Assembly: GCA_014803435.1 (NCBI GenBank)
Contig: JACYFD010000004.1
Coordinates: 186,001-250,000 of the forward strand
From: Cellulosimicrobium terreum
GTDB lineage: Bacteria > Actinomycetota > Actinomycetes > Actinomycetales > Cellulomonadaceae
Reading direction: 5' to 3'
Length of the DNA: 64,000 nt
The notes under the pieces were generated by a model, which did no database searches, was not told the origin of the DNA, and saw nothing but the letters and a program-made list of their open reading frames with translations. Made by a program: the position numbers and the translations under genes. Positions within the stretch are counted from its first letter, which is position 1. Each line of letters opens with the position of its first letter. Of this stretch, positions 1 to 64,000 are shown one piece after another.

Positions 1-4241
<4,241 letters not shown>

Positions 4242-4263
4242 CGCCGGGGTGGAGCGGCCGTGT

Positions 4264-4304
4264 GCGAGGTAGAGCCCTGGTCGACGACCAGGGCTCTACC
4301 TCGC
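4264..4304 (+). terminator. 19-bp perfect inverted repeat after the pullulanase gene
   Basis: Arms 4264-4282 and 4286-4304 are perfectly complementary around a 3-base GAC loop. It lies 23 bases after the pullulanase stop and has no T-tract, as is common for high-GC actinobacterial terminators. Confidence 0.75.
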
Positions 4305-4471
4305 CCCGTCGGCGCCGTCCCGCCGCGGACGCTCTCCATGAACGGAACGTCTCTCGCGTTCACAATCTGACCGCGTGGGAGCGATTCCTCGGTGTTCACG
4401 CTCACATCGGGCGGCCTCCGACCCCGAACATCGCTGTTTGGTCACATTTCCCGGATCGTTGGGTTCAGGAG

Positions 4472-4501
4472 TTGACGCCAAGGATCGGACGGGCTTAGCG
4501 T
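4472..4501 (+). promoter_or_regulatory. Probable sigma-70-type promoter of mmsA-mmsB-chvE
   Basis: A TTGACG -35 box (4472-4477) and a TAGCGT -10 box (4496-4501) are separated by 18 bases. The predicted transcript has a leader of about 70 bases before a strong Shine-Dalgarno site. The upstream stretch 4350-4470 is less GC-rich than its surroundings and could carry a regulator site; I could not identify one. Confidence 0.55.
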
Positions 4502-4578
4502 CGCTCCGGCTCGGACACCACTGGACGTCCGGGCTCGCGGGGCGCAGGAGCGCCGCGACGACTGGCGGGAGGAGTCCG

Positions 4579-6129
<1,551 letters not shown>

Positions 6130-6181
6130 CCCGCTCGCGCCCCCACCCCGTACGACCCCTAGACGAAGGAACGCCACGACG

Positions 6182-7471
6182 ATGTCGTCCAACAAGCAGC
6201 TGATGAGCGGAGGAGCCCGCCAGTTCGGGATGCTCTTCGCCCTGCTCGCCCTCATCCTCTTCTTCCAGTGGAGGACCGACGGGCGGGTGCTGACGTCCTC
6301 GAACGCGCAGAACCTCCTCAACGGCAACTCCTACATCCTGATCCTCGCGATCGGCATGGTGCTCGTCATCATCGCCGGGCACATCGACCTCTCGGTCGGT
6401 TCCGTCGCCGCCGTGGTGGGGATCGTCGTCGCGCTCGCCATCCGGGACTGGGGCTTCCCGTGGTGGGCCGGCATCCTTCTCGGCCTGGCCCTCGGCGCGG
6501 TGATCGGCGCGTGGCAAGGCTTCTGGGTCGCCTACGTCGGAATCCCCGGCTTCATCACGACGCTCGCCGGCATGATGATCTTCCGCGGCCTGAACCAGTA
6601 CATCGGTGACTCGAACTCGGTCCCGGTCCCCGAGGAGCTGCAGACGCTCGGCGGCGGCTACCTGCCGGAGTGGGGCCCGAACACGGGTCTGAACAACTCG
6701 ACGCTCGCCATCGGCGTCATCGCGATCGCGATCGTGGTCTGGGCCGAGCTCAGCCGCCGCGCGAGCGCTCGCCGCCTCGGCGCCGAGGTGCCGCCGGTCT
6801 GGGTATCGGCGACGCGCGTGGGTGTCATCGCCGTGCTCATCGCCTACATCACGTACCTGTACGGTTCCGGCCGCGTGGGCACCTCGTTCCCGGTCCCGGC
6901 CGTCGTGCTCGTGGTCCTCGTCATCGCCTACCAGTTCGTCGCGTCGCGCACCATCACCGGCCGCCACGTCTACGCGGTCGGCGGCAACCGCTCCGCAGCC
7001 GCGCTGTCGGGCGTCAACATCCGCAGGACGAACTTCTTCGTCATGATGAACATGTCGATCCTCGCGTCCCTCGCGGGCATCATCTTCATCGGCCGCTCGA
7101 CGGCGTCCGGCCCGTTCGACGGGACCAACTGGGAGCTCGACGCGATCGCGGCCGTCTTCATCGGCGGCGCCGCGGTCTCGGGCGGCGTCGGCACCGTCGT
7201 CGGGTCCGTGATCGGTGGTCTCGTCATGGCGGTCCTCAACAACGGCCTGCAGCTCATGGGCATCGGCTCCGACTGGACGCAGATCATCAAGGGCCTCGTG
7301 CTCCTCGCCGCCGTCGCGTTCGACGTCTACAACAAGGTCCAGGGCCGTCCGTCGATCATCGGGCTGATCATGCCGAACCGGCGAGACAAGGGCACCGGCG
7401 CGGTGCCCGGCTCCGACGACCCTGTGGCGGAGGTGCCCGTCGCCGACGGCGCCACCGCGGCCAAGGGCTGA
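6182..7471 (+). CDS. mmsB: Multiple-monosaccharide ABC importer, permease
   Basis: This 429-residue integral membrane protein belongs to the CUT2 (RbsC-like/GguB) permease family and forms the channel of the importer. Many hydrophobic segments fill the chain (about ten helices), with the family motif around GHIDLSVGSVAA near residues 65-80 and the conserved segment GGNRSAAALSGVNIRR near 265-280. AAGGAACG, a few bases upstream, is a plausible ribosome site. The last 30 residues form a polar cytoplasmic tail. It lies between mmsA and the binding protein in one apparent operon. Confidence 0.93.
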   Translation: MSSNKQLMSGGARQFGMLFALLALILFFQWRTDGRVLTSSNAQNLLNGNSYILILAIGMVLVIIAGHIDLSVGSVAAVVGIVVALAIRDWGFPWWAGILLGLALGAVIGAWQGFWVAYVGIPGFITTLAGMMIFRGLNQYIGDSNSVPVPEELQTLGGGYLPEWGPNTGLNNSTLAIGVIAIAIVVWAELSRRASARRLGAEVPPVWVSATRVGVIAVLIAYITYLYGSGRVGTSFPVPAVVLVVLVIAYQFVASRTITGRHVYAVGGNRSAAALSGVNIRRTNFFVMMNMSILASLAGIIFIGRSTASGPFDGTNWELDAIAAVFIGGAAVSGGVGTVVGSVIGGLVMAVLNNGLQLMGIGSDWTQIIKGLVLLAAVAFDVYNKVQGRPSIIGLIMPNRRDKGTGAVPGSDDPVAEVPVADGATAAKG

Positions 7472-7561
7472 CCGCCGCACGGCGGCACGCCCCCCGTCCC
7501 CACCAGCTCACCTTCACCACACGCATCCGACGACGGATGCCCAACAAGAAAGTGTGAACCA

Positions 7562-8674
7562 ATGAAGAAGCTCACCACGGCGCTCCTGGCGCTGAGCGCC
7601 GCGAGCGCGCTCATCCTCTCGGGCTGCTCCAGCGACAACGGTCGCAGCGGCTCGGACACCGAGACCAGCGGCGGCACCGAGGCGGCAGCAGGCTTCGAGG
7701 AGGGCGCGACGATCGGTGTCGCGCTCCCGCAGAAGACCTCGGAGAACTGGGTCCTCGCGGAGCAGCTGTTCAACGACGGCCTCACCGATGCAGGCTTCAA
7801 GCCCGTCGTGCAGTTCGCGAACGGCGGCGTCTCGGAGCAGCAGAACCAGATCCAGGCCATGGTCGAGCAGGGCGCCAAGGTCATCGTCGTCGGCGCCATC
7901 GACGGCTCGCAGCTCGGCACGCAGCTCCAGGCCGCGGCCGACGAGGGCGTCAAGGTCATCGCGTACGACCGCCTCGTGAAGAACACGGACGCCGTCGACC
8001 TGTACGTCGCGTTCGACAACTTCAAGGTCGGCGAGCTCCAGGGCCAGGCCCTGCTCGAGGGCCTCGCGGAGCGCAAGGGCGAGGGCCCGTACAACATCGA
8101 GCTCATCGCCGGCTCCTCCGACGACGCGAACTCGACGCCGTTCTTCGAGGGCGCCATGAGCATCCTGCAGCCGAAGATCGACGACGGCACCCTGACGGTC
8201 GTCTCGGGGCAGACCACGCAGAAGCAGGTCGCGACGCAGGGCTGGAAGGCCGAGAACGCGCAGAAGCGCATGGACACGATCCTGTCGGCGAACTACGGCG
8301 ACGGCACCGAGCTCCACGGCATCCTGTCCCCGAACGACACGCTGGCCCGCGCCGCCCTCACCTCGGTGAAGCAGGCCGGTCTGGACACCCCGGTCATCAC
8401 CGGTCAGGACTCCGAGGTCGAGTCCGTCGAGTCGATCGTCGCGGGCGAGCAGTACTCGACGATCTACAAGGACACGCGCGAGCTCGTCGCCGAGTCCATC
8501 AAGCAGGTCCAGCACGCCCAGAAGGGCGAGGACTTCGACGTCAACGACGACGAGTCCTACGACAACGGCGTGAAGGTCGTCCCGGCCTTCCTGCTCGAGC
8601 CGAAGATCGTCACGCAGGAGAACGCTGCCGAGGTGTACGCGGACGACCCGACCCTGGGCCCGCTCACCAAGTGA
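7562..8674 (+). CDS. chvE: Multiple-monosaccharide ABC importer, substrate-binding lipoprotein
   Basis: This is a 370-residue periplasmic-binding-protein-like lipoprotein of the ChvE/XylF class, which captures aldoses outside the membrane and delivers them to MmsAB. The N-terminus is a lipoprotein signal (basic MKK, hydrophobic core, lipobox ending in Cys22 of LILSGC), followed by a flexible Ser/Thr/Gly/Glu linker. The mature domain starts at GATIGVALPQKTSENWV and shows sugar-binding hallmarks such as SGSSDDAN-like and SPNDTLARAAL segments. The 90-base gap after mmsB is the longest in the operon. The exact sugar cannot be read from the sequence. Confidence 0.93.
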   Translation: MKKLTTALLALSAASALILSGCSSDNGRSGSDTETSGGTEAAAGFEEGATIGVALPQKTSENWVLAEQLFNDGLTDAGFKPVVQFANGGVSEQQNQIQAMVEQGAKVIVVGAIDGSQLGTQLQAAADEGVKVIAYDRLVKNTDAVDLYVAFDNFKVGELQGQALLEGLAERKGEGPYNIELIAGSSDDANSTPFFEGAMSILQPKIDDGTLTVVSGQTTQKQVATQGWKAENAQKRMDTILSANYGDGTELHGILSPNDTLARAALTSVKQAGLDTPVITGQDSEVESVESIVAGEQYSTIYKDTRELVAESIKQVQHAQKGEDFDVNDDESYDNGVKVVPAFLLEPKIVTQENAAEVYADDPTLGPLTK

Positions 8675-8679
8675 CGTCC

Positions 8680-8716
8680 GGGGCGTAGCCCCTGACACGT
8701 CCCGGGGCGCAGCCCC
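8680..8716 (+). repeat. Two tandem short hairpins after chvE
   Basis: GGGGC-GTA-GCCCC (8680-8692) and GGGGC-GCA-GCCCC (8704-8716) form a near-duplicate pair, 24 bases apart, starting six bases after the chvE stop. They precede a larger terminator hairpin. They probably act as a 3' stabiliser or helper terminator (inference). Confidence 0.6.
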
Positions 8717-8723
8717 AGCACAG

Positions 8724-8758
8724 CGAGACCCCGCCACGTCCGACGTGGCGGGGTCTCG
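8724..8758. terminator. Bidirectional terminator between chvE and purU
   Basis: A 16-bp perfect stem (8724-8739 with 8743-8758) closes a 3-base loop between two convergent genes, with a short T-containing tail (TCGTCGT) on the plus strand. Confidence 0.8.
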
Positions 8759-8770
8759 TCGTCGCCCGGC

Positions 8771-9673
8771 TCAGCGGAAGACGACGGTGCGGTGGCCGTC
8801 CAGGAGCACGCGGTGCTCGGCGTGCCAGCGGACGGCGCGCGCGAGGGTCTGGCGCTCCACGTCCTCGCCGATCGCGACGAGGTCCTCGACGCGGCGCGAG
8901 TGGTCGACGCGCGCGACGTCCTGCTCGATGATCGGCCCCTCGTCGAGGTCGCCCGTGACGTAGTGCGACGTCGCGCCGATGAGCTTGACGCCGCGGTCGT
9001 GCGCCTGGGCGTACGGGCGGGCGCCCTTGAAGCTCGGCAGGAACGAGTGGTGGATGTTGATGATCCGCCCGGGCATCTCGCGGCACAGGTCGTCGGACAG
9101 GATCTGCATGTACCGTGCCAGCACCACGAGCTCGACGTCGAGCTCGTCGACGAGCCCGCGCAGCCGGGACTCCGCCTCGGCCTTGGTCTCGCGCGTGACC
9201 GGGACGTGGTGGAACGGCTTGCCGTAGAAGGCCGCGATGTCCGCGAGGTCGGTGTGGTTCCCGACGACGCCCACGACGTCGATCGGCATCGCCTGGGACC
9301 GCTCGCGGTAGAGCAGGTCGACGAGGCAGTGCGGAGCCTTCGAGACCATGAGCAGCGTCCGCAGGCGCCGCCCGACCGCGTCGAGCACCCACGTCATGGC
9401 GAACCGGTCGGCCACGGGCTCCAGCGCGTCGACGATCCCCTCGCGCGAGGCGTCGGCCGTGACCTGGACGCGCATGAAGAAGAGCCCGGAGAGCGGGTCG
9501 CCGAACTGCTGCGACTCGGTGATGTTCCCGCCGAGGCGCGCGAGCGCGCCCGCGACCGCGTGCACGATCCCCGGGCCGTCCGGGCACGAGAGCGTGAGGA
9601 CCCAGTGGGTCGGTCCCGCAGGGGCCGGCTCGGGGTGGTTCGGGTCGGAGGGGGAGAGCGCTGTCGTGGACAC
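8771..9673 (-). CDS. purU: Formyltetrahydrofolate deformylase
   Basis: PurU hydrolyses 10-formyl-THF to THF and formate, balancing the one-carbon pool. The 300-residue product has an N-terminal ACT regulatory domain (LTLSCPDGPGIVHAVAGAL, about 28-46) and a C-terminal formyltransferase fold with the catalytic Asn/His segment INIHHSFLPSFKGARPY and the later catalytic Asp in HYVTGDLDEGPI. The GTG start sits seven bases after a TACCCT -10 box, suggesting a leaderless or near-leaderless mRNA. glyA and folD, two other THF enzymes, lie about 1 kb away on the other strand. Confidence 0.95.
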   Translation of the reverse strand: MSTTALSPSDPNHPEPAPAGPTHWVLTLSCPDGPGIVHAVAGALARLGGNITESQQFGDPLSGLFFMRVQVTADASREGIVDALEPVADRFAMTWVLDAVGRRLRTLLMVSKAPHCLVDLLYRERSQAMPIDVVGVVGNHTDLADIAAFYGKPFHHVPVTRETKAEAESRLRGLVDELDVELVVLARYMQILSDDLCREMPGRIINIHHSFLPSFKGARPYAQAHDRGVKLIGATSHYVTGDLDEGPIIEQDVARVDHSRRVEDLVAIGEDVERQTLARAVRWHAEHRVLLDGHRTVVFR

Positions 9674-9757
9674 GCTTCAGAGGGTAGTTCAGAGGGTGGT
9701 GGCGAGATCACCCGGACCGCGGCCGTGCTCACGCCGCATCTCTGACACCATGAACCC

Positions 9758-10264
9758 ATGAGTGACGCGCAGATCACCACCCGTCTGGTCACCGACGACG
9801 AGGCCGGCGAGCTCCTCACGCTCCGCCGTGCGGCCTTCGTCACGGAGGCCCAGCTCTACGGCGACCCCAACATCCCTCCGTTGACCCAGACGCTCCACGA
9901 GCTGCGGGACGACCTCGCACACCCCGACGTCGTGACGATCGGGGCGTGGCTCGGCCCCCGCCTCGTCGGCTCCGTGCGCGTCGAGGTCGAGGGCACGCGC
10001 GCGACGCTCGGGCGGCTCGCCGTCGCGCCGGACATGCAGGGCCGGGGGATCGGGACGCAGATGCTCCTCGGGGTGCTCCCGTACCTGCCGGAGCAGACGT
10101 CGGAGATCTGGGTGTTCACCGGCAAGGACTCGAAGCAGAACCTCGCCATGTACACCAAGCACGGGTACGAGGAGCAGTACGACAAGGCCGCGGGGGACCT
10201 CACCTACACGTACCTGCGTCGCATCCTCGGCGAGGCGGACGCCCGCAACGGGTCGGGGATCTGA
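9758..10264 (+). CDS. GNAT-family N-acetyltransferase
   Basis: A 168-residue single-domain acetyltransferase of unknown substrate. The acetyl-CoA binding motif A is clear in LGRLAVAPDMQGRGIGTQML (about 87-106), and the C-terminal segment NLAMYTKHGYEEQYD matches the end of the GNAT fold. The ATG is preceded by CACCAT and six bases, the leaderless geometry seen repeatedly in this window. It is divergent from purU. Substrate unknown. Confidence 0.88.
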   Translation: MSDAQITTRLVTDDEAGELLTLRRAAFVTEAQLYGDPNIPPLTQTLHELRDDLAHPDVVTIGAWLGPRLVGSVRVEVEGTRATLGRLAVAPDMQGRGIGTQMLLGVLPYLPEQTSEIWVFTGKDSKQNLAMYTKHGYEEQYDKAAGDLTYTYLRRILGEADARNGSGI

Positions 10265-10291
10265 CGCACCGTCCACCGGAGGCGGATGCGC

Positions 10292-10297
10292 TAGGAT
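10292..10297 (+). promoter_or_regulatory. -10 box (TAGGAT) of the glyA leader transcript
   Basis: TAGGAT lies 6-10 bases before the first base of the ZTP riboswitch, so a transcript starting at about 10304 would begin with the aptamer. No clear -35 box is visible. Confidence 0.5.
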
Positions 10298-10303
10298 CGT
10301 TCG

Positions 10304-10412
10304 CGTCGCGACTGGCGCACCCCGCCGCATCCTGATCTCGGGCGGGGAATGGTGGATCACCACCGGGGAGCGACGTGCTGTGCAGACGACGGGTCGTTCG
10401 CCTGGGCCCCGG
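10304..10412 (+). ncRNA. ZTP/ZMP riboswitch (pfl motif) controlling glyA-folD
   Basis: The leader contains all conserved blocks of the pfl/ZTP aptamer in order: GCGACTGGCG (near 10308-10317), a GC-rich hairpin (CCCCGCC with GGCGGGG), GGTGG...CCACCGGGGAGCG (10351-10373), and the distal CGCCTGGGC (10400-10407) that forms the pseudoknot. This class senses AICAR phosphates, which build up when 10-formyl-THF is short, and is known upstream of glyA, folD and purine genes in actinobacteria. Here it precedes a glyA-folD operon, exactly the expected targets. Confidence 0.93.
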
Positions 10413-10458
10413 GTCACCGCCATCGGTGGTGCGTACCCGGACGTGAGCCTGGGGCCAC
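10401..10458 (+). promoter_or_regulatory. Candidate expression platform of the ZTP riboswitch
   Basis: Immediately after the aptamer, CCGGGT (10409-10414) can pair with ACCCGG (10435-10440) around an inner CACCG/CGGTG hairpin. The GGGCCCC overlapping the pseudoknot block can instead pair with GGGGCC near 10451-10456. These mutually exclusive pairings look like a switch, but there is no T-tract and the ribosome site is about 50 bases further on, so the mode (transcriptional or translational) is unclear. Confidence 0.45.
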
Positions 10459-10516
10459 CGCTTGCTCGACCGACGAGACACCGCCGAATCTTCTGCCCAG
10501 ACCGCGAGGAGACGCC

Positions 10517-11818
10517 ATGAGCGCCCAGCCCGTAGACCGCCCAGCACAGAACGTCCTCGACGCCCCGCTCGCCGAGCTCGACCCCGAGATCGCCGCCGTG
10601 CTCGACGGGGAGCTCGCGCGCCAGCGCGACACCCTCGAGATGATCGCGTCCGAGAACTTCGTCCCGCGTGCCGTCCTGCAGGCGCAGGGCTCCGTCCTGA
10701 CGAACAAGTACGCCGAGGGCTACCCGGGCCGCCGCTACTACGGCGGCTGCGAGCAGGTCGACGTCGCGGAGAACCTCGCGATCGCCCGCGCCAAGGAGCT
10801 GTTCGGCGCCGAGCACGCGAACGTCCAGCCGCACTCGGGCGCCACGGCCAACGCCGCCGTCCTGCACGCCCTCATCAACAAGGGCGACAAGATCCTCGGC
10901 CTCGAGCTGGCGCACGGCGGCCACCTCACGCACGGCATGAAGATCAACTTCTCCGGCAAGCTCTACGACGTCTCGGCGTACGGCGTGGACCCGCAGTCCT
11001 ACCGCGTCGAGATGGACGAGGTGCGCAAGCAGGCGCTCGAGACGCGGCCCGACGTCATCATCGGCGGCTGGTCCGCCTACCCGCGCCACCTCGACTTCGC
11101 CGCGTTCCGCGAGATCGCCGACGAGGTCGGCGCGAAGCTCTGGGTGGACATGGCGCACTTCGCCGGCCTCGTCGCCGCCGGTCTGCACCCGTCCCCGGTG
11201 CCGTACGCCGACGTCGTCTCCTCCACGGTCCACAAGACCATCGGCGGCCCGCGTTCGGGCTTCATCCTCAGCAAGGCCGAGTACGCGAAGAAGATCGACT
11301 CCGCCGTGTTCCCGGGCCAGCAGGGCGGCCCGCTCATGCACGTCGTCGCCGCCAAGGCCGTGTCGTTCAAGATCGCGGCGACCGACGACTTCACGGACCG
11401 GCAGGAGCGCACGCTGCGCGGCGCGAGCATCATCGCGGACCGCCTCGCGCAGCCCGACGTCGCCGCGGCGGGGGTGTCCGTCCTCACCGGCGGCACCGAC
11501 GTCCACCTCGTGCTCGTCGACCTGCGACACAGCGACCTGGACGGCCAGCAGGCCGAGGACCTCCTGCACACCGTCGGCATCACGGTGAACCGCAACGCCG
11601 TGCCGTTCGACCCGCGCCCCCCGCGCGTCACGTCAGGCCTGCGCATCGGCACGCCCGCGCTCGCGACCCGCGGGTTCGGCGACGTCGAGTTCACGGAGGT
11701 CGCCGAGATCATCGCCGCGACGCTCACGGCCGGCGCCGCCTCCGACGTGGACGCGCTGCGCGCCCGCGTCGAGAAGCTGACGGCCGACTTCCCGCTCTAC
11801 CCCGGCCTGCACCAGTGA
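10517..11818 (+). CDS. glyA: Serine hydroxymethyltransferase
   Basis: GlyA interconverts serine plus THF with glycine plus 5,10-methylene-THF using PLP in the cytoplasm. The 433-residue product shows the family start ([11 protein letters not shown]), the tyrosine/glycine substrate segment [15 protein letters not shown], and the PLP lysine in [13 protein letters not shown] (Lys240). The ATG at 10517 was chosen because GAGGAG precedes it and the product then matches the usual family length; a longer frame from 10349 would run into the riboswitch. The stop overlaps the folD start by GTGA, so the two are translationally coupled. Confidence 0.96.
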
Positions 11819-12708
11819 GCGACCAGAGCACCGCCAGGATCCTCGACGGCAAGGCCACCGCCGCCGCGATCAAGGCCGAGCTCAAGGACCGCCTCACGGT
11901 CCTCGCCGGGCGCGGCGTCGTGCCCGGCCTGGGCACGCTCCTGGTCGGCGACGACCCGGGATCGCAGTGGTACGTGGCCGGCAAGCACCGCGACTGCGCC
12001 GAGGTCGGGCTGGCCTCCATCCGCGAGGACCTGCCGGGCGATGCCTCCCAGGAGGAGATCGAGGCCGCCGTCCGGCGCCTCAACGACGACCCTGCCTGCA
12101 CGGGCTACATCGTCCAGCTCCCGCTGCCGCAGGGCATCGACACCAACCGGGTCCTCGAGCTCATCGACCCGGACAAGGACGCCGACGGCCTGCACCCGAC
12201 CAACCTCGGGCGACTCGTCCTGCGCGTCAACGAGGAGGTCACCTCGCCGCTCCCGTGCACGCCGCGCGGGATCATCGAGCTCATCGAGCGCCACGGGGTC
12301 TCGCTCGCGGGCAAGGAGGTCGTGGTCGTGGGCCGTGGCGTGACCGTGGGCCGCTCGATCGGTCTGCTGCTCACGCGCCGCGCCGTCAACGCGACCGTCA
12401 CGCTCACGCACACCGGGACGACGGACCTCGCCGCGCTCGTGCGGCGTGCCGACGTCGTGGTCGCGGCCGCCGGCGTCAAGGGCATCGTCACGCGCGACAT
12501 GGTGAAGCCGGGGGCCGTCGTGATCGACGTCGGCGTCTCGCGCGAGGTGGACGCCGAGACGGGCAAGAGCCGCGTCGTCGGGGACGCCGCGCCCGACGTC
12601 GCCGAGGTGGCGGGCTGGATCTCGCCGAACCCGGGTGGCGTCGGTCCGATGACCCGCGCGATGCTGCTGGCGAACGTCGTCGACACCGCGGAGCGTGCCC
12701 TCGTCTGA
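11815..12708 (+). CDS. folD: Bifunctional methylene-THF dehydrogenase / methenyl-THF cyclohydrolase
   Basis: FolD converts 5,10-methylene-THF to 10-formyl-THF in two steps, using the product of GlyA and feeding the purine step that the ZTP riboswitch monitors. The 297-residue protein contains the active-site region [16 protein letters not shown] with the catalytic Lys, the substrate loop [12 protein letters not shown], the nucleotide-binding segment [17 protein letters not shown], and the C-terminal [14 protein letters not shown] motif. The GTG at 11815 overlaps the glyA stop (GTGA) and gives the normal family N-terminus. Confidence 0.95.
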
Positions 12709-12719
12709 CGTCCCTCTGG

Positions 12720-13049
12720 TCACCCGTCGCGTGGGGGACCCTGTCGACGCGCCGGGTCAACCGTGAACCAGCGATCGATGGCGTCCCTCAGGTCGGTGAC
12801 GCAACGCTCCGTCTCGTTCCGTCCGCGGTAGGGCGAGGTCTCGACCATCGGATCGGAGCGCTGCACCGCTTCCGCGAGGCGTGCCAGGATCTCGCGGCCG
12901 CCGGAGCGGTACGTCGCGACCTCCGTCGCGTCGAGCCGCATGGTCCAGGGGAACTCGCCGTAGCCTCAGAAGAGGTAGACGTCCAGCAGCAGGTCTTCCT
13001 CGTCACGCAGCAGGAACCATGCGGCCGGCCGGTGGTCGACGACGTCCAT
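12720..13049 (-). pseudogene. Small uncharacterised actinobacterial protein broken by an in-frame TGA
   Basis: Reading from the ATG at 13049, the frame gives 27 residues starting MDVVDHRPAAWFLL, then a TGA codon (12966-12968), then continues without another stop for 81 codons (GYGEFPWTMRLDATEV... to ...RQGPPRDG). Both halves look like one protein: an acidic DEEDLLLDVY strand before the stop, and an LDATEVATYRSGGREIL-type helix after it. The second half alone can start at the ATG at 12941 (73 residues). A nonsense mutation or a sequencing error is the simplest reading. I know no function. It is tail-to-tail with folD. Confidence 0.6.
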
Positions 13050-13102
13050 GCGCACAGCATCACACGGTGGCGGGCGGTGCAGACACCGTCGGTCGACGGC
13101 GC

Positions 13103-13108
13103 TAGGGT
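13103..13108 (+). promoter_or_regulatory. -10 box (TAGGGT) of a leaderless MFS transcript
   Basis: TAGGGT is followed by exactly six bases and then the ATG at 13115, so transcription would start at the first base of the start codon. No Shine-Dalgarno site is present. Confidence 0.65.
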
Positions 13109-13114
13109 GCGCGC

Positions 13115-14434
13115 ATGAGCAGCGTCGTCGAACCCGAGGTCCGCCGCACGCGTGCCGCCGTCACGGCCGCGTACGCAGTCCAGGGCTTCGGGTTCGCGGT
13201 CGTCCTCACCTCCATCCCCGGGTACAAGGACCGGCTGGGCATGGGGGACGACGTCGTCACGCTCGTCGTCCTGGGCGTGTGCGTGTGCGCGGGGCTCGGG
13301 AGCGCACTGTCGGGGATCGTGTCGGCACGTCGCGGGTCGCGCGCGGTCGTGGTCGGCGGGCTGCTCCTCGCAGGGCTCGCGATCGCTGTCGTGGGCGGGG
13401 CGCCCACCTGGCCGCTGTTCTTCCTCGCCATCGCGCTCTACGGCCTCGCGCTGGGATCGGTCGACGCGGCGATGAACATGCAGGGCATCGACGTCGAGCG
13501 GTCGTACGGGCGGAGCCTGCTCGCGTCGTTCTACGCCGCGAACGCGGCCGGTGGTGTGCTCGGCGCGCTCGCCGTCTCCGGCGCGGCGCTCCGCGACCTC
13601 TCCCAGCCCGTGGCGCTGCCGCTCGTCGGTGCCGTCGTCGTGGTCGTGGCCCTGCTCCTCGCGCCGCGACTCGTCGGGCCCCCCGTGCCCGTACCCGAGC
13701 GACCGGGGCCTGATCGCCACGTGGCCGACCGGCCGGTGCCCGACGCCGTCGCTGCGGTCCCCGGGCCGGTGCGGGTCGGGGCAGGGGCGATCGCCCTGCT
13801 CGGGATCGCGATGGTCGCGTTCCCCGTGGCGGACTCCGCGGTGTCGAGCTGGAGCGCGACCTACCTGCGCGACGTGCTGCTCGCGAGCGCAGCGGTCGCC
13901 CCGCTCGGGTACGCCGCGTACCAGGCTGCGCTCATCGTGTCGCGACTCGTCGGCGACCGCCTCGTCGAGCGGGTCGGCCGGGTCCGGGTGGTGCGGGTCG
14001 GGGGAGTGCTCGGCGCGGTCGGCTTCCTCGCGGTCGCCGCGGCACCCGCGTGGCCGCTCGCCGTCCTCGGCCTCGCCGCCACGGGACTGGGTCTCGGCGT
14101 GGTCGCACCGCTCGCATTCTCGGCCGCAGGCGACCGGGCGCGCGAGGCGGTCGCGCTCGCGGACGCGCGTGCCGGAGCCGCGGTCGCCGGGGCCTCCGCA
14201 GGTGCCCGCGTCGAGGCCGTCACCGACCACGCGGTCGCGCGGCTCAACGTCTTCACGTACGCCGGGGCAGTCCTGGGTGGCGTGCTCACCGGCATCTTCG
14301 CGACCGCGCACCAGCTGCCCCTGGGGTTCGTCGTGCTCGCGGTGCTCGCATCGGTCTCGGCCGTCCTCGCAGGACGATTCCGGTCGGCGCGGCTCCCCGC
14401 CGACGACGTGAGCGGCGCCACGCTCCCCGGGTGA
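13115..14434 (+). CDS. MFS transporter
   Basis: A 439-residue major-facilitator protein with about 12 hydrophobic helices in two halves split by a polar stretch (about residues 185-225, rich in Pro/Arg/Asp). The segment LYGLALGSVDAAMNMQGIDVERSYGR resembles MFS members annotated as sugar or drug transporters, but the substrate cannot be told. The ATG is set by the leaderless -10 box just upstream. It is divergent from the broken small gene and 26 bases upstream of exonuclease III on the same strand. Confidence 0.85.
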   Translation: MSSVVEPEVRRTRAAVTAAYAVQGFGFAVVLTSIPGYKDRLGMGDDVVTLVVLGVCVCAGLGSALSGIVSARRGSRAVVVGGLLLAGLAIAVVGGAPTWPLFFLAIALYGLALGSVDAAMNMQGIDVERSYGRSLLASFYAANAAGGVLGALAVSGAALRDLSQPVALPLVGAVVVVVALLLAPRLVGPPVPVPERPGPDRHVADRPVPDAVAAVPGPVRVGAGAIALLGIAMVAFPVADSAVSSWSATYLRDVLLASAAVAPLGYAAYQAALIVSRLVGDRLVERVGRVRVVRVGGVLGAVGFLAVAAAPAWPLAVLGLAATGLGLGVVAPLAFSAAGDRAREAVALADARAGAAVAGASAGARVEAVTDHAVARLNVFTYAGAVLGGVLTGIFATAHQLPLGFVVLAVLASVSAVLAGRFRSARLPADDVSGATLPG

Positions 14435-14460
14435 CCGCGACGGCGGTCGTCCGTGATGGG

Positions 14461-15273
14461 ATGTCCCGTGTGCTGACGATCGCCACCGCCAACGTGAACG
14501 GGATCCGTGCCGCCTACCGTCGAGGGATGGACGCGTGGATCGCGTCTCGCACCCCCGACGTGCTGCTGCTCCAGGAGGTGCGCGCACCGGACGCCGTGGT
14601 CGAGGAGCTGCTCGACGGGTGGCACGTCGCGCACCAGGCGAGCGACCTCAAGGGACGGGCCGGCGTCGCCGTCGCGTCCCGGCTGCCGCTGACCGCGGTC
14701 CGCGTCGGCCTGGGAGCCGGCGAGCCCGAGGTGCCGGTCGACACCGGACGCTGGGTCGAGGCCGACGTCGAGCTGGCGGACTGCACCACGGTCACCGTCG
14801 TCTCCGCGTACATCCACTCGGGCACGGTGAGCGAACCCGAGACGATGGCGGCCAAGTACTCGTACCTCCAGAGGGTGACCGCGCGCCTGCGCGAGCTCGC
14901 GACCGACGGGCGCCGCACGGTCCTCGCCGGCGACCTCAACATCGCCCACCGCAACGCGGACATCAAGAACTGGAAGGGCAACCTCAAGAGCGCGGGCTTC
15001 CTGCCCGAGGAGCGCGCCTACGTGGACACGTGGATCGACGGGATCGGCCTCGTCGACCTCGGTCGTGTGCACGGCGGCGAGGGCCCCGGCCCGTTCACCT
15101 GGTGGTCGTGGCGGGGGCGCGCGTTCGACAACGACGCCGGCTGGCGCATCGACTACCAGCTCGCCACCCCGGCGCTCGCGGAGCGTGCCGTGAAGGTGGA
15201 GGTGGACCGCGCGCCGTCGCACGCCGAGCGCTGGAGCGATCATGCGCCGCTCGTCGTGACGTACGACGTCTGA
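14461..15273 (+). CDS. xthA: Exodeoxyribonuclease III
   Basis: XthA is a Mg-dependent AP endonuclease and 3'-5' exonuclease of base-excision repair. The 270-residue product has the family landmarks in order: TANVNGIRAA (N-terminal Asn), LLLQEVR (metal Glu), SAYIHSG, AGDLNIAHRNADIKN (catalytic Asp/Asn), WWSWRG, WRIDYQLATP and the terminal WSDHAPLVV with the catalytic His. I chose the ATG at 14461; a GTG three codons in is also possible. The frame is open further upstream but that part overlaps the MFS gene and lacks the domain. Confidence 0.95.
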   Translation: MSRVLTIATANVNGIRAAYRRGMDAWIASRTPDVLLLQEVRAPDAVVEELLDGWHVAHQASDLKGRAGVAVASRLPLTAVRVGLGAGEPEVPVDTGRWVEADVELADCTTVTVVSAYIHSGTVSEPETMAAKYSYLQRVTARLRELATDGRRTVLAGDLNIAHRNADIKNWKGNLKSAGFLPEERAYVDTWIDGIGLVDLGRVHGGEGPGPFTWWSWRGRAFDNDAGWRIDYQLATPALAERAVKVEVDRAPSHAERWSDHAPLVVTYDV

Positions 15274-15287
15274 GGGGTCTGCGGGTT

Positions 15288-15396
15288 CAGGGGCGCTGCG
15301 GGGCGGCCGTGCCGGATCTACCATCCGCCCGCTCGTACCTCGCGGGCTCCCGCCAGACCCACCACGACCCGGCACGGCCACCCCTCCGCGCCCCTG
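15288..15396. repeat. Structured intergenic element, copy 1
   Basis: Outer arms 15288-15315 and 15369-15396 pair at 25 of 28 positions. The 53-base interior contains a GGAT/ATCC hairpin, a GCCCGC/GCGGGC hairpin with loop TCGTACCTC, and a CTCCCGCCAGACCC stretch. The interior is nearly identical to that at 46261-46313, while the outer stems are unrelated in sequence. It sits between the 3' ends of xthA and the galactose gene, so it may act as a two-way terminator or a structured repeat. Confidence 0.8.
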
Positions 15397-15450
15397 AGCG
15401 CCGGCGGGTCGGCCGGCCGCGCGAGGCAGCGTGCGTGCTGAGGAGTCAGG

Positions 15451-17940
15451 TCAGGCGACGAGGTCGGCCGGGCCGGAGGGCGTGGCGAGGAGGAAGCCGG
15501 GTGCGCGGAAGCCCTCGCGCTCGAAGGCCGCGCGGACGGCTTCCGCGACGGCCCCGGCGCGGTCGGCGGCGACGAGGGCGATCGCGGACCCGCCGAAGCC
15601 GCCGCCGGTCATCCGCGCTCCGAGGGCCCCGGCGACGCGCGCCGCCTCGACCGCGACGTCGAGCTCGTCGCAGGACACCTCGTAGTCGTCGCGCAGGGAC
15701 ACGTGGGAGGCGTTCATGAGCGGGCCGATCTCGGCGGTGCGGCCGGCCTGCAGGAGGGCCACGAGATCGACGACGCGGCCGATCTCGGTGACGACGTGGC
15801 GCACCCGGCGGCGGGCGACGTCGTCCGGGAGCTTGTCGAGGGCGATCTCGAGCGTTCCCGTGGGGTCGTCCGACGCGGCGGTGGCGTCGGCGAGCTCGCG
15901 CAGCGAGGCGAGCCCGAGCGACTGCGCGGCCGTCTCGCACGTGTCGCGCCGCTGGGCGTACTGCCCGTCGACCAGCTGGTGTTCCGCGTGCGTGTCGATG
16001 ACGAGGACGGCCAGCCCGGCGGCCGCGAGGTCGAACGGCTCCTGCTCCGCGGACCGGGCGGGGTCCAGCCCCGGCCGGCAGTCGAGGAGGAGGGCGTGGC
16101 CCGCCCGGGCGCGCAGCGACGCGGACTGGTCCATGCCACCGGTCGGAGCCCCCGCGATCTCGTTCTCGGCGCGGACGCACGCCGCCGCGAGGGTCGCCCG
16201 CCCGGCGTCGGACGCGGCGAGGCCGAGCCCTGCGACGTCGTCGAGCGCGACCGCCACGGCGCACTCGAGCGCCGCCGACGACGACAGCCCCGCGCCGAAC
16301 GGCACGCACGAGTCGATCGCCGCGTCGAACCCGGTGATCGCTCCCCGGGCGTCCCCGGTCTCCGCGAGGTGCTGGCGCAGCGCCCACGCGACCCCGGCGA
16401 CGTAGGCGCCCCACCCGGTGACGGAGCCGGGCGCGACGTCGTCGAGCCGGGTCTCCCAGATCTCGCCGGGCGCCTGCGCGGACGCGAGGTGGATCAGGCC
16501 GTCGGTGCGCGGCCGCAGCGCGACGAACGTGCGGTGCGGCAACGCGATCGGCAGGCACAGCCCCGCGTTGTAGTCCGTGTGCTCGCCGATGAGGTTGACG
16601 CGTCCCGGCGCGCTCCACACGCGCGGTTCGTCGTCGTCGGAGGCGTCGGCGAAGGTGTCGGCGAACACCGCGCGGGCTCTCGCGGCGCCGACCTCCGTGG
16701 TCCACGCCGTCACCCACCCGCGCGCCGTCCCGGCGGGGGCGAGCTCCTGGAGGCGGGAGGCGATCCGCTCGGGCGTCGTGTCGCTGATCCACGCGCCCAT
16801 GCCGGACTCGGACCCCGCGAGGTACTTGAGCCGGCCGGGGGCGCGCAGCACCGAGAACACCTGCAGGTGCAGCCGGGTGACGGTCACCTCGTCCGTGCCG
16901 CCGTCCGCGACCGACCGTCCCTCGTGCGCCGGAGCCTGGTGCCACGCCGCGATGTATGGCAGGGGGATCGGGTCGCCGTCGGCGGTCTCGAAGAACCGGT
17001 CGAGCCGGCGCAGCAGCTCGAGGTACGTCGTGGCGAGATCGTCGCGCTCGGCGTCGGTCAGGGCCGGCAGGTCGGGGACGTCACGCCGGGGTGCGAGGTG
17101 CACCTCCACGGGCCACCGGGCCGCGTAGGGCACGTAGGCGACCCAGTGCTCGGACTCGAGCACGACGCGCCGCCCGTCCGCGAGCTCGGAGTCCAGCACG
17201 TCGCGCAGCAGGTTCCGACCCGTGCGCGCGTGGTGGTCCCGCGCCTGGGTGAGCAGCGCGCGCGTGCGCGGGGTGACGTACGGGTAGCCGTAGATCTGCC
17301 CGTGCGGGTGGGGGAGCGTGACGCCGATCTCCTCGCCGCGGTTCTCGAAGCAGAAGACCTGCTCGACGCCGGGCAGGGCGCCGAGCGCGGCCGTGCGGTC
17401 CGCCCAGGCGTCGATGATCGTGCGGACGCGCTGCGGTCCGAGCGCCCCGAACGACGAGCGGTGGTCGCTCGAGAAGCACACGACCTCACACCGGCCCGCC
17501 GCCGGGCCGTGCACCTGGAGAGGGGTGTCGTCGACGGTCTCGTCCGGCACGCCGGGGACCTGCTGCAGGGACGGGAAGCGGTTCTCGAACACCACGACGT
17601 CGTAGTCGGTGTCCGGGATCTCGCCGTCGGAGTATGCGCTCCCCGGCTTCGCGGGGCACAGCGGGCACGAGTCCGCGGCGGGCAGGAACGTGCGGTTCAT
17701 CCGGTGCGCCGCCATCGGGATCCAGTCCCCGGTGAGCGGGTCGAGCCGCATCTGGGGACCGGCGTACGGGTGCGGCCGCCCGTCCGGACCGGGCACGGTC
17801 GCGAACCGGTCCGGCAACGGTCGCGGGTCGTCGAGCCGACGGGTCCGCTCGCCCGACACGTACGGGGGCGAGTCGTCGAAGTAGACGATCTCGCGCCCGT
17901 CGGCCAGACGTGCCGAGGTGCGGCGCAGGTGGTGGTTCAT
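15451..17940 (-). CDS. Galactose-1-phosphate uridylyltransferase / galactokinase in one reading frame
   Basis: One uninterrupted 829-residue frame encodes two Leloir-pathway enzymes. Residues about 1-405 are GalT: zinc-type SCPLCPA near 91-97, catalytic HPHGQIYGYP, and the C-terminal YLAGSESGMGAWISDTTPE. Residues about 410-829 are GalK: signature APGRVNLIGEHTDYN, GHMP motif VPFGAGLSSSAALE and MTGGGFGGSAIAL. There is no stop between them, but a GTG at 16713 would start a normal 420-residue GalK, and its GTGA would supply a GalT stop in the neighbouring frame. So it is either a true fusion or a galT-galK pair joined by a small indel (or sequencing error). It is downstream of a DeoR regulator (55-base gap). 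Confidence 0.88.
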   Translation of the reverse strand: MNHHLRRTSARLADGREIVYFDDSPPYVSGERTRRLDDPRPLPDRFATVPGPDGRPHPYAGPQMRLDPLTGDWIPMAAHRMNRTFLPAADSCPLCPAKPGSAYSDGEIPDTDYDVVVFENRFPSLQQVPGVPDETVDDTPLQVHGPAAGRCEVVCFSSDHRSSFGALGPQRVRTIIDAWADRTAALGALPGVEQVFCFENRGEEIGVTLPHPHGQIYGYPYVTPRTRALLTQARDHHARTGRNLLRDVLDSELADGRRVVLESEHWVAYVPYAARWPVEVHLAPRRDVPDLPALTDAERDDLATTYLELLRRLDRFFETADGDPIPLPYIAAWHQAPAHEGRSVADGGTDEVTVTRLHLQVFSVLRAPGRLKYLAGSESGMGAWISDTTPERIASRLQELAPAGTARGWVTAWTTEVGAARARAVFADTFADASDDDEPRVWSAPGRVNLIGEHTDYNAGLCLPIALPHRTFVALRPRTDGLIHLASAQAPGEIWETRLDDVAPGSVTGWGAYVAGVAWALRQHLAETGDARGAITGFDAAIDSCVPFGAGLSSSAALECAVAVALDDVAGLGLAASDAGRATLAAACVRAENEIAGAPTGGMDQSASLRARAGHALLLDCRPGLDPARSAEQEPFDLAAAGLAVLVIDTHAEHQLVDGQYAQRRDTCETAAQSLGLASLRELADATAASDDPTGTLEIALDKLPDDVARRRVRHVVTEIGRVVDLVALLQAGRTAEIGPLMNASHVSLRDDYEVSCDELDVAVEAARVAGALGARMTGGGFGGSAIALVAADRAGAVAEAVRAAFEREGFRAPGFLLATPSGPADLVA

Positions 17941-17995
17941 ACGAATCCGTTCACGTTCTCGTGCGTGCGTGCGTGCTGGTGGGCCGGATCGGCGG

Positions 17996-18769
17996 TCAGG
18001 AGATGACGAGCTGTTCGACGAGCTCGTCGACGCGCGAGCGTGCGTCCGCGGGGAGCCCGGCGTCCGTCACGAGGACGTCGACGTCGGCGAACGTCGCGAA
18101 GACCCGCAGCCCCGTGGTGTGCCACTTGGTGTGGTCGGCCAGCACGACGGTGCGGCCCGCCGAGCTGATCAGGGCCCGGTTGGTCGCGGCCTCGTCGAGG
18201 TTCGGTGTCGTCAGGCCGACGTCGGGGTCGACGCCGTGCGCGCCGAGGAACGCCTGGTCGACCCGGAGCCCGGCGAGCGCTGCCTCCGCGAGCGGTCCGA
18301 CGAGGGCGTCGGACGGTGTCCGCGACCCCCCGGTGAGGATCGTCTCCAGCCGGGGATCGTTCGCGCGGTACAGCGTCTCGGCGACCGGGAGCGAGTTCGT
18401 GACCACCGTGAGCGGCCGCAGCTGGGGCGAGGCCACGATGTGCGCGGCCAGCAGGTGCGTCGTCGTGCCGGCGCTCAGGGCGACGGAGGAGCTCGGCGCG
18501 ATGAGCCTCGCCGCCGCCTCCGCGATCGAGCGCTTCTCGGTGGCCTCGCGCGTGCTCTTGGCCGCGAAGCCCGGCTCGTGCGCCGTCGTGTGCGGAGCGA
18601 CGGCACCCCCGTGGACCTTGCGGACGAGTCCCTGGTCCGCGAGGTCCATGAGATCTCGGCGGATCGTCATGTCGGAGACCTCGAGCTCCTGGGTGAGGTC
18701 GGCGATGCGGACGGCACCCTGGTCACGGATCTCGGCGAGGATCCGCTCCTGACGCTGCGATGCGAGCAT
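17996..18769 (-). CDS. DeoR/GlpR-family transcriptional regulator, probably of the galactose genes
   Basis: A 257-residue repressor-type protein. The N-terminal DeoR winged helix (about 6-58) is textbook: IADLTQELEVSDMTIRRDL then LVRKVHGGAV. The rest is a DeoRC sugar-phosphate sensor domain (SVALSAGTTTHLLA, TVVTNSLPVAETL, ADHTKW). It lies immediately upstream of the GalT-GalK frame on the same strand, so an inducer from galactose metabolism is likely (inference). A direct repeat upstream of the gene is a good operator candidate, implying autoregulation. Confidence 0.92.
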   Translation of the reverse strand: MLASQRQERILAEIRDQGAVRIADLTQELEVSDMTIRRDLMDLADQGLVRKVHGGAVAPHTTAHEPGFAAKSTREATEKRSIAEAAARLIAPSSSVALSAGTTTHLLAAHIVASPQLRPLTVVTNSLPVAETLYRANDPRLETILTGGSRTPSDALVGPLAEAALAGLRVDQAFLGAHGVDPDVGLTTPNLDEAATNRALISSAGRTVVLADHTKWHTTGLRVFATFADVDVLVTDAGLPADARSRVDELVEQLVIS

Positions 18770-18804
18770 GCCGCACAGTATTGTCCAGATCGGCCGAGAA
18801 TTCC

Positions 18805-18829
18805 AACACGATCAAACACGACCGAACAT
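18805..18829 (-). promoter_or_regulatory. Candidate operator of the DeoR regulator
   Basis: The plus strand shows CACGATCAAA followed at once by CACGACCGAA, a direct repeat with exactly one helical turn of spacing (18807-18826), typical of DeoR-family operators. It is about 35 bases upstream of the regulator's ATG, with a TACTGT -10-like box between (five bases before the ATG), so bound protein would cover the -35 region. Confidence 0.6.
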
Positions 18830-18844
18830 GTGGCGGGCTCCGGA

Positions 18845-20056
18845 TCAGTAGCGGATCGCGTCGATCACCTTGACACGCACCGCCACGAGGGCAGGTAGCA
18901 GGCCCGCCACGGCCCCCACGACGACGGCCGCGAGCATGCCCGCCACGGCGGCGGATACGGGGAAGCCGGGGCGGTCCTGCACCGGTGATCCCATGAGCGC
19001 GTCCAGCGGGAGGTTGTGCAGCACCACCACCGCGACGCAGACGCCCACGGCCCCGGCGACGACCGTCGCGACCACGCTCTCCATGAGCACGGAGAAGAAC
19101 ACCCGGCCGGACCCGGCCCCGAAGCTGCGCCGGATCCCGATCTCGCGGATGCGGTAGCGGACGGTGACGAGCGCGATGTTGACGAGCCCGAGGCCGCCGA
19201 GCAGCAGGGCGATGATGCTCACGCCGAGCACGACCCAGCCGATGGCGCCGTCGACGACGTCGTACGACGGGGAGTCGAGCCGGTACACGTCGGCCTGGAC
19301 ACCGCTCAGCGCTCCCGCGACGTCTCGCCGCACGGCGTCGGTCAGACCGTCGGCCAGCTCGTCCGGAACCCACAGCTCGAGCATCGGTGGCCCGTACATC
19401 TCGAGGGCCTCCGGGGTGACCCAGGTCGCCTGGGCGTCGACGAGCACGTACGCCGACGGCTCGACGCCCTCCCACTCGTCCGGGAACGAGCCGACGACGG
19501 TCGCCACGACGGGGTTGTCGCCGCCGATGGTGACGGTGGGGTGGTCGGCGACCCGGACCCCGCCGAGAGCCTGGAGGAACGCGTCGTTGACGACGAGAGC
19601 GGGCGAGAGCCGCTCGGCGTCGCTCTCCTCGAGCCAGCGACCCGACTCGACCTCGAACCGGTGCATGGTCGCCCACACCGGGTCGACGCCCAGCGTCTGG
19701 ACCTCGCGCGTCCCGTCGGGGAAGCGCACCGCTGCGGAGGCCGGGCGCACCGTCGTCGCGTGCTCGACGGAGTAGCGGGTGACGACGTCGTCGAACACCC
19801 GCTCGTACTCTTCGGGGGCCGGGAGCTGCGCACCGGACTCCCCGGTCGGCCACGCCGTCACCTGCAGCGTCGCGGGCCGCCCGCCCCACCGCTCGTTCTG
19901 CTCCGCGGACACCTGGCGCAGCATCTCGCCCGCCGCGGTGATCGCGGTGATCGCGCACACCGCGACGGCGACGCCGATCAGCGCGAGCAGGACCCGCACA
20001 CGGTGGACCCGGAGCTCGTCCCAGGCCTCGATGACCGCGCCCACCAGGCCGGTCAT
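18845..20056 (-). CDS. MacB/FtsX-like ABC exporter permease
   Basis: A 403-residue permease with the FtsX/MacB architecture: one N-terminal membrane helix (about 19-42), a large extracytoplasmic MacB-PCD domain (about 45-280) and three C-terminal helices with the coupling segment RIREIGIRRSFGAGSGRVF (near 305-323). It overlaps the ATPase gene by four bases, and both follow an adaptor protein, giving a MacAB-type tripartite exporter. Such systems export antibiotics, peptides or lipoproteins; the substrate here is unknown. Confidence 0.88.
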   Translation of the reverse strand: MTGLVGAVIEAWDELRVHRVRVLLALIGVAVAVCAITAITAAGEMLRQVSAEQNERWGGRPATLQVTAWPTGESGAQLPAPEEYERVFDDVVTRYSVEHATTVRPASAAVRFPDGTREVQTLGVDPVWATMHRFEVESGRWLEESDAERLSPALVVNDAFLQALGGVRVADHPTVTIGGDNPVVATVVGSFPDEWEGVEPSAYVLVDAQATWVTPEALEMYGPPMLELWVPDELADGLTDAVRRDVAGALSGVQADVYRLDSPSYDVVDGAIGWVVLGVSIIALLLGGLGLVNIALVTVRYRIREIGIRRSFGAGSGRVFFSVLMESVVATVVAGAVGVCVAVVVLHNLPLDALMGSPVQDRPGFPVSAAVAGMLAAVVVGAVAGLLPALVAVRVKVIDAIRY

Positions 20057-20886
20057 GCGCCGCCTCCCGTGCGGAGGAGTGCGCCCGCGCCCTCGGTGAG
20101 CGGTCGCGCCACGTGCTCGGCCTGGTCGTCGACCGCCGGGGTCGGTGCCCGCGTGCCGGACGCCTCACCGAGCGCTTCGAGCGAACCGGCGGTCCGTGCG
20201 CTGATCGAGATGGGCGTGAGCACGCCCTCGGCCAGCCGGAACTGGCGCGATGCGCGGGACGCGACAGCGAGGTCGTGCGTGATGGCGATCAGCGCCGACC
20301 CGTTCTCGCTCGCGATCGAGTCGAGCAGGTCCATGACCTCGTTCCCGGTGTCCACGTCGAGGGCTCCCGTGGGCTCGTCGGCGAGGATGACGCGCGGCGT
20401 GCGCACGAGCGCCCGCGCGATGGCGACGCGCTGCTGCTCACCGCCGGAGAGCTTCTCCGGACGGGTGTCGAGCCGGTCGCCGAGGCCGACGCGCTCGAGC
20501 ATCTCGGCCGCGAGGGTGCGGCGTCGCCAGAACTGACGTCCGCGCGCGTAGAGCAGGGGCATGACCACGTTCTCGAGCGCCGTGCGGCCCTGCAGCAGGT
20601 TGAACTGCTGGAAGACGAACCCGAAGTCGGTACCGCGGCGGCGGGCGCGGCCCCGTCCGGACAGCCGGCCGATGGGGGTGCCGTCGAGCAGGTGCTCACC
20701 GCTCGTCGGCGCGTCGAGCAGGCCGAGGATGTTGAGCAGCGTCGACTTCCCCGTCCCGGAGCGCCCCACGACGGCGACGTGCTCGCCCGCGTCCACGGTC
20801 AGGTCGATGCCCCGCAGGATCTCCAGCAGCCGGTCGTCCGGCAGGCGCACGGACCGTGTCACGTCGTGCAGCTCGAGCAGGTTCAT
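20053..20886 (-). CDS. MacB/LolD-like ABC exporter ATP-binding protein
   Basis: A 277-residue ATPase: Walker A GRSGTGKST (about 39-47), signature LSGGEQQRVAIARAL (near 140), Walker B VILADEPTGALD (near 160) and the switch His in AITHDL. After the ABC domain (about 220 residues) it has a 50-residue Ala/Pro/Thr-rich tail that most relatives lack. The ATG at 20886 overlaps the adaptor's stop; the frame is open far upstream, but that part is a shadow of the adaptor gene. Confidence 0.92.
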   Translation of the reverse strand: MNLLELHDVTRSVRLPDDRLLEILRGIDLTVDAGEHVAVVGRSGTGKSTLLNILGLLDAPTSGEHLLDGTPIGRLSGRGRARRRGTDFGFVFQQFNLLQGRTALENVVMPLLYARGRQFWRRRTLAAEMLERVGLGDRLDTRPEKLSGGEQQRVAIARALVRTPRVILADEPTGALDVDTGNEVMDLLDSIASENGSALIAITHDLAVASRASRQFRLAEGVLTPISISARTAGSLEALGEASGTRAPTPAVDDQAEHVARPLTEGAGALLRTGGGA

Positions 20887-21914
20887 CAGAAGGAGCCCTC
20901 GTCCGTCATGCCGGCCTCGACGGACTCGACGTCCTGACCGGGAACGAACTCGAGCACCTCGTCGCCCTCGGCGAGCCCCTTCGTGATCTCCACGACGCTG
21001 CCGTCGGTCAGACCGAGCGACACCTCGCGCTCCTCGGGCTCGCCGTCGTCCCCGAGCACCCAGACCTTGCCCAGCTCGACTCGGCCGAGCACCGCGGTCA
21101 CGGGCAGCACCAGCGCACCCTCGACGGAGCCGGCCGTGATCTCGATCTCGGCGGCGAGCCCGGCGAACACGGTCACGTCGCCCGGCACGGCGCAGGTGAC
21201 CGACGCCGAGGAGCCCTCGCCCACGGCCTCGCTGCCCTCTGCGCCGGTGCCCTCGCCGGTGCCCTCGCCGCCGGCGGCCGCGGAGCCCATGCGCAGTCCT
21301 GTGCAGGTGAAGGGCGCGGGACCACCGGTGACCGTGACGGTCGCCTTCTTCGGGATCTTCAGCAGGCGGAACTGCTGCTCGGCCGCCATCGACCCGCTCG
21401 CCGACAGCGTGCCGGGAGAGATCGTCGCGAAGTCCTCCCCGACGGCGACCTCCTGGTCCACGAGGGCGGTGAACGTGGCGACCCTGCCCGCCGTCGTGGC
21501 GGTGACGGTCTCGCGCGTGACACGGGGCCAGCGCTCGGTCACGGTGACCTCGCCCGTCTCCGGGTCGGTCTCGGTGAGCGGCTCCTGGGGCTCGGTGAGG
21601 GTCACCTCGAGCAGCGGGTCGTCGACCTTCACGGCCTCGCCCGGCTTCACGAGGACCGCCGTGACGACCCCGCGCTGCGTGATTTTCTGGGTGGCGGCCG
21701 GGTCGGCCACGATCTGTCCCGTGACGGTGACGGTGTTGGTGACGTCCCCGGTGGCTACCGCGACCTGCGGCTCCACGAGCTCGGCCGAGGGCACGGTCGG
21801 GTCCGGCGGCGCCTGCGGCGCAGAACGGAACGCGATGGTGGCGAGCGAGACGGCGATGACTCCCCAGACGACGAGGCGCAGGGCGGGGAAGATGATCCGA
21901 CGGGTGATGCCCAC
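20886..21914 (-). CDS. HlyD/MacA-like membrane-fusion adaptor protein
   Basis: A 342-residue membrane-anchored protein: an N-terminal helix (about 12-28) then an extracytoplasmic region with adaptor features: VTGQIV, the lipoyl-like pair RGVVTAVLVKPGEAVKVDDPLLEV and TTAGRVATFTALVDQEVAVGE, and a C-terminal beta domain with GLAEGDEVL. A Gly/Glu/Ser-rich insert (about 210-235) interrupts the beta-barrel. It is the first gene of the exporter operon (adaptor, ATPase, permease, with four-base or shorter overlaps). GTG start with CAGGAG upstream. Confidence 0.82.
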   Translation of the reverse strand: MGITRRIIFPALRLVVWGVIAVSLATIAFRSAPQAPPDPTVPSAELVEPQVAVATGDVTNTVTVTGQIVADPAATQKITQRGVVTAVLVKPGEAVKVDDPLLEVTLTEPQEPLTETDPETGEVTVTERWPRVTRETVTATTAGRVATFTALVDQEVAVGEDFATISPGTLSASGSMAAEQQFRLLKIPKKATVTVTGGPAPFTCTGLRMGSAAAGGEGTGEGTGAEGSEAVGEGSSASVTCAVPGDVTVFAGLAAEIEITAGSVEGALVLPVTAVLGRVELGKVWVLGDDGEPEEREVSLGLTDGSVVEITKGLAEGDEVLEFVPGQDVESVEAGMTDEGSF

Positions 21915-21991
21915 GGGGCGGACTCCTGGGTGACGGCGGCACGACCCGGGCGTCGGGCCGACCCGACCCTAGGAGAGACCGACGTCGCCCG

Positions 21992-22013
21992 ACATCAGCC
22001 TTTGGGCTGATGT
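21992..22013. promoter_or_regulatory. 9-bp perfect palindrome upstream of the exporter operon
   Basis: ACATCAGCC (21992-22000) and GGCTGATGT (22005-22013) flank a TTTG loop. It lies downstream of the Mrp gene and about 78 bases upstream of the adaptor start, just upstream of where a -35 box would fit for the TAGGGT at about 21967-21972 (minus strand). It could be the Mrp terminator or a regulator site for the exporter; the sequence alone does not decide. Confidence 0.5.
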
Positions 22014-22036
22014 GCGAGGTTCGTGCGGTCCGTGGG

Positions 22037-23218
22037 TCAGCCCGGGGAACCGACCACCGTCACGCCGAGCGACCGCCCGGCGAGGCCCCGAGGTCGACGT
22101 GCCAGGCCGCGCGCGACGTCGCGCAGCGCGGCCGCCGCCGGTGCCGACGGGTCGGCGAGCACCACGGGCGTCCCCGCGTCGCCCGCCTCGCGCAGGGACA
22201 CGTCGAGCGGCACCTGGCCCAGCAGGGGCACCGTGGTCCCGACCGCGCGCGTCAGGTTGGCCGCGACCCGTTCGCCGCCGCCCGCGCCGAAGAGCTCGAG
22301 CCGCGAGCCGTCGGCCTGGGTCAGCCACGACATGTTCTCGACCACGCCGACGATGCCCTGCTGCGTCTGCGTCGCGACCGACCCCGCGCGCTCCGCGACC
22401 TCCGCCGCGGCCACCTGCGGCGTCGTGACGACGAGGATCTCGCTGCCGGGCAGGAGCTGGGCGACCGAGATCGCGATGTCCCCGGTCCCGGGCGGCAGGT
22501 CGAGCAGCAGGACGTCGAGGTCGCCCCAGTACACGTCCGCGAGGAACTGCTGCAGCGCACGGTGGAGCATGGGCCCGCGCCACACGACGGGCTGGCCCGG
22601 CGGCACGAACATGCCGATGGACACGACCTTGACGCCGTGCGCGACCGGGGGGAGCAGCATGTCGTCCACGCGCGTGGGCTGGCGGTCGACCCCGAGCATG
22701 CGCGGGATCGAGAACCCGTAGATGTCCGCGTCGACGACGCCCACGGAGAGCCCGTCCGCGGCGAGGGCGACGGCCAGGTTGGCCGTCACCGTGGACTTGC
22801 CGACACCGCCCTTGCCCGACGCCACCGCGTAGACCTTGGTCAGCGAGTCCGGCTTGGCGAACGGTATCTCGGGCTCCCCGACGCCGCCGCGCAGCATCGA
22901 GCGCAGCTCGGCGCGCTGCTCGGCGGTCATGACACCGAGGTCGACCGCGACCTCCCGGACCCCGTCGAGCGCGTCCACCGCCGCGGTGACGTCCCGCACG
23001 AGAGTCCCGCGCATCGGGCACGTCGCCACCGTGAGGTCCACGCCGACGACGACGCGCGCACCGCGTCCCTCACCGCCCTCGCTGTCGGCTCCGGCCTCGA
23101 TCGTGACCTCGCGGACCATGCCGAGATCGGTGATCGGGCGACGGATCTCCGGGTCGAGAACCGTCGTCAGCGCCTGACGGACGGCCTCGGCGAGCGGTGC
23201 GGTGACGGGGGAGGGCAT
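22037..23218 (-). CDS. Mrp/ApbC-family iron-sulfur cluster carrier ATPase
   Basis: A 393-residue P-loop ATPase that carries or assembles Fe-S clusters. The N-terminus is a MIP18/DUF59 domain (about 10-110, with VATCPMRGTLV); the ATPase begins at VASGKGGVGKST (deviant Walker A) followed by VVDADIYGFSIPRMLG, LLLDLPPGTGD and VVENMSW. The C-terminal CxxC seen in many Mrp proteins is not present (TQADGSRLELFG instead), which is common in actinobacterial members. The ATG at 23218 follows a TACGAT -10 box by exactly six bases, so a leaderless mRNA is predicted; the longer open frame from 23422 is rejected. Confidence 0.93.
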   Translation of the reverse strand: MPSPVTAPLAEAVRQALTTVLDPEIRRPITDLGMVREVTIEAGADSEGGEGRGARVVVGVDLTVATCPMRGTLVRDVTAAVDALDGVREVAVDLGVMTAEQRAELRSMLRGGVGEPEIPFAKPDSLTKVYAVASGKGGVGKSTVTANLAVALAADGLSVGVVDADIYGFSIPRMLGVDRQPTRVDDMLLPPVAHGVKVVSIGMFVPPGQPVVWRGPMLHRALQQFLADVYWGDLDVLLLDLPPGTGDIAISVAQLLPGSEILVVTTPQVAAAEVAERAGSVATQTQQGIVGVVENMSWLTQADGSRLELFGAGGGERVAANLTRAVGTTVPLLGQVPLDVSLREAGDAGTPVVLADPSAPAAAALRDVARGLARRPRGLAGRSLGVTVVGSPG

Positions 23219-23224
23219 GGCTCC

Positions 23225-23230
23225 ATCGTA
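23225..23230 (-). promoter_or_regulatory. -10 box (TACGAT) of the leaderless Mrp transcript
   Basis: On the minus strand TACGAT is followed by six bases and the ATG at 23218. Confidence 0.65.
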
Positions 23231-23240
23231 GGTGGGGTGG

Positions 23241-23756
23241 TCAGCCTCGGGAGCCGGGCTCCTCGTCCGCCTCGGACCGGGCGGACTTCGTCTCGAGCTC
23301 CTCGAGCAGGTTGCGCATCTCCGACCGGACGAAGTCGCGGGTCGCGACCTCGCTGAGCGCGATGCGCAGCGCCGCCATCTCGCGCGCCAGGTACTCGGTG
23401 TCAGCGAGGTTCCGCTCGGCACGCTGGCGGTCCTGCTCGGCGGTGACCCGGTCGCGGTCGTCCTGCCGGTTCTGCGCGAGCAGGATGAGCGGTGCGGCGT
23501 ACGAGGCCTGGAGCGAGAGCATGAGCGTCAGCGCGGTGAAGCCGAACTCGGCGGAGTCGAAGCGGAGACCCTCGGGTCCCCACGAGTTCCAGACGATCCA
23601 CAGGACGCAGAAGATCGTCAGGTAGATGAGGAAGCGCGGGGTGCCGAGGAACCGGGCGATGCCCTCGGTCGCGGCGCCGACGGCGTCCTGGTCGACGCGC
23701 ACCCGCGGGATCAGGGTGCGCCGGGCCGCCTTCGGCGTGTCGAGGCGATCAGCCAC
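23241..23756 (-). CDS. DUF1003 membrane protein
   Basis: A 171-residue protein of the DUF1003 family: two central hydrophobic helices (about 41-60 with FLIYLTIFCVLWIVWNSW, and 72-93 with TALTLMLSLQASYAAPLILL) joined by a conserved loop, then a long charged cytoplasmic coiled-coil tail (about 95-171). The start overlaps the end of the MgtE-like gene by 8 bases, so they form one transcript. The pair DUF1003 plus MgtE-N/CBS next to mrp is conserved in actinobacteria. Biochemical role unknown. Confidence 0.9.
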   Translation of the reverse strand: MADRLDTPKAARRTLIPRVRVDQDAVGAATEGIARFLGTPRFLIYLTIFCVLWIVWNSWGPEGLRFDSAEFGFTALTLMLSLQASYAAPLILLAQNRQDDRDRVTAEQDRQRAERNLADTEYLAREMAALRIALSEVATRDFVRSEMRNLLEELETKSARSEADEEPGSRG

Positions 23757-25035
23757 GGCTGACCTCCGCCTCGTGCTCGACGTCGAGGTCGTCGGTCTCG
23801 CGCCAGTCCTCGGGCAGCATGTGGTCGAGCACGTCGTCGACGCTGATCGCGCCGAGGAGCCGCTTCTCCGGGTCGAGCACGGGGACGCACAGCAGGTCGT
23901 ACGTCGCGAGGATGCGCGTCACGCGCCCGAGCGGGGCCTCGGGCGCGATGCCCTCGACGTCGGTGTCGAGGACGGAGCCGACGGCGGCGTGCGGGGGCTC
24001 GCGCAGGAGCCGCTGGAAGTGGGCGACGCCGAGGAACCGGCCCGTCGGCGTCTCCAGCGGCGGCCGGACGACGAACACCATGGACGCCAGTGCAGGCGCG
24101 AGGTCCTTGCGGCGGATCTGGGCGAGCGCCGTCGCGATGGTCGTCTCCGGGCCGAGCACGACCGGCTCCGTCGTCATGAGGCCGCCCGCGGTGTCCTCGT
24201 CGTATGCGAGCAGGCGGCGCACGTCGCGTGCTTCGTCGGGCTCCATGAGCTCGAGGAGCTCGGCGGCCTGGGCCTCGGGCAGCTCGTGCAGGAGGTCGGC
24301 GGCGTCGTCGGGCTGCATGGCCTCGAGGACGTCGGCGGCGCGGTCGTTGTCCAGGCCGGACAGGATCGCGACCTGGTCGTCCTCGGGCAGCTCCTCGAGG
24401 ACGTCGGCGAGACGCTCGTTGTCGAGCGCGCCCGCGACCTCCAGACGTCGCGTGTCGCCGAGGTCGTGGATGACGTCCGCGAGGTCGGCGGGCTTGAGGT
24501 CGTCGTAGGCGGCGACGAGCATCGCGGCGCCCTGGGCCGCGCCGGTGCGCCCCGCGAGGCCCGTCACCGCGCCCGTGTCGACGACGACCGCGTCACCGCG
24601 CCGGCGCAGGCGCAGCGTCCCCTTGTGCTCGCCGGCCCGCCGGACGTAGAGCTTCGCGACGAGCCAGTCGCCCGTCCGCTGCCGCTCGATCGCGAGGTCC
24701 TCCACCGTCCCGGTGCCCGACCCGTCGACGAACTCGACGCTCCGCTCGAGCAGCTCGCCGAGCGCGAGAGTCTCCATCGCGCGCTGCTCGAACCGGCGCA
24801 TGTTGACCAGCCCGGTCGAGATGACCTGGCCGCCGTCGATGCTCGTGACGCGCGTGAGGGGGAGGAACACCCGGCGCCTGCCCGGCACCTCGACCACGAG
24901 ACCCACGGCCCGGGGCAGACCTTTGGGCCGCAGGAGCACGACCACGTCGCGCACCCGCCCGACCTGGTCGCCGATGGGGTCGAAGACGCTGGTGCCGGCG
25001 AGGCGCGCGACGAAGACGGTGTTGGCAGCACTCAC
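23749..25035 (-). CDS. MgtE N-domain and CBS-domain protein without a membrane domain
   Basis: A 428-residue soluble protein: PRC-barrel-like segments (about 8-165, with DPIGDQVGRVRDVVV), an MgtE intracellular N-domain of helical repeats (about 175-285, with LPEDDQVAILSGLDNDRAADVLEAM-type repeats) and two CBS motifs (about 290-415). The Mg channel helices of true MgtE are absent, so it is more likely a sensor or regulatory partner, perhaps of the downstream DUF1003 membrane protein (inference). The GTG start lies six bases after a TAGGCT -10 box. Confidence 0.9.
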   Translation of the reverse strand: MSAANTVFVARLAGTSVFDPIGDQVGRVRDVVVLLRPKGLPRAVGLVVEVPGRRRVFLPLTRVTSIDGGQVISTGLVNMRRFEQRAMETLALGELLERSVEFVDGSGTGTVEDLAIERQRTGDWLVAKLYVRRAGEHKGTLRLRRRGDAVVVDTGAVTGLAGRTGAAQGAAMLVAAYDDLKPADLADVIHDLGDTRRLEVAGALDNERLADVLEELPEDDQVAILSGLDNDRAADVLEAMQPDDAADLLHELPEAQAAELLELMEPDEARDVRRLLAYDEDTAGGLMTTEPVVLGPETTIATALAQIRRKDLAPALASMVFVVRPPLETPTGRFLGVAHFQRLLREPPHAAVGSVLDTDVEGIAPEAPLGRVTRILATYDLLCVPVLDPEKRLLGAISVDDVLDHMLPEDWRETDDLDVEHEAEVSRG

Positions 25036-25041
25036 GTCGTC

Positions 25042-25047
25042 AGCCTA
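25042..25047 (-). promoter_or_regulatory. -10 box (TAGGCT) of the leaderless MgtE-like transcript
   Basis: On the minus strand TAGGCT, then six bases, then the GTG at 25035. Confidence 0.65.
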
Positions 25048-25102
25048 CGCACTCTGCCGCGCCTTCCTCGCGTCGGGCACGCGTCTGGTGAACACTGGGC
25101 AC

Positions 25103-25912
25103 ATGACCATGTCACGCCCGAACGCCGCACCCCGCGTCCCCACCCCGCCCCGAGGCGAGGAGATCGCCTCCTACGCGACCTACCTCGAGGCCCAGAAGGC
25201 GGTCGACTACCTGTCCGACAACAAGTTCGCGGTCGAGCTCGTCACGATCGTCGGGGCCGACCTCAAGATGGTCGAGCGTGTCATGGGACGTCTCACGTAC
25301 GGGCGCGTGGCGCTCGCCGGCGCCGCGTCCGGCGCGTGGTTCGGCCTGTTCGTCGGGCTGCTGCTGTACATCTTCTCGGGGGAGGGCGGGGCCCTGCTCA
25401 CCGCGATCGGTATCGGCGCCGGGTTCGGTCTGCTGTTCTCCGTGCTCTCCTACGCGCTCACCCAGGGGCGTCGCGACTTCACGTCGACGAGCCAGATCGT
25501 CGCGTCGTCGTACTCGATCCTGTGCGCGAAGGAGCGCGCGGGCGAGGCCCGCACCCTCCTGTCCCAGCTGCCCGACGCCGCGAGCGGGGTCAGCGCTCAC
25601 GGCCGTCGTGCGGCTGCGGCGGAGCAGCCCGCGAACCCCACGTGGGGCGCGCCGGCCGCGCCCGGGCAGCCGACCGCGGGCGGCGACGTGCCTGCCCAGC
25701 CGGCCCCGAGCCCTGCGCCGGCCCGCACGCCGGACCCGCGCTGGACGACGCCGTCGGGCCAGCCGCGCTACGGCGCGATGCGCCCGACGGCGGACACGCC
25801 CGCCGCACCGGCCCAGCCTCCCGTGCAGGACCAGCCCGCCGACGAGGTGCCGCCGACCGGGCCCACGCCGCCCGCGCCGGACGACCAGCGCCCGACCCCG
25901 CCCGCGCCCTGA
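25103..25912 (+). CDS. General-stress-protein-17M-like membrane protein
   Basis: A 269-residue protein. Residues about 18-65 match the general stress protein 17M-like domain (EEIASYATYLEAQKAVDYLSDNKFAVELVTIVG); two hydrophobic helices follow (about 80-97 and 102-118), then a polar segment and a long Pro/Ala-rich disordered tail (about 170-269). It is divergent from the MgtE-like/DUF1003 operon, an arrangement kept in mycobacteria. AACACT lies six bases before the ATG (leaderless geometry). Function unknown. Confidence 0.85.
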   Translation: MTMSRPNAAPRVPTPPRGEEIASYATYLEAQKAVDYLSDNKFAVELVTIVGADLKMVERVMGRLTYGRVALAGAASGAWFGLFVGLLLYIFSGEGGALLTAIGIGAGFGLLFSVLSYALTQGRRDFTSTSQIVASSYSILCAKERAGEARTLLSQLPDAASGVSAHGRRAAAAEQPANPTWGAPAAPGQPTAGGDVPAQPAPSPAPARTPDPRWTTPSGQPRYGAMRPTADTPAAPAQPPVQDQPADEVPPTGPTPPAPDDQRPTPPAP

Positions 25913-25918
25913 GGGGCG

Positions 25919-27565
25919 TCAGGCCCGCAGCGTCGCCATCCACGCCTCGACGTCGTCGGGACGACGCGGGAGGGCGGCCGACAGGTTCTCGTTGCCGTCC
26001 TCGGTGACCAGGACGTCGTCCTCGATGCGTACCCCGATGCCGCGGTACTCCGCGGGCACGGCGAGGTCGTCTGCCTTGAAGTACAGGCCCGGCTCGATGG
26101 TGAAGACCATCCCGGGCTCGATGACGCCGTCGAGGTAGAGCTCGCGGCGTGCCTGCGCGCAGTCGTGCACGTCGAGGCCCAGGTGGTGAGACGTTCCGTG
26201 CACCATCCAGCGGCGGTGCTGCTGACCGTCGGGTGAGAGGGACTCCTGGGCGCTCACCGGCAGCAGGCCCCACTCCTCGAGGCGCGCGGCGATGACCTCC
26301 ATCGCCGCGGCGTGGACGTCGCGGAACCGCGCACCCGGCACGGCGACGTCGAACGCGGCGTCGGCGGCGTCGAGCACCGCCTGGTAGACGCGGCGCTGCA
26401 CGTCGGTGTACTCGCCGTCCACCGGCAGGGTGCGCGTGACGTCGGCGGTGTAGAGCGAGTCGACCTCGACGCCCGCGTCGAGCAGCACGAGCTCGCCCGT
26501 GCGCACGCTGCCGTCGTTGCGGATCCAGTGCAGCGTCGTCGCGTGCTCGCCCGCGGCGGCGATGGTCTCGTAGCCGACCGTGTTGCCCTCGAGGCGCGCG
26601 TGCGCGTCGAACGTCGTCTCGATGACGCGCTCGCCCCGGCGGTGCTCCACCGCGCGCGGGATGCTGCGCACGACCTCCTCGAAGCCGGCGATCGTCGCGG
26701 CCACGGCGGCGCGCATCTGCTCGACCTCGAGCGAGTCCTTGACCAGGCGCAGCTCTGAGACCGCCTCGACGAGCGCGGCGTCGGAGCGGAGGTATGCCGC
26801 CTGCGCGTGCGCGAGCCACTCGGCCTCCGTGCGCTCCTCCTGCGCGTCTTCCCCGGACTCCTCGACGGCGTCCTCCAGCCCGGCCTCGGCGCGGATCGCC
26901 TCGACGAGCGCCTCCACGTCCTCGTCGGCGCCCGTCACCACGAGCAGGACGGTCCCGTCGGCCCCGACGTCCTTCGCGAGCGCGTCGCGGAGGCCGTCGA
27001 CGTGGTGCGCCTCGATGCCCGTGAGGGTCGTGACGTCGTCGAGCGACGGGCGTGCGCCGACCCAGAACTCGCCGTAGCGCGCGTCGGCGTAGAACTCTTC
27101 CGTGTCGCGGGCCGCGAGCGGGCGCACGTACAGGACGGCGCGGTGGTCGCTGCGCCCGGACCCGCCGGGGCCCACGGGGTCACCCGTGCCCGGCTCCACC
27201 GGGTGCAGCACGAGCACGGCGTCGGGCTCGGTGTCCCAGCCCGTGCCCGTGAGGTGGGCGTACGCCGAGTGCGGGCGGAACCGGTAGTCGGTGTCGTTCG
27301 ACCGGGACTTCAACGGTCCTGCCGGGACGACGAGCCGGGCCCCGGGAAAGCGCGCGGAGAGCGCGGCGCGGCGGCCAGCGGCGAACGGCGCGGCGGGCGA
27401 CGGCTCGGCGTCGGGCGTGGCGCGAGGCGCCCAGCCGCTCGTGATGAACGCCTTGAACGCGGCGGAGTCGGGGCGCTGGGAGCGGTTGCTCCCGCGCGCC
27501 GACACGTCCTGCGGCTCGGCGGTCGGATCGATGGTCTCAGGGGTGACGGGGGTGGCGTCGGTCAT
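25919..27565 (-). CDS. pepP: Aminopeptidase P family metallopeptidase
   Basis: Xaa-Pro aminopeptidase: removes an N-terminal residue before proline using two metal ions. The 548-residue product has an N-terminal creatinase-like domain (AAFAAGRRAALSARFPGARLVV..., DYRFRPHSAYAHLTG) and a pita-bread catalytic domain with all five ligands: Asp in LLDAGVEVD, Asp in YTADVTRT, His in HGTSHHLGLDVHD, Glu in FTIEPGLY and Glu in GVRIEDDVLV. An acidic insert (VEESGEDAQEERTEAEW) lies between the domains. The ATG at 27565 overlaps the stop of the hydrolase gene (ATGA), indicating one operon. Confidence 0.94.
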   Translation of the reverse strand: MTDATPVTPETIDPTAEPQDVSARGSNRSQRPDSAAFKAFITSGWAPRATPDAEPSPAAPFAAGRRAALSARFPGARLVVPAGPLKSRSNDTDYRFRPHSAYAHLTGTGWDTEPDAVLVLHPVEPGTGDPVGPGGSGRSDHRAVLYVRPLAARDTEEFYADARYGEFWVGARPSLDDVTTLTGIEAHHVDGLRDALAKDVGADGTVLLVVTGADEDVEALVEAIRAEAGLEDAVEESGEDAQEERTEAEWLAHAQAAYLRSDAALVEAVSELRLVKDSLEVEQMRAAVAATIAGFEEVVRSIPRAVEHRRGERVIETTFDAHARLEGNTVGYETIAAAGEHATTLHWIRNDGSVRTGELVLLDAGVEVDSLYTADVTRTLPVDGEYTDVQRRVYQAVLDAADAAFDVAVPGARFRDVHAAAMEVIAARLEEWGLLPVSAQESLSPDGQQHRRWMVHGTSHHLGLDVHDCAQARRELYLDGVIEPGMVFTIEPGLYFKADDLAVPAEYRGIGVRIEDDVLVTEDGNENLSAALPRRPDDVEAWMATLRA

Positions 27566-28413
27566 GCCACCAGTGTCGCACCGCGGGCCCGGCGGAAGTC
27601 TGCGAGGGCTCGTCCCAGGACGCGGTTGAACGCGTCGGGCGCCTCGGAGTTCACGTCGTGCCCGGCGCCGGGCACCACGACCAGGGCGGCGTCCGATGCG
27701 GCGGCGAGGAAGCGCTGCTCGTCGAGGCGCATCCGGTCGCGCGCGCCGTTGACGAGCCACAGCGGGACGTCGAGCGCCCGCACGTGGGCGAGCCACGAGC
27801 GTCCCGCGAGCTGCGTGAGCGCGTCCGTCACGATGCCCCAGCCGGGGCGCGGCGCGACGGGTGCGCCGAGGCCGCCGGGACCCTGCGCCGCGAAGGATGC
27901 CCTGGGGGGCCCGGGACGTCCCGGGCGGGTCAGGTTCTCGAACGCGGACACGCTCGTCCGCGCTGCCCAGCGAGAGGTGCGTCCGAGGACGCCGCCGCTC
28001 GCGACGACGATCCGCGCGGTGTCGCGGAACATCGCGACGGGCTTGCCCTTCGGGTCGGAGGTGCAGCCGGCGGCGACGACGCCCGCGAGGTTCGCGGGCC
28101 GGCGGGCAGCCCACGCGAGCGACGTGTACCCGCCCAGCGAGAGGCCGACGAGGACGACCTGCCGGTCGGCGCCGAACGACGCCGCGGCGTCGTCCAGGAC
28201 CTCGAACGACCGCTCGAGGGAGAACCGCTCCGCGTGCCGGGTCCCGTGGGCGGGAAGGTCGACGGCGGCGGTGTCGTGCCCCAGGTCGCGCACGTGCGCG
28301 ACCTGGCGGTCCCAGATCGCGCTCGACGTGCGCATCCCGTGGACGAAGACGACGGCGGGCGCGACGGTGGCGGACGGGGTCTCAGGGCTGCGGCGGATCG
28401 TGGTGAGGGTCAT
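27562..28413 (-). CDS. Alpha/beta hydrolase
   Basis: A 283-residue alpha/beta-fold hydrolase of unknown substrate. The oxyanion region is VVFVHGMRTSSAIWD, the nucleophile elbow GLSLGGY (Ser near residue 115), the acid Asp in NGARDRM and the His in GAGHDVNSE. A basic cap region (SAFENLTRPGRPGPPRAS) lies between strands 6 and 7. I used the ATG at 28413; an in-frame GTG at 28446 would add 11 residues and neither has a good ribosome site. It is translationally coupled to pepP. Confidence 0.88.
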   Translation of the reverse strand: MTLTTIRRSPETPSATVAPAVVFVHGMRTSSAIWDRQVAHVRDLGHDTAAVDLPAHGTRHAERFSLERSFEVLDDAAASFGADRQVVLVGLSLGGYTSLAWAARRPANLAGVVAAGCTSDPKGKPVAMFRDTARIVVASGGVLGRTSRWAARTSVSAFENLTRPGRPGPPRASFAAQGPGGLGAPVAPRPGWGIVTDALTQLAGRSWLAHVRALDVPLWLVNGARDRMRLDEQRFLAAASDAALVVVPGAGHDVNSEAPDAFNRVLGRALADFRRARGATLVA

Positions 28414-28508
28414 CACTACCGACGGTCGCACCGGTTCCTGGGACACGCATGGTGGTGCGCGTCATCCCCGGTGAACATCGTGTGCGGGTCCGGCGCCTCT
28501 CCGGTCAC

Positions 28509-28514
28509 TATCCT
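28509..28514 (+). promoter_or_regulatory. -10 box (TATCCT) of the leaderless PHP-gene transcript
   Basis: TATCCT, then exactly six bases, then GTG at 28521. Confidence 0.65.
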
Positions 28515-28520
28515 TGGTCG

Positions 28521-29360
28521 GTGCGCATCGACCTCCACACCCACTCGACGGTGTCCGACGGGACGGACGCCCCGGGCGAGGTGGTGGCCGCGGCCGCCGC
28601 CGCCGGGCTCGACGTCGTCGCGCTGACCGACCACGACACGACCGCGGGCTGGGCCGCCGCCACGGACGCGGCGCTGCGGCACGGCGTCGGGCTCGTCCGC
28701 GGGGCGGAGATCTCCGCGCGTGCCGGCGGGGCGAGCGTCCACCTGCTGTCCTACCTCCACGACCCGGCGCACGCGCCGCTCCTCGACGAGCTGGACCGGA
28801 CCCGCGACGCACGGACGAGCCGGGCGCGGCGCATGGTCGAGCTCGTCTCCGAGGACTTCCCCGTGACCTGGGAGGACGTCCTCGCCCAGACCGCGGAGGG
28901 GACGACGATCGGCCGCCCGCACATCGCCGACGCGCTCGTCGCGGCGGGCGTGGTCGCGGACCGTTCCGCCGCCTTCGCGACGGTCCTCGCGACCGGGACC
29001 GCCTACTACGTCCCGCACTACGCGCCCGACGCCGTGACCGCGGTCCGGCTCGTTCGCGCCGCGGGCGGCGTGCCGGTGTTCGCGCACCCGGGGGCGGTCG
29101 CGCGCGGCCGTGTGGTGGCCGACGCGGTGATCGAGGAGATGGCGGAGGCGGGGCTCCTCGGGCTCGAGGTGTTCCACCGCGACCACGACGCCCGCCAGCG
29201 CGTCCGGCTCGAGGACCTCGCGCGCGCGCTCGGCCTGTTCGTCACCGGGTCGAGCGACTACCACGGCGCGGGCAAGCCGAACCGGCTCGGGGAGCTCACG
29301 ACGGAGCCGGCCGTGCTCGCGCAGATCGAGGAGCGAGGACTCCTGGAGGTGGTCCGATGA
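28521..29360 (+). CDS. PHP-domain phosphoesterase
   Basis: A 279-residue PHP protein resembling 3',5'-nucleoside bisphosphate phosphatases (YciV/RnaAM type). Metal-binding motifs are in order: DLHTHSTVSDGT at the N-terminus, ALTDHDT, GAEIS, GRPHIA, FAHPG and GSSDYHG. The GTG at 28521 gives the family-typical start (RIDLHTHS) and sits at the predicted leaderless +1; the longer frame from 28449 is not supported. The stop overlaps marC by four bases. Confidence 0.92.
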   Translation: MRIDLHTHSTVSDGTDAPGEVVAAAAAAGLDVVALTDHDTTAGWAAATDAALRHGVGLVRGAEISARAGGASVHLLSYLHDPAHAPLLDELDRTRDARTSRARRMVELVSEDFPVTWEDVLAQTAEGTTIGRPHIADALVAAGVVADRSAAFATVLATGTAYYVPHYAPDAVTAVRLVRAAGGVPVFAHPGAVARGRVVADAVIEEMAEAGLLGLEVFHRDHDARQRVRLEDLARALGLFVTGSSDYHGAGKPNRLGELTTEPAVLAQIEERGLLEVVR

Positions 29361-29989
29361 GCGACTGGTTCGACGTCCGCCTCTTCACCGAGGTCTTCGT
29401 CACCCTCTTCGTCATCATGGACCCGCCGGGCACCGTGCCGGTGTTCCTCGGCCTGACGAGCGCGATGGGCGCCAAGCAGCGCAACCAGGCGGCACGCACC
29501 GCGATCTTCGTGGCGTTCGGCGTGATCGTCGCCTTCGCCGTGTTCGGCCAGCAGATCCTCAGCTACATGCACATCTCGCTGCCCGCGCTCCAGACCGCGG
29601 GCGGGCTGCTCCTCCTGCTCGTGGCGATGGAGCTCCTCACGGGCAAGATGGAGGAGCCGCAGCCGTCGGGCAACAAGGGTGTCAACGTCGCCCTCGTGCC
29701 GCTCGGCACGCCGCTGCTCGCCGGGCCCGGCGCGATCGTCGCGACGATGGTGTTCGTGCAGCGCGCCGGGGAGCGCGGGGGCGGGGTCGCCGAGTGGGTC
29801 GCGATCGTCGCGGGCGTCGTCGCGGTGCACCTGTGCCTGTGGCTGTCCATGCGCTTCGCGAACCTCATCAACCGCGTCCTCGGCGACTCGGGCACGATCC
29901 TCGTGACCCGCATCGCGGGCCTGCTGCTCGCGGCCATCGCGGTCCAGCTCGTGGCCGACGCCGTCACGCAGTTCATCCAGGCGGCGTGA
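29357..29989 (+). CDS. MarC-family integral membrane protein
   Basis: A 210-residue protein of the MarC/SnatA family with six hydrophobic helices and the family segments FVIMDPPGTVPVFLGLT (about 18-34) and PLLAGPGAIVATMVF (near 112-126). Members have been called amino-acid exporters or antibiotic-related proteins, but the role of most is unproven. ATGA overlap with the PHP gene indicates coupling. Confidence 0.92.
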   Translation: MSDWFDVRLFTEVFVTLFVIMDPPGTVPVFLGLTSAMGAKQRNQAARTAIFVAFGVIVAFAVFGQQILSYMHISLPALQTAGGLLLLLVAMELLTGKMEEPQPSGNKGVNVALVPLGTPLLAGPGAIVATMVFVQRAGERGGGVAEWVAIVAGVVAVHLCLWLSMRFANLINRVLGDSGTILVTRIAGLLLAAIAVQLVADAVTQFIQAA

Positions 29990-30007
29990 CCCGGGACAGC
30001 TCCCCTG

Positions 30008-30065
30008 CCGAACCCCGGTCTACGCCCCCGTCAACGTGCTGATCGGGAGGTAGGCCGGGGTTCGG
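30008..30065 (+). terminator. Long hairpin after marC
   Basis: Arms 30008-30023 and 30050-30065 pair over 16 bp with one G-T wobble, with an inner CCCG/CGGG stem (27-30 with 44-47 of 300xx). It lies between marC and the GntR gene. No T-tract. Confidence 0.65.
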
Positions 30066-30096
30066 CGCAGCGCTGTGCTGCGTAAACATGGGATGT

Positions 30097-30102
30097 TAGG
30101 GT
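30097..30102 (+). promoter_or_regulatory. -10 box (TAGGGT) of the leaderless GntR transcript
   Basis: TAGGGT, then six bases, then GTG at 30109. Confidence 0.65.
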
Positions 30103-30108
30103 CTTTGG

Positions 30109-30879
30109 GTGACCGACCCCATCGTGCGACCGCGCAAGACGTCCGAGCTCGTCGTCGAGCACCTCTCCGCGCTCGTCGAGACGGGAGAGTGGCCGGTCGG
30201 CTCCCGCATCCCGTCCGAGCCCGAGCTCGTCGCCCGGCTGGGTGTCGGACGCAACACCGTGCGCGAGGCCGTCCGCGCGCTCGAGCACGCGGGAATCCTC
30301 GAGCCCCGGCGCGGCGACGGGACGTACGTGCGCGCGGCGAACGGTCTCGACGCCGCGCTCGGCCGTCGCGCCCGCGCGGCCGACGCCCTCGACGTGCTCG
30401 AGGTGCGCGGTGTCCTCGAGCGTGGCGCCGCCCGCCTCGCCGCGACCCGGCCTGGTGGACCGTCCCACGACCGGCTCGAGGCGGCCCTCGACGCGCAGGT
30501 GCGTGCCCGCGCCGGGTCGGAGCCGGCGTTCGAGCACGCCGACACCGTGTTCCACTCGGAGGTCGTCCGTGCCGCCGGGAACCCGCTCCTGTCCGAGCTG
30601 TACGACGGGCTCGACCACGCTCTCGTCCGCACGACCGCCGCGGGCGAGCAGCGCAGGCACGACCGGCACCTCCCCGGCCACGAGGAGGTCGTCGCCGCCA
30701 TCCGCGCGGGCGACCCCGACGCCGCGGAGCGCGCCGTCGTCGCGACCATCTCGGCCGTGCGGGACCAGGTCCTCGCGACCCGAGCCGATCCTGGGGCGGC
30801 AGAACCCAGGACGTACGATCCCAGGACGGCCGGACCCGGTACCGCGCGGACCGGGACTCCCGGGCACCCGGCGTCGTGA
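30109..30879 (+). CDS. GntR/FadR-family transcriptional regulator
   Basis: A 256-residue regulator: N-terminal GntR winged helix (about 8-75, with GSRIPSEPELVARLGVGRNTVREAVRALEHAGILE and RRGDGTYV) and a C-terminal FCD ligand domain (LEVRGVLERGAARLAA, HADTVFHSEVVRAAGNPLLSELYD, HLPGHEEVVAAIRAGD). The last 35 residues are a low-complexity Pro/Gly/Thr tail. The stop overlaps the start of an MFS transporter by GTGA, so it probably controls that transporter in response to its substrate (inference). Confidence 0.92.
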   Translation: MTDPIVRPRKTSELVVEHLSALVETGEWPVGSRIPSEPELVARLGVGRNTVREAVRALEHAGILEPRRGDGTYVRAANGLDAALGRRARAADALDVLEVRGVLERGAARLAATRPGGPSHDRLEAALDAQVRARAGSEPAFEHADTVFHSEVVRAAGNPLLSELYDGLDHALVRTTAAGEQRRHDRHLPGHEEVVAAIRAGDPDAAERAVVATISAVRDQVLATRADPGAAEPRTYDPRTAGPGTARTGTPGHPAS

Positions 30880-32075
30880 CCGACCTGCGCCGCCCCCTCG
30901 CCGCGGGCACCGTCCTCGCGATCGTCCTCGCGGCGCTCAACCTGCGCCCCGCCGTCGTCGCGGTGTCCCCGCTCATCGGGGAGATCCGGGCGAGTGAAGG
31001 CCTGAGCGCGGCCGCCGCCGGCCTCCTGACGACCCTGCCTGTCCTGTGCTTCGGCGCGCTCGCTCCCTTCGCGCCTGTGCTGTCGCGCCGCTTCGGGCTC
31101 GAACGCACCCTCTTCGCGAGCCTGGTGCTGCTCTGCGCCGGGTTCGCCGTCCGGCTCGTCCCCACCACGACGGCCCTCTTCGTGGGGACCGTCCTCGTCG
31201 GCTGCGCCATCGGGCTCGGGAACGTCCTGCTCCCGGCCCTCGTCAAACGTGACTTCGCGGACCGCATCGGACTCATGACAGGGCTGTACTCGATGGCGCT
31301 GGCCGGCGGAGCGGCGCTTGCCGCGGGCCTCACGCTGCCCGTCGCGCAGGCGGCCGGGCTGGACTGGCGCGGGGCGCTCGCGGCCTGGGGCCTCCTCGCC
31401 GTCGCCGGTGCCGTCGTCTGGGCACCCCGTGCGCTCCGGGACGACCCGCGCGGGCCGAACCCCCTGCCGGTCGCGGCGGGTGCGCGGCCCGGCCACGCCC
31501 CGGGCCGGTCGGTGTGGCGCAGCCCGCTCGCGTGGGCCGTGACCGTCTTCATGGGGATGCAGTCGTTGTCGTTCTACGCCGTCAACGCGTGGCTGCCCGA
31601 GGTGTTCGTCTCGCTGGGCCGCTCGCCCGCCGCGGGGGGCTGGATGCTCGCGCTGTGCAACCTGTGCGGCATCGTCGGGTCGTTCGTCACACCCGTGCTC
31701 GCGGGGCGCATGGCTCGTCAGCGCGCCATCGGCATCGTGCTCGCCGCCCTCATCGCGACCGGGCTGGCGGGCATCGCCCTGGCGCCCGGCGCCGCCCTGC
31801 TGTGGGTCGTGCTCCTCGGGCTCGGGCAGGGCGGCGGGATCAGCCTCGCGCTGACGCTCATGGCGCTGCGGGCGCCCGACGTCACCCGGACGTCGGAGCT
31901 CTCCGGCATGGCACAGAGCGCCGGGTACACGCTGGCCGCCTGCGGGCCGATCGGCCTCGGGCTCGTCCACGACGCCACCGCGTCGTGGACCGTGCCGCTG
32001 CTGCTGCTCGTCACGACCGCGGTGGTGCAGGGCGTCGCCGCCTGGTTCGCCGGCCGCGACGTGCACGTGCGCTGA
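30876..32075 (+). CDS. CynX/NimT-type MFS transporter
   Basis: A 399-residue, 12-helix major-facilitator protein of the CynX/NimT (cyanate / 2-nitroimidazole) subfamily, recognised by the N-terminal AALNLRPAVVAVSPLIGEIR and the repeat-half segment SLSFYAVNAWLPEVF. The GTG at 30876 overlaps the GntR stop (GTGA). Reading the frame from 30075 gives a spurious antisense-like extension over the regulator gene. Substrate unknown. Confidence 0.9.
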   Translation: MTDLRRPLAAGTVLAIVLAALNLRPAVVAVSPLIGEIRASEGLSAAAAGLLTTLPVLCFGALAPFAPVLSRRFGLERTLFASLVLLCAGFAVRLVPTTTALFVGTVLVGCAIGLGNVLLPALVKRDFADRIGLMTGLYSMALAGGAALAAGLTLPVAQAAGLDWRGALAAWGLLAVAGAVVWAPRALRDDPRGPNPLPVAAGARPGHAPGRSVWRSPLAWAVTVFMGMQSLSFYAVNAWLPEVFVSLGRSPAAGGWMLALCNLCGIVGSFVTPVLAGRMARQRAIGIVLAALIATGLAGIALAPGAALLWVVLLGLGQGGGISLALTLMALRAPDVTRTSELSGMAQSAGYTLAACGPIGLGLVHDATASWTVPLLLLVTTAVVQGVAAWFAGRDVHVR

Positions 32076-32115
32076 GCGGCGAGGACCGTCGACGACCGGT
32101 CCTGCCGACGACGAG

Positions 32116-32158
32116 ACCCCGGGCCGCCCCCACCGCGCGGTGGGGCGACCCGGGGTCC
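32116..32158. terminator. Bidirectional terminator between the MFS and DEAD-box genes
   Basis: GACCCCGGG pairs with CCCGGGGTC, then (after one mismatch and a bulge) CGCCCCACC-type pairs continue to a GCGC loop: about 18 bp in total between two convergent genes. Confidence 0.75.
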
Positions 32159-32171
32159 GGTGTCGTACGGG

Positions 32172-33857
32172 CTACTCCGAGGGCGTCGGCGCCGCGCCGC
32201 CCTGCTCGGTCGTCGGCCTGCCGCCGCGCGTACGGCGACGGTTGCGCGAGCGACGACGGCGTTCGCCGGCCTCGCCCGACCCCGAGCCGTGCGGCTGCTC
32301 GTCGCCGCCCGCGGCGTCGGGCCGCTCGGTCGCGTGACGCGGCTCGCCGCCCTCGCGGGAGCTGTCGCGGGAGTCGTCGCGGCGACGGCCGTCACCGGAG
32401 CGGCCACCGCCCGAGCGACCGCCGCCGGTCCGCTCGCCGCGACCGCCGCCCGTCCGCTCGCCGCGACCGCCCTGGCCCGAGCGACCGCCCGACGGTGTGT
32501 GGCGCTTGCCGGTCTCGCCCAGGTCCTCGAGCACCTCCGCGTCCAGGCCGGCGAGCGTGCGTCGGTCCTTCGGCAGGCGGCCCTTGGTCCCCGCGGGGAT
32601 CGACAGGTCGGTGTAGAGGTGGGGCGAGGTGGAGTAGGTCTCGACGGGCTCGGGGATGCCGAGGCCGAGCGCCTTGTCGATGAGCGACCAGCGTGGCATG
32701 TCGTCCCAGTCGACGAACGTGACGGCGGTGCCGGTGTTCCCGGCCCGGCCGGTGCGGCCGGTGCGGTGCAGGTACGTCTTCTCGTCCTCGGGGCACTGGT
32801 AGTTCACGACGTGCGTGACGTCCTCGACGTCGATGCCGCGCGCCGCGACGTCGGTCGCGACGAGGACGTCGATCTTGCCGTTGCGGAACGCCCGCAGCGC
32901 CTGCTCGCGCGCGCCCTGGCCGAGGTCGCCGTGGATCGAGCCGGCGGCGAACCCGCGGTCGACGAGCTCGTCCGCGACCTTGGCAGCGGTCCGCTTGGTC
33001 CGCGCGAAGACGATGGTCCGGCCGCGGCCGTCCGCCTGCAGGATGCGGGCGAGGACCTCGACCTTGTCCAGCGCGTGCGCGCGGTACACGACCTGGGCGA
33101 TGTTCTTGACGGTCTGGCGGCCGTCGTCGTCCGGGTCGACCGCGCGGATGTGCGTCGGCTGCTTCATGTAACGACGCGCCATCGAGACGACCGCGCCGGG
33201 CATGGTCGCGGAGAACAGCATCGTGTGGCGCTGAGCCGGCGTGCGGGCGAGGAGCTTCTCGACGTCGGGCAGGAAGCCGAGGTCGAGCATCTCGTCGGCC
33301 TCGTCGAGCACGACGGTCTGGGCACGGGTCAGGTTGAGGTGACCCTGGTTCATGAGGTCGATCATGCGGCCGGGTGTCCCGACGACGACCTCGACGCCGC
33401 GCTGCAGCGCGTCGACCTGCGGCTCGTACGCGCGCCCGCCGTAGACCTGCAGGACGCGCACGCTGCGCAGGCGTGACGCCGTCTCGAGGTCCTTCGCGAC
33501 CTGGACGGCGAGCTCGCGCGTCGGGACGACGACGAGCGCCTGCGGCTTGCCGGGCGCGGGGAGGTCGTCGAAGCCGACCTCGCCCGGTGCGACGACGCGG
33601 TGCAGCAGCGGGACGCCGAAACCGAGGGTCTTGCCGGTCCCGGTCTTGGCCTGCCCGATGATGTCGTGGCCCGACATCGCGACGGGCAGCGTCATCGCCT
33701 GGATCGGGAAGGGGTGCGTGATGCCGGCGTCGGCGAGCGCCGAGACGATCTCCGGCCGGACGCCGAAGTCGGCGAAGGAGGTGTTGTCCGCGTGCACGCT
33801 CGCGGCGACGACGTGCGCGTCGGCGCTGACGTCGGGGGTGGCGTCTGTGGTGGTCAC
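32172..33857 (-). CDS. DEAD-box ATP-dependent RNA helicase
   Basis: A 561-residue RNA helicase (RhlE/CsdA-like) for RNA unwinding, ribosome assembly or decay. All motifs are present: Q-motif PFPIQAMTLP, I AKTGTGKT, Ia PTREL, Ib TPGR, II DEAD, III SAT, the HGDLGQGAREQAL segment, V ATDVAARGIDVEDV and VI HRTGRTGRAG. After the core comes a basic RNA-binding tail (about 455-561) with RGERTGGG repeats and an RRRRSRNRRR block. I used the GTG at 33857. The 5' region is unusually long and structured (see separate entry). The pairing with the ferritin-like/DUF3107 genes matches the mycobacterial rhlE neighbourhood. Confidence 0.92.
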   Translation of the reverse strand: MTTTDATPDVSADAHVVAASVHADNTSFADFGVRPEIVSALADAGITHPFPIQAMTLPVAMSGHDIIGQAKTGTGKTLGFGVPLLHRVVAPGEVGFDDLPAPGKPQALVVVPTRELAVQVAKDLETASRLRSVRVLQVYGGRAYEPQVDALQRGVEVVVGTPGRMIDLMNQGHLNLTRAQTVVLDEADEMLDLGFLPDVEKLLARTPAQRHTMLFSATMPGAVVSMARRYMKQPTHIRAVDPDDDGRQTVKNIAQVVYRAHALDKVEVLARILQADGRGRTIVFARTKRTAAKVADELVDRGFAAGSIHGDLGQGAREQALRAFRNGKIDVLVATDVAARGIDVEDVTHVVNYQCPEDEKTYLHRTGRTGRAGNTGTAVTFVDWDDMPRWSLIDKALGLGIPEPVETYSTSPHLYTDLSIPAGTKGRLPKDRRTLAGLDAEVLEDLGETGKRHTPSGGRSGQGGRGERTGGGRGERTGGGRSGGGRSGDGRRRDDSRDSSREGGEPRHATERPDAAGGDEQPHGSGSGEAGERRRRSRNRRRTRGGRPTTEQGGAAPTPSE

Positions 33858-34206
33858 TGGTGCCTCTGTCTCGTGGAGCGGGCACGTCCGCCGTCGAGAG
33901 CCCGCGCGCGGGTGGTGGTGCCACCCGGGGGAACCGGTCCGCCGTCGTACTCGCCTCATGGCCGGCAGCCGATCGCAGGTTTGCGTGGCGAGGTCCGTGC
34001 GGACCTCGCGCGTCGTCTCGAGCGAGGAAGAGCTTCTCGCGCCGGTCCGGGACTCGTGAGACCCCGGGACCGGTGAGGGGTGCGTGATGTCAGGACGACC
34101 GGGCAACCGATGTACCCGGCCATGGTATCCGACCGGCGCCCCGGTACGGGAATCTGCGCGGCGGCGGGTCTCCGGCGGGTTCCGTGCGGACGACTATCCT
34201 GGCCGG
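33858..34206 (-). promoter_or_regulatory. Long structured leader of the DEAD-box gene
   Basis: No gene fits this 349-base stretch. On the minus strand a TACCAT -10-like box (34122-34127) predicts a leader of about 255 bases. It contains a perfect 10-bp hairpin (33988-33997 with 34000-34009) and a second near-perfect stem (GGTCCGGG at 34044-34051 with CCCGGGACC at 34063-34071). Long 5' leaders are known on bacterial RNA-helicase genes and often mediate feedback or cold response; that role here is inference. Confidence 0.5.
34195..34200 (+). promoter_or_regulatory. -10 box (TATCCT) of the leaderless ferritin-like gene
   Basis: TATCCT, then six bases, then the ATG at 34207. Confidence 0.65.
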
Positions 34207-34956
34207 ATGAGCGACGGCGACAGCACGAGCGGACCCGTGGGCGGCAACGCGAGCGGCACCGTCCAGATGGACCCGGGCCGGAGCGCCGGTGACGGTGGCA
34301 GCGGCGTGGTGGAGCTCCTCGGTCTCGTCGCCTACACGGAGCTCGCGGGCTTCGGCCGCCTCGCCGGCGACGCTGCGCACGCGCCCACGCTGGGCCAGCG
34401 TCAGACGCTGTCCCGCATGGCCGCGGCGATGCTCTCGCGCCAGGAGACCGTGCTCGTGCGCGCCGCCGAGCTGGGCGGGGACCCCGAGACCTGCATGGTC
34501 GCCTACGAGGGGATGTTCGACGACTTCGACGGCCGGACCCGTCCCAGCACCTGGTGGGAGGGGATCCTCAAGGGCTACGTCGGCCAGGGCGTAGCGGACG
34601 ACTTCTGCCTGCTGGCCGCGCAGGGCCTGGACGAGCGCTCGCGCTCCGTCGTCGTCGACGCGCTGACGGTCGACAAGGCCGCGGACCGCACGGCGCCGGT
34701 GATCGCCGAGGCGGCCAGGGGCGACTCGGTGCTGGCGTCCCGTCTCGCGCTGTGGGGCCGTCGGGTCGTCGGCGAGGCGCTCGGGGTCGTCGGGACCGTG
34801 CTCACGGAGCACGAGGCGCTCGCGCGTCTCGTCACCGACGGGGTCCGGGCGGCCGAGGGCGTGCGCGACGACGGGGCGACGACGCAGGCCTGGGTCTTCG
34901 CCCGGCTGACGGCCGAGCACGCCCGCCGCATGGACAGGTTGGGCCTGGCGGCCTGA
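34207..34956 (+). CDS. Ferritin-like-fold protein (MiaE-like)
   Basis: A 249-residue, mostly helical protein of the actinobacterial ferritin-like / tRNA-(MS2IO6A)-hydroxylase-like family. After a Gly/Ser-rich N-terminus (about 1-33) come four long helices; possible di-iron ligands are Glu in YTELAGFGRLA, Glu in SRQETVLVRA and Glu/His in LTAEHARRMDRL. The conserved segment YEGMFDDFDGRTRPSTWWEGILKGYVGQGVADDF is typical. Enzymatic activity is not proven for this branch. It faces DUF3107 tail-to-tail, as in mycobacteria. Confidence 0.85.
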   Translation: MSDGDSTSGPVGGNASGTVQMDPGRSAGDGGSGVVELLGLVAYTELAGFGRLAGDAAHAPTLGQRQTLSRMAAAMLSRQETVLVRAAELGGDPETCMVAYEGMFDDFDGRTRPSTWWEGILKGYVGQGVADDFCLLAAQGLDERSRSVVVDALTVDKAADRTAPVIAEAARGDSVLASRLALWGRRVVGEALGVVGTVLTEHEALARLVTDGVRAAEGVRDDGATTQAWVFARLTAEHARRMDRLGLAA

Positions 34957-34987
34957 CCGGGTGCGACCCTGCGGCGGGCGGTAGCGG

Positions 34988-35212
34988 TCAGAGCGAGCCG
35001 AAGCCCACCTTGCGCTGCTCCTCGCTGCCGATCTCGACGTAGCCGATGGACACGCTCGGGACGATGACGCGGCGGCCCTTCGTGTCGAGGAGCTCGAGCG
35101 CCGGCGCACCGCCGAGTGCGTCGGCGACGGAGCGCGCGACGGCTTCGGCGGACTCGTCCGTCTCGATGACGAGCTCGCGGGCCAGGTTCTGCACACCGAT
35201 GGTGACTTCCAC
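34988..35212 (-). CDS. DUF3107 small protein
   Basis: A 74-residue protein matching the actinobacterial DUF3107 family (TB9.4 of mycobacteria): VTIGVQNLARELVIETDESAEAV, then LLDTKGRRVIVPSVSIGYVEIG and a conserved KVGFG C-terminus. ATG with GGAGAACACGTGGA upstream. It lies 111 bases after a TetR gene on the same strand; the DUF3107-TetR-DUF3152 order is conserved in actinobacteria. Function unknown. Confidence 0.92.
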   Translation of the reverse strand: MEVTIGVQNLARELVIETDESAEAVARSVADALGGAPALELLDTKGRRVIVPSVSIGYVEIGSEEQRKVGFGSL

Positions 35213-35323
35213 GTGTTCTCCTCACAGGGGCTGCGCAGTCGCAGCGTTCGACGTCGAGCCGTCGCCGAGCGATTCCGCCTGCGGCGACGCGATCGATCCT
35301 AGATCAGACCCGGCGGACCTCGA

Positions 35324-36019
35324 TCAGTCCCGGCGGAGCATGCCGTGCACCCCGCGCCAGACGAGCTGCGGCACCAGCCGGGTGACGTCCTCCGCGGTCG
35401 CCGTGCTCTCGGGACGCACCGCCTCGGTCGCTGCGGCGCGCCCGACGGCGGTGCACGTGCGGGCGACGACGAGCGCCTCGGTGCCGTCGAGGTCGGTGAT
35501 CCGCTCGAGCACGTCGGCGAACGTGGAGGCGATCCGGGTGTCGGGTGCGAGCACACGCTCGCGCACGGCCGGGTCGCGCATCACGTCGGACTCGAACAGC
35601 AGGACGGCGGAGCGCCCTGCCGTGTGCGCGTAGGCGACGTAGGCACGCACGATCCCCTCGAGGACGGCGAGCCCGTCGACGGCGAGCGCGTCGGCGTCGG
35701 AGGCGGCCGTCCCGGGCGGTGCCTCGCGGAACGGGTCGAGCGTCGCCTCGACCGACTGGACCAGCCGTTCGCCCTGGGCATCCACGAGCGCGAGGTAGAG
35801 GTCCAGCTTCGACGGGAAGTGCCGGTACAGGACGGGCTTGCCGACGCCTGCCCGGTCGGCGATGTCGTCCATCGAGATGTGGTGGTAGCCGTGCGAGGAG
35901 AACAGGTCGCCGGCGATCCGCAGGATCTGTCCTCGCCGCTCGTCGCGGGGCATGCGGGCCCGCGCGGGGCGCTGGGGTGCGGCGGACGGGGTGCCCGTGC
36001 CCTCTGCGCCTGGCGACAT
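35324..36019 (-). CDS. TetR-family transcriptional regulator
   Basis: A 231-residue TetR repressor. After a 22-residue low-complexity start the HTH is clear: GQILRIAGDLFSSHGYHHISMDDIADRAGVGKPVLYRHFPSKLDLYLAL (about 30-78). The remainder is a helical ligand domain with a conserved acidic GRSAVLLFESDVMRDPAVRERV segment. A TATCCT -10 box lies seven bases before the ATG. It is divergent from DUF3152 and upstream of DUF3107; the ligand is unknown. Confidence 0.92.
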   Translation of the reverse strand: MSPGAEGTGTPSAAPQRPARARMPRDERRGQILRIAGDLFSSHGYHHISMDDIADRAGVGKPVLYRHFPSKLDLYLALVDAQGERLVQSVEATLDPFREAPPGTAASDADALAVDGLAVLEGIVRAYVAYAHTAGRSAVLLFESDVMRDPAVRERVLAPDTRIASTFADVLERITDLDGTEALVVARTCTAVGRAAATEAVRPESTATAEDVTRLVPQLVWRGVHGMLRRD

Positions 36020-36086
36020 GTGGCCGAGGATACGACCAACCGTCCCCGGTTCGACCGCCGGGTGCGAGAAATGGGACGATGGTCCG

Positions 36087-37106
36087 GTGCCTGATCCTGT
36101 GACGCCTGCGCCGACGCCCGTGCCGAGCGGCTCCGACGACGGCCGGGGGAGGGGCGCACGGCACCTCGTCGCGCTGGTCGCGTGCCTCGCGGCAGGGTTC
36201 GGTGGCGGCGTCACGACGGCGATGGTGGTGGAGACGCCCGAGACGTCCGGGCCACGACCGGAGATCGTCGCCGACGCGGCCGGACCGGTGGCCGACGACG
36301 CGCTCGTCCCCGCCCGCGCCGCGGCGTCCCGCCCGGAGGCGGTGAGCCGCTCGGTGTCGCCGCCCCGGCTCGTCGTCGACCCCCAGGTCGGTGACGGCGT
36401 TCCCGGCAGCGCTCCCGACCCCGGGCCCGCCGGCCCGACCGGCACCGCGGGGGCAGACGTGCCCCCTGCACCGCAACCGGCCCCGGACCCCACCCCGTCA
36501 CCCGTCGCCGCGCCGTCGGAGCCGGTCGAGCCCGAGGAGGGCTCCGGGCTGCTCGGCACGGACGTCGTGGCGGACCTCGGGGGCGAGCTCGTCGTGGTCG
36601 CGGGGGAGGCGGACCCGCCGGCGGACGCACCTGCCGGCGCCGAGCCCCGCACGGTGCGGGTCGAGGTCGAGGACGGCCTCCCGGTGGACGGCGAGGTGTT
36701 CGCGGACGCCGTGATCACGACGCTCAACGACCCGCGCGGCTGGTCGTCGTCGGACGGCGTCACCTTCGCACGGACGGACGGCGACGAGCCCTCGATCCGC
36801 GTGGTGCTGGCGAGCCCCACGACCGTGGACGACCTGTGCGCCCCGCTCCAGACCGAGGGGACGTACTCGTGCGGGAACTCGGTCGACGGGGTCGCCGTGC
36901 TGAACTTCGAGCGCTGGGTGCTCGGCGCGCCGGACTTCGCCGACGACGTGGCGACCTACCGGCAGTACCTCGTGAACCACGAGGTGGGCCACGTGCTCGG
37001 CCACGCGCACGAGCCGTGCCCCGCGAAGGGCGAGGTCGCGCCTGTGATGGTGCAGCAGTCGATCTCCACGGAGGGCTGCCTGCCGAACGGCTGGCCGTCC
37101 CCGTGA
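36087..37106 (+). CDS. DUF3152 secreted/anchored protein with zinc-protease-like motif
   Basis: A 339-residue protein with an N-terminal membrane helix (about 26-48), a long Pro/Ala/Asp-rich linker (about 50-170) and a C-terminal DUF3152 domain. The domain ends with NHEVGHVLGHAHEPC (near 296-310), an HExxHxxGxxH arrangement like metzincin zinc sites, followed by CPAKGEVAPVMVQQS with a Met that could be the Met-turn. So an extracytoplasmic metalloprotease is plausible but unproven. The GTG start lies six bases after a GACGAT -10 box (36075-36080). Confidence 0.85.
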   Translation: MPDPVTPAPTPVPSGSDDGRGRGARHLVALVACLAAGFGGGVTTAMVVETPETSGPRPEIVADAAGPVADDALVPARAAASRPEAVSRSVSPPRLVVDPQVGDGVPGSAPDPGPAGPTGTAGADVPPAPQPAPDPTPSPVAAPSEPVEPEEGSGLLGTDVVADLGGELVVVAGEADPPADAPAGAEPRTVRVEVEDGLPVDGEVFADAVITTLNDPRGWSSSDGVTFARTDGDEPSIRVVLASPTTVDDLCAPLQTEGTYSCGNSVDGVAVLNFERWVLGAPDFADDVATYRQYLVNHEVGHVLGHAHEPCPAKGEVAPVMVQQSISTEGCLPNGWPSP

Positions 37107-37190
37107 CACCCTCCTGACCCTCGTGACCCACCCGGCGTCCGGTGGTTCCGGGGCGCCGGCGATGTGGGCGGCCCGTGGTTGCATCGCACC

Positions 37191-40100
37191 GTGCTGACGT
37201 CCCCGACCCGGTCCGCCGCTTCTCGGCCCGCCCCGACCCGACCCGACGCGCCACGGCTCGTCGCGCGCACGGCGGACGCGGACGCCGTCGTGCGGCTCGA
37301 TCCCTCCCAGCAGGACGCCGTGCAGGCCGCGGCGCTGCCCGGGTCCACGCTCGTGGTGGGTGCACCGGGTACCGGGAAGACCCTGGTCGCGCTGGAGACC
37401 GTCGTCACCGCGCTCGAGCAGGGGACTGAGCCCGCGCGCGTCCTCCTGCTTGCGGCGACGCGCCGCGGTGCGGCGACGCTGCGCGAGCGGCTCTCCGCAC
37501 GGACGAGACGCACGGTGGGTGCGCCGATGGTGCGCACGGCCGCGTCCGCGGCGTTCGCCGTGCTGCGCGAGCGCTCGGCGGCGCTCGGCGAGGCGCCACC
37601 CACGCTCATCTCGGGGCCTGAGCAGGACCTCGCGCTCGCGGAGCTCCTCGCCGGCCACCTGGCAGGCGAGGGCGCCCCGCTCGACCTCCCGCCCGGAGTG
37701 CCGGCGGAGGCTCTCGGGCTGCGCGGCCTGCGCCAGGAGCTGCGGGACCTGCTCATGCGCGCGGCGGAGCGCGGGCTCGTCCCCGCCGACCTCGCCGAGC
37801 TCGGCCGACGGCACGACCGTCCGGAGTGGGTGCTCGGCGCCCGGCTCTACGCCGAGTACCTGGACGTGACGGCGCTGCGGGCGGGCACGCCGGACGCGGG
37901 GGCCCGGTACGACCCCGCGATCGTGGTGGACGAGGCGGCGCAGGCCCTGCTGGCGTGGGACGACGAGGTGCCCGACGCGCCGCGGCCCACGTGGGACCTC
38001 GTGGTCGTCGACGACTACCAGGAGGCGACGGTCGCGACGGCGAGCCTGCTCCAGGTGCTGGTGACCGACGGCGCCCGCCTCGTGCTGACCGCGGACCCGG
38101 ACTCCGCGGTGCAGGGCTTCCGCGGCGCGAGCCCGGGCCTGGTCGGGCGCGCGGGGGCGCCCGCGCGCGGTGGCGTGGGCGAGCTCGGGGCCCGTGTCGT
38201 CGCGCTCGGGACGGCGTGGCGCCAGCCCGCGACGCTGCGCGAGCTGACCCGTCGGGTGACCTCCCACGTGGGGACCGTGGCCGGTGCGATGCACCGTGGT
38301 GCCGTCGCCGGCCGTCCGACGGGACTGGCCGAACCTGCCGCGGCGGTCAGCGCGACCCCTGCCGTCCAGGTCGCCGTCCTCGGTGGGACGGCTCAGCAGG
38401 CCGCGTACGTCGCGCGCGAGCTGCGGGCGGAGCACCTGCTGAACGGCACGCCGTGGCACCGCATGGTCGTGCTCGCGCGCTCCGGGGACCAGCTCGCCGC
38501 TCTCCGCCGCGAGCTCGTCGCCGCGTCGGTACCCGTCGCGCTCCAGGGATCCGACGTGCCGCTGCGCGACGAGCCCGCCGTGTCGCCGCTGCTCGCGGCC
38601 GTACGCGTCTGCGTCCCCGGACCAGCTGCCGGACCGGTCGCGGAGACCGGGCCCGCCGAGCCCGACGACGTACCCGTCGACGCGCCCGACGGCGCGGTCG
38701 AGCTCCACGACGTGACCGGGCCCGACGCCGCGACGGCGCAGCCGCAGGGCGGTGGCCTCGACCCGCTGACGGCGTCCTCGCTGCTCACGTCGCCGCTGGG
38801 CGGCCTCGACGTCGTCGGGCTGCGTCGTCTGCGCCGCGCGCTCCGGGCGGAGGAGCTCGCCGGTGGTGGCGGACGGTCGTCGGACGCCCTGCTCGTCGAG
38901 CTGCTCGAGGACCCGGACCGGGCGTCGACGCTCGGGGCTCTGCGTCGCGGTCCGGTGGCCGTCGCGCGGGCGCTGGCCGCGGGACGGGCGGCCGCCACCG
39001 CTCCGGGTGCGGACGCGCAGACCGTGCTGTGGGCCGTGTGGGAGGCGACCGGGCTCGCCGAGCGGTGGCGGTCCGCAGCGCTCGCGGGTGGCCCGTCCGG
39101 CGCGCGTGCGGACCGCGACCTGGACGCGGTGCTCGCGCTGTTCCGGGCGGCCGAGACGTTCGTCGACCGCATGCCGGGCGCTCCCGCTGCCGCGTTCGTG
39201 GACTATCTCGCGTCCCAGGACCTCCCGGCCGACTCCCTCGCGGCGAGCGCGGGCGGGCTCGACGCGGTCGCCGCGCTGACGCCGGCCGGTGCGGCCGGGC
39301 GCGAGTGGGACGTCGTCGTCGTGGCGGGTGTGCAGGACGGGGTGTGGCCGGACCTCCGTCTGCGCGACTCGCTGCTCGGCTCGCAGGCTCTCGTCGAGCT
39401 GCTCGCCGGCCGTGCCGACGACGCGCACGGGGTGGGTGCCCAGGCGCGCGCCCAGGTCCTCGCAGACGAGCTGCGGGCGTTCGCGGTCGCGACGTCGCGG
39501 GCGACGCGCCGACTCGTCGTGACCGCCGTCCAGGACGCGGAGGAGTCGCCGTCGGTGTTCTGCGACCTCGTCGCACCACCCCCGGACCCGGACGACCCCG
39601 ACGAGCCTGGCACGTCGGCGCACCCGGACGGTGATCCGTCGTCCGGCGGGGGCGCGGCGGACGACGATCGCGTCGAGCGCCGCCACGTGCGTGTCGGTGC
39701 CCCGCTCGACCTGCGGGGCGTGGTCGCGGCGGCGCGTGCCGTCCTCGTCGGCGACGCGGCGCGGGCCGGCGTCGGTTCGGACACGGCGGGGAGCGACGGC
39801 GCCGACGCGGCCGCCGTGCTGCTCGCCGACCTCGCCGCGTGCGGGGTGAGCGAGGCCGAGCCCCGGACCTGGTACGGCATCCCGGGACTCTCGTCCACCG
39901 TCCCGTTGCGGGCCGCGGACGAGCCGGTCCCGGTCTCGCCGTCGAAGGTCGAGACCGTGACGACGTGCCCGCTGCGCTGGACGCTCGAGGCCGCCGGCGG
40001 GACAGCGCCGGACGCGACGCACCAGAACCTCGGCACCCTCGTCCACTCCATCGCGGAGACGTTCCCGTCGGGGTCGCTCACCGAGCTGCGCGCCGAGCTC

Positions 40101-40673
40101 GACCGACGCTGGCCGGAGCTCGCGCTGCCGGACGGCTGGCCGTCGGTGCAGATGCGCCGTCGGGCGGACCGGATGGTCGTGAAGCTCGCCGAGTACGTGG
40201 CCGGCGCCGGGCGACCCGTCCTCGTGGAGCCGTCGTTCGAGGTCGAGGTCGGCCGGGCCCGCTTGCGCGGCACCGTGGACAGGGTGGAGGAGGCGGGCGA
40301 CGGCGCGGTGCGCGTGGTCGACCTCAAGACCGGCCGGCGGACCGTGACCAAGGCCGAGGCCGACGCGCACCCGCAGCTGGGCGCCTACCAGCTCGCGGTC
40401 GAGGACGGCGCGCTCGACCTTCCCGACGGGACGCGCAGCGCGGGGGCGCAGCTCGTCTACGTGGGCAGCACCCACGTCGGTCCGGCGGTCGTCGCCCAGC
40501 CCGGGCTGCGCAGCGGGGAGGACGGGTCCAGCTGGGCGCGCGAGCTCGTCGAGGAGGCTGCCGAGACGATGGCGGCGGCGACCTTCACCGCGCGGCAGGG
40601 AAAGCTGTGCGAGGTGTGCCCGGTGCGCCGGGCGTGTCCCGTGCAGCCCGAGGGACGGAAGGTCGTGGCATGA
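37191..40673 (+). CDS. adnA: AdnA-type helicase-nuclease subunit
   Basis: A 1160-residue subunit of the actinobacterial AdnAB double-strand-break resection motor-nuclease. Motor: Walker A GAPGTGKT (about 58-65), motif II VVVDDYQEA (about 271-279; DDYQ rather than DEYQ, fitting the weaker motor of AdnA), and GQW-like AWRQPATLRELTRRV. Nuclease: RecB-type VVDLKTGRR (near 1043) with QLGAYQLAV. Cysteines in TTCPLRW (near 926) and CEVCPVRRACPV (near 1140) fit an AddB-like Fe-S clasp. Start: GTG at 37191, six bases after TTGCAT; a GTG at 37164 is the alternative. The stop overlaps adnB (ATGA). Confidence 0.9.
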   Translation: MLTSPTRSAASRPAPTRPDAPRLVARTADADAVVRLDPSQQDAVQAAALPGSTLVVGAPGTGKTLVALETVVTALEQGTEPARVLLLAATRRGAATLRERLSARTRRTVGAPMVRTAASAAFAVLRERSAALGEAPPTLISGPEQDLALAELLAGHLAGEGAPLDLPPGVPAEALGLRGLRQELRDLLMRAAERGLVPADLAELGRRHDRPEWVLGARLYAEYLDVTALRAGTPDAGARYDPAIVVDEAAQALLAWDDEVPDAPRPTWDLVVVDDYQEATVATASLLQVLVTDGARLVLTADPDSAVQGFRGASPGLVGRAGAPARGGVGELGARVVALGTAWRQPATLRELTRRVTSHVGTVAGAMHRGAVAGRPTGLAEPAAAVSATPAVQVAVLGGTAQQAAYVARELRAEHLLNGTPWHRMVVLARSGDQLAALRRELVAASVPVALQGSDVPLRDEPAVSPLLAAVRVCVPGPAAGPVAETGPAEPDDVPVDAPDGAVELHDVTGPDAATAQPQGGGLDPLTASSLLTSPLGGLDVVGLRRLRRALRAEELAGGGGRSSDALLVELLEDPDRASTLGALRRGPVAVARALAAGRAAATAPGADAQTVLWAVWEATGLAERWRSAALAGGPSGARADRDLDAVLALFRAAETFVDRMPGAPAAAFVDYLASQDLPADSLAASAGGLDAVAALTPAGAAGREWDVVVVAGVQDGVWPDLRLRDSLLGSQALVELLAGRADDAHGVGAQARAQVLADELRAFAVATSRATRRLVVTAVQDAEESPSVFCDLVAPPPDPDDPDEPGTSAHPDGDPSSGGGAADDDRVERRHVRVGAPLDLRGVVAAARAVLVGDAARAGVGSDTAGSDGADAAAVLLADLAACGVSEAEPRTWYGIPGLSSTVPLRAADEPVPVSPSKVETVTTCPLRWTLEAAGGTAPDATHQNLGTLVHSIAETFPSGSLTELRAELDRRWPELALPDGWPSVQMRRRADRMVVKLAEYVAGAGRPVLVEPSFEVEVGRARLRGTVDRVEEAGDGAVRVVDLKTGRRTVTKAEADAHPQLGAYQLAVEDGALDLPDGTRSAGAQLVYVGSTHVGPAVVAQPGLRSGEDGSSWARELVEEAAETMAAATFTARQGKLCEVCPVRRACPVQPEGRKVVA

Positions 40674-43600
40674 CGGGGGACGTCTCGGGAGGGCTGTTCG
40701 ACCTCGAGGACCTGGGGCCGGTGCGCGCCCACGTGCGCCTGGTGCAGGACGATCCTGGCCCTGGTTCGCGCGCCGACGCGCCTGGATCCCCTTCCGGGAG
40801 CGGCCGGCGACGCATCGCGGCCACGGACATCGCCCGGCTGCTCCGCCGCCCCGAGCCGACGCCCGAGCAGATCGAGGTGATCGAGGCTCCGCTGGAACCG
40901 ATGCTCGTCGTCGCGGGCGCAGGCTCGGGGAAGACGGAGACCATGGCCGCGCGCGTCGTGTGGCTCATCGCGAACGGGCTGGTGCGGCCCGACGAGGTGC
41001 TCGGGCTGACGTTCACGCGCAAGGCGTCCGCGGAGCTGACCGACCGGGTCCAGGCCCGGCTCGCCCAGCTCGCCCGGGCGCGCGGGGACGCGGCGTCCGG
41101 GCTCGCGCTCCTGGAGCGCCCGACGATCTCGACGTACAACGCGTACGCGGCGACGCTCGTCGCCGACCACGGCCTGCGGGTCGGCGTCGAGCCGGGGTCA
41201 CGGCTGCTCGGCGAGGCCGAGCAGTGGCAGCTCGCGTCGCAGGTCGTCGAGAGCTGGGACGAGGACCTGGGGACCGACCGTGCGGTGAGCACGGTGGTGG
41301 CCGCCGTGCTCGGCCTCTCCGGTGCCCTGTCGGAGCACCTCCTCGACCCGCGCGACGCGCGCGACCGGATCGACGAGATGGTGGCGTCGCTCGACGCCCT
41401 GCCGCTGGGCCCACGGCAGAAGGCCCGCACCAAGGAGGTCACCAAGCTCGTCGGCGACGTCGCCGAGAGGTCGCGGCTGCTCGGGGTCGCGACGGCCTAC
41501 CGCGAGCGCAAGCGCACGGGCGACGCGCTCGACTTCGGCGATCAGGTGGCGCTCGCCGCCCGGCTTGCGCGCGACATCCCCGTCGTCGGCGCGACCGAGC
41601 GCACGCGCTTCCGCGTCGTCCTGCTGGACGAGTACCAGGACACGTCCCACGCGCAGGTCGAGCTGCTCGCCGGGCTCTTCGGTGGTGGTCACGCGGTGAC
41701 CGCCGTGGGCGACCCCCACCAGTCGATCTACGGGTGGCGGGGAGCGAGCGCCGGTGGCCTCGCCCGGTTCCCGGAGCGCTTCGCGCGCGCCGAGAGCCCT
41801 GCCACGGTCCACTACCTGTCCACGTCCTGGCGCAACGATGCGGCGATCCTCGCCGCCGCGAACGTCGCGTCGGCACCGCTGCGCGGCGCGACGACGCGGG
41901 CGCAGGACACGAGGGTCCCACCGCTCGCGCTGCGTCCGGACGCCGGGCCGGGGCGTGTCGGCGCGCACGTCGCGACCACCCTCGAGGAGGAGGCGGCGGC
42001 GGTCGCCGAGCTCGTCGCGACGCGGTGGCGGCCCGCGAGGGCTCCCGGCGGCCGGGTCACGGCGGCCGTCCTGTGCCGCAAGCGCAGCCAGTTCGCCGCG
42101 GTCGAGGTGGCGCTGCGGCGTCGTGGTCTGCCGGTCGAGGTCGTCGGTCTCGGCGGGCTCCTCACGACCCCGGAGGTCGTAGACGTCACGTCCCTGCTCG
42201 AGGTCGTGCACGACCCGTCACGCGGCGACGCCCTGGTGCGGCTCCTGACGGGGCCGCGGGTCAACCTCGGCGCGGCGGACCTCCATGCGCTCGCCGGGCG
42301 CGCGGCGGACCTCGCACGCCTCGACGGGCTGTCGACGCGTGGTCGTGGCCGGCACGGGGCGCAGGACGGGGCGGTCGTCGAGGGCGACGTCGTCGACCAC
42401 CGCTCGATCGTCGACGCGCTCGACGACCTGCCCGGTCCGGGTGCGCAGAGCGCGGACGGCCGCGGCCTGACCACGACCGCGCACGAGCGCCTGACCGTCC
42501 TCTCGGCGACGTTGCGCGACCTGCGCTCCCTCACGTACCTGTCGTTGCCCGAGCTCGTCGCGGAGGCGGAGCGCGCGCTGGGGCTCGACGTGGAGGCCGT
42601 GGCGACGCAGGCGCTGCTCGCCACCCGCCGGCTGGCCGACCCGGACGCGGTCAGCGACCGGGCGCGCGAGCACCTCGACGCGTTCAGGGACGTCGCGGCG
42701 ACGTTCGCGCAGACAGCGGACGTCGCGACCCTGGGTGCGTTCCTCGCGTGGCTTGGCGTCGCGTCGACCCGGGAGAACGGGCTCGACCTGCCGGTGCGGG
42801 AACCTGACCCCGACGCCGTGCAGGTGATCACGGCGCACGCCGCGAAGGGGCTCGAGTGGGACGTCGTCGTGGTGCCCGGCCTCGTGGACGGGGTGTTCCC
42901 GACGATCGCGCAGGCCGCGTCCGGGGTGCGAACCGACAGCGGGTGGCTCACGGACGTCGCGCAGCTGCCGTACCCGCTGCGTGGGGACGCGACCGACCTG
43001 CCCGACTTCCGGTACGACCTCGCGTCGGACACCAAGGACCTCGTGGTGCGGCGGGACGAGTTCCGGGCCGCGTGCGGTGAGCACCAGCTCGCGGAGGAGC
43101 GCCGTCTCGCCTACGTGGCGTTCACCCGGGCCCGTCGCGAGCTCTTCCTCACGGCGTCGTGGTGGCAGGGCGGCAGCACACCCCGTGCGCTGTCGCCGTT
43201 CTTGCACGAGCTCGTCGACGCCGGTGTCGTGCAGGGCGACGGCTGGGCTGCTCCGCCGGTCCCCGGGGACGTCAACCCGTTGCAAGACGTCGAGGTCACG
43301 GGGACGTGGCCGGACCCGCAGGCGGACGGGCCGGTGCCCGGGGCGGCCGGTTCGCCGTGGTCGGCGCGGTCGTTGCTGCGCGCCACCGCGGCTCGCGTGG
43401 AGCACGCGGCCGCGGGTCGCACGGGTCAGGACCAGCTGACGGCGCAGGACGGGGTCCTCGTCGACGAGGACGGGCGCGACCTCGTCGGGCTCGCCCGCGT
43501 GCTCCTCACCGAGCGCGCCGAGCGGACCGGCGGTGCGGTCCAGATGCCGGGGCACGTGTCCGCGTCGGCGCTCGTGCGGATCGCGACGGACCGCGACGAG

Positions 43601-44173
43601 TTCGCACTCCACGTGCGCCGGCCGGTGCCCGCGCAGCCGACCGTGCACGCGCGCCGCGGCACCCAGTTCCACCTGTGGGCCGAGCGGTACTTCACCCGGT
43701 CCTCGCTGCTCGACGTCGAGGACCTGCCCGGGGCGGACGACGAGGGCACCGAGCACGACCTCGATCTCGCCGACCTGCAGGAGACGTTCCTCGCCTCGCC
43801 CTGGGCGGCGCGTTCGCCCCTGGCCGTGGAGGTCGACGTCGAGACCACCGTCGGTGACACGGTCCTGCGCTCGCGCATCGACGCGGTCTTCCCCGAGCGG
43901 TTCCCCGGGGCGTCAGGTTCGTCGGGCGCGGTGTCGGACGGGGTCGACGGGGTCGTCGTCGTCGACTGGAAGACGGGTCGCGCGCCGACCGATCCGGATG
44001 CCCGCCGCACGCGCGAGGTGCAGCTCGCCGTGTATCGGCTGGCGTGGTCGCGCTGGTCCGGGCTGCCGCTGGAGCGCGTCGCGGCGGCGTTCTACTACGT
44101 CGCGTCGGACGAGACTGTGCGGCCGGAGCGGCTGCTGGACGAGGCAGGGATCGAGGCGCTGCTGCGGGGCTGA
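40670..44173 (+). CDS. adnB: AdnB-type ATP-dependent helicase-nuclease subunit
   Basis: A 1167-residue partner of AdnA and the likely lead motor. UvrD-type motor: GAGSGKTETMAARVV (Walker A, about 83-89), FTRKASAELTDRV (Ia), VVLLDEYQDTSHAQVELL (II, near 318), GDPHQSIYGWRGA (III), TAHAAKGLEWDVVVVPGL (V) and YVAFTRARRELFL (VI). The C-terminal RecB-like nuclease has FHLWAERYF and VVVDWKTGRAP (near 1098) with QLAVYRLAW. With adnA it forms a translationally coupled operon. Length and motifs match mycobacterial AdnB. Confidence 0.93.
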   Translation: MTGDVSGGLFDLEDLGPVRAHVRLVQDDPGPGSRADAPGSPSGSGRRRIAATDIARLLRRPEPTPEQIEVIEAPLEPMLVVAGAGSGKTETMAARVVWLIANGLVRPDEVLGLTFTRKASAELTDRVQARLAQLARARGDAASGLALLERPTISTYNAYAATLVADHGLRVGVEPGSRLLGEAEQWQLASQVVESWDEDLGTDRAVSTVVAAVLGLSGALSEHLLDPRDARDRIDEMVASLDALPLGPRQKARTKEVTKLVGDVAERSRLLGVATAYRERKRTGDALDFGDQVALAARLARDIPVVGATERTRFRVVLLDEYQDTSHAQVELLAGLFGGGHAVTAVGDPHQSIYGWRGASAGGLARFPERFARAESPATVHYLSTSWRNDAAILAAANVASAPLRGATTRAQDTRVPPLALRPDAGPGRVGAHVATTLEEEAAAVAELVATRWRPARAPGGRVTAAVLCRKRSQFAAVEVALRRRGLPVEVVGLGGLLTTPEVVDVTSLLEVVHDPSRGDALVRLLTGPRVNLGAADLHALAGRAADLARLDGLSTRGRGRHGAQDGAVVEGDVVDHRSIVDALDDLPGPGAQSADGRGLTTTAHERLTVLSATLRDLRSLTYLSLPELVAEAERALGLDVEAVATQALLATRRLADPDAVSDRAREHLDAFRDVAATFAQTADVATLGAFLAWLGVASTRENGLDLPVREPDPDAVQVITAHAAKGLEWDVVVVPGLVDGVFPTIAQAASGVRTDSGWLTDVAQLPYPLRGDATDLPDFRYDLASDTKDLVVRRDEFRAACGEHQLAEERRLAYVAFTRARRELFLTASWWQGGSTPRALSPFLHELVDAGVVQGDGWAAPPVPGDVNPLQDVEVTGTWPDPQADGPVPGAAGSPWSARSLLRATAARVEHAAAGRTGQDQLTAQDGVLVDEDGRDLVGLARVLLTERAERTGGAVQMPGHVSASALVRIATDRDEFALHVRRPVPAQPTVHARRGTQFHLWAERYFTRSSLLDVEDLPGADDEGTEHDLDLADLQETFLASPWAARSPLAVEVDVETTVGDTVLRSRIDAVFPERFPGASGSSGAVSDGVDGVVVVDWKTGRAPTDPDARRTREVQLAVYRLAWSRWSGLPLERVAAAFYYVASDETVRPERLLDEAGIEALLRG

Positions 44174-44174
44174 G

Positions 44175-44195
44175 CCGGCCGGGTCCACCGGCCGG
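44175..44195. terminator. Short hairpin between adnB and the phosphotransferase gene
   Basis: CCGGCCGG (44175-44182) pairs perfectly with CCGGCCGG (44188-44195) around GTCCA, between convergent genes. Confidence 0.6.
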
Positions 44196-44203
44196 ACCGG
44201 TCG

Positions 44204-45121
44204 TCAGGAATCGTCGCGGGTCGCGTCGTCGAGGTCGGCGAGCATGTCCATGGCGTCGGCCACCACATCGTCCAGGCCGTGCCGCACGCCGTGCAGGAGC
44301 CACCGCGCGAGCGCGAGCTCGCTCACGAGCAGCGCCCGGTCGGTGAGCCGGGAGTCGGTGAGCTCGGTGCGGCGCAGCTGGTACGCCTCCGTGATGGAGT
44401 CGACCGACTCGGGCGGGGCCGACGCGAGGAGCCACGCCAGGTCGTCCGCGGGGTCGGCGACGCGGGCGTCGGACCACCCGGTGACCGCGACGACGCGTCC
44501 CCGGGCGACGAGCACCTGCTCCGGGCCGAGGTCGCCGTGCACGACGACAGGCTGGAACCGCCAGAGCGAGACGTCCTCGAGGGCGGCCTCCCAGCGGCGC
44601 AGGAGCCGCGTCGGGACCCTCCCGGTCTGGGCCGCCTCGTCGAGCTCGCTCATGCGCCGCTCCCGGTACTCCTCCACGGAGTACCCGGGCAGACCTGCGT
44701 CGTCGACGATCGAGCGGGGCAGCTCGTGGATCGACGCCAGCACCCGCCCCAGGTCGGCTCCGAGCCCCGGGCCGGGGCGCAGGGAGTCGACGTCGAGCGC
44801 CGAGCCTTCGAGCGCGGGGTGCACGACGGCGCGCCCGCCCTCGGGCAGGAGCGCGAAGCCCGCGAGCCGGGGGACGGCGAAGGACAGGACGCCGGAGTCG
44901 ACGTAGAGCTGCAGCGAGCCGAGCAGCTCGGTCTCCGCCTCGAGCGCGGCGCCGGCCTGCAGGCTGCGGGGAGCGCGCACCGTCCAGCGGCCGCCGTCGC
45001 CGTCGGTCACGACCGCGGTGTCGTAGTCGCCCGGGTCGTGGACGGCGTGCGCCGTCCGGGCGTCGAGGCCGGGGACCGCGGCGGTCGCGAGCGCGGCGAG
45101 CGTCAGGGGAGAGCGTGGCAC
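44204..45121 (-). CDS. APH-like phosphotransferase family protein
   Basis: A 305-residue kinase-like protein of the aminoglycoside/macrolide phosphotransferase fold. The catalytic segment VVVHGDLGPEQVLVARGRVVAVTGWSDARVADPADDLAWLL contains the HGDL loop, but the usual second Asp (IDW) is replaced by TGWSDAR; the first part (LQAGAALEAETELLGSL) supplies the nucleotide Glu. Its position between adnB and nudC is conserved in actinobacteria, which argues for a housekeeping role rather than acquired resistance. The GTG lies six bases after TACCGT. Confidence 0.85.
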   Translation of the reverse strand: MPRSPLTLAALATAAVPGLDARTAHAVHDPGDYDTAVVTDGDGGRWTVRAPRSLQAGAALEAETELLGSLQLYVDSGVLSFAVPRLAGFALLPEGGRAVVHPALEGSALDVDSLRPGPGLGADLGRVLASIHELPRSIVDDAGLPGYSVEEYRERRMSELDEAAQTGRVPTRLLRRWEAALEDVSLWRFQPVVVHGDLGPEQVLVARGRVVAVTGWSDARVADPADDLAWLLASAPPESVDSITEAYQLRRTELTDSRLTDRALLVSELALARWLLHGVRHGLDDVVADAMDMLADLDDATRDDS

Positions 45122-45127
45122 CCGTTC

Positions 45128-45133
45128 ACGGTA
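45128..45133 (-). promoter_or_regulatory. -10 box (TACCGT) of the leaderless phosphotransferase gene
   Basis: On the minus strand TACCGT, then six bases, then GTG at 45121. Confidence 0.65.
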
Positions 45134-45204
45134 GTCGCTCGGACGGCGCTCGCAGGGGCACCCACGCCGGTACCGGTCCGCTCATGGGCTCGGCAGGAGA
45201 GGGT

Positions 45205-45210
45205 TACGGT
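45205..45210 (+). promoter_or_regulatory. -10 box (TACGGT) of the leaderless nudC gene
   Basis: TACGGT, then six bases, then the ATG at 45217. Confidence 0.65.
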
Positions 45211-45216
45211 CGGGGG

Positions 45217-46215
45217 ATGAGCACCGCGATCTCCCGGCCCCTCCGGCTGCCGCTCGACGGCGAGACCGTCGACCGGGCGGCCCACCGGCGCGCGGAGCCC
45301 GACCTCGTGCAGGCCCTGCGCGGCCTCGCGACGACCCGGGTGCTCCTGGTGCACCGCGGCCGTGTCGCGGTGCGCGCGGACGGCACGGCCGCGCTGCTGG
45401 GACCCGACGCGTGCGAGCGGGTGCCCGGACCGGACCAGGGCGAACGGCCCCGCTGGATCTTCCTCGGCGAGCAGGCGGGGACCGCCTACCTCGGGCTGGT
45501 GCTGTCCGACGACGCGGATGCCCAGGACGTCGACATCGAGGGCGTCGACCCGCACGACCCGTTGTCCGACCTCGTGCGCGCTCACGGGTGGCGAGGGCTG
45601 CGCGAGCTCGTCACGGCCGACGGCACGGGGAGCGGTACGGGCGGGGCGCTCGCCACCGGGGCGGTCGCGCTCGCGGCGTGGCACGCGGCGCACGAGCGGT
45701 GCCCCCGGTGCGGCGAACCGACGGTGCTCGAGAACGCGGGCTGGACCCGTCGCTGCGTCGCGCAGGGGATCGACCTGTACCCGCGGACGGACCCGGCCGT
45801 CATCATGAGCGTCGTCCACGGCGACGGTGACGACGAGCGCCTGCTGCTCGGGCACGCCGCCCACTGGCCGGACCACCGGTTCTCGACCCTGGCCGGCTAC
45901 GTGGAGCCGGGCGAGTCGCTCGAGCAGGCGGTGCGTCGTGAGGTGCTCGAGGAGAGCGGGGTCGTCGTCGGCGAGGTCGGGTACCGGGGCAGCCAGCCGT
46001 GGCCGTTCCCGGCGTCCCTGATGCTGGGCTTCCACGCCCGGGCGACGTCGACGGAGATCCGGGTCGACGGCGTCGAGCTCACCGACGCGCGCTGGTTCAC
46101 CCGCGCCGAGCTCGGTCGCGCCGTCGACGCGAAGGACGTCCTGCTGCCCGGGCGCGCGTCGATCGCCCGGGCCCTGATCGAGGACTGGTACGGCGCGGTG
46201 CTCCCCGATCTCTGA
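45217..46215 (+). CDS. nudC: NAD(+) diphosphatase
   Basis: NudC hydrolyses NADH/NAD to NMN and AMP and can remove NAD caps from RNA. The 332-residue product has a zinc-ribbon region (CPRCGEPT, about 162-169, then RRC near 179), the Nudix box GYVEPGESLEQAVRREVLEESGV (from about 228) and the NudC-specific SQPWPFPASLMLGF after it. Only three of the four expected zinc cysteines are visible (RRCVAQG lacks the last). Start fixed by the leaderless -10 box. Confidence 0.95.
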   Translation: MSTAISRPLRLPLDGETVDRAAHRRAEPDLVQALRGLATTRVLLVHRGRVAVRADGTAALLGPDACERVPGPDQGERPRWIFLGEQAGTAYLGLVLSDDADAQDVDIEGVDPHDPLSDLVRAHGWRGLRELVTADGTGSGTGGALATGAVALAAWHAAHERCPRCGEPTVLENAGWTRRCVAQGIDLYPRTDPAVIMSVVHGDGDDERLLLGHAAHWPDHRFSTLAGYVEPGESLEQAVRREVLEESGVVVGEVGYRGSQPWPFPASLMLGFHARATSTEIRVDGVELTDARWFTRAELGRAVDAKDVLLPGRASIARALIEDWYGAVLPDL

Positions 46216-46233
46216 CGGACACGGGACGTGCGG

Positions 46234-46342
46234 GGCGCTGGCCTGCGCGGGCGGGATCGCGGATCTTCCATCCGCCGCTCGTGCCTCGCGGCTCCCGCCA
46301 GGCCCGCCACGACCCGCGACCCCGCCCGCTCCGGCCTGCGCC
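46234..46342. repeat. Structured intergenic element, copy 2
   Basis: Outer arms 46234-46260 and 46316-46342 pair at 23 of 27 positions, extended by GG/CC. The interior shares GGATCT-CCATCC, CTCGTGCCTCGCGG and CTCCCGCCAGGCCC with copy 1 at 15288-15396. The inner hairpin is one base pair shorter on both sides (GCCGC/GCGGC versus GCCCGC/GCGGGC), a compensating change. As in copy 1, it sits between two convergent genes (nudC and mycoredoxin). Confidence 0.8.
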
Positions 46343-46369
46343 GCCGGGCGGGCGACCTGACAGCGCTGC

Positions 46370-46636
46370 TCAGGCGGCGAGGCGCTGCTTGACCTCGGCG
46401 AGGGACGGGTTCGTGGCGGCGGTGCCGTCGGGGAAGACGACGGTCGGCACGGTCTGGTTGCCGCCGTTGACCTGCTCCACGTAGGCCGCGGAGTCGGGGT
46501 GCTCCTCGATGTTCACCTCGGTGTACCCGATGCCGACCGAGTCGAGCTGCGTCTTGAGCCGGCGGCAGTACCCGCACCAGCTCGTCGAGTACATGACGAT
46601 CGTGCCGGCGTCGGGTGTGGTCGGGGCGGTGGGCAT
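46370..46636 (-). CDS. mrx1: Mycoredoxin (glutaredoxin-like)
   Basis: An 88-residue glutaredoxin-fold oxidoreductase that reduces mycothiol mixed disulfides. The active site is CGYC (Cys21, Cys24) in YSTSWCGYCRRLK, followed by YTEVNIEEHP and the cis-Pro segment QTVPTVVFPDG. The ATG at 46636 has GAGGAG eight bases upstream; longer frames are not supported. A TACGGT -10-like box near 46705 (minus strand) implies a leader of about 60 bases. The divergent neighbour is uvrD2, the same pair as in mycobacteria. Confidence 0.93.
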   Translation of the reverse strand: MPTAPTTPDAGTIVMYSTSWCGYCRRLKTQLDSVGIGYTEVNIEEHPDSAAYVEQVNGGNQTVPTVVFPDGTAATNPSLAEVKQRLAA

Positions 46637-46833
46637 CGTGAGAGCTCCTCGGTGCTGGTTCTGAGGTCGAGATCGGTGGTTCCGTGCACGGACCTGGCGG
46701 TCCGCACCGTAGTCCGAACGCGGACGTCGTCGCGAGTGTTCCCGGGGTGCTCGCCCCGTGCCCCGCGGACCGCGCTCCACAGGTCCGCCCGGGAGGTCGT
46801 GCCCTGTGGGGGGCGGCTGCGACAATCGCCGTG

Positions 46834-48939
46834 ATGTCCACACCTCCCGCCGCACCGCGCACACCACCGACCAGCACGCCGCCGACCCGCACGCCCGCGC
46901 CGTCGGGCCCGCCGCGCAGCGCGGACGCGATCCTCGAGGCCCTCGACCCGGACCAGCGGGACGTCGCGCTCGCGCTCAACGGCCCGGTGTGCGTGCTCGC
47001 GGGGGCAGGCACGGGCAAGACGCGTGCGATCACCCACCGCATCGCCTACGGGGTCCGCACCGGCGTGTACGCGCCGACGTCGGTGCTCGCCGTCACGTTC
47101 ACGGCGCGGGCCGCGGGGGAGATGCGCACGCGCCTGCGCGAGCTGGGGGCCACGGGTGTCCAGGCGCGCACGTTCCACGCCGCGGCCCTGCGCCAGCTCG
47201 GGTACTTCTGGCCCAAGGTCGTGGGAGGCGCACCCCCGCGCATCCTGGAGCACAAGGCGCCGGTGATCGCCGAGGCGGCGCGCCGTCTCGGCGTCGGGGT
47301 GGACCGCGTCGCCGTGCGGGACCTCTCGTCGGAGGTCGAGTGGGCGAAGGTCTCCCTCGTCACCGCGGACGACTATGTCCGCGCGTGCGCCGCGATCGAC
47401 CGCGACCCGCCGGCGGGGTACGACCACCAGACGATCGCCCGGCTCGTCACGGCGTACGAGGAGGTCAAGACGGAACGCTCGGTGATCGACTTCGAGGACG
47501 TCCTGCTCATGCTCGGGGACATGCTCGCCACGCAGGGCACGGTCGCGGACCAGGTGCGCCGCCAGTACCGTCACTTCGTCGTCGACGAGTACCAGGACGT
47601 CTCGCCGCTGCAGCAGTTCCTGCTCGACCAGTGGCTCGGGGGCCGCGACGAGCTGTGCGTCGTGGGCGACCCGTCGCAGACGATCTACTCCTTCACGGGC
47701 GCGACGCCGCACCACCTGCTCACGTTCACTCGTGCGCACCCTGGCGCCCAGGTGGTCCGTCTCGTGCGTGACTACCGGTCCACGCCGCAGGTGGTCGGGC
47801 TCGCCAACCAGCTCCTGGCCCGTGCCGGGCGGTCGGGCGGCGCGCACACCGCGCTCGAGCTGATCGCGCAACGTCCGTCCGGACCGCCCGTCGCGTTCAC
47901 CACCTACGACGACGACGAGTCCGAGGCGAAGGGCATCGCCGCCCGTGTCACGTCCCTCGTCGCGGCCGGGACCCGACCCAGCGAGATCGCGGTGCTGTAC
48001 CGGACGAACGCCCAGTCGGAGGCGTTCGAGTCCGCGCTCGCGGACGCCGGGATCGGCTATCTCGTGCGTGGCGGCGAGCGGTTCTTCCAGCGCAAGGAGG
48101 TGCGCGACGCGATCGTGCTGCTGCGGGGCGCCGCGCGCTCCGCGGACCCGGACGTCCCGATGCCCGAGACGGTGCGCGACGTCCTGATCTCGGCCGGGTG
48201 GGCGAGCGAGCCGCCCTCGGCACGGGGCGCCGCGCGCGAGCGCTGGGAGTCCATGCAGGCGCTGGTGGCGCTCGCCGACGACGTCGCGGCGCTGGCCACG
48301 GCGGCGGACGCGCCACCCGTGACGGTGGCGGGGCTCGTCGCCGAGCTGGACGAGCGGGCGTCGTCGCAGCACGCCCCGACGGTCGAGGGCGTCACGCTCG
48401 CCTCCCTGCACGCGGCGAAGGGGCTCGAGTGGGACGCGGTGTTCCTCGCCGGGACGAGCGAGGGTCTGATGCCGATCTCGCTCGCGGAGACGGACGAGGC
48501 GGTGGCGGAGGAACGACGTCTGCTGTATGTCGGGATCACGCGCGCACGCGAGCACCTGGAGCTCTCGTTCGCGCGCTCGCGCAACCCGGGGGGCCGCGCG
48601 ACCCGCAAGCGCACCCGCTTCCTCGACGGGATGTGGCCGGCCGACGGCGACGCGCGCACACCGGGTAGGCGCACGCGCTCCGGTCAGGCTCGGCTGCGGC
48701 TCACGGGGGAGTACGACCGCGCGCTCTTCGACGAGCTGCGCGAGTGGCGGCGCGAGGTCGCGCAGGAGACGGACAAGCCCGCATTCACGGTCCTGGTCGA
48801 CGACACCCTGGCGGCGATCGCCGAGACCCGACCGGGTTCCGTCTCCCAGCTCGCACGGATCAACGGGCTGGGACCGGCGAAGATCGACCGCTACGGCCCG
48901 ACGATCCTCGAGATCGTGGCGCGCGCGTCGACCTCCTGA
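46834..48939 (+). CDS. uvrD2: UvrD2-like ATP-dependent DNA helicase
   Basis: A 701-residue superfamily-1 3'-5' DNA helicase. Motifs: Q-like LDPDQRDVALAL, I GAGTGKT (about 56-62), Ia FTARAAGEMRTRL, II VVDEYQDV, III GDPSQTIYSFTGA, IV VRLVRDYRSTPQV, V LHAAKGLEWDAVFLAG and VI YVGITRAREHLEL. The C-terminus is an HRDC domain (about 625-700, ending INGLGPAKIDRYGPTILEIV). Mycobacterial UvrD2 joins helicase and HRDC by a tetracysteine linker; here the linker (GRRTRSGQARLRLTGEYDRAL) has no cysteines. Start ATG at 46834, seven bases after GACAAT. Confidence 0.92.
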   Translation: MSTPPAAPRTPPTSTPPTRTPAPSGPPRSADAILEALDPDQRDVALALNGPVCVLAGAGTGKTRAITHRIAYGVRTGVYAPTSVLAVTFTARAAGEMRTRLRELGATGVQARTFHAAALRQLGYFWPKVVGGAPPRILEHKAPVIAEAARRLGVGVDRVAVRDLSSEVEWAKVSLVTADDYVRACAAIDRDPPAGYDHQTIARLVTAYEEVKTERSVIDFEDVLLMLGDMLATQGTVADQVRRQYRHFVVDEYQDVSPLQQFLLDQWLGGRDELCVVGDPSQTIYSFTGATPHHLLTFTRAHPGAQVVRLVRDYRSTPQVVGLANQLLARAGRSGGAHTALELIAQRPSGPPVAFTTYDDDESEAKGIAARVTSLVAAGTRPSEIAVLYRTNAQSEAFESALADAGIGYLVRGGERFFQRKEVRDAIVLLRGAARSADPDVPMPETVRDVLISAGWASEPPSARGAARERWESMQALVALADDVAALATAADAPPVTVAGLVAELDERASSQHAPTVEGVTLASLHAAKGLEWDAVFLAGTSEGLMPISLAETDEAVAEERRLLYVGITRAREHLELSFARSRNPGGRATRKRTRFLDGMWPADGDARTPGRRTRSGQARLRLTGEYDRALFDELREWRREVAQETDKPAFTVLVDDTLAAIAETRPGSVSQLARINGLGPAKIDRYGPTILEIVARASTS

Positions 48940-48983
48940 CGAGCTGATCGGGACCTCGGCGAAAGAACTCGAAAGAAGTCCTC

Positions 48984-49021
48984 GAAATAAGTTGTGCGTT
49001 CTTCCGGGCGCGGCATATGGT
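48984..49021 (+). promoter_or_regulatory. WhiB7-type autoregulated promoter
   Basis: TTGTGC -35 (48992-48997) and TATGGT -10 (49016-49021) are 18 bases apart. Just upstream of the -35 is an AT-rich block GAAATAA (48984-48990) inside a locally AT-rich stretch that begins near 48960. In mycobacteria and streptomycetes WhiB7/WblC binds such an AT block with its AT-hook next to a sigma-A promoter. Transcription would start near 49028. Confidence 0.75.
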
Positions 49022-49092
49022 CGTGGAGTCCTGTTGGGAACGGGCACGCCGAGAGGCGGGTCCCGTGTCGGAGAGAGGGGGTGGGAGCACCG

Positions 49093-49248
49093 ATGAAGAA
49101 GAACCAGATCGCCATGGCGTACCTGCTGGATATCGCGTCCGTCTACACGGGCACGCCGGGAGGACTCCGTCCGCGTGCACGCGCGTTCGGCGGCAATCTC
49201 ATCACCAGCCCCGCTCCCGACTCCGCCCCCAGGACGTCTCCGGTCTGA
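49093..49248 (+). CDS. whiB7 leader peptide (uORF)
   Basis: A 51-codon frame starting ATG AAG AAG AAC with a GGGGGTGGGAG ribosome site 6-16 bases upstream. It begins MKKNQIAMAYLLDIASVYTG and ends RTSPV; the second half is Arg/Pro/Ser-rich. It lies between the whiB7 promoter and an intrinsic terminator, the position of the translated uORF that governs attenuation upstream of whiB7/wblC in other actinobacteria. A ribosome stalled on it by an antibiotic would be expected to favour read-through (established for the class; inferred here). Confidence 0.7.
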   Translation: MKKNQIAMAYLLDIASVYTGTPGGLRPRARAFGGNLITSPAPDSAPRTSPV

Positions 49249-49264
49249 TCGACCGGCACCTTCC

Positions 49265-49305
49265 AGGCCGCGGAGTCCATCTACGGACCCGCGGCCTTCG
49301 TGTCT
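49265..49305 (+). terminator. Attenuator terminator in the whiB7 leader
   Basis: AGGCCGCGG-GTCC (49265-49278, one bulged A) pairs with GGAC-CCGCGGCCT (49285-49297): 13 bp and a six-base loop, followed by the T-rich TCGTGTCTCT. It starts 17 bases after the leader-peptide stop and 120 bases before whiB7. Confidence 0.75.
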
Positions 49306-49340
49306 CTCGAGCACGATCGCCGGTGAGGAACACCCGCGTC

Positions 49341-49409
49341 TCCCGTCTCTTCTGACGGGACCGCTGTCCTCGGGTCCTGTGACGACGACGTTCACACCCA
49401 CGACAGGAC
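49341..49409 (+). promoter_or_regulatory. Two further hairpins before the whiB7 start
   Basis: TCCCGTC (49341-49347) pairs with GACGGGA (49354-49360), and GTCCTGT (49374-49380) pairs with ACAGGAC (49403-49409) just upstream of the CTGGAGG ribosome site (49414-49420). They may be anti-termination or translation-control structures. Confidence 0.45.
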
Positions 49410-49424
49410 ATCACTGGAGGAATC

Positions 49425-49850
49425 GTGCGGCTCACCGCGCTGCTCGACAACATCACTGCCCAGGGCGGATCCGGCCCCTGGGTACCCCATCAACCCTTGG
49501 CCACCCCGCTGCGTGCACAGGACTCCGCGGAGTTCGAGCGACTGCTCGCCGGGCTGCTCCCGTGCCGCACCAACGACCCGGAGCTGTGGTTCGCGGAACG
49601 GACCGCAGAGGTCGAGGAGGCCAAGTCGCTGTGCCGCACGTGCCCCCTCGTCGAGGGCTGCCTCGCCGGTGCTCTCGACCGCCGAGAGCCCTGGGGCGTC
49701 TGGGGCGGCGAGGTCTTCGTGGACGGAGTCGTCGTCGCGCGCAAGCGCGGCCGCGGCCGTCCGAGCAAGGCCGAGGTCCTCGCCCGCCAGGCGCAGGAGG
49801 CCGCGCTCGCCGGCGCCGAGCGGTCAGCCGACGACCGTGCCGTCGCCTGA
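49425..49850 (+). CDS. whiB7: WhiB7 transcriptional activator of intrinsic drug resistance
   Basis: A 141-residue Wbl Fe-S protein that activates antibiotic-resistance genes together with the primary sigma factor. The four cluster ligands are Cys47 (LLPCRTND), Cys70 and Cys73 (CRTC) and Cys79. The Wbl G-W-G turn is EPWGVWGGE (about 88-96), and the C-terminal AT-hook RGRGRPSK (108-115) identifies WhiB7 rather than other Wbl types. GTG start with CTGGAGG upstream. The C-terminus is longer than usual and its last 27 bases overlap the ThiF-like gene tail-to-tail. Confidence 0.95.
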   Translation: MRLTALLDNITAQGGSGPWVPHQPLATPLRAQDSAEFERLLAGLLPCRTNDPELWFAERTAEVEEAKSLCRTCPLVEGCLAGALDRREPWGVWGGEVFVDGVVVARKRGRGRPSKAEVLARQAQEAALAGAERSADDRAVA

Positions 49851-50924
49851 CCTGCGGGCGCCGGTCGCGGCGACGGACGGCACACCACCGGCGAGGGGTG
49901 TGCCGTCCGGAGGCGCACTCGTGAGGTCGCCGCACCCGCAGGCGGGATGGCGGCTCGTCCCGCGCAGCCGCGGCACCGCATCGGGAGCGGCGATCTCGAT
50001 GCAGGCCGTGGCTGTGCGGGGCATGGACCCGTCGATGGCCGTCAGCACCTGACCTGCCGCGACGGCGGCGGCGACCGACGCGAGGACCGCCTCCTCGTGC
50101 TCCGCGCCACCTGCCTCGCGCAGCTGGTGCGAGACCTGCGGCCAGCACGGGTCCGCGTCCTGCCGGTGCAGGTCGAGGCACCGCACGCAGGGGTCCAGCC
50201 CGGGTCGGACGTACGGTCCGACCAGCACGTCGGCCTCCCGCACCACGACGGACAGGTGCGGCACCCCGTCCCCCACGAGCTCGCGGAGCCGCACGGGGTC
50301 CGCGACCCGGTGCTCCACCACGACGACGACGTCCGGGCCCGCTCCGGTGCACGTCGCGATCCCCGGAGCCACCTCCTCCACGGAGCGCCGCAGCGCCACC
50401 TCGCGCGACGCCCCGACGTCCCGCAGCCGGAAACCGCCCAGTCCGACGTCGCTCGCCAGGACCGGAGCCGGGTCGTGCAGGGTGAGGGTCCCGATCCCGC
50501 TCGTCGCGAGCGTGGTCGCGAGCGAGGCGCCGATCCGACCGAGACCCACGACGCCGACCACCGCGCGGGCGCGGGCGGCGAGGACGCGGTGCCCGGCGCC
50601 GTCGGCCCGCAGCGCGTCGAGGACCGCCAGCTCTGCCTCCCCGCCCCCGGGCGCCGGGCCCACCCGCCGCCGCCGGCGTCGCCCGACCAGCACCCCGGCG
50701 TCGTCCAGGAGACGCAGGAGGCTCTCGCGCCGCTCCACCGGCGGCGTCGGCCGGTCGAGCGGTGCGTGGCGGGCGGACGCGCCGAGGGTCTGCAGCCAGC
50801 GTTCCTCCTCCGGGGCGAGGCCGACGACCCGCACGGCCCACCGCGGGTCGGTGCCGAACTGGAGCTCACCCGGGCCGCGCCGCAGCACGGGGGCGTGGTG
50901 GCGCGGTGCGCGCGGGACCGGCAT
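49824..50924 (-). CDS. ThiF/E1-like protein with zinc cysteines
   Basis: A 366-residue protein of the ThiF/MoeB superfamily as found next to whiB7 in many actinobacteria. The nucleotide-binding loop is VVGVVGLGRIGASLATTLATSGIGTLTLHDP (about 120-150), followed by the zinc pairs CVRCLDLHRQ (near 247) and ACGCGD (near 337). The catalytic Cys of ubiquitin-like E1 enzymes cannot be located with confidence. Relatives are called TOMM precursor leader-binding or ThiF proteins, but no RiPP precursor or cyclodehydratase lies nearby. Basic insert GRRRRRRVG near 79-87. Role unknown. Confidence 0.82.
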   Translation of the reverse strand: MPVPRAPRHHAPVLRRGPGELQFGTDPRWAVRVVGLAPEEERWLQTLGASARHAPLDRPTPPVERRESLLRLLDDAGVLVGRRRRRRVGPAPGGGEAELAVLDALRADGAGHRVLAARARAVVGVVGLGRIGASLATTLATSGIGTLTLHDPAPVLASDVGLGGFRLRDVGASREVALRRSVEEVAPGIATCTGAGPDVVVVVEHRVADPVRLRELVGDGVPHLSVVVREADVLVGPYVRPGLDPCVRCLDLHRQDADPCWPQVSHQLREAGGAEHEEAVLASVAAAVAAGQVLTAIDGSMPRTATACIEIAAPDAVPRLRGTSRHPACGCGDLTSAPPDGTPLAGGVPSVAATGARRSGDGTVVG

Positions 50925-51077
50925 GGTTCCTCCTGGGTGGCGGTGGAGCCACGGCGCCCCGGGACCGACACGTCAGCGTGGCACGGGGGAGGTGTCGCCC
51001 GACGGTTGTCCACAGGCAGGGCGGGCGGAAGTGCGGCTCGATCGGCGTGGGACCTGCCGCCGGGGACCCGGGACCGG

Positions 51078-51083
51078 TACGGT
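51078..51083 (+). promoter_or_regulatory. -10 box (TACGGT) of a leaderless metallopeptidase gene
   Basis: TACGGT, then six bases, then GTG at 51090. Confidence 0.6.
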
Positions 51084-51089
51084 GCGACC

Positions 51090-51638
51090 GTGGTCCGGGA
51101 GACGGTCGTGGAGGTCCGGCGGAGCCGCCGGCGCAAGAGCACCGTGAGCGCTTACCGCGACGGCGATCGCACCGTCGTGGCCATTCCCGCGCGCTTCACC
51201 CGCGAGCAGGAGCGCGAATGGGTCCAGCGCATGCTCGCCCGGCTCGCGGACTCCGAGCGTCGTCGTCGCCCGTCCGACGACGAGTTGGCCACCCGCGCGA
51301 GCGAGCTCTCGGAGCGCTACCTCGACGGGCGAGCGCGACCCGCGTCGGTCCGCTGGTCCGCCAACCAGGACCGTCGCTGGGGGTCGTGCACGCTGATCGA
51401 CGGGTCGATCCGCATCTCGACGCGCGTGCGCGGCATGCCTGCCTGGGTGCTGGACTACGTGTTGCTGCACGAGCTCGCGCACCTGCTCCACGCGGGGCAC
51501 GGCCCCGGGTTCTGGAAGCTCCTCGAGGCCTATCCGCGCACCGATCGCGCGCGGGGGTTCCTCGAGGGCGTGTCGTTCGCCCGCGACTCTGTTCCCTGCG
51601 AGGACGACGTCGACGGCGAGGAGGACACGTCCGCGTGA
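51090..51638 (+). CDS. YgjP/WLM-type metallopeptidase
   Basis: A 182-residue zinc peptidase-like protein. The zinc site is HELAHLLHAGHGPGFWKLL (HExxH with a third His, near 126-144), preceded by the family segment VRWSANQDRRWGSCTLIDGSIRISTRV. The N-terminal strand VVRETVVEVRRSRRRKSTVSAYRDGDRTVVAIP is typical of the YgjP family. The GTG at 51090 was chosen from the six-base -10 geometry; the open frame extends far upstream over the antisense of the ThiF-like gene and is rejected. Confidence 0.9.
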   Translation: MVRETVVEVRRSRRRKSTVSAYRDGDRTVVAIPARFTREQEREWVQRMLARLADSERRRRPSDDELATRASELSERYLDGRARPASVRWSANQDRRWGSCTLIDGSIRISTRVRGMPAWVLDYVLLHELAHLLHAGHGPGFWKLLEAYPRTDRARGFLEGVSFARDSVPCEDDVDGEEDTSA

Positions 51639-51680
51639 CGTGAGGAGACCGGGCGGGTCGTCACGCGGACGTCGTCAGGC

Positions 51681-53195
51681 TCAGCCCGCGGGCCGGTCGC
51701 CCTCCTCTGGCGCCTCCGGGGCGTCCGTCCCGGCGGCAGGGCCGCCCTGCGGACCTTCGGCGCTGCGGAAGATCTCCTCGAGCGCGCGGTCGACGTCCGC
51801 CTCCTCCGCGCGCTCGGCGTCGCGTCGGGACTCGTAGCCGGCGGGGTCGTCGAGGTCCGCCCCGTCCGGAAGCAGGTCGGGGTGGTCCCACACGGCGTCG
51901 CGCGCGGTCTGGCCGGACGTGCGCGCGATGTGCGTCCACAGCGCCGCGGCGTCGCGCGAGCGCCGGGGCCGCAGCTCCAGCCCGACGAGCGTGGCGAACG
52001 TCCGCTCGGCCGGTCCGCCCGCGGCACGGCGTCGGCGGAGCATCTCCCGCAGGGGGACGACGTGGGGCAGGTGCGCCGCGCCGGCGGTCGCCGTGACCTC
52101 GTCCACCCAGCCCTCGACGAGCGCGAGGGTCGTCTCCAGCCGCAGGAGCGTCGCCTGCTGCTCGGGCGTGTTCTGCAGCCCGAACACCCCGCCTGACAAC
52201 GCGCCCTGCAGCGCCGCGGTGTCCGCGAGGTCGACGTCGCGCAGCTGGGACTCGAGCTCCTCGAGGTCGATCGTGATGCCGCGCGCGTACGCGTCGACGA
52301 GCCCGTGCAGGTGTCCGCGCAGCCACGCGACGTGCGTGAAGAGCCGGGCGTGCGCGACCTCGCGGAGCGCGAGGTAGAGCCGGACCTCCTCCACCGGGAC
52401 GTCGAGCCCGTCGGCGAACGCGGCGACGTTCGTCGGCACGAGCACGGTGGCGGGCTCGTCGAGCAGCGGGATGCCGACGTCCGTCGCGCCGAACACCTCG
52501 CGCGACAGCGTCCCGGCGGCCTGGCCCACCTGCATGCCGAACACGGCCGACCCGAGGCGGCGCATGAGGGCCGTCGGGTCGGCGCCGGGGGCGGTCCCGG
52601 CGGGAAGGCCCGGGAGGGTGAAGCCGATCCCGGGGACGTCCCCGGTGTCGCCGGGAAGGTCCGGGAGCTGGTCGCGCAGGACCGTGGCGAGCGCCTCGGC
52701 GACCGACGCCGCGACCGGGGCCACGAGCGTGTTCCACGCGGGCAGCGTGGCCTCGACCCACTCGGACCGGCTCCACGCCTTCGCACGCCCGCCCGCCGGC
52801 GGGAGGTCGGTCGCCGCGTCGAGCCACAGCTCGGCGACGGACAGCGCCTGGGTCGCGTCACGGGCCTGCGCGCCGCTCAACGACGGGTCGCCCTCGGCCA
52901 CGGCCACCTGGCGGGCGACGTCGTGCGACACGTCCGTGTTGACCGGGCCGTCGGTCGGCGTCGCCAGCAGACGCTGGACCTGGGCGAGGACGTGCTGCAC
53001 GAGCTGGGGGTCCGCACCTGCGGCGCCAGGTGCTGCGAGAGCGGCAGGGTCGAACCCGCGCTCGCGGAGCTCGCGCAGCGCGGCGTCCGCGTCCGCGCCG
53101 AGCATCTGGCGCAGCAGGTCCTCGAACCCCTTGTCCCACGGGGTCTCGCCGTCGCCGTTGCCAGGGGCTCGGTCGTCGGGGGGCAGGCTGCTCAT
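51681..53195 (-). CDS. DUF2342 (zinc-metalloprotease-annotated) protein
   Basis: A 504-residue protein of the actinobacterial DUF2342 family conserved beside the PDZ-Lon/UPF0182 genes (mycobacterial Rv3195 relatives). Landmarks: WDKGFEDLLRQML at the N-terminus, MQVGQAAGTLSREVFGATDVGIPLL (near 222) and YLALREVAHARLFTHVAWLRGHL (near 272). Databases label it a zinc metalloprotease, but there is no HExxH; REVAHARLFTH has two His in another spacing, so the activity is doubtful. The C-terminal 60 residues are acidic and disordered. GAGGAG lies before the ATG. Confidence 0.87.
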   Translation of the reverse strand: MSSLPPDDRAPGNGDGETPWDKGFEDLLRQMLGADADAALRELRERGFDPAALAAPGAAGADPQLVQHVLAQVQRLLATPTDGPVNTDVSHDVARQVAVAEGDPSLSGAQARDATQALSVAELWLDAATDLPPAGGRAKAWSRSEWVEATLPAWNTLVAPVAASVAEALATVLRDQLPDLPGDTGDVPGIGFTLPGLPAGTAPGADPTALMRRLGSAVFGMQVGQAAGTLSREVFGATDVGIPLLDEPATVLVPTNVAAFADGLDVPVEEVRLYLALREVAHARLFTHVAWLRGHLHGLVDAYARGITIDLEELESQLRDVDLADTAALQGALSGGVFGLQNTPEQQATLLRLETTLALVEGWVDEVTATAGAAHLPHVVPLREMLRRRRAAGGPAERTFATLVGLELRPRRSRDAAALWTHIARTSGQTARDAVWDHPDLLPDGADLDDPAGYESRRDAERAEEADVDRALEEIFRSAEGPQGGPAAGTDAPEAPEEGDRPAG

Positions 53196-53264
53196 CGGGA
53201 CTCCTCACGGTAGCGTCGGGACTCACCGTAACCACGATCGAGCACCGAGAACGGGGGCTGGGCC

Positions 53265-54320
53265 ATGCCGGGGTCCGAGGTTCGCTCACGGCGCAGCGCG
53301 GTCGAGGGTGACGGGCCGGTCGTGGTGGTCGGTGCGGGCCAGGTCGCAGGCCTCCTGCGCGAGAGCCTCGCGGCGACCGGACCGGAGGCGCGACCCCCCG
53401 GGCCGGCGGACGTGCCTGACGTCGACGAGCCACCCTGGGGGCACGGTGTGCGCCATCTGGTGGTCGTCGTGCCTGCCGGCGAGCTCGGCACCGGACGGAC
53501 GTCGTCGGCACCCGAGGAGAGGGACGGGCTCGTCGAGCGCGCCGCGACACTCGGTGCGGCAGCGCGCGAGCACGGGGTCGAGCACGTCGTCGTGGTGACG
53601 TCGGCCGTCGTCCACGGCGCCACGGCGGACCGCGGGCCGATCGACGACGACGACGCACCCGAGCCGGGCGCGACCGGGCTCGCGGGCGACCTGCGGGCGT
53701 TCGAGGACGCGCTCGCGGCCGGGCTCGACGACGTCCCGCTCGCGGTGGTCCGCCCTGCGGTGGTGGTGGGTCCCGGCGTCGACACGATCTTCACGCGTCA
53801 CCTCGAGGCGCCACGGCTGCTCACGGTGCGGGGGGCGGAGCGCACGTGGCAGCTGCTGCACACCGACGACCTCGTGGAGGCGGTGCGTGTCACGCTCGAC
53901 CGGCGGCTGACGGGTGTGCTCACGGTGGGTGCGCTGCGCGACGGCGCGCCCGACGAGCTGGCGACGGAGACGGTGGCGGCGGCCGCCGGGCTGCGCACCG
54001 TCCAGCTCCCCGCCACGACCGCCTTCGGCATCGCGGAGCGGCTGTACCGGGTGGGGGCGCTGCCGTCGCCCGCGAGCGACCTCGCGTTCGTCGTCTACCC
54101 CTGGACGGTCACCGCGCGGCGCCTGCACGACGCCGGGTGGGAGCCTCGGTGGTCGGGCGACGAGGCCCTCGAGGTGCTCCTCACCCAGGTCCGCGGCCGT
54201 GTGACGGTCGGAGGCCGACGGTTCGGCGGCCGCGACGCCGCGGCGCTGGGAGCCGCCGGGGCGGCGGTGGCCGTCGTCGCGACCGCCGCCGTGTGGCGCC
54301 GTGCGCGGGCCGGGCGCTGA
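53265..54320 (+). CDS. NAD-dependent epimerase/SDR-like protein
   Basis: A 351-residue Rossmann-fold protein. The nucleotide loop is VVVVGAGQVAGLL (about 18-30), a variant GxGxxG; VVVTSAVVHGA carries the usual Ser, VVRPAVVVGPG the downstream proline motif and LLHTDDLVEAV the segment typical of extended SDRs. The Tyr-xxx-Lys pair is not evident, so it may bind nucleotide without dehydrogenase activity. The C-terminus has one hydrophobic helix (about 325-345). It lies in the conserved block with the PDZ-Lon protease. Confidence 0.8.
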   Translation: MPGSEVRSRRSAVEGDGPVVVVGAGQVAGLLRESLAATGPEARPPGPADVPDVDEPPWGHGVRHLVVVVPAGELGTGRTSSAPEERDGLVERAATLGAAAREHGVEHVVVVTSAVVHGATADRGPIDDDDAPEPGATGLAGDLRAFEDALAAGLDDVPLAVVRPAVVVGPGVDTIFTRHLEAPRLLTVRGAERTWQLLHTDDLVEAVRVTLDRRLTGVLTVGALRDGAPDELATETVAAAAGLRTVQLPATTAFGIAERLYRVGALPSPASDLAFVVYPWTVTARRLHDAGWEPRWSGDEALEVLLTQVRGRVTVGGRRFGGRDAAALGAAGAAVAVVATAAVWRRARAGR

Positions 54321-54377
54321 CGTCGACGTCGACGCCGCTGGGACGAGGTGTCGCCCCGATCGGGGGATGATGTCCCG

Positions 54378-55517
54378 GTGAGCGAACCGACGCCCTTCGA
54401 GGCCTACCTCGTCGACGACGAGGAGCCGACCCCTCCCGTGACCCGCCGTGCCCTGACCTTCGGGGTGTCCCTGCTCGCGACGACCCTGCTGCTCGCGGTG
54501 CTCGCGGTGCTGCCCGCGCCGTACGCGGTGCGGGCCCCGGGGCCGACCGAGGACACGCTCGGCCAGCAGGGCGGGACCCCGCTCATCTCGATCGCGGGTG
54601 CCGAGACGTTCGACTCGTCGGGCGAGCTGCGCCTGACGACGGTCTCGGTCGCGGGCGGCCCGGGGTACCCGGTGAACCTCGGGCAGGTCGTGCAGGCCTG
54701 GTTCACGCCGTCGCGCTCCGTCCTGCCCGTGGAACAGATCTTCCCCACCGGCCGGACCAAGGAGGAGACCGAGGAGCAGGGCCAGGCGGAGATGATCTCC
54801 TCGCAGGAGAACGCGACGGTCGCGGCGCTCACCGAGCTCGGGTACGAGGTGCCCGCGACCCTCACCGTGCAGGGTGCGAGCCCCGGGACGGGGGCGGAGG
54901 GCGTCGTCGAGGAGGGCGACGTCATCGTGTCGGTGGACGGCGACGAGATCGTCACGTACCAGGACCTCATCGACGACCTCGACGCGACGCGGCCGGGTGC
55001 CGACGTGACCCTCGGCGTGCTGCGCGACGGCGCCGAGCAGGACCTGACCGTGACGACCACCGACGTCGACGGGACGACGGTCCTCGGCGTCTTCATCGAC
55101 CCGGAGTTCGAGTTCCCCGTCGACGTGACGATCCAGATCGACGACATCGGCGGGCCCAGCGCCGGGACGATGTTCGCGCTCGGCATCGTCGACAAGCTCA
55201 CGCCCGAGGACGAGGCGGACGGCGTGACGATCGCCGGCACGGGCACCATGAGCGTCGAGGGCGACGTGGGCCCGATCGGCGGGATCCAGCAGAAGATGTA
55301 CGGGGCGCTGCGGGACGGCGCGACGTGGTTCCTCGCACCCGCAGGGAACTGCGGCGAGGTCGTGGGCAACGTCCCCGACGGGTTGCAGGTCGCACGTGTC
55401 GCGACGCTCGCCGAGGCGCGCGACGCGATGACCGCGATCGGTGCCGGTGACGGCGGCACGCTCGCGACGTGCGACGGCTCGGACGCCGTCTCGGCCGAGC
55501 CGCACCGCGGGGGGTAG
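54378..55517 (+). CDS. PDZ and Lon-type (S16) membrane serine protease
   Basis: A 379-residue membrane-anchored protease: N-terminal helix (about 28-48), a PDZ domain (about 140-230, with VEEGDVIVSVDGDEI) and a C-terminal Lon protease domain with the catalytic Ser261 in GGPSAGTMFALGI and Lys306 in GIQQKMYGA, 45 residues apart as in Lon. Gene order DUF2342, PDZ-Lon, UPF0182 is conserved in actinobacteria. GTG start six bases after GATGAT (54366-54371). Confidence 0.92.
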   Translation: MSEPTPFEAYLVDDEEPTPPVTRRALTFGVSLLATTLLLAVLAVLPAPYAVRAPGPTEDTLGQQGGTPLISIAGAETFDSSGELRLTTVSVAGGPGYPVNLGQVVQAWFTPSRSVLPVEQIFPTGRTKEETEEQGQAEMISSQENATVAALTELGYEVPATLTVQGASPGTGAEGVVEEGDVIVSVDGDEIVTYQDLIDDLDATRPGADVTLGVLRDGAEQDLTVTTTDVDGTTVLGVFIDPEFEFPVDVTIQIDDIGGPSAGTMFALGIVDKLTPEDEADGVTIAGTGTMSVEGDVGPIGGIQQKMYGALRDGATWFLAPAGNCGEVVGNVPDGLQVARVATLAEARDAMTAIGAGDGGTLATCDGSDAVSAEPHRGG

Positions 55518-55555
55518 CCGCCGGGCCAGCCGGACCCCGCCGGCCCCGAGGGGTC

Positions 55556-56179
55556 TCAGTCCTCGAACGTCGCCGCCAGCGCCGCGACCAGCCCGGGCAC
55601 GAGGTCAGGGCCGGACGCGACGTCCGTCGCGACGTCGTGCGCCCGCGACCGCACCGCGCACCAGCTCTCGCCGCCGCGCAGCACGCCCACGGCGATCCGC
55701 ACGTCCTGGCGGTCCGGGTGGTTGGCGAGCCGCTCGACCGCCTCCTGCGGGTCGTCCGGCAGGGCCTCCTCGGCGGCCGGCGGCAGGACGATGCGCTCGA
55801 CGACGAGCGCGACCCCGTCGACGCCCGGCGGCCACGCGACCCGGGCGAGCGCGTCCTCGAGGTCCCCGTCGACGGCGAAACCCTCCTGCTCGACCGAGAG
55901 CAGGTGGTGCGGGTCCGCCGTGGCGGTGGTCACGACGCCGGGCGGCAGCCGGTCGGCCAGGCTCGGGTCCGACGCGAGCGCGGCGGCCGTGCCGACCAGC
56001 GCGAAGAGCCGCGGTGGAGCGTCCCAGCCGGCGTCCGAGGCGTGGACCTCGACCTCGTGGACGGCGACGGCGAGGCCCCGGCGGGCATCGGTCATCGCGG
56101 CGCCCGCGGCGACGGGCCGGTCGGGCGGCGTGGCGGGCTGGTCTGGAGACGTCGAGCGTCCCGGCACGGATTCGTCCAT
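55556..56179 (-). CDS. PPA1309-family protein
   Basis: A 207-residue protein matching the uncharacterised actinobacterial PPA1309 family: AVHEVEVHASDAGWDAPPRLFALVGTAAAL near the start of the domain (about 38-67), HHLLSVEQEGF, and VALVVERIVLPPAAEEALP. The C-terminal CAVRSRAHDVATDVASGPDLVPGL segment is conserved. The first 28 residues are low complexity. ATG six bases after GACGAT (minus strand 56186-56191). Divergent from UPF0182. Function unknown. Confidence 0.88.
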   Translation of the reverse strand: MDESVPGRSTSPDQPATPPDRPVAAGAAMTDARRGLAVAVHEVEVHASDAGWDAPPRLFALVGTAAALASDPSLADRLPPGVVTTATADPHHLLSVEQEGFAVDGDLEDALARVAWPPGVDGVALVVERIVLPPAAEEALPDDPQEAVERLANHPDRQDVRIAVGVLRGGESWCAVRSRAHDVATDVASGPDLVPGLVAALAATFED

Positions 56180-56185
56180 GGGCCT

Positions 56186-56191
56186 ATCGTC
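56186..56191 (-). promoter_or_regulatory. -10 box (GACGAT) of the leaderless PPA1309 gene
   Basis: On the minus strand GACGAT, then six bases, then the ATG at 56179. Confidence 0.55.
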
Positions 56192-56296
56192 GCACCGCCG
56201 CCGGAGCACCGTTTCGTGGGAACCTTGGACCAGGGTCGGGCGTTGTGCCCGCAGAACCCTTGTCTTGACGCTCGACGCAAAGAGGTAGAACCCACC

Positions 56297-59200
56297 GTGT
56301 CATTCGCCGCAGCGCCCCGCCGGTCACCCTCCGGGCCTCGACCGAGACGGCGCCGGAGCCCGCTCGGGATCGCGATCGCCGTCGTCGCCGGTCTCGTCGT
56401 CCTCCTGCTCCTGCTCGCCCAGTTCTGGACCGAGGTCCTCTGGTTCGACCAGCTCGACTTCTCCAGCGTGCTGTGGACGCAGTGGGGGACGAGGATCGCG
56501 CTGTTCGTCGGCGGGTTCCTCGTCATGGGAGGCCTCGTCTTCCTGTCGTTCTCGCTCGCGTACCGGTCGCGGCCCATCTACGCCCCGTCCACGCCCGAGC
56601 AGGCGACGCTCGACCAGTACCGCGAGGCCATCGACCCGCTGCGCAAGGTCGTGATGATCGCCGTCCCGGCGCTCGTCGGCTTCTTCGCCGGCGCGGCGGC
56701 CGCATCGCAGTGGCAGACGGTGCTGCTCGCGTTCCACTCGGTGCCGTTCGGTACCACGGACCCGCAGTTCGGCGTGGACCTCTCGTTCTACGTCTTCACG
56801 CTCCCGGCGCTCCGCTTCGTCGTGAGCTTCCTCATGGCCGTGGTGATCATCGCGGGCATCGCCGCGCTCGCGACGCACTACCTGTACGGCGGGCTGCGGA
56901 TCGGCGGCGGTTCCGACGCCGGGCCGCGCACCACGAAGGCGGCGCGCGTGCACCTCTCGGTGACCGCGGCGCTCCTGCTGCTGCTCATCGCGGCGAACTA
57001 CTGGCTCGACCGCTACTCGCTCCTCACGTCGGGCGGGGCGAGGTTCGACGGGGCGTCGTACTCCGACGTGCACGCCGTGATCCCGTCCAAGGCGATCCTC
57101 ACGATCGTCGCGGTCCTCGTCGCGGTGCTGTTCGTCGTGACCGCGGTGCGTGGCGACTGGCGCCTGCCGGCGATCGGCGTGGGTCTCATGGTCGTCGCCG
57201 CCATCGCCATCGGTGGCATCTACCCGTCCGTGGTCCAGCGCTTCCAGGTGACGCCGAACGCGCAGGAGTTCGAGGAGCCGTACATCCAGCGCAACATCGA
57301 CGCGACGAAGGCGGCCTACGGGATCGACGACGTCCAGACGGAGCAGTACAACGCGAAGACGCAGGCGGAGGCCGGGGCGCTGCGCGAGGACGCGGACACG
57401 ACCGCGTCGATCCGCCTGCTCGACCCTGAGATCGTCAGCCCGTCCTTCAGCCAGCTCCAGCAGAACAAGCAGTACTACCAGTTCTCCGACTCGCTGTCGG
57501 TGGACCGCTACGCGATCGACGACGAGAGCCGGGACACGGTGATCGCCGTCCGCGAGCTCAACCAGGACGGGCTCGGCGCGGACCAGCGCAACTGGGTCAA
57601 CGACCACACGGTGTACACCCACGGGTTCGGCGTCGTCGCGGCCTACGGGAACCAGATCGGCCCCGACGGTCGCCCGGCGTTCTACGAGGGCTCGATCCCC
57701 TCGACCGGCGCCTTCACCGACGCCGGCGGGTACGAGCCGCGCATCTACTTCTCGCCCGAGGCACCCCAGTACTCGATCGTCGGCTCGCCCGAGGGTCGGG
57801 ACTCCTGGGAGCTGGACTACCCGGTCGACGAGGACACGGGACAGGTCAACAACACGTTCCCGACCCAGGACGTCGCCGCGGGGCCCGAGGTCGGGACCTT
57901 CATGAGCAAGGTCCTGTACGCGCTGAAGTTCGGCTCCGAGCAGATCCTCTTCTCCGACCGCGTCACCTCCGAGTCCCAGATCCTGTACGACCGCAGCCCG
58001 CGCGACCGCGTCGCCAAGGTCGCCCCGTACCTGACGCTGGACGGGCGGGTCTACCCGGCGGTCGTCGACGGACGCGTGAAGTGGATCGTCGACGGCTACA
58101 CCACGTCGGACGGCTACCCGTACTCGACCTCGGCCTCGCTGCAGGAGTCGACGGCGGACTCGCTCGTCGCGGCGAACTCGGTGGAGGCGCTCGCGCCGCA
58201 GGAGGTCAACTACATCCGCAACTCCGTGAAGGCGACGGTGGACGCGTACGACGGCTCCGTCGACCTGTACGCGTGGGACACCGAGGACCCGGTGCTGCAG
58301 GCGTGGAGCGAGGTCTTCCCGTCGTCGATGCAGCCCATGTCCGAGATCTCGGGCGACCTCATGAGCCACCTGCGCTATCCCGAGGACCTGTTCAAGGTGC
58401 AGCGCACGCTGCTCTCGCGCTACCACGTGGACGACGCCAACGAGTTCTTCTCCGGCCAGGACTTCTGGCGCAGCCCGGAGGACCCGACGGCGAGCGGCGC
58501 GGTCAAGCCCCTGCAGCCGCCGTACTACCTCACGCTCCAGATGCCGAGCCAGGACGACCCGACGTTCTCCCTCATGTCGTCGTTCATCCCGGGCGGGCAG
58601 AGCGACCGCAACATCCTCACGGGCTTCCTCGCGGTCGACGCCGAGCCGGGCAACACCGACGGCGAGAGATCGCCGGACTACGGCACGCTGCGGTTGCTCG
58701 AGCTCCCGCGCAACGCCACCGTGCCCGGTCCCGGGCAGGTGCAGAACAACTTCAACTCCAACCCGACGGTGTCCCAGGAGCTGAACCTGCTGCGGCAGGG
58801 CGACTCGACGGTCATCAACGGCAACCTGCTGACCCTTCCCGTCGGCGGCGGTCTGCTCTACGTCCAGCCGGTCTACGTCCAGTCGGCGGAGGGCACGCGG
58901 TTCCCGCTGCTGCGCAAGGTGCTCGTGTCCTTCGGCGACGAGGTCGGCTTCGCCGACACGCTCGACGAGGCGCTCGACCAGGTGTTCGGCGGGGACTCCG
59001 GGGTGAACGCGTCCGACGCGGACGGTGAGGTCGACACGGAGGTGCCCGACCAGCCCGCGGACGGCGAGACCCCGCCGGCCGAGGAGCCGAGCGAGCCCGA
59101 CACCGAGCCGACGCCGGACGACGGCGAGACCGCACCGCCGTCGGGCGAGGTCGACGGCGAGGCGCGGGCTGAGCTCGACCAGGCGCTCAGCGCGGCCCAG

Positions 59201-59344
59201 CAGGCGATCGAGGACGGTCAGGCCGCCCTTGCCGAGGGCGACTTCACGGCCTACGGGGAGTCGCAGGAGCGGCTGCAGCAGGCCATCGAGTCGGCGCTCG
59301 CGGCGGAGCAGGAGCTGGACGCGGCCTCGTCCACGGACGGCTGA
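56297..59344 (+). CDS. UPF0182 family membrane protein
   Basis: A 1015-residue protein of the UPF0182 family (mycobacterial Rv3193c). About seven membrane helices lie in residues 20-325 (GIAIAVVAGLVVLLLLLAQ, then FVGGFLVMGGLVFLSFSLAY and others). A large extracytoplasmic domain follows (about 330-900) with conserved YIQRNIDATKAAYG, YTHGFGVVAAYGNQ and WIVDGYTTSDGYPYS segments. The last 110 residues are an acidic Pro/Glu linker and a short helical tail. GTG at 56297 with AAAGAGGT upstream; longer frames run over the PPA1309 gene and are rejected. Function unknown. Confidence 0.93.
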   Translation: MSFAAAPRRSPSGPRPRRRRSPLGIAIAVVAGLVVLLLLLAQFWTEVLWFDQLDFSSVLWTQWGTRIALFVGGFLVMGGLVFLSFSLAYRSRPIYAPSTPEQATLDQYREAIDPLRKVVMIAVPALVGFFAGAAAASQWQTVLLAFHSVPFGTTDPQFGVDLSFYVFTLPALRFVVSFLMAVVIIAGIAALATHYLYGGLRIGGGSDAGPRTTKAARVHLSVTAALLLLLIAANYWLDRYSLLTSGGARFDGASYSDVHAVIPSKAILTIVAVLVAVLFVVTAVRGDWRLPAIGVGLMVVAAIAIGGIYPSVVQRFQVTPNAQEFEEPYIQRNIDATKAAYGIDDVQTEQYNAKTQAEAGALREDADTTASIRLLDPEIVSPSFSQLQQNKQYYQFSDSLSVDRYAIDDESRDTVIAVRELNQDGLGADQRNWVNDHTVYTHGFGVVAAYGNQIGPDGRPAFYEGSIPSTGAFTDAGGYEPRIYFSPEAPQYSIVGSPEGRDSWELDYPVDEDTGQVNNTFPTQDVAAGPEVGTFMSKVLYALKFGSEQILFSDRVTSESQILYDRSPRDRVAKVAPYLTLDGRVYPAVVDGRVKWIVDGYTTSDGYPYSTSASLQESTADSLVAANSVEALAPQEVNYIRNSVKATVDAYDGSVDLYAWDTEDPVLQAWSEVFPSSMQPMSEISGDLMSHLRYPEDLFKVQRTLLSRYHVDDANEFFSGQDFWRSPEDPTASGAVKPLQPPYYLTLQMPSQDDPTFSLMSSFIPGGQSDRNILTGFLAVDAEPGNTDGERSPDYGTLRLLELPRNATVPGPGQVQNNFNSNPTVSQELNLLRQGDSTVINGNLLTLPVGGGLLYVQPVYVQSAEGTRFPLLRKVLVSFGDEVGFADTLDEALDQVFGGDSGVNASDADGEVDTEVPDQPADGETPPAEEPSEPDTEPTPDDGETAPPSGEVDGEARAELDQALSAAQQAIEDGQAALAEGDFTAYGESQERLQQAIESALAAEQELDAASSTDG

Positions 59345-59359
59345 CGGCGGCGAGAGCAG

Positions 59360-59400
59360 GCGGGCGGGGCCATTACGGCGGTCCCGCCCGCTTGTCTTTT
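59360..59400 (+). terminator. Intrinsic terminator after UPF0182
   Basis: A 12-bp stem (59360-59371 with 59380-59391) with loop ATTACGGC is followed by TTGTCTTTT, one of the few T-tract terminators in the window. Confidence 0.85.
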
Positions 59401-59428
59401 GGGACGGGGGACGCGAGGATCGCTCCTC

Positions 59429-60496
59429 GTGACACTCTCTGCAACGACTTGCAGCAACGATTTCAACCGGACTGACGGCACGGGAACGACGTCCGTCGCG
59501 GGTGACGTCACGGCCGAACGCCTCTCGCACCCCTCCGGTGCGGAGCTCGTCGTCGCGTTGCACGGCGCTGCGGTGCTCGCCTGGCGCGGACCCTGGCGGT
59601 GGCCCGACGGCTCGGTGAGCATCGAGGACCTCGTCGACGGGTACGCCGACGTCCACGAGGCCATGACCCACGACGCGTCCAGGTCCGCTCTCATGGCACC
59701 GTTCGTCAACCGGCTCGCGGACGGCGCGTACGTCTTCGACGGAGTCGTCCACGAGGTGGCGCCGGTCGTCGACGGCGAGCCCGTGACGATGCACGGATTC
59801 GTGCGCATGCTGGACTGGTCCGTCGTCTCGCGGACGGGCGCGGCAGGTCCCGACGGCGAGAGCGTGATCGTCCTCCGTGCGGAGGTGCACCCCGGCGACG
59901 TTCTCGGTTATCCCTTCTCCGTGGCGTTCGAGGTGGAGTACCGCCTCGCTCCCGCGGGCCTGCGGGTCGGTCTCCGGGCGACGAACACCGGCCGGCGCGC
60001 GGCCCCCGTCGCGCTCGGCTGGCACCCCTACCTCCGCGTCCCGGGCCACGAACGCATCGACACCCTCGAGCTGGCCGTGCCCGCGACCCGCGCCGTCCGC
60101 ACCGATCCCGACCTCATCCCGCTTCCCGGCCCGGCAGCCTTCGCCGAGGTCGCGGGCGTCTGGCCGATGCCGCTCGCCGGCACCCGGCTCGACCACGCCT
60201 TCGCGGGCCTGCGTCGCGACCCGGACGGATTCGCCCGGACGCTCGTGCGCGACCCGCGCACCGGTCAGGGGCTCGCACTCCGGCAGCGCGACGGGCTCGT
60301 CCACGTCTACACGGGCGACGGCCTCGAACGCCGCCCGCGGGCCGCGGTCGCGATCGAGCCCGTCAGCACGCTCACCGACGCCTTCAACCGGCCCGACTGC
60401 GTCGACGACGTCCGGCTGCTCCCCGGTCGGACCCGCGAGCTGGTGGCGGGCGTCGAGCTCCTGGGGCAGGGCAGGTCACGCGACGACGGGGCGTGA
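59429..60496 (+). CDS. Aldose 1-epimerase-like protein
   Basis: A 355-residue protein of the aldose 1-epimerase (GalM) superfamily, which interconverts sugar anomers before GalK. Expected residues are visible: substrate Arg in MAPFVNRLADGAY (NR), His in TMHGFVR, His in LGWHPYLRVPG, Asp in TRLDHAF and the catalytic Glu in VAIEPVSTLTDAFN. The N-terminus (VTLSATTCSNDFNRTDG...) is unusually long and its DNA carries a direct repeat GCAACGA, so the true start may lie further in. Not linked to the galTK locus 42 kb away. Confidence 0.87.
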   Translation: MTLSATTCSNDFNRTDGTGTTSVAGDVTAERLSHPSGAELVVALHGAAVLAWRGPWRWPDGSVSIEDLVDGYADVHEAMTHDASRSALMAPFVNRLADGAYVFDGVVHEVAPVVDGEPVTMHGFVRMLDWSVVSRTGAAGPDGESVIVLRAEVHPGDVLGYPFSVAFEVEYRLAPAGLRVGLRATNTGRRAAPVALGWHPYLRVPGHERIDTLELAVPATRAVRTDPDLIPLPGPAAFAEVAGVWPMPLAGTRLDHAFAGLRRDPDGFARTLVRDPRTGQGLALRQRDGLVHVYTGDGLERRPRAAVAIEPVSTLTDAFNRPDCVDDVRLLPGRTRELVAGVELLGQGRSRDDGA

Positions 60497-60559
60497 CCCA
60501 GGTCTCGTCGCACCGATTTGGCCGACTCCCCGGTGTGTGCGTAGAGTAGGGATCACCGA

Positions 60560-60633
60560 CGCGGGGTGGAGCAGCTCGGTAGCTCGCTGGGCTCATAACC
60601 CAGAGGTCGCAGGTTCAAATCCTGCCCCCGCTA
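60560..60633 (+). tRNA. Initiator tRNA-fMet (CAT anticodon)
   Basis: A 74-base cloverleaf: acceptor CGCGGGG / CCCCGCT, D arm GAGC / GCTC, anticodon arm CTGGG-CTCATAA-CCCAG and T arm GCAGG-TTCAAAT-CCTGC. Initiator hallmarks are the unpaired 1-72 position (C/T), the three G-C pairs closing the anticodon stem and the A11-T24 pair. The 3' CCA is not encoded. Confidence 0.95.
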
Positions 60634-60643
60634 CTCACGAAGT

Positions 60644-60678
60644 CGAAGGCCCTCGATCCTCTGGATCGGGGGCCTTCG
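60644..60678 (+). terminator. Terminator after the initiator tRNA
   Basis: CGAAGGCCC and GGGCCTTCG-type arms with an inner CGATCC/GGATCG stem, followed by TCGTCGT, ten bases after the tRNA. Confidence 0.8.
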
Positions 60679-60865
60679 TCGTACCTGGGACTCGTCGTCG
60701 GAACCGGCAGGGATCAGGCCCAGCACCCGGCGCGGGACCCGCGGTGACGAGGCGCACACCGCGCTGCCACGCCCAGGGAAGTTCTCAGGCGACCGGCGGC
60801 GTTATGGTCAGCGTCATCGTCAGCGGTCGCCCACGACCCTGTCGCGCCCGACCCGGAAGGTCACC
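60679..60865 (+). promoter_or_regulatory. Upstream region of the amino-acid importer operon
   Basis: No gene is visible. A TATGGT -10-like box (60803-60808) would give a leader of about 50 bases with GGAAGG eight bases before the ATG. I see no convincing -35 box, riboswitch or operator. Confidence 0.4.
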
Positions 60866-61750
60866 ATGCGTCGTCTGCGTCCCCGCACCCGTCCTGCCCT
60901 CCTCGCCGCCGTCGTCGCCGGAACCGCGCTGACGCTCGCCGCGTGCTCGTCAGGGGGTACGGGCGACACCGCCTCCCCGACCGAGGCTCTGGCCTCCGGC
61001 GACGTGACGCAGTGCGACACCGGCGCGCTCGAGACGCTCACGGACGGCGTGCTCACCGTCGGTGCGGGCGAGCCGTACTCCCCGTGGTACGTGGGCGAGC
61101 CGGAGTCGGGCGAGGGCTTCGAGTCGGCACTGATCTACGCGGTCGCCGACCGTCTCGGCTACGCGCACGACGACGTGCAGTGGGAGACCGTGACGTTCGA
61201 GCAGATCATCAGCCCGGCGGTGAAGCCGTTCGACGTCGCCGCCTACCAGACGTCGATCACGGACGAGCGCAAGCAGGCCGTCGACTTCTCCAGCCCGTAC
61301 CTGACGACGCGCCAGGGCGTGATCGTCATGGAGGACGGCCCGTACGCGGACGCGACGAGCGTCGCCGACCTCGAGGGTGCGCGCATCGGGGTCACGGCCG
61401 CGCAGACGAGCCTCACGCTCTCGGAGGCGGCGTTCGGCGAGGACGCGGACATCTCGCCCTACAACGCGGCGGGCGACGGCATGCAGGCGCTGCAGTCCGG
61501 GACGATCGACGCGATGGTCATGGACGTGGACCAGGGCATGGCCGCGTCGACCGAGTACTTCCCGGACTCCGTCGTCATCGGGACCCTGCCGGACCAGGGG
61601 GTCGTCGAGCAGTACGGCCTCGTGCTCGACGTCGGCTCCCCGCTCACGGACTGCGTCTCCGGGGCCGTGGACGCCCTCGAGGAGGACGGGACGCTCGCCG
61701 AGCTGCGCACGACGTGGCTGAAGTCGGACGACGTCCCCGTCCTCGGGTGA
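60866..61750 (+). CDS. Polar amino-acid ABC importer, substrate-binding lipoprotein
   Basis: A 294-residue SBP family 3 protein. Lipoprotein signal with lipobox LAAC (Cys27), a Ser/Thr/Gly linker, then a two-lobed binding domain: LTVGAGEPYSPWY, FESALIYAVADRLGY, PFDVAAYQTSITDERKQAVDFSSPYLTTRQGVIV and LEGARIGVTAAQTS, with the domain Cys pair CDTGALETL and LTDCVSGAV. It delivers a polar amino acid (possibly Glu/Gln or Cys/cystine) to the two downstream genes; specificity cannot be assigned. First of a three-gene operon. Confidence 0.92.
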   Translation: MRRLRPRTRPALLAAVVAGTALTLAACSSGGTGDTASPTEALASGDVTQCDTGALETLTDGVLTVGAGEPYSPWYVGEPESGEGFESALIYAVADRLGYAHDDVQWETVTFEQIISPAVKPFDVAAYQTSITDERKQAVDFSSPYLTTRQGVIVMEDGPYADATSVADLEGARIGVTAAQTSLTLSEAAFGEDADISPYNAAGDGMQALQSGTIDAMVMDVDQGMAASTEYFPDSVVIGTLPDQGVVEQYGLVLDVGSPLTDCVSGAVDALEEDGTLAELRTTWLKSDDVPVLG

Positions 61751-61757
61751 GCACCCC

Positions 61758-62693
61758 GTGACCGTGCGCGGCGACGCCCCCGTGCCCGACGACGTCCCGG
61801 CGCCCCCGGAGTCGCCCGCGGCGGGCGGGGGCTGGGTCCCGTCCCCGCTCGCGCTCGACCGGGCGACGTTCCGGCGCACCCAGCGGCGGCGCTCGGCGCT
61901 GGTGGCCCTCGTGAGCACGGTGATCGTCGTCGCGGCGGTCGTGCTCGTCGTCGTGAACGCGCCCGGGTGGGAGCGTGCGCGTACGGCGTTCTTCGACCCG
62001 GCGATGGCGTGGGAGTCGCTGCCCGCGATCGTCGAAGGGCTCTGGCTGAACCTCCGGGTGTGGGTCGTCGCCGGCGTCGTCGGGACCGTGCTCGGGCTCG
62101 GCCTGGCCGTCGCGCGCACGAGCCGCGTCCCCGCGCTCTTCCCGCTGCGCGCGTTCGCGATCGCGTACGTCGACCTGTTCCGGGGCGTGCCCCTGCTGCT
62201 CGTCCTGCTGCTCGTCGGGTTCGGGCTCCCGGCGCTGCGCCTCCCGTGGCTCCCGACGTCCGGCGCGTTCCTCGGCGCGCTCGCGATCGTCCTGACCTAC
62301 ACGGCGTACATCGCGGAGGTGTTCCGGGCGGGCATCGAGTCGGTCCACCCGTCCCAGGTCGCCGCCGCCCGCTCGCTCGGGCTGACCCGCACGCAGACGA
62401 CGCGACGGGTCGTGCTGCCCCAGGCGCTGCGCAACGTCACCGCGCCGCTCGCGAACAACCTCGTCGCGCTCCAGAAGGACTCGGGGCTGATCTCCGTGCT
62501 CGGCGCGGTCGACGCGATCCGGGCCGCGCAGATCGCGACGACGGGCAGCTACAACTTCACGCCGTACGTCGTCGCGGGCGTCCTGTTCTTCCTCGTGTCG
62601 TTCCCGCTCACGCGCGCGGTCGACGCCTACCAGTCGCGGCGCGGCTGGGGCCGCTCGATCGCGACCGTGAGCGGGGCGGGGGACATCCGATGA
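61758..62693 (+). CDS. Polar amino-acid ABC importer, permease
   Basis: A 311-residue HisM/GlnP-type permease. After a 50-residue cytoplasmic N-terminus and a first helix (about 52-72) come the usual transmembrane region (GLWLNLRVWVVAGVVGTVLG, FRGVPLLLVLLLVGFG, YTAYIAEVFRAGIESV) and the EAA coupling loop HPSQVAAARSLGLTRTQTTRRVVLPQALRN. GTG start seven bases after the binding-protein stop; the stop overlaps the ATPase start (ATGA). Confidence 0.93.
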   Translation: MTVRGDAPVPDDVPAPPESPAAGGGWVPSPLALDRATFRRTQRRRSALVALVSTVIVVAAVVLVVVNAPGWERARTAFFDPAMAWESLPAIVEGLWLNLRVWVVAGVVGTVLGLGLAVARTSRVPALFPLRAFAIAYVDLFRGVPLLLVLLLVGFGLPALRLPWLPTSGAFLGALAIVLTYTAYIAEVFRAGIESVHPSQVAAARSLGLTRTQTTRRVVLPQALRNVTAPLANNLVALQKDSGLISVLGAVDAIRAAQIATTGSYNFTPYVVAGVLFFLVSFPLTRAVDAYQSRRGWGRSIATVSGAGDIR

Positions 62694-63436
62694 GCCACCT
62701 GCTGTCGCTGCGCGGCGTGCGCAAGACGTACCCGGGCGGTCCCGAGCGTCGCGTCGTGCTCGACGGCATCGACCTCGACGTGGACCGGCACCGCTGCGTG
62801 GTGCTCGTCGGGGCGTCCGGCTCGGGGAAGTCGACCCTCCTGCGCGTGGTCAACCTGCTCGACGAGATCGACGACGGCGAGATCCTGCTCGACGGCCAGG
62901 ACGTCGCCGACCCGCGCCTGGACGCGAACGCCGTGCGCGCCCGCATGGGCATGGTGTTCCAGGCGTACAACCTCTTCCCGCACATGCGCGTGCTCGACAA
63001 CGTCACGCTCGCGCCGCGCCTCGTGCACGGGCGGTCGCGGGACGAGGCCGAGGATGCGGCGGTCACGATGCTGCGCCGCGTCGGGCTGGGGCACAAGACC
63101 AGCAACTACCCGGACCAGCTCTCCGGCGGCGAGCAGCAGCGGGCCGCCATCGCTCGCGCCCTCGTGAACGAGCCCGAGCTCCTGCTGCTCGACGAGGTGA
63201 CGTCCGCCCTGGACCCGGAGCTCGTCGGCGAGGTGCTCGACCTCCTCGCGGAGCTGCGCGCCGAGGGCAGGACGATGCTCGTCGCGACGCACGAGATGGG
63301 CTTCGCGCGGCGTGTCGCCGACGAGGTGTGCTTCCTCCACGACGGGCGCGTCCACGAGCGCGGCGCTCCCGAGCAGGTCCTCGGCGACCCGCAGCGCGAG
63401 CGCACGCGCGCGTTCCTGCGCCGCCTCCACTCCTGA
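62690..63436 (+). CDS. Polar amino-acid ABC importer, ATP-binding protein
   Basis: A 248-residue GlnQ/HisP-type ATPase: Walker A GASGSGKST (about 40-48), Q-loop VFQAYNLFPHM, signature LSGGEQQRAAIARAL, Walker B LLLLDEVTSALDPEL (typical of the polar amino-acid class, T in place of P) and ATHEMGFARRVADEV. It ends the operon; a long hairpin follows. Confidence 0.94.
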   Translation: MSHLLSLRGVRKTYPGGPERRVVLDGIDLDVDRHRCVVLVGASGSGKSTLLRVVNLLDEIDDGEILLDGQDVADPRLDANAVRARMGMVFQAYNLFPHMRVLDNVTLAPRLVHGRSRDEAEDAAVTMLRRVGLGHKTSNYPDQLSGGEQQRAAIARALVNEPELLLLDEVTSALDPELVGEVLDLLAELRAEGRTMLVATHEMGFARRVADEVCFLHDGRVHERGAPEQVLGDPQRERTRAFLRRLHS

Positions 63437-63443
63437 CCCCGCC

Positions 63444-63496
63444 GAGCACGACCTGAGGGTCGTTCCGAGCGTCTTCGCGACCTTCAGGTCGTGCTC
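63444..63496 (+). terminator. Long hairpin after the amino-acid importer operon
   Basis: Arms 63444-63462 and 63478-63496 pair over 19 bp with one G-T wobble and enclose a 15-base loop. No T-tract. It starts 7 bases after the ATPase stop. Confidence 0.75.
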
Positions 63497-63620
63497 GACG
63501 GCGCTGATACGATCCCGCCAGCGTCGCGTGCCGGTGGCGGACCACGTCAGGCATGGAGGCGCCGAACCCGGAAGGGGGTGCCCGTGCGCCACGTACGGAC
63601 CCTTTCCTCGTTCCGCACCC
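63497..63620 (+). promoter_or_regulatory. Leader of the hemerythrin-like gene
   Basis: A TACGAT -10-like box (63507-63512) predicts a leader of about 100 bases. It is G-rich and can fold (for example around GGCGGACCACGTC and GCGCCGAACCCGG), but matches no riboswitch class I recognise. Confidence 0.4.
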
Positions 63621-64000
63621 GTGGGTGAGGGCGAGAAGACCAGGCTCGTGGCCTGGTACGACGAGATGAAGGCCGTGCACGGCAGGCTGCGCCGAGCGCT
63701 CGAGCTGGTCCTGGACACCGCGGGCCCAGACCGCAGGCCCGCGGGGGCCGCACCGGCGGCCGACGCGTCGCTCGACGACCTGCTCGTGTACTGCCGTGGC
63801 TTCTGCACCGCGTTGACGCGCCACCACACGAGCGAGGACACGGTGCTCTTCCCCGAGCTCGAGCACCGGCACCCCGAGCTCGGCGCGACCCTGCGCGCGC
63901 TGCGGCAGGACCACAGCATGATCGCCTACCTCGTCACGGACCTCGAGCAGACGGTCGACCGGGCCCGGGAGCCCGGCCCCGGCGGGAGCGAGGCGGTCCT
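63621..64000 (+). CDS. Hemerythrin-domain protein, 5' part (3' end outside window)
   Basis: The last frame is open to the window edge and gives about 126 residues starting VGEGEKTRLVAWYDEMK. It has the spacing of a hemerythrin/HHE helical bundle: His in MKAVHGRLRRAL, then HHTSEDTVLFPELE and HRHPELG, then DHSMIAYLV. Such proteins bind a di-iron centre and sense or store oxygen or NO, or act in stress. The GTG at 63621 is the first usable start; other frames stop early. The end of the gene is not seen. Confidence 0.72.
   Translation, partial: MGEGEKTRLVAWYDEMKAVHGRLRRALELVLDTAGPDRRPAGAAPAADASLDDLLVYCRGFCTALTRHHTSEDTVLFPELEHRHPELGATLRALRQDHSMIAYLVTDLEQTVDRAREPGPGGSEAV

Follow-up and report, generated by a model that had tools for sequence, protein, structure and literature searches.

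The window analysed, a stretch of 64 000 nucleotides from Cellulosimicrobium terreum, contains two long hairpins (copies A and B), each lying between the 3' ends of convergent genes. Copy A separates a gene for an exonuclease III-type EEP protein (+ strand) from a GalT-GalK fusion gene (− strand) and copy B separates a NUDIX gene (+) from a glutaredoxin gene (−), confirming the placement originally predicted. In copy A a 31 nt outer arm (15288–15318) pairs with 15366–15396 at 27/31 positions, and in copy B a 32 nt arm (46234–46265) pairs with 46311–46342 at 27/32 positions, both counts being ungapped and Watson–Crick only. The original prediction had described two elements at 15288–15396 and 46234–46342 with arm pairing of 25/28 and 23/27; the sequence matches this description, and the earlier figures come from counting these arms over a slightly shorter length.

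The arms enclose a nested, near-identical core, delimited by alignment with copies from the same genome. The core of copy A (15319–15365) comprises TA, CCATCC, an inner hairpin and TCCCGCCAGACCCACCAC; the inner stem arms GCCCGC (15327–15332) and GCGGGC (15342–15347) flank a conserved 9 nt loop, TCGTACCTC (15333–15341). The core of copy B (46266–46310) comprises TT, CCATCC, an inner hairpin and TCCCGCCAGGCCCGCCAC, with the stem arms GCCGC (46274–46278) and GCGGC (46288–46292) and the conserved 9 nt loop TCGTGCCTC (46279–46287). Read directly from GGATC to GACCC, the interiors are 57 nt (A) and 55 nt (B) and are 4 substitutions apart, and the inner stems differ by one base pair on both sides. 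When the entire window was scanned for 27 nt arms with at least 22 Watson–Crick pairs and a separation of 55–59 nt, only these two places were returned, in neighbouring registers.

When four strands were folded, the single-strand folding energy was 2.8 to 7.9 SD below that of dinucleotide shuffles. Such low energies favour one explanation of the hairpins, that they are RNA elements under selection at the 3' ends of mRNAs (two-way terminators or processing or stability elements), in which the stems would evolve by compensatory substitution for RNA folding and the core would bind a protein or fold specifically. However, the window copies possess only one feature of an intrinsic terminator, the GC-rich hairpin, and lack the U-run; direct reading of copies A and B showed neither hairpin to be flanked by a T-run. 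The absence of a match in Rfam also counts against an RNA element: the elements were unmatched in a search of the whole window at gathering thresholds, in a search of copy A at E ≤ 10 and, for three related loci, at E ≤ 5. The original prediction recognised no named family, and a limited literature search yielded no published description of the hairpin family.

Copies A and B belong to a scattered hairpin DNA repeat family of Cellulosimicrobium and some related actinobacteria. Further copies, proposed at the outset as a check, were found in numbers: 27 in the C. terreum genome and 12–66 matches in each of the genus genomes, all 17 of which had matches. Across the order the distribution was patchy, with matches in 23/297 genomes (11/95 genera) and none in 274/297; 13 candidates were scored per genome in this search and its copy numbers are therefore lower bounds. 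The element is ∼110 bp long, or ∼200 bp in one subfamily that also carries shoulders. Its core of 45–47 nt runs from CCATCC through a small hairpin with the loop TCGTNCCTC to TCCCGCCAGNCC, and closes with CCAC or CCA. The loop was TCGTNCCTC in 213/217 elements, collected with a pattern that tolerated two loop mismatches, whereas the inner stem is variable and covarying. The core can be recognised in several families, also in genomes for which a single match was found, as might be expected of a selected RNA.

The covarying stems of the original prediction were borne out. In total, 80.4% of cells in the stems were paired, compared with 39–47% in slid controls, and 26/30 stem pairs had changed on both sides; for the window copies the model (R1) is antisense to the upstream transcript, which leaves the pair counts unaffected. 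Between many copies the arm sequences are unrelated, yet the arms stay matched and the nested core is constant. At a coding site in a biotin carboxylase gene both arms had changed together between clades, an observation that rests on the sequences themselves, one of the eight aligned rows (G015) being in another register; the counts for the uvrD and hrpA sites were left out as their registers were mixed. Covariation of this strength is again a point for the RNA explanation, but the mismatches in the arms of the 217 elements had no excess of G-U (77) over A-C (74).

The placement of copies relative to genes was assessed with a fuzzy pattern applied to the C. terreum genome, a second Cellulosimicrobium genome (G012) and 80 loci obtained for a set of named stretches that numbered at least 114. 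Diverged copies escape the pattern, which counted 23 of the 27 in C. terreum; it found 139 sites, from which five at contig edges and three unclear sites were dropped. The genes were taken solely as predicted by a codon-usage ORF caller trained on the window, and the element was masked with stop codons and N, so that adjoining genes end there. The 105 classified intergenic sites were convergent in 45 cases, tandem in 58 and divergent in two, against 29, 134 and 28 in a baseline of 191 gene pairs; the counted sites are not independent, as orthologous uvrD, hrpA and biotin carboxylase sites of related strains recur. The family is thus a dispersed palindrome with a preference for the 3' ends of genes, and the positional bias raised in the original prediction is present, but the convergent setting of both window copies is not a general rule.

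Convergent enrichment and divergent depletion are both in keeping with an RNA element of 3' ends, as are the distances to stop codons: in C. terreum the hairpins of 14 convergent or tandem-sense copies start −7 to 63 nt from the upstream stop codon, and 42/45 convergent copies are closer to the stop codon to which the copy is sense. This sense-side proximity could reflect a functional preference, or may be explained instead by asymmetry of the unit. In tandem pairs, however, orientation was 33 to 25 (P = 0.36), not a significant bias, although within the C. terreum genome alone it was 7 to 2. Smaller counts had pointed to an RNA preference for the sense strand, which this larger count did not uphold.

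Among the 131 classified sites, a further 26 were placed within genes (17 sense and nine antisense), or 25/130 without one antisense call (L253) judged by its peptide to be a false match. The palindrome sits in-frame inside unrelated genes, in three reading frames and both orientations, and the hosts by Pfam include UvrD, HrpA, DnaE and others. In a ferrochelatase linker the core lies in opposite orientations among different Actinomyces. The sites in the HrpA and NHL-protein genes are found in more than one genus with the frame unchanged, which indicates that some copies are old and retained. That about a fifth of classified sites are intragenic, in both orientations, counts against an element acting at mRNA 3' ends. 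A structure acting at the DNA level, such as a hairpin or cruciform to which a chromosomal protein binds (a REP-like gyrase or nucleoid site), would suit both the two orientations and the combination of a conserved core with free arms, the core being a putative binding site presented by the hairpin. A range of 12–66 matches between congeners and the lack of any in most genomes of the order would be odd for such a housekeeping site, and the window sites are absent from most congeners, though other sites are shared; we regard this reading as very improbable.

Copy A was present at the orthologous site in 2/17 genus genomes and copy B in 1/17. In one congener (G013) the copy A site holds a simple hairpin that lacks the core and whose lower arms are closely similar. 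This state would be produced if the core inserted into the loops of pre-existing terminator hairpins, the outer arms then being host terminators. Intragenic copies have equally long arms where no terminator is available, amplified copies bring their own arms, and, since losses of hairpins do occur, a deletion could account for the G013 state equally well; insertion into terminator loops is accordingly the least credible of the explanations considered, and we give it hardly any weight.

A single subfamily is repeated, complete with arms and shoulders, at unrelated loci. Its pattern, which admits similar copies only and matched 21/21 elements of 36 orthologous regions, identified 66 copies in six genomes, of which 43 were exact and 56 had two differences or fewer. 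Variation was 0.7–1.0% in the arms and 1.2% in the core, so that the arms are as invariant as the core; that they drift no faster counts against the RNA explanation. For at least 22 of 34 sites in G012, a congener (G016) had a copy with the same left flank, and three more were found later (this comparison retrieved 30/37 G016 copies, 27 at first and three later). The element was also present in 21/36 orthologous regions of four other congeners. These many sites common to species indicate that turnover is slow, and hairpins shared at orthologous sites would also fit a selected RNA. None of the sites compared showed a recent insertion flanked by a clean target duplication, and clean differences between close genomes resemble deletions; one hairpin in G016 is absent from G012 between CGCCCTG direct repeats.

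The original prediction took covariation as the mark of a selected structure rather than a repeat. Variable match numbers, a subfamily at unrelated loci, window sites that are not shared and ∼20% intragenic sites in both orientations do not support that step; the family looks like a mobile repeat, and we consider a selected RNA element unlikely. Given copies at unrelated loci, repetition of a subfamily, presence and absence between species, intragenic copies in both orientations and loss of whole hairpins, the family is probably a non-autonomous mobile palindromic DNA repeat, whose arms would be kept matched mainly by replication template switching. Copies would have moved, with the core as the part recognised by a putative mobility system and the arms constrained only to complementarity. 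The arms would be re-matched mainly through template switching between them during DNA replication (quasi-palindrome correction), and insertions would persist at the least damaging positions, downstream of genes and within protein linkers. Intergenic copies that are transcribed may act incidentally as terminators or 3' stabilisers.

A more extreme form of this explanation, which we hold to be possible but doubtful, is a hairpin parasite with the core as its sole heritable sequence; template switching would create or replace the arms site by site, drawing in part on the neighbouring host sequence. Unrelated copies would then mimic textbook RNA covariation without RNA selection, and template switching would also invert the core in place, as in the linker of ferrochelatase, and preserve the palindrome of old intragenic copies in different genera.

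A mobilising gene was not found in a search for partners confined to PF01797. This Y1 transposase (RAYT) domain was missing from all 17 genus genomes and present in 5/14 control genomes, and RAYT/IS200-type mobilisation was rejected on this ground. A search for carriage on phages, plasmids or viral contigs gave no match, either for copy B by blastn or for the exact core pattern in viral contigs. Targeting of the hairpin by an IS110 element, assigned by Pfam PF02371 on one C-terminal piece, was also rejected, as at two junctions (L168 and L180) the transposase end lies in a neighbouring tandem repeat and not in the hairpin.

MITEs such as ERIC, Correia and RUP are small, non-autonomous, dispersed and hairpin-forming. 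The present family shares these properties, but a non-exhaustive search identified neither a terminal repeat shared with a resident transposon nor a target duplication. The best reading is that it resembles Rickettsia palindromic elements (RPEs) and REPs, with no RAYT detected. RPEs are palindromes of ∼150 bp with many copies in-frame in unrelated genes and others between genes (PMC10969869), a similar size and setting to those found here. The same source credits RPEs with a conserved encoded peptide, but the present copies occupy three frames and both orientations; RPEs also belong to another phylum, and here the arms are unrelated between many copies around a constant nested core. REP/BIME sequences (GTAG- or CGTC-tagged, with RAYT) are described in PMC3733652 as dispersed palindromes, mostly in convergent or tandem intergenic regions near 3' ends; a minority are intragenic, and replication and repair genes host many of that minority. 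The main text of that paper does not contain the word Actinobacteria. Of the original suggestions REP-like was the closest, holding for a dispersed 3'-end palindrome with some copies in replication and repair genes and failing on the unmatched Y1 transposase and on size, REPs being 20–40 bp (PMC3733652) and the present element ∼110 bp with a nested hairpin. Template-switch correction of inverted repeats is predicted (PMC8794818 and PMC8604942) to give matched multi-base arm changes and spacer inversion; it is a mutational process and not an element, and we infer its action here.

If the proposed explanation is true, an actinobacterial family would be added to the palindromic repeats that colonise intergenic space and coding sequence. 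Within it a very strong covariation signal coexists with copies that lie, in both orientations, inside unrelated genes. Covariation by itself usually serves as proof that an RNA is functional; if the arms are maintained by template switching, it can arise without RNA selection, and the family would be a natural test case for this.

Both structured elements of the original prediction were present in the window, copy A at 15288-15396 and copy B at 46234-46342, with near-identical interiors and unrelated outer arms that nevertheless pair (27/31 ungapped Watson-Crick positions in copy A, 27/32 in copy B). When the window was scanned for arms of 27 nt pairing at 22 or more positions with the copy A and B spacing, only these two matched, and the folding energies of the window elements lay 2.8 to 7.9 standard deviations under those of shuffles. 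The flanking genes were identified and are convergent in each case, as had been claimed: an exonuclease III-type EEP protein and a GalT-GalK fusion at copy A, a NUDIX protein and a glutaredoxin at copy B. One reading frame at 15451-17940 holds both GalT and GalK domains (Pfam), and a ZMP/ZTP riboswitch (Rfam RF01750) lies at 10298-10414.

BLAST of copy B against the genome holding the window (G000) returned 24 copies at E<0.001, counting copies A and B, and a covariance model based on 23 of these found 27 in that genome, bearing out the expectation of further copies. On the window + strand the layout is an outer arm, two bases (mostly TA or TT), CCATCC, an inner stem, the loop TCGTNCCTC, the inner stem again, TCCCGCCAGNCC, a short C-rich stretch ending CCAC or CCA, and the other outer arm. 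The claim of covarying stems held: 80.4% of cells were paired in the 23-copy alignment compared with 39-47% when the arms were slid, and in 26 of 30 pairs both partners had changed. In 500 shuffles the observed pairing values were never reached, although kinship of the copies alone can beat shuffles without structure and the slide control is the clear one. A pattern demanding equal inner arms of 4-8 nt gathered 217 distinct elements, of which 166 had an inner stem of Watson-Crick pairs only, their 5' inner arms coming in 36 versions; the 12 outer-arm bases adjoining the core took 107 different forms among the 217. One G000 copy (loci L025/L057, C8:559573-559653) lacks the inner hairpin and keeps the outer arms and remaining core, and at locus L220 (genome G007) another hairpin of ∼56 nt (GGGATCGTCC...GGACGATCCC) interrupts the core.

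Classification of sites covered G000, G012 and the named set. Eight sites were dropped and 131 classified, in counts that include repeats, as related strains share some sites. Of the 131, 26 were intragenic (17 sense and 9 antisense); the 105 intergenic ones comprised 45 convergent, 58 tandem (33 sense and 25 antisense) and 2 divergent sites. The anticipated bias to convergent genes was evident, with 45/105 intergenic sites convergent and 2/105 divergent against baseline pairs of 134 tandem, 29 convergent and 28 divergent. This enrichment favours a selected RNA role at mRNA 3' ends, as do the 14 G000 copies spaced -7 to 63 nt after stop codons and the 42/45 convergent copies lying nearer the stop codon of the gene to which they are sense. 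An asymmetric unit could also be the source of this proximity, since in the subfamily seen the shared shoulder extends further on the 3' side. We regard the RNA role as unlikely. Three results count against RNA-strand selection as a general cause: the element occurs in both orientations inside genes, tandem pairs show no significant bias (33 sense to 25 antisense, p=0.36) and arm mismatches carry no wobble signature (G-U 77, A-C 74 in 217 elements); with similar arms removed the counts (G-U 21, A-C 38 in 113 elements) lean to the other strand if anything. The covariation behind the predicted selected structure stands.

Intragenic copies, in three reading frames, occupy linkers or tails of low conservation, and their hosts (Pfam) include UvrD/PcrA, a methylcrotonyl-type biotin carboxylase, DNA polymerase III alpha, HrpA, molybdopterin oxidoreductase, a thioredoxin-NHL protein, LigD, an RNase H-like protein, ferrochelatase, a P-type ATPase, an ABC ATPase and FtsW/RodA. 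One of the 26 intragenic calls, locus L253, was rejected as a false match, judged from its peptide. At orthologous coding sites the element was found in 7/10 genomes for uvrD (decayed in G010, reduced to the 3' half in G008, absent from G013), 8/9 for biotin carboxylase, 3/7 for thioredoxin-NHL (G008 with a remnant), 3/10 for DnaE (G005, G009 and G012 with sequence like one arm only), 2/10 for HrpA, antisense (left half in G009 and G012), and 2/8 for molybdopterin oxidoreductase. At the biotin carboxylase site the lower arms differ by clade, being of GGGGGAGGGG or GGGGGGTGTG type, and the second arm changes with them; the G000 copy, with arms of mixed type, is the exception. In the HrpA DUF3418 linker the element has one and the same frame among Cellulosimicrobium, Isoptericola and Antribacter, while a different family has it there in another. 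Its orientation in the ferrochelatase linker varies, being antisense for A. ruminicola and A. succiniciruminis but sense for A. bovis (Pfam was run on the A. ruminicola and A. bovis hosts). At the HrpA site G002, G003 and G005 (loci L386, L389 and L384) have a different inner core between similar shoulders. This second hairpin family, its shoulders alike (GTGCTCGGGCT / ACGCCCTTCGCATCC type) and its inner core another, occurs at these three HrpA loci and at molybdopterin oxidoreductase locus L410 (G005), which suggests exchange of cores.

The orthologous site of copy A was occupied in 2/17 genomes and that of copy B in 1/17; many of the remaining genomes have other inverted repeats there, judged by eye. 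G012 and G016 carry one subfamily at unrelated loci, each time with the same arms and shoulders. Its pattern, which takes in similar copies only, yet matched all 21 elements of 36 orthologous regions, gave 66 copies in six genomes (43 exact, 56 with no more than two differences). Differences amounted to 0.7-1.0% in the arms and 1.2% in the core, while adjoining gene fragments were ∼0-15% different between the same genomes, which argues for recent spread or copy-to-copy homogenisation over free arm drift under pairing selection. At least 22 of 34 G012 sites had the same left flank in a G016 copy and three further sites were shared, which speaks against fast turnover. The hairpin has gone from between its shoulders at one site in G006 and G007, and in G012 CGCCCTG repeats flank the place of a missing G016 hairpin; none of the sites compared showed a new insertion with clean ends. 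At L420 (G012) a poly-G/poly-C tract stands where G016 has a hairpin, possibly through sequencing failure at the hairpin. Many subfamily copies (G012/G016 loci among L157-L212, orthologs L213-L248) have tandem 19-21 bp repeats of GCGAGGTAGAGCCGTGGTC type upstream, and some have inverted copies of these downstream. Near the element at five G012 sites (L160, L168, L172, L174, L180) lies the 3' end of an IS110-family transposase gene (PF02371), turned towards it; at both junctions inspected this gene begins inside the tandem repeat.

All 17 genus genomes searched had the element (12-66 matches each), as had five non-genus genomes, making 22/59 in total. Distribution across the order is patchy: in an order-wide draw 23/297 genomes (G000 counted) and 11/95 genera matched at E<=1e-4. 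Genera among the pattern-scan matches listed include Cellulosimicrobium, Luteimicrobium, Isoptericola, Antribacter, Oerskovia and several Actinomyces. All 14 other-genera matches inspected had long paired arms of differing sequence and a recognisable core; CCATCC was intact in 12 (exceptions L426 and L432), and four were intragenic by the gene calls made here. L427, L430 and L433, which belong to a further family within the order, retain CCATCC and TCCCGCCAG around a different, longer inner hairpin with another loop. No match was found in the viral contigs, phages and plasmids searched.

These data make it fairly probable that the element is a non-autonomous mobile palindromic repeat, its arms probably matched by template switching. 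The conserved core would presumably be the target recognised in trans by a mobility system; no Y1/RAYT transposase was found in the 17 genus genomes. Template switching in an imperfect palindrome, according to PMC8794818 and PMC8604942, copies the sequence of one arm onto the other and can leave the spacer inverted. Between these arms it may yield covariation without RNA selection, and the arms would have to meet no constraint other than complementarity. Rickettsia palindromic elements appear alike in working, but the element here occurs in three frames and both orientations. The suggested likeness to REPs holds in part: PMC3733652 describes the same position bias and the working is alike, but RAYT was not found and the size is not 20-40 bp. 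No earlier description of the family was found in the literature searched. Because many sites are common to several species, an RNA role or a bound DNA element is slightly strengthened and the mobile repeat slightly weakened. Under the mobile repeat reading, the position bias would arise because copies survive best behind genes and in linkers.
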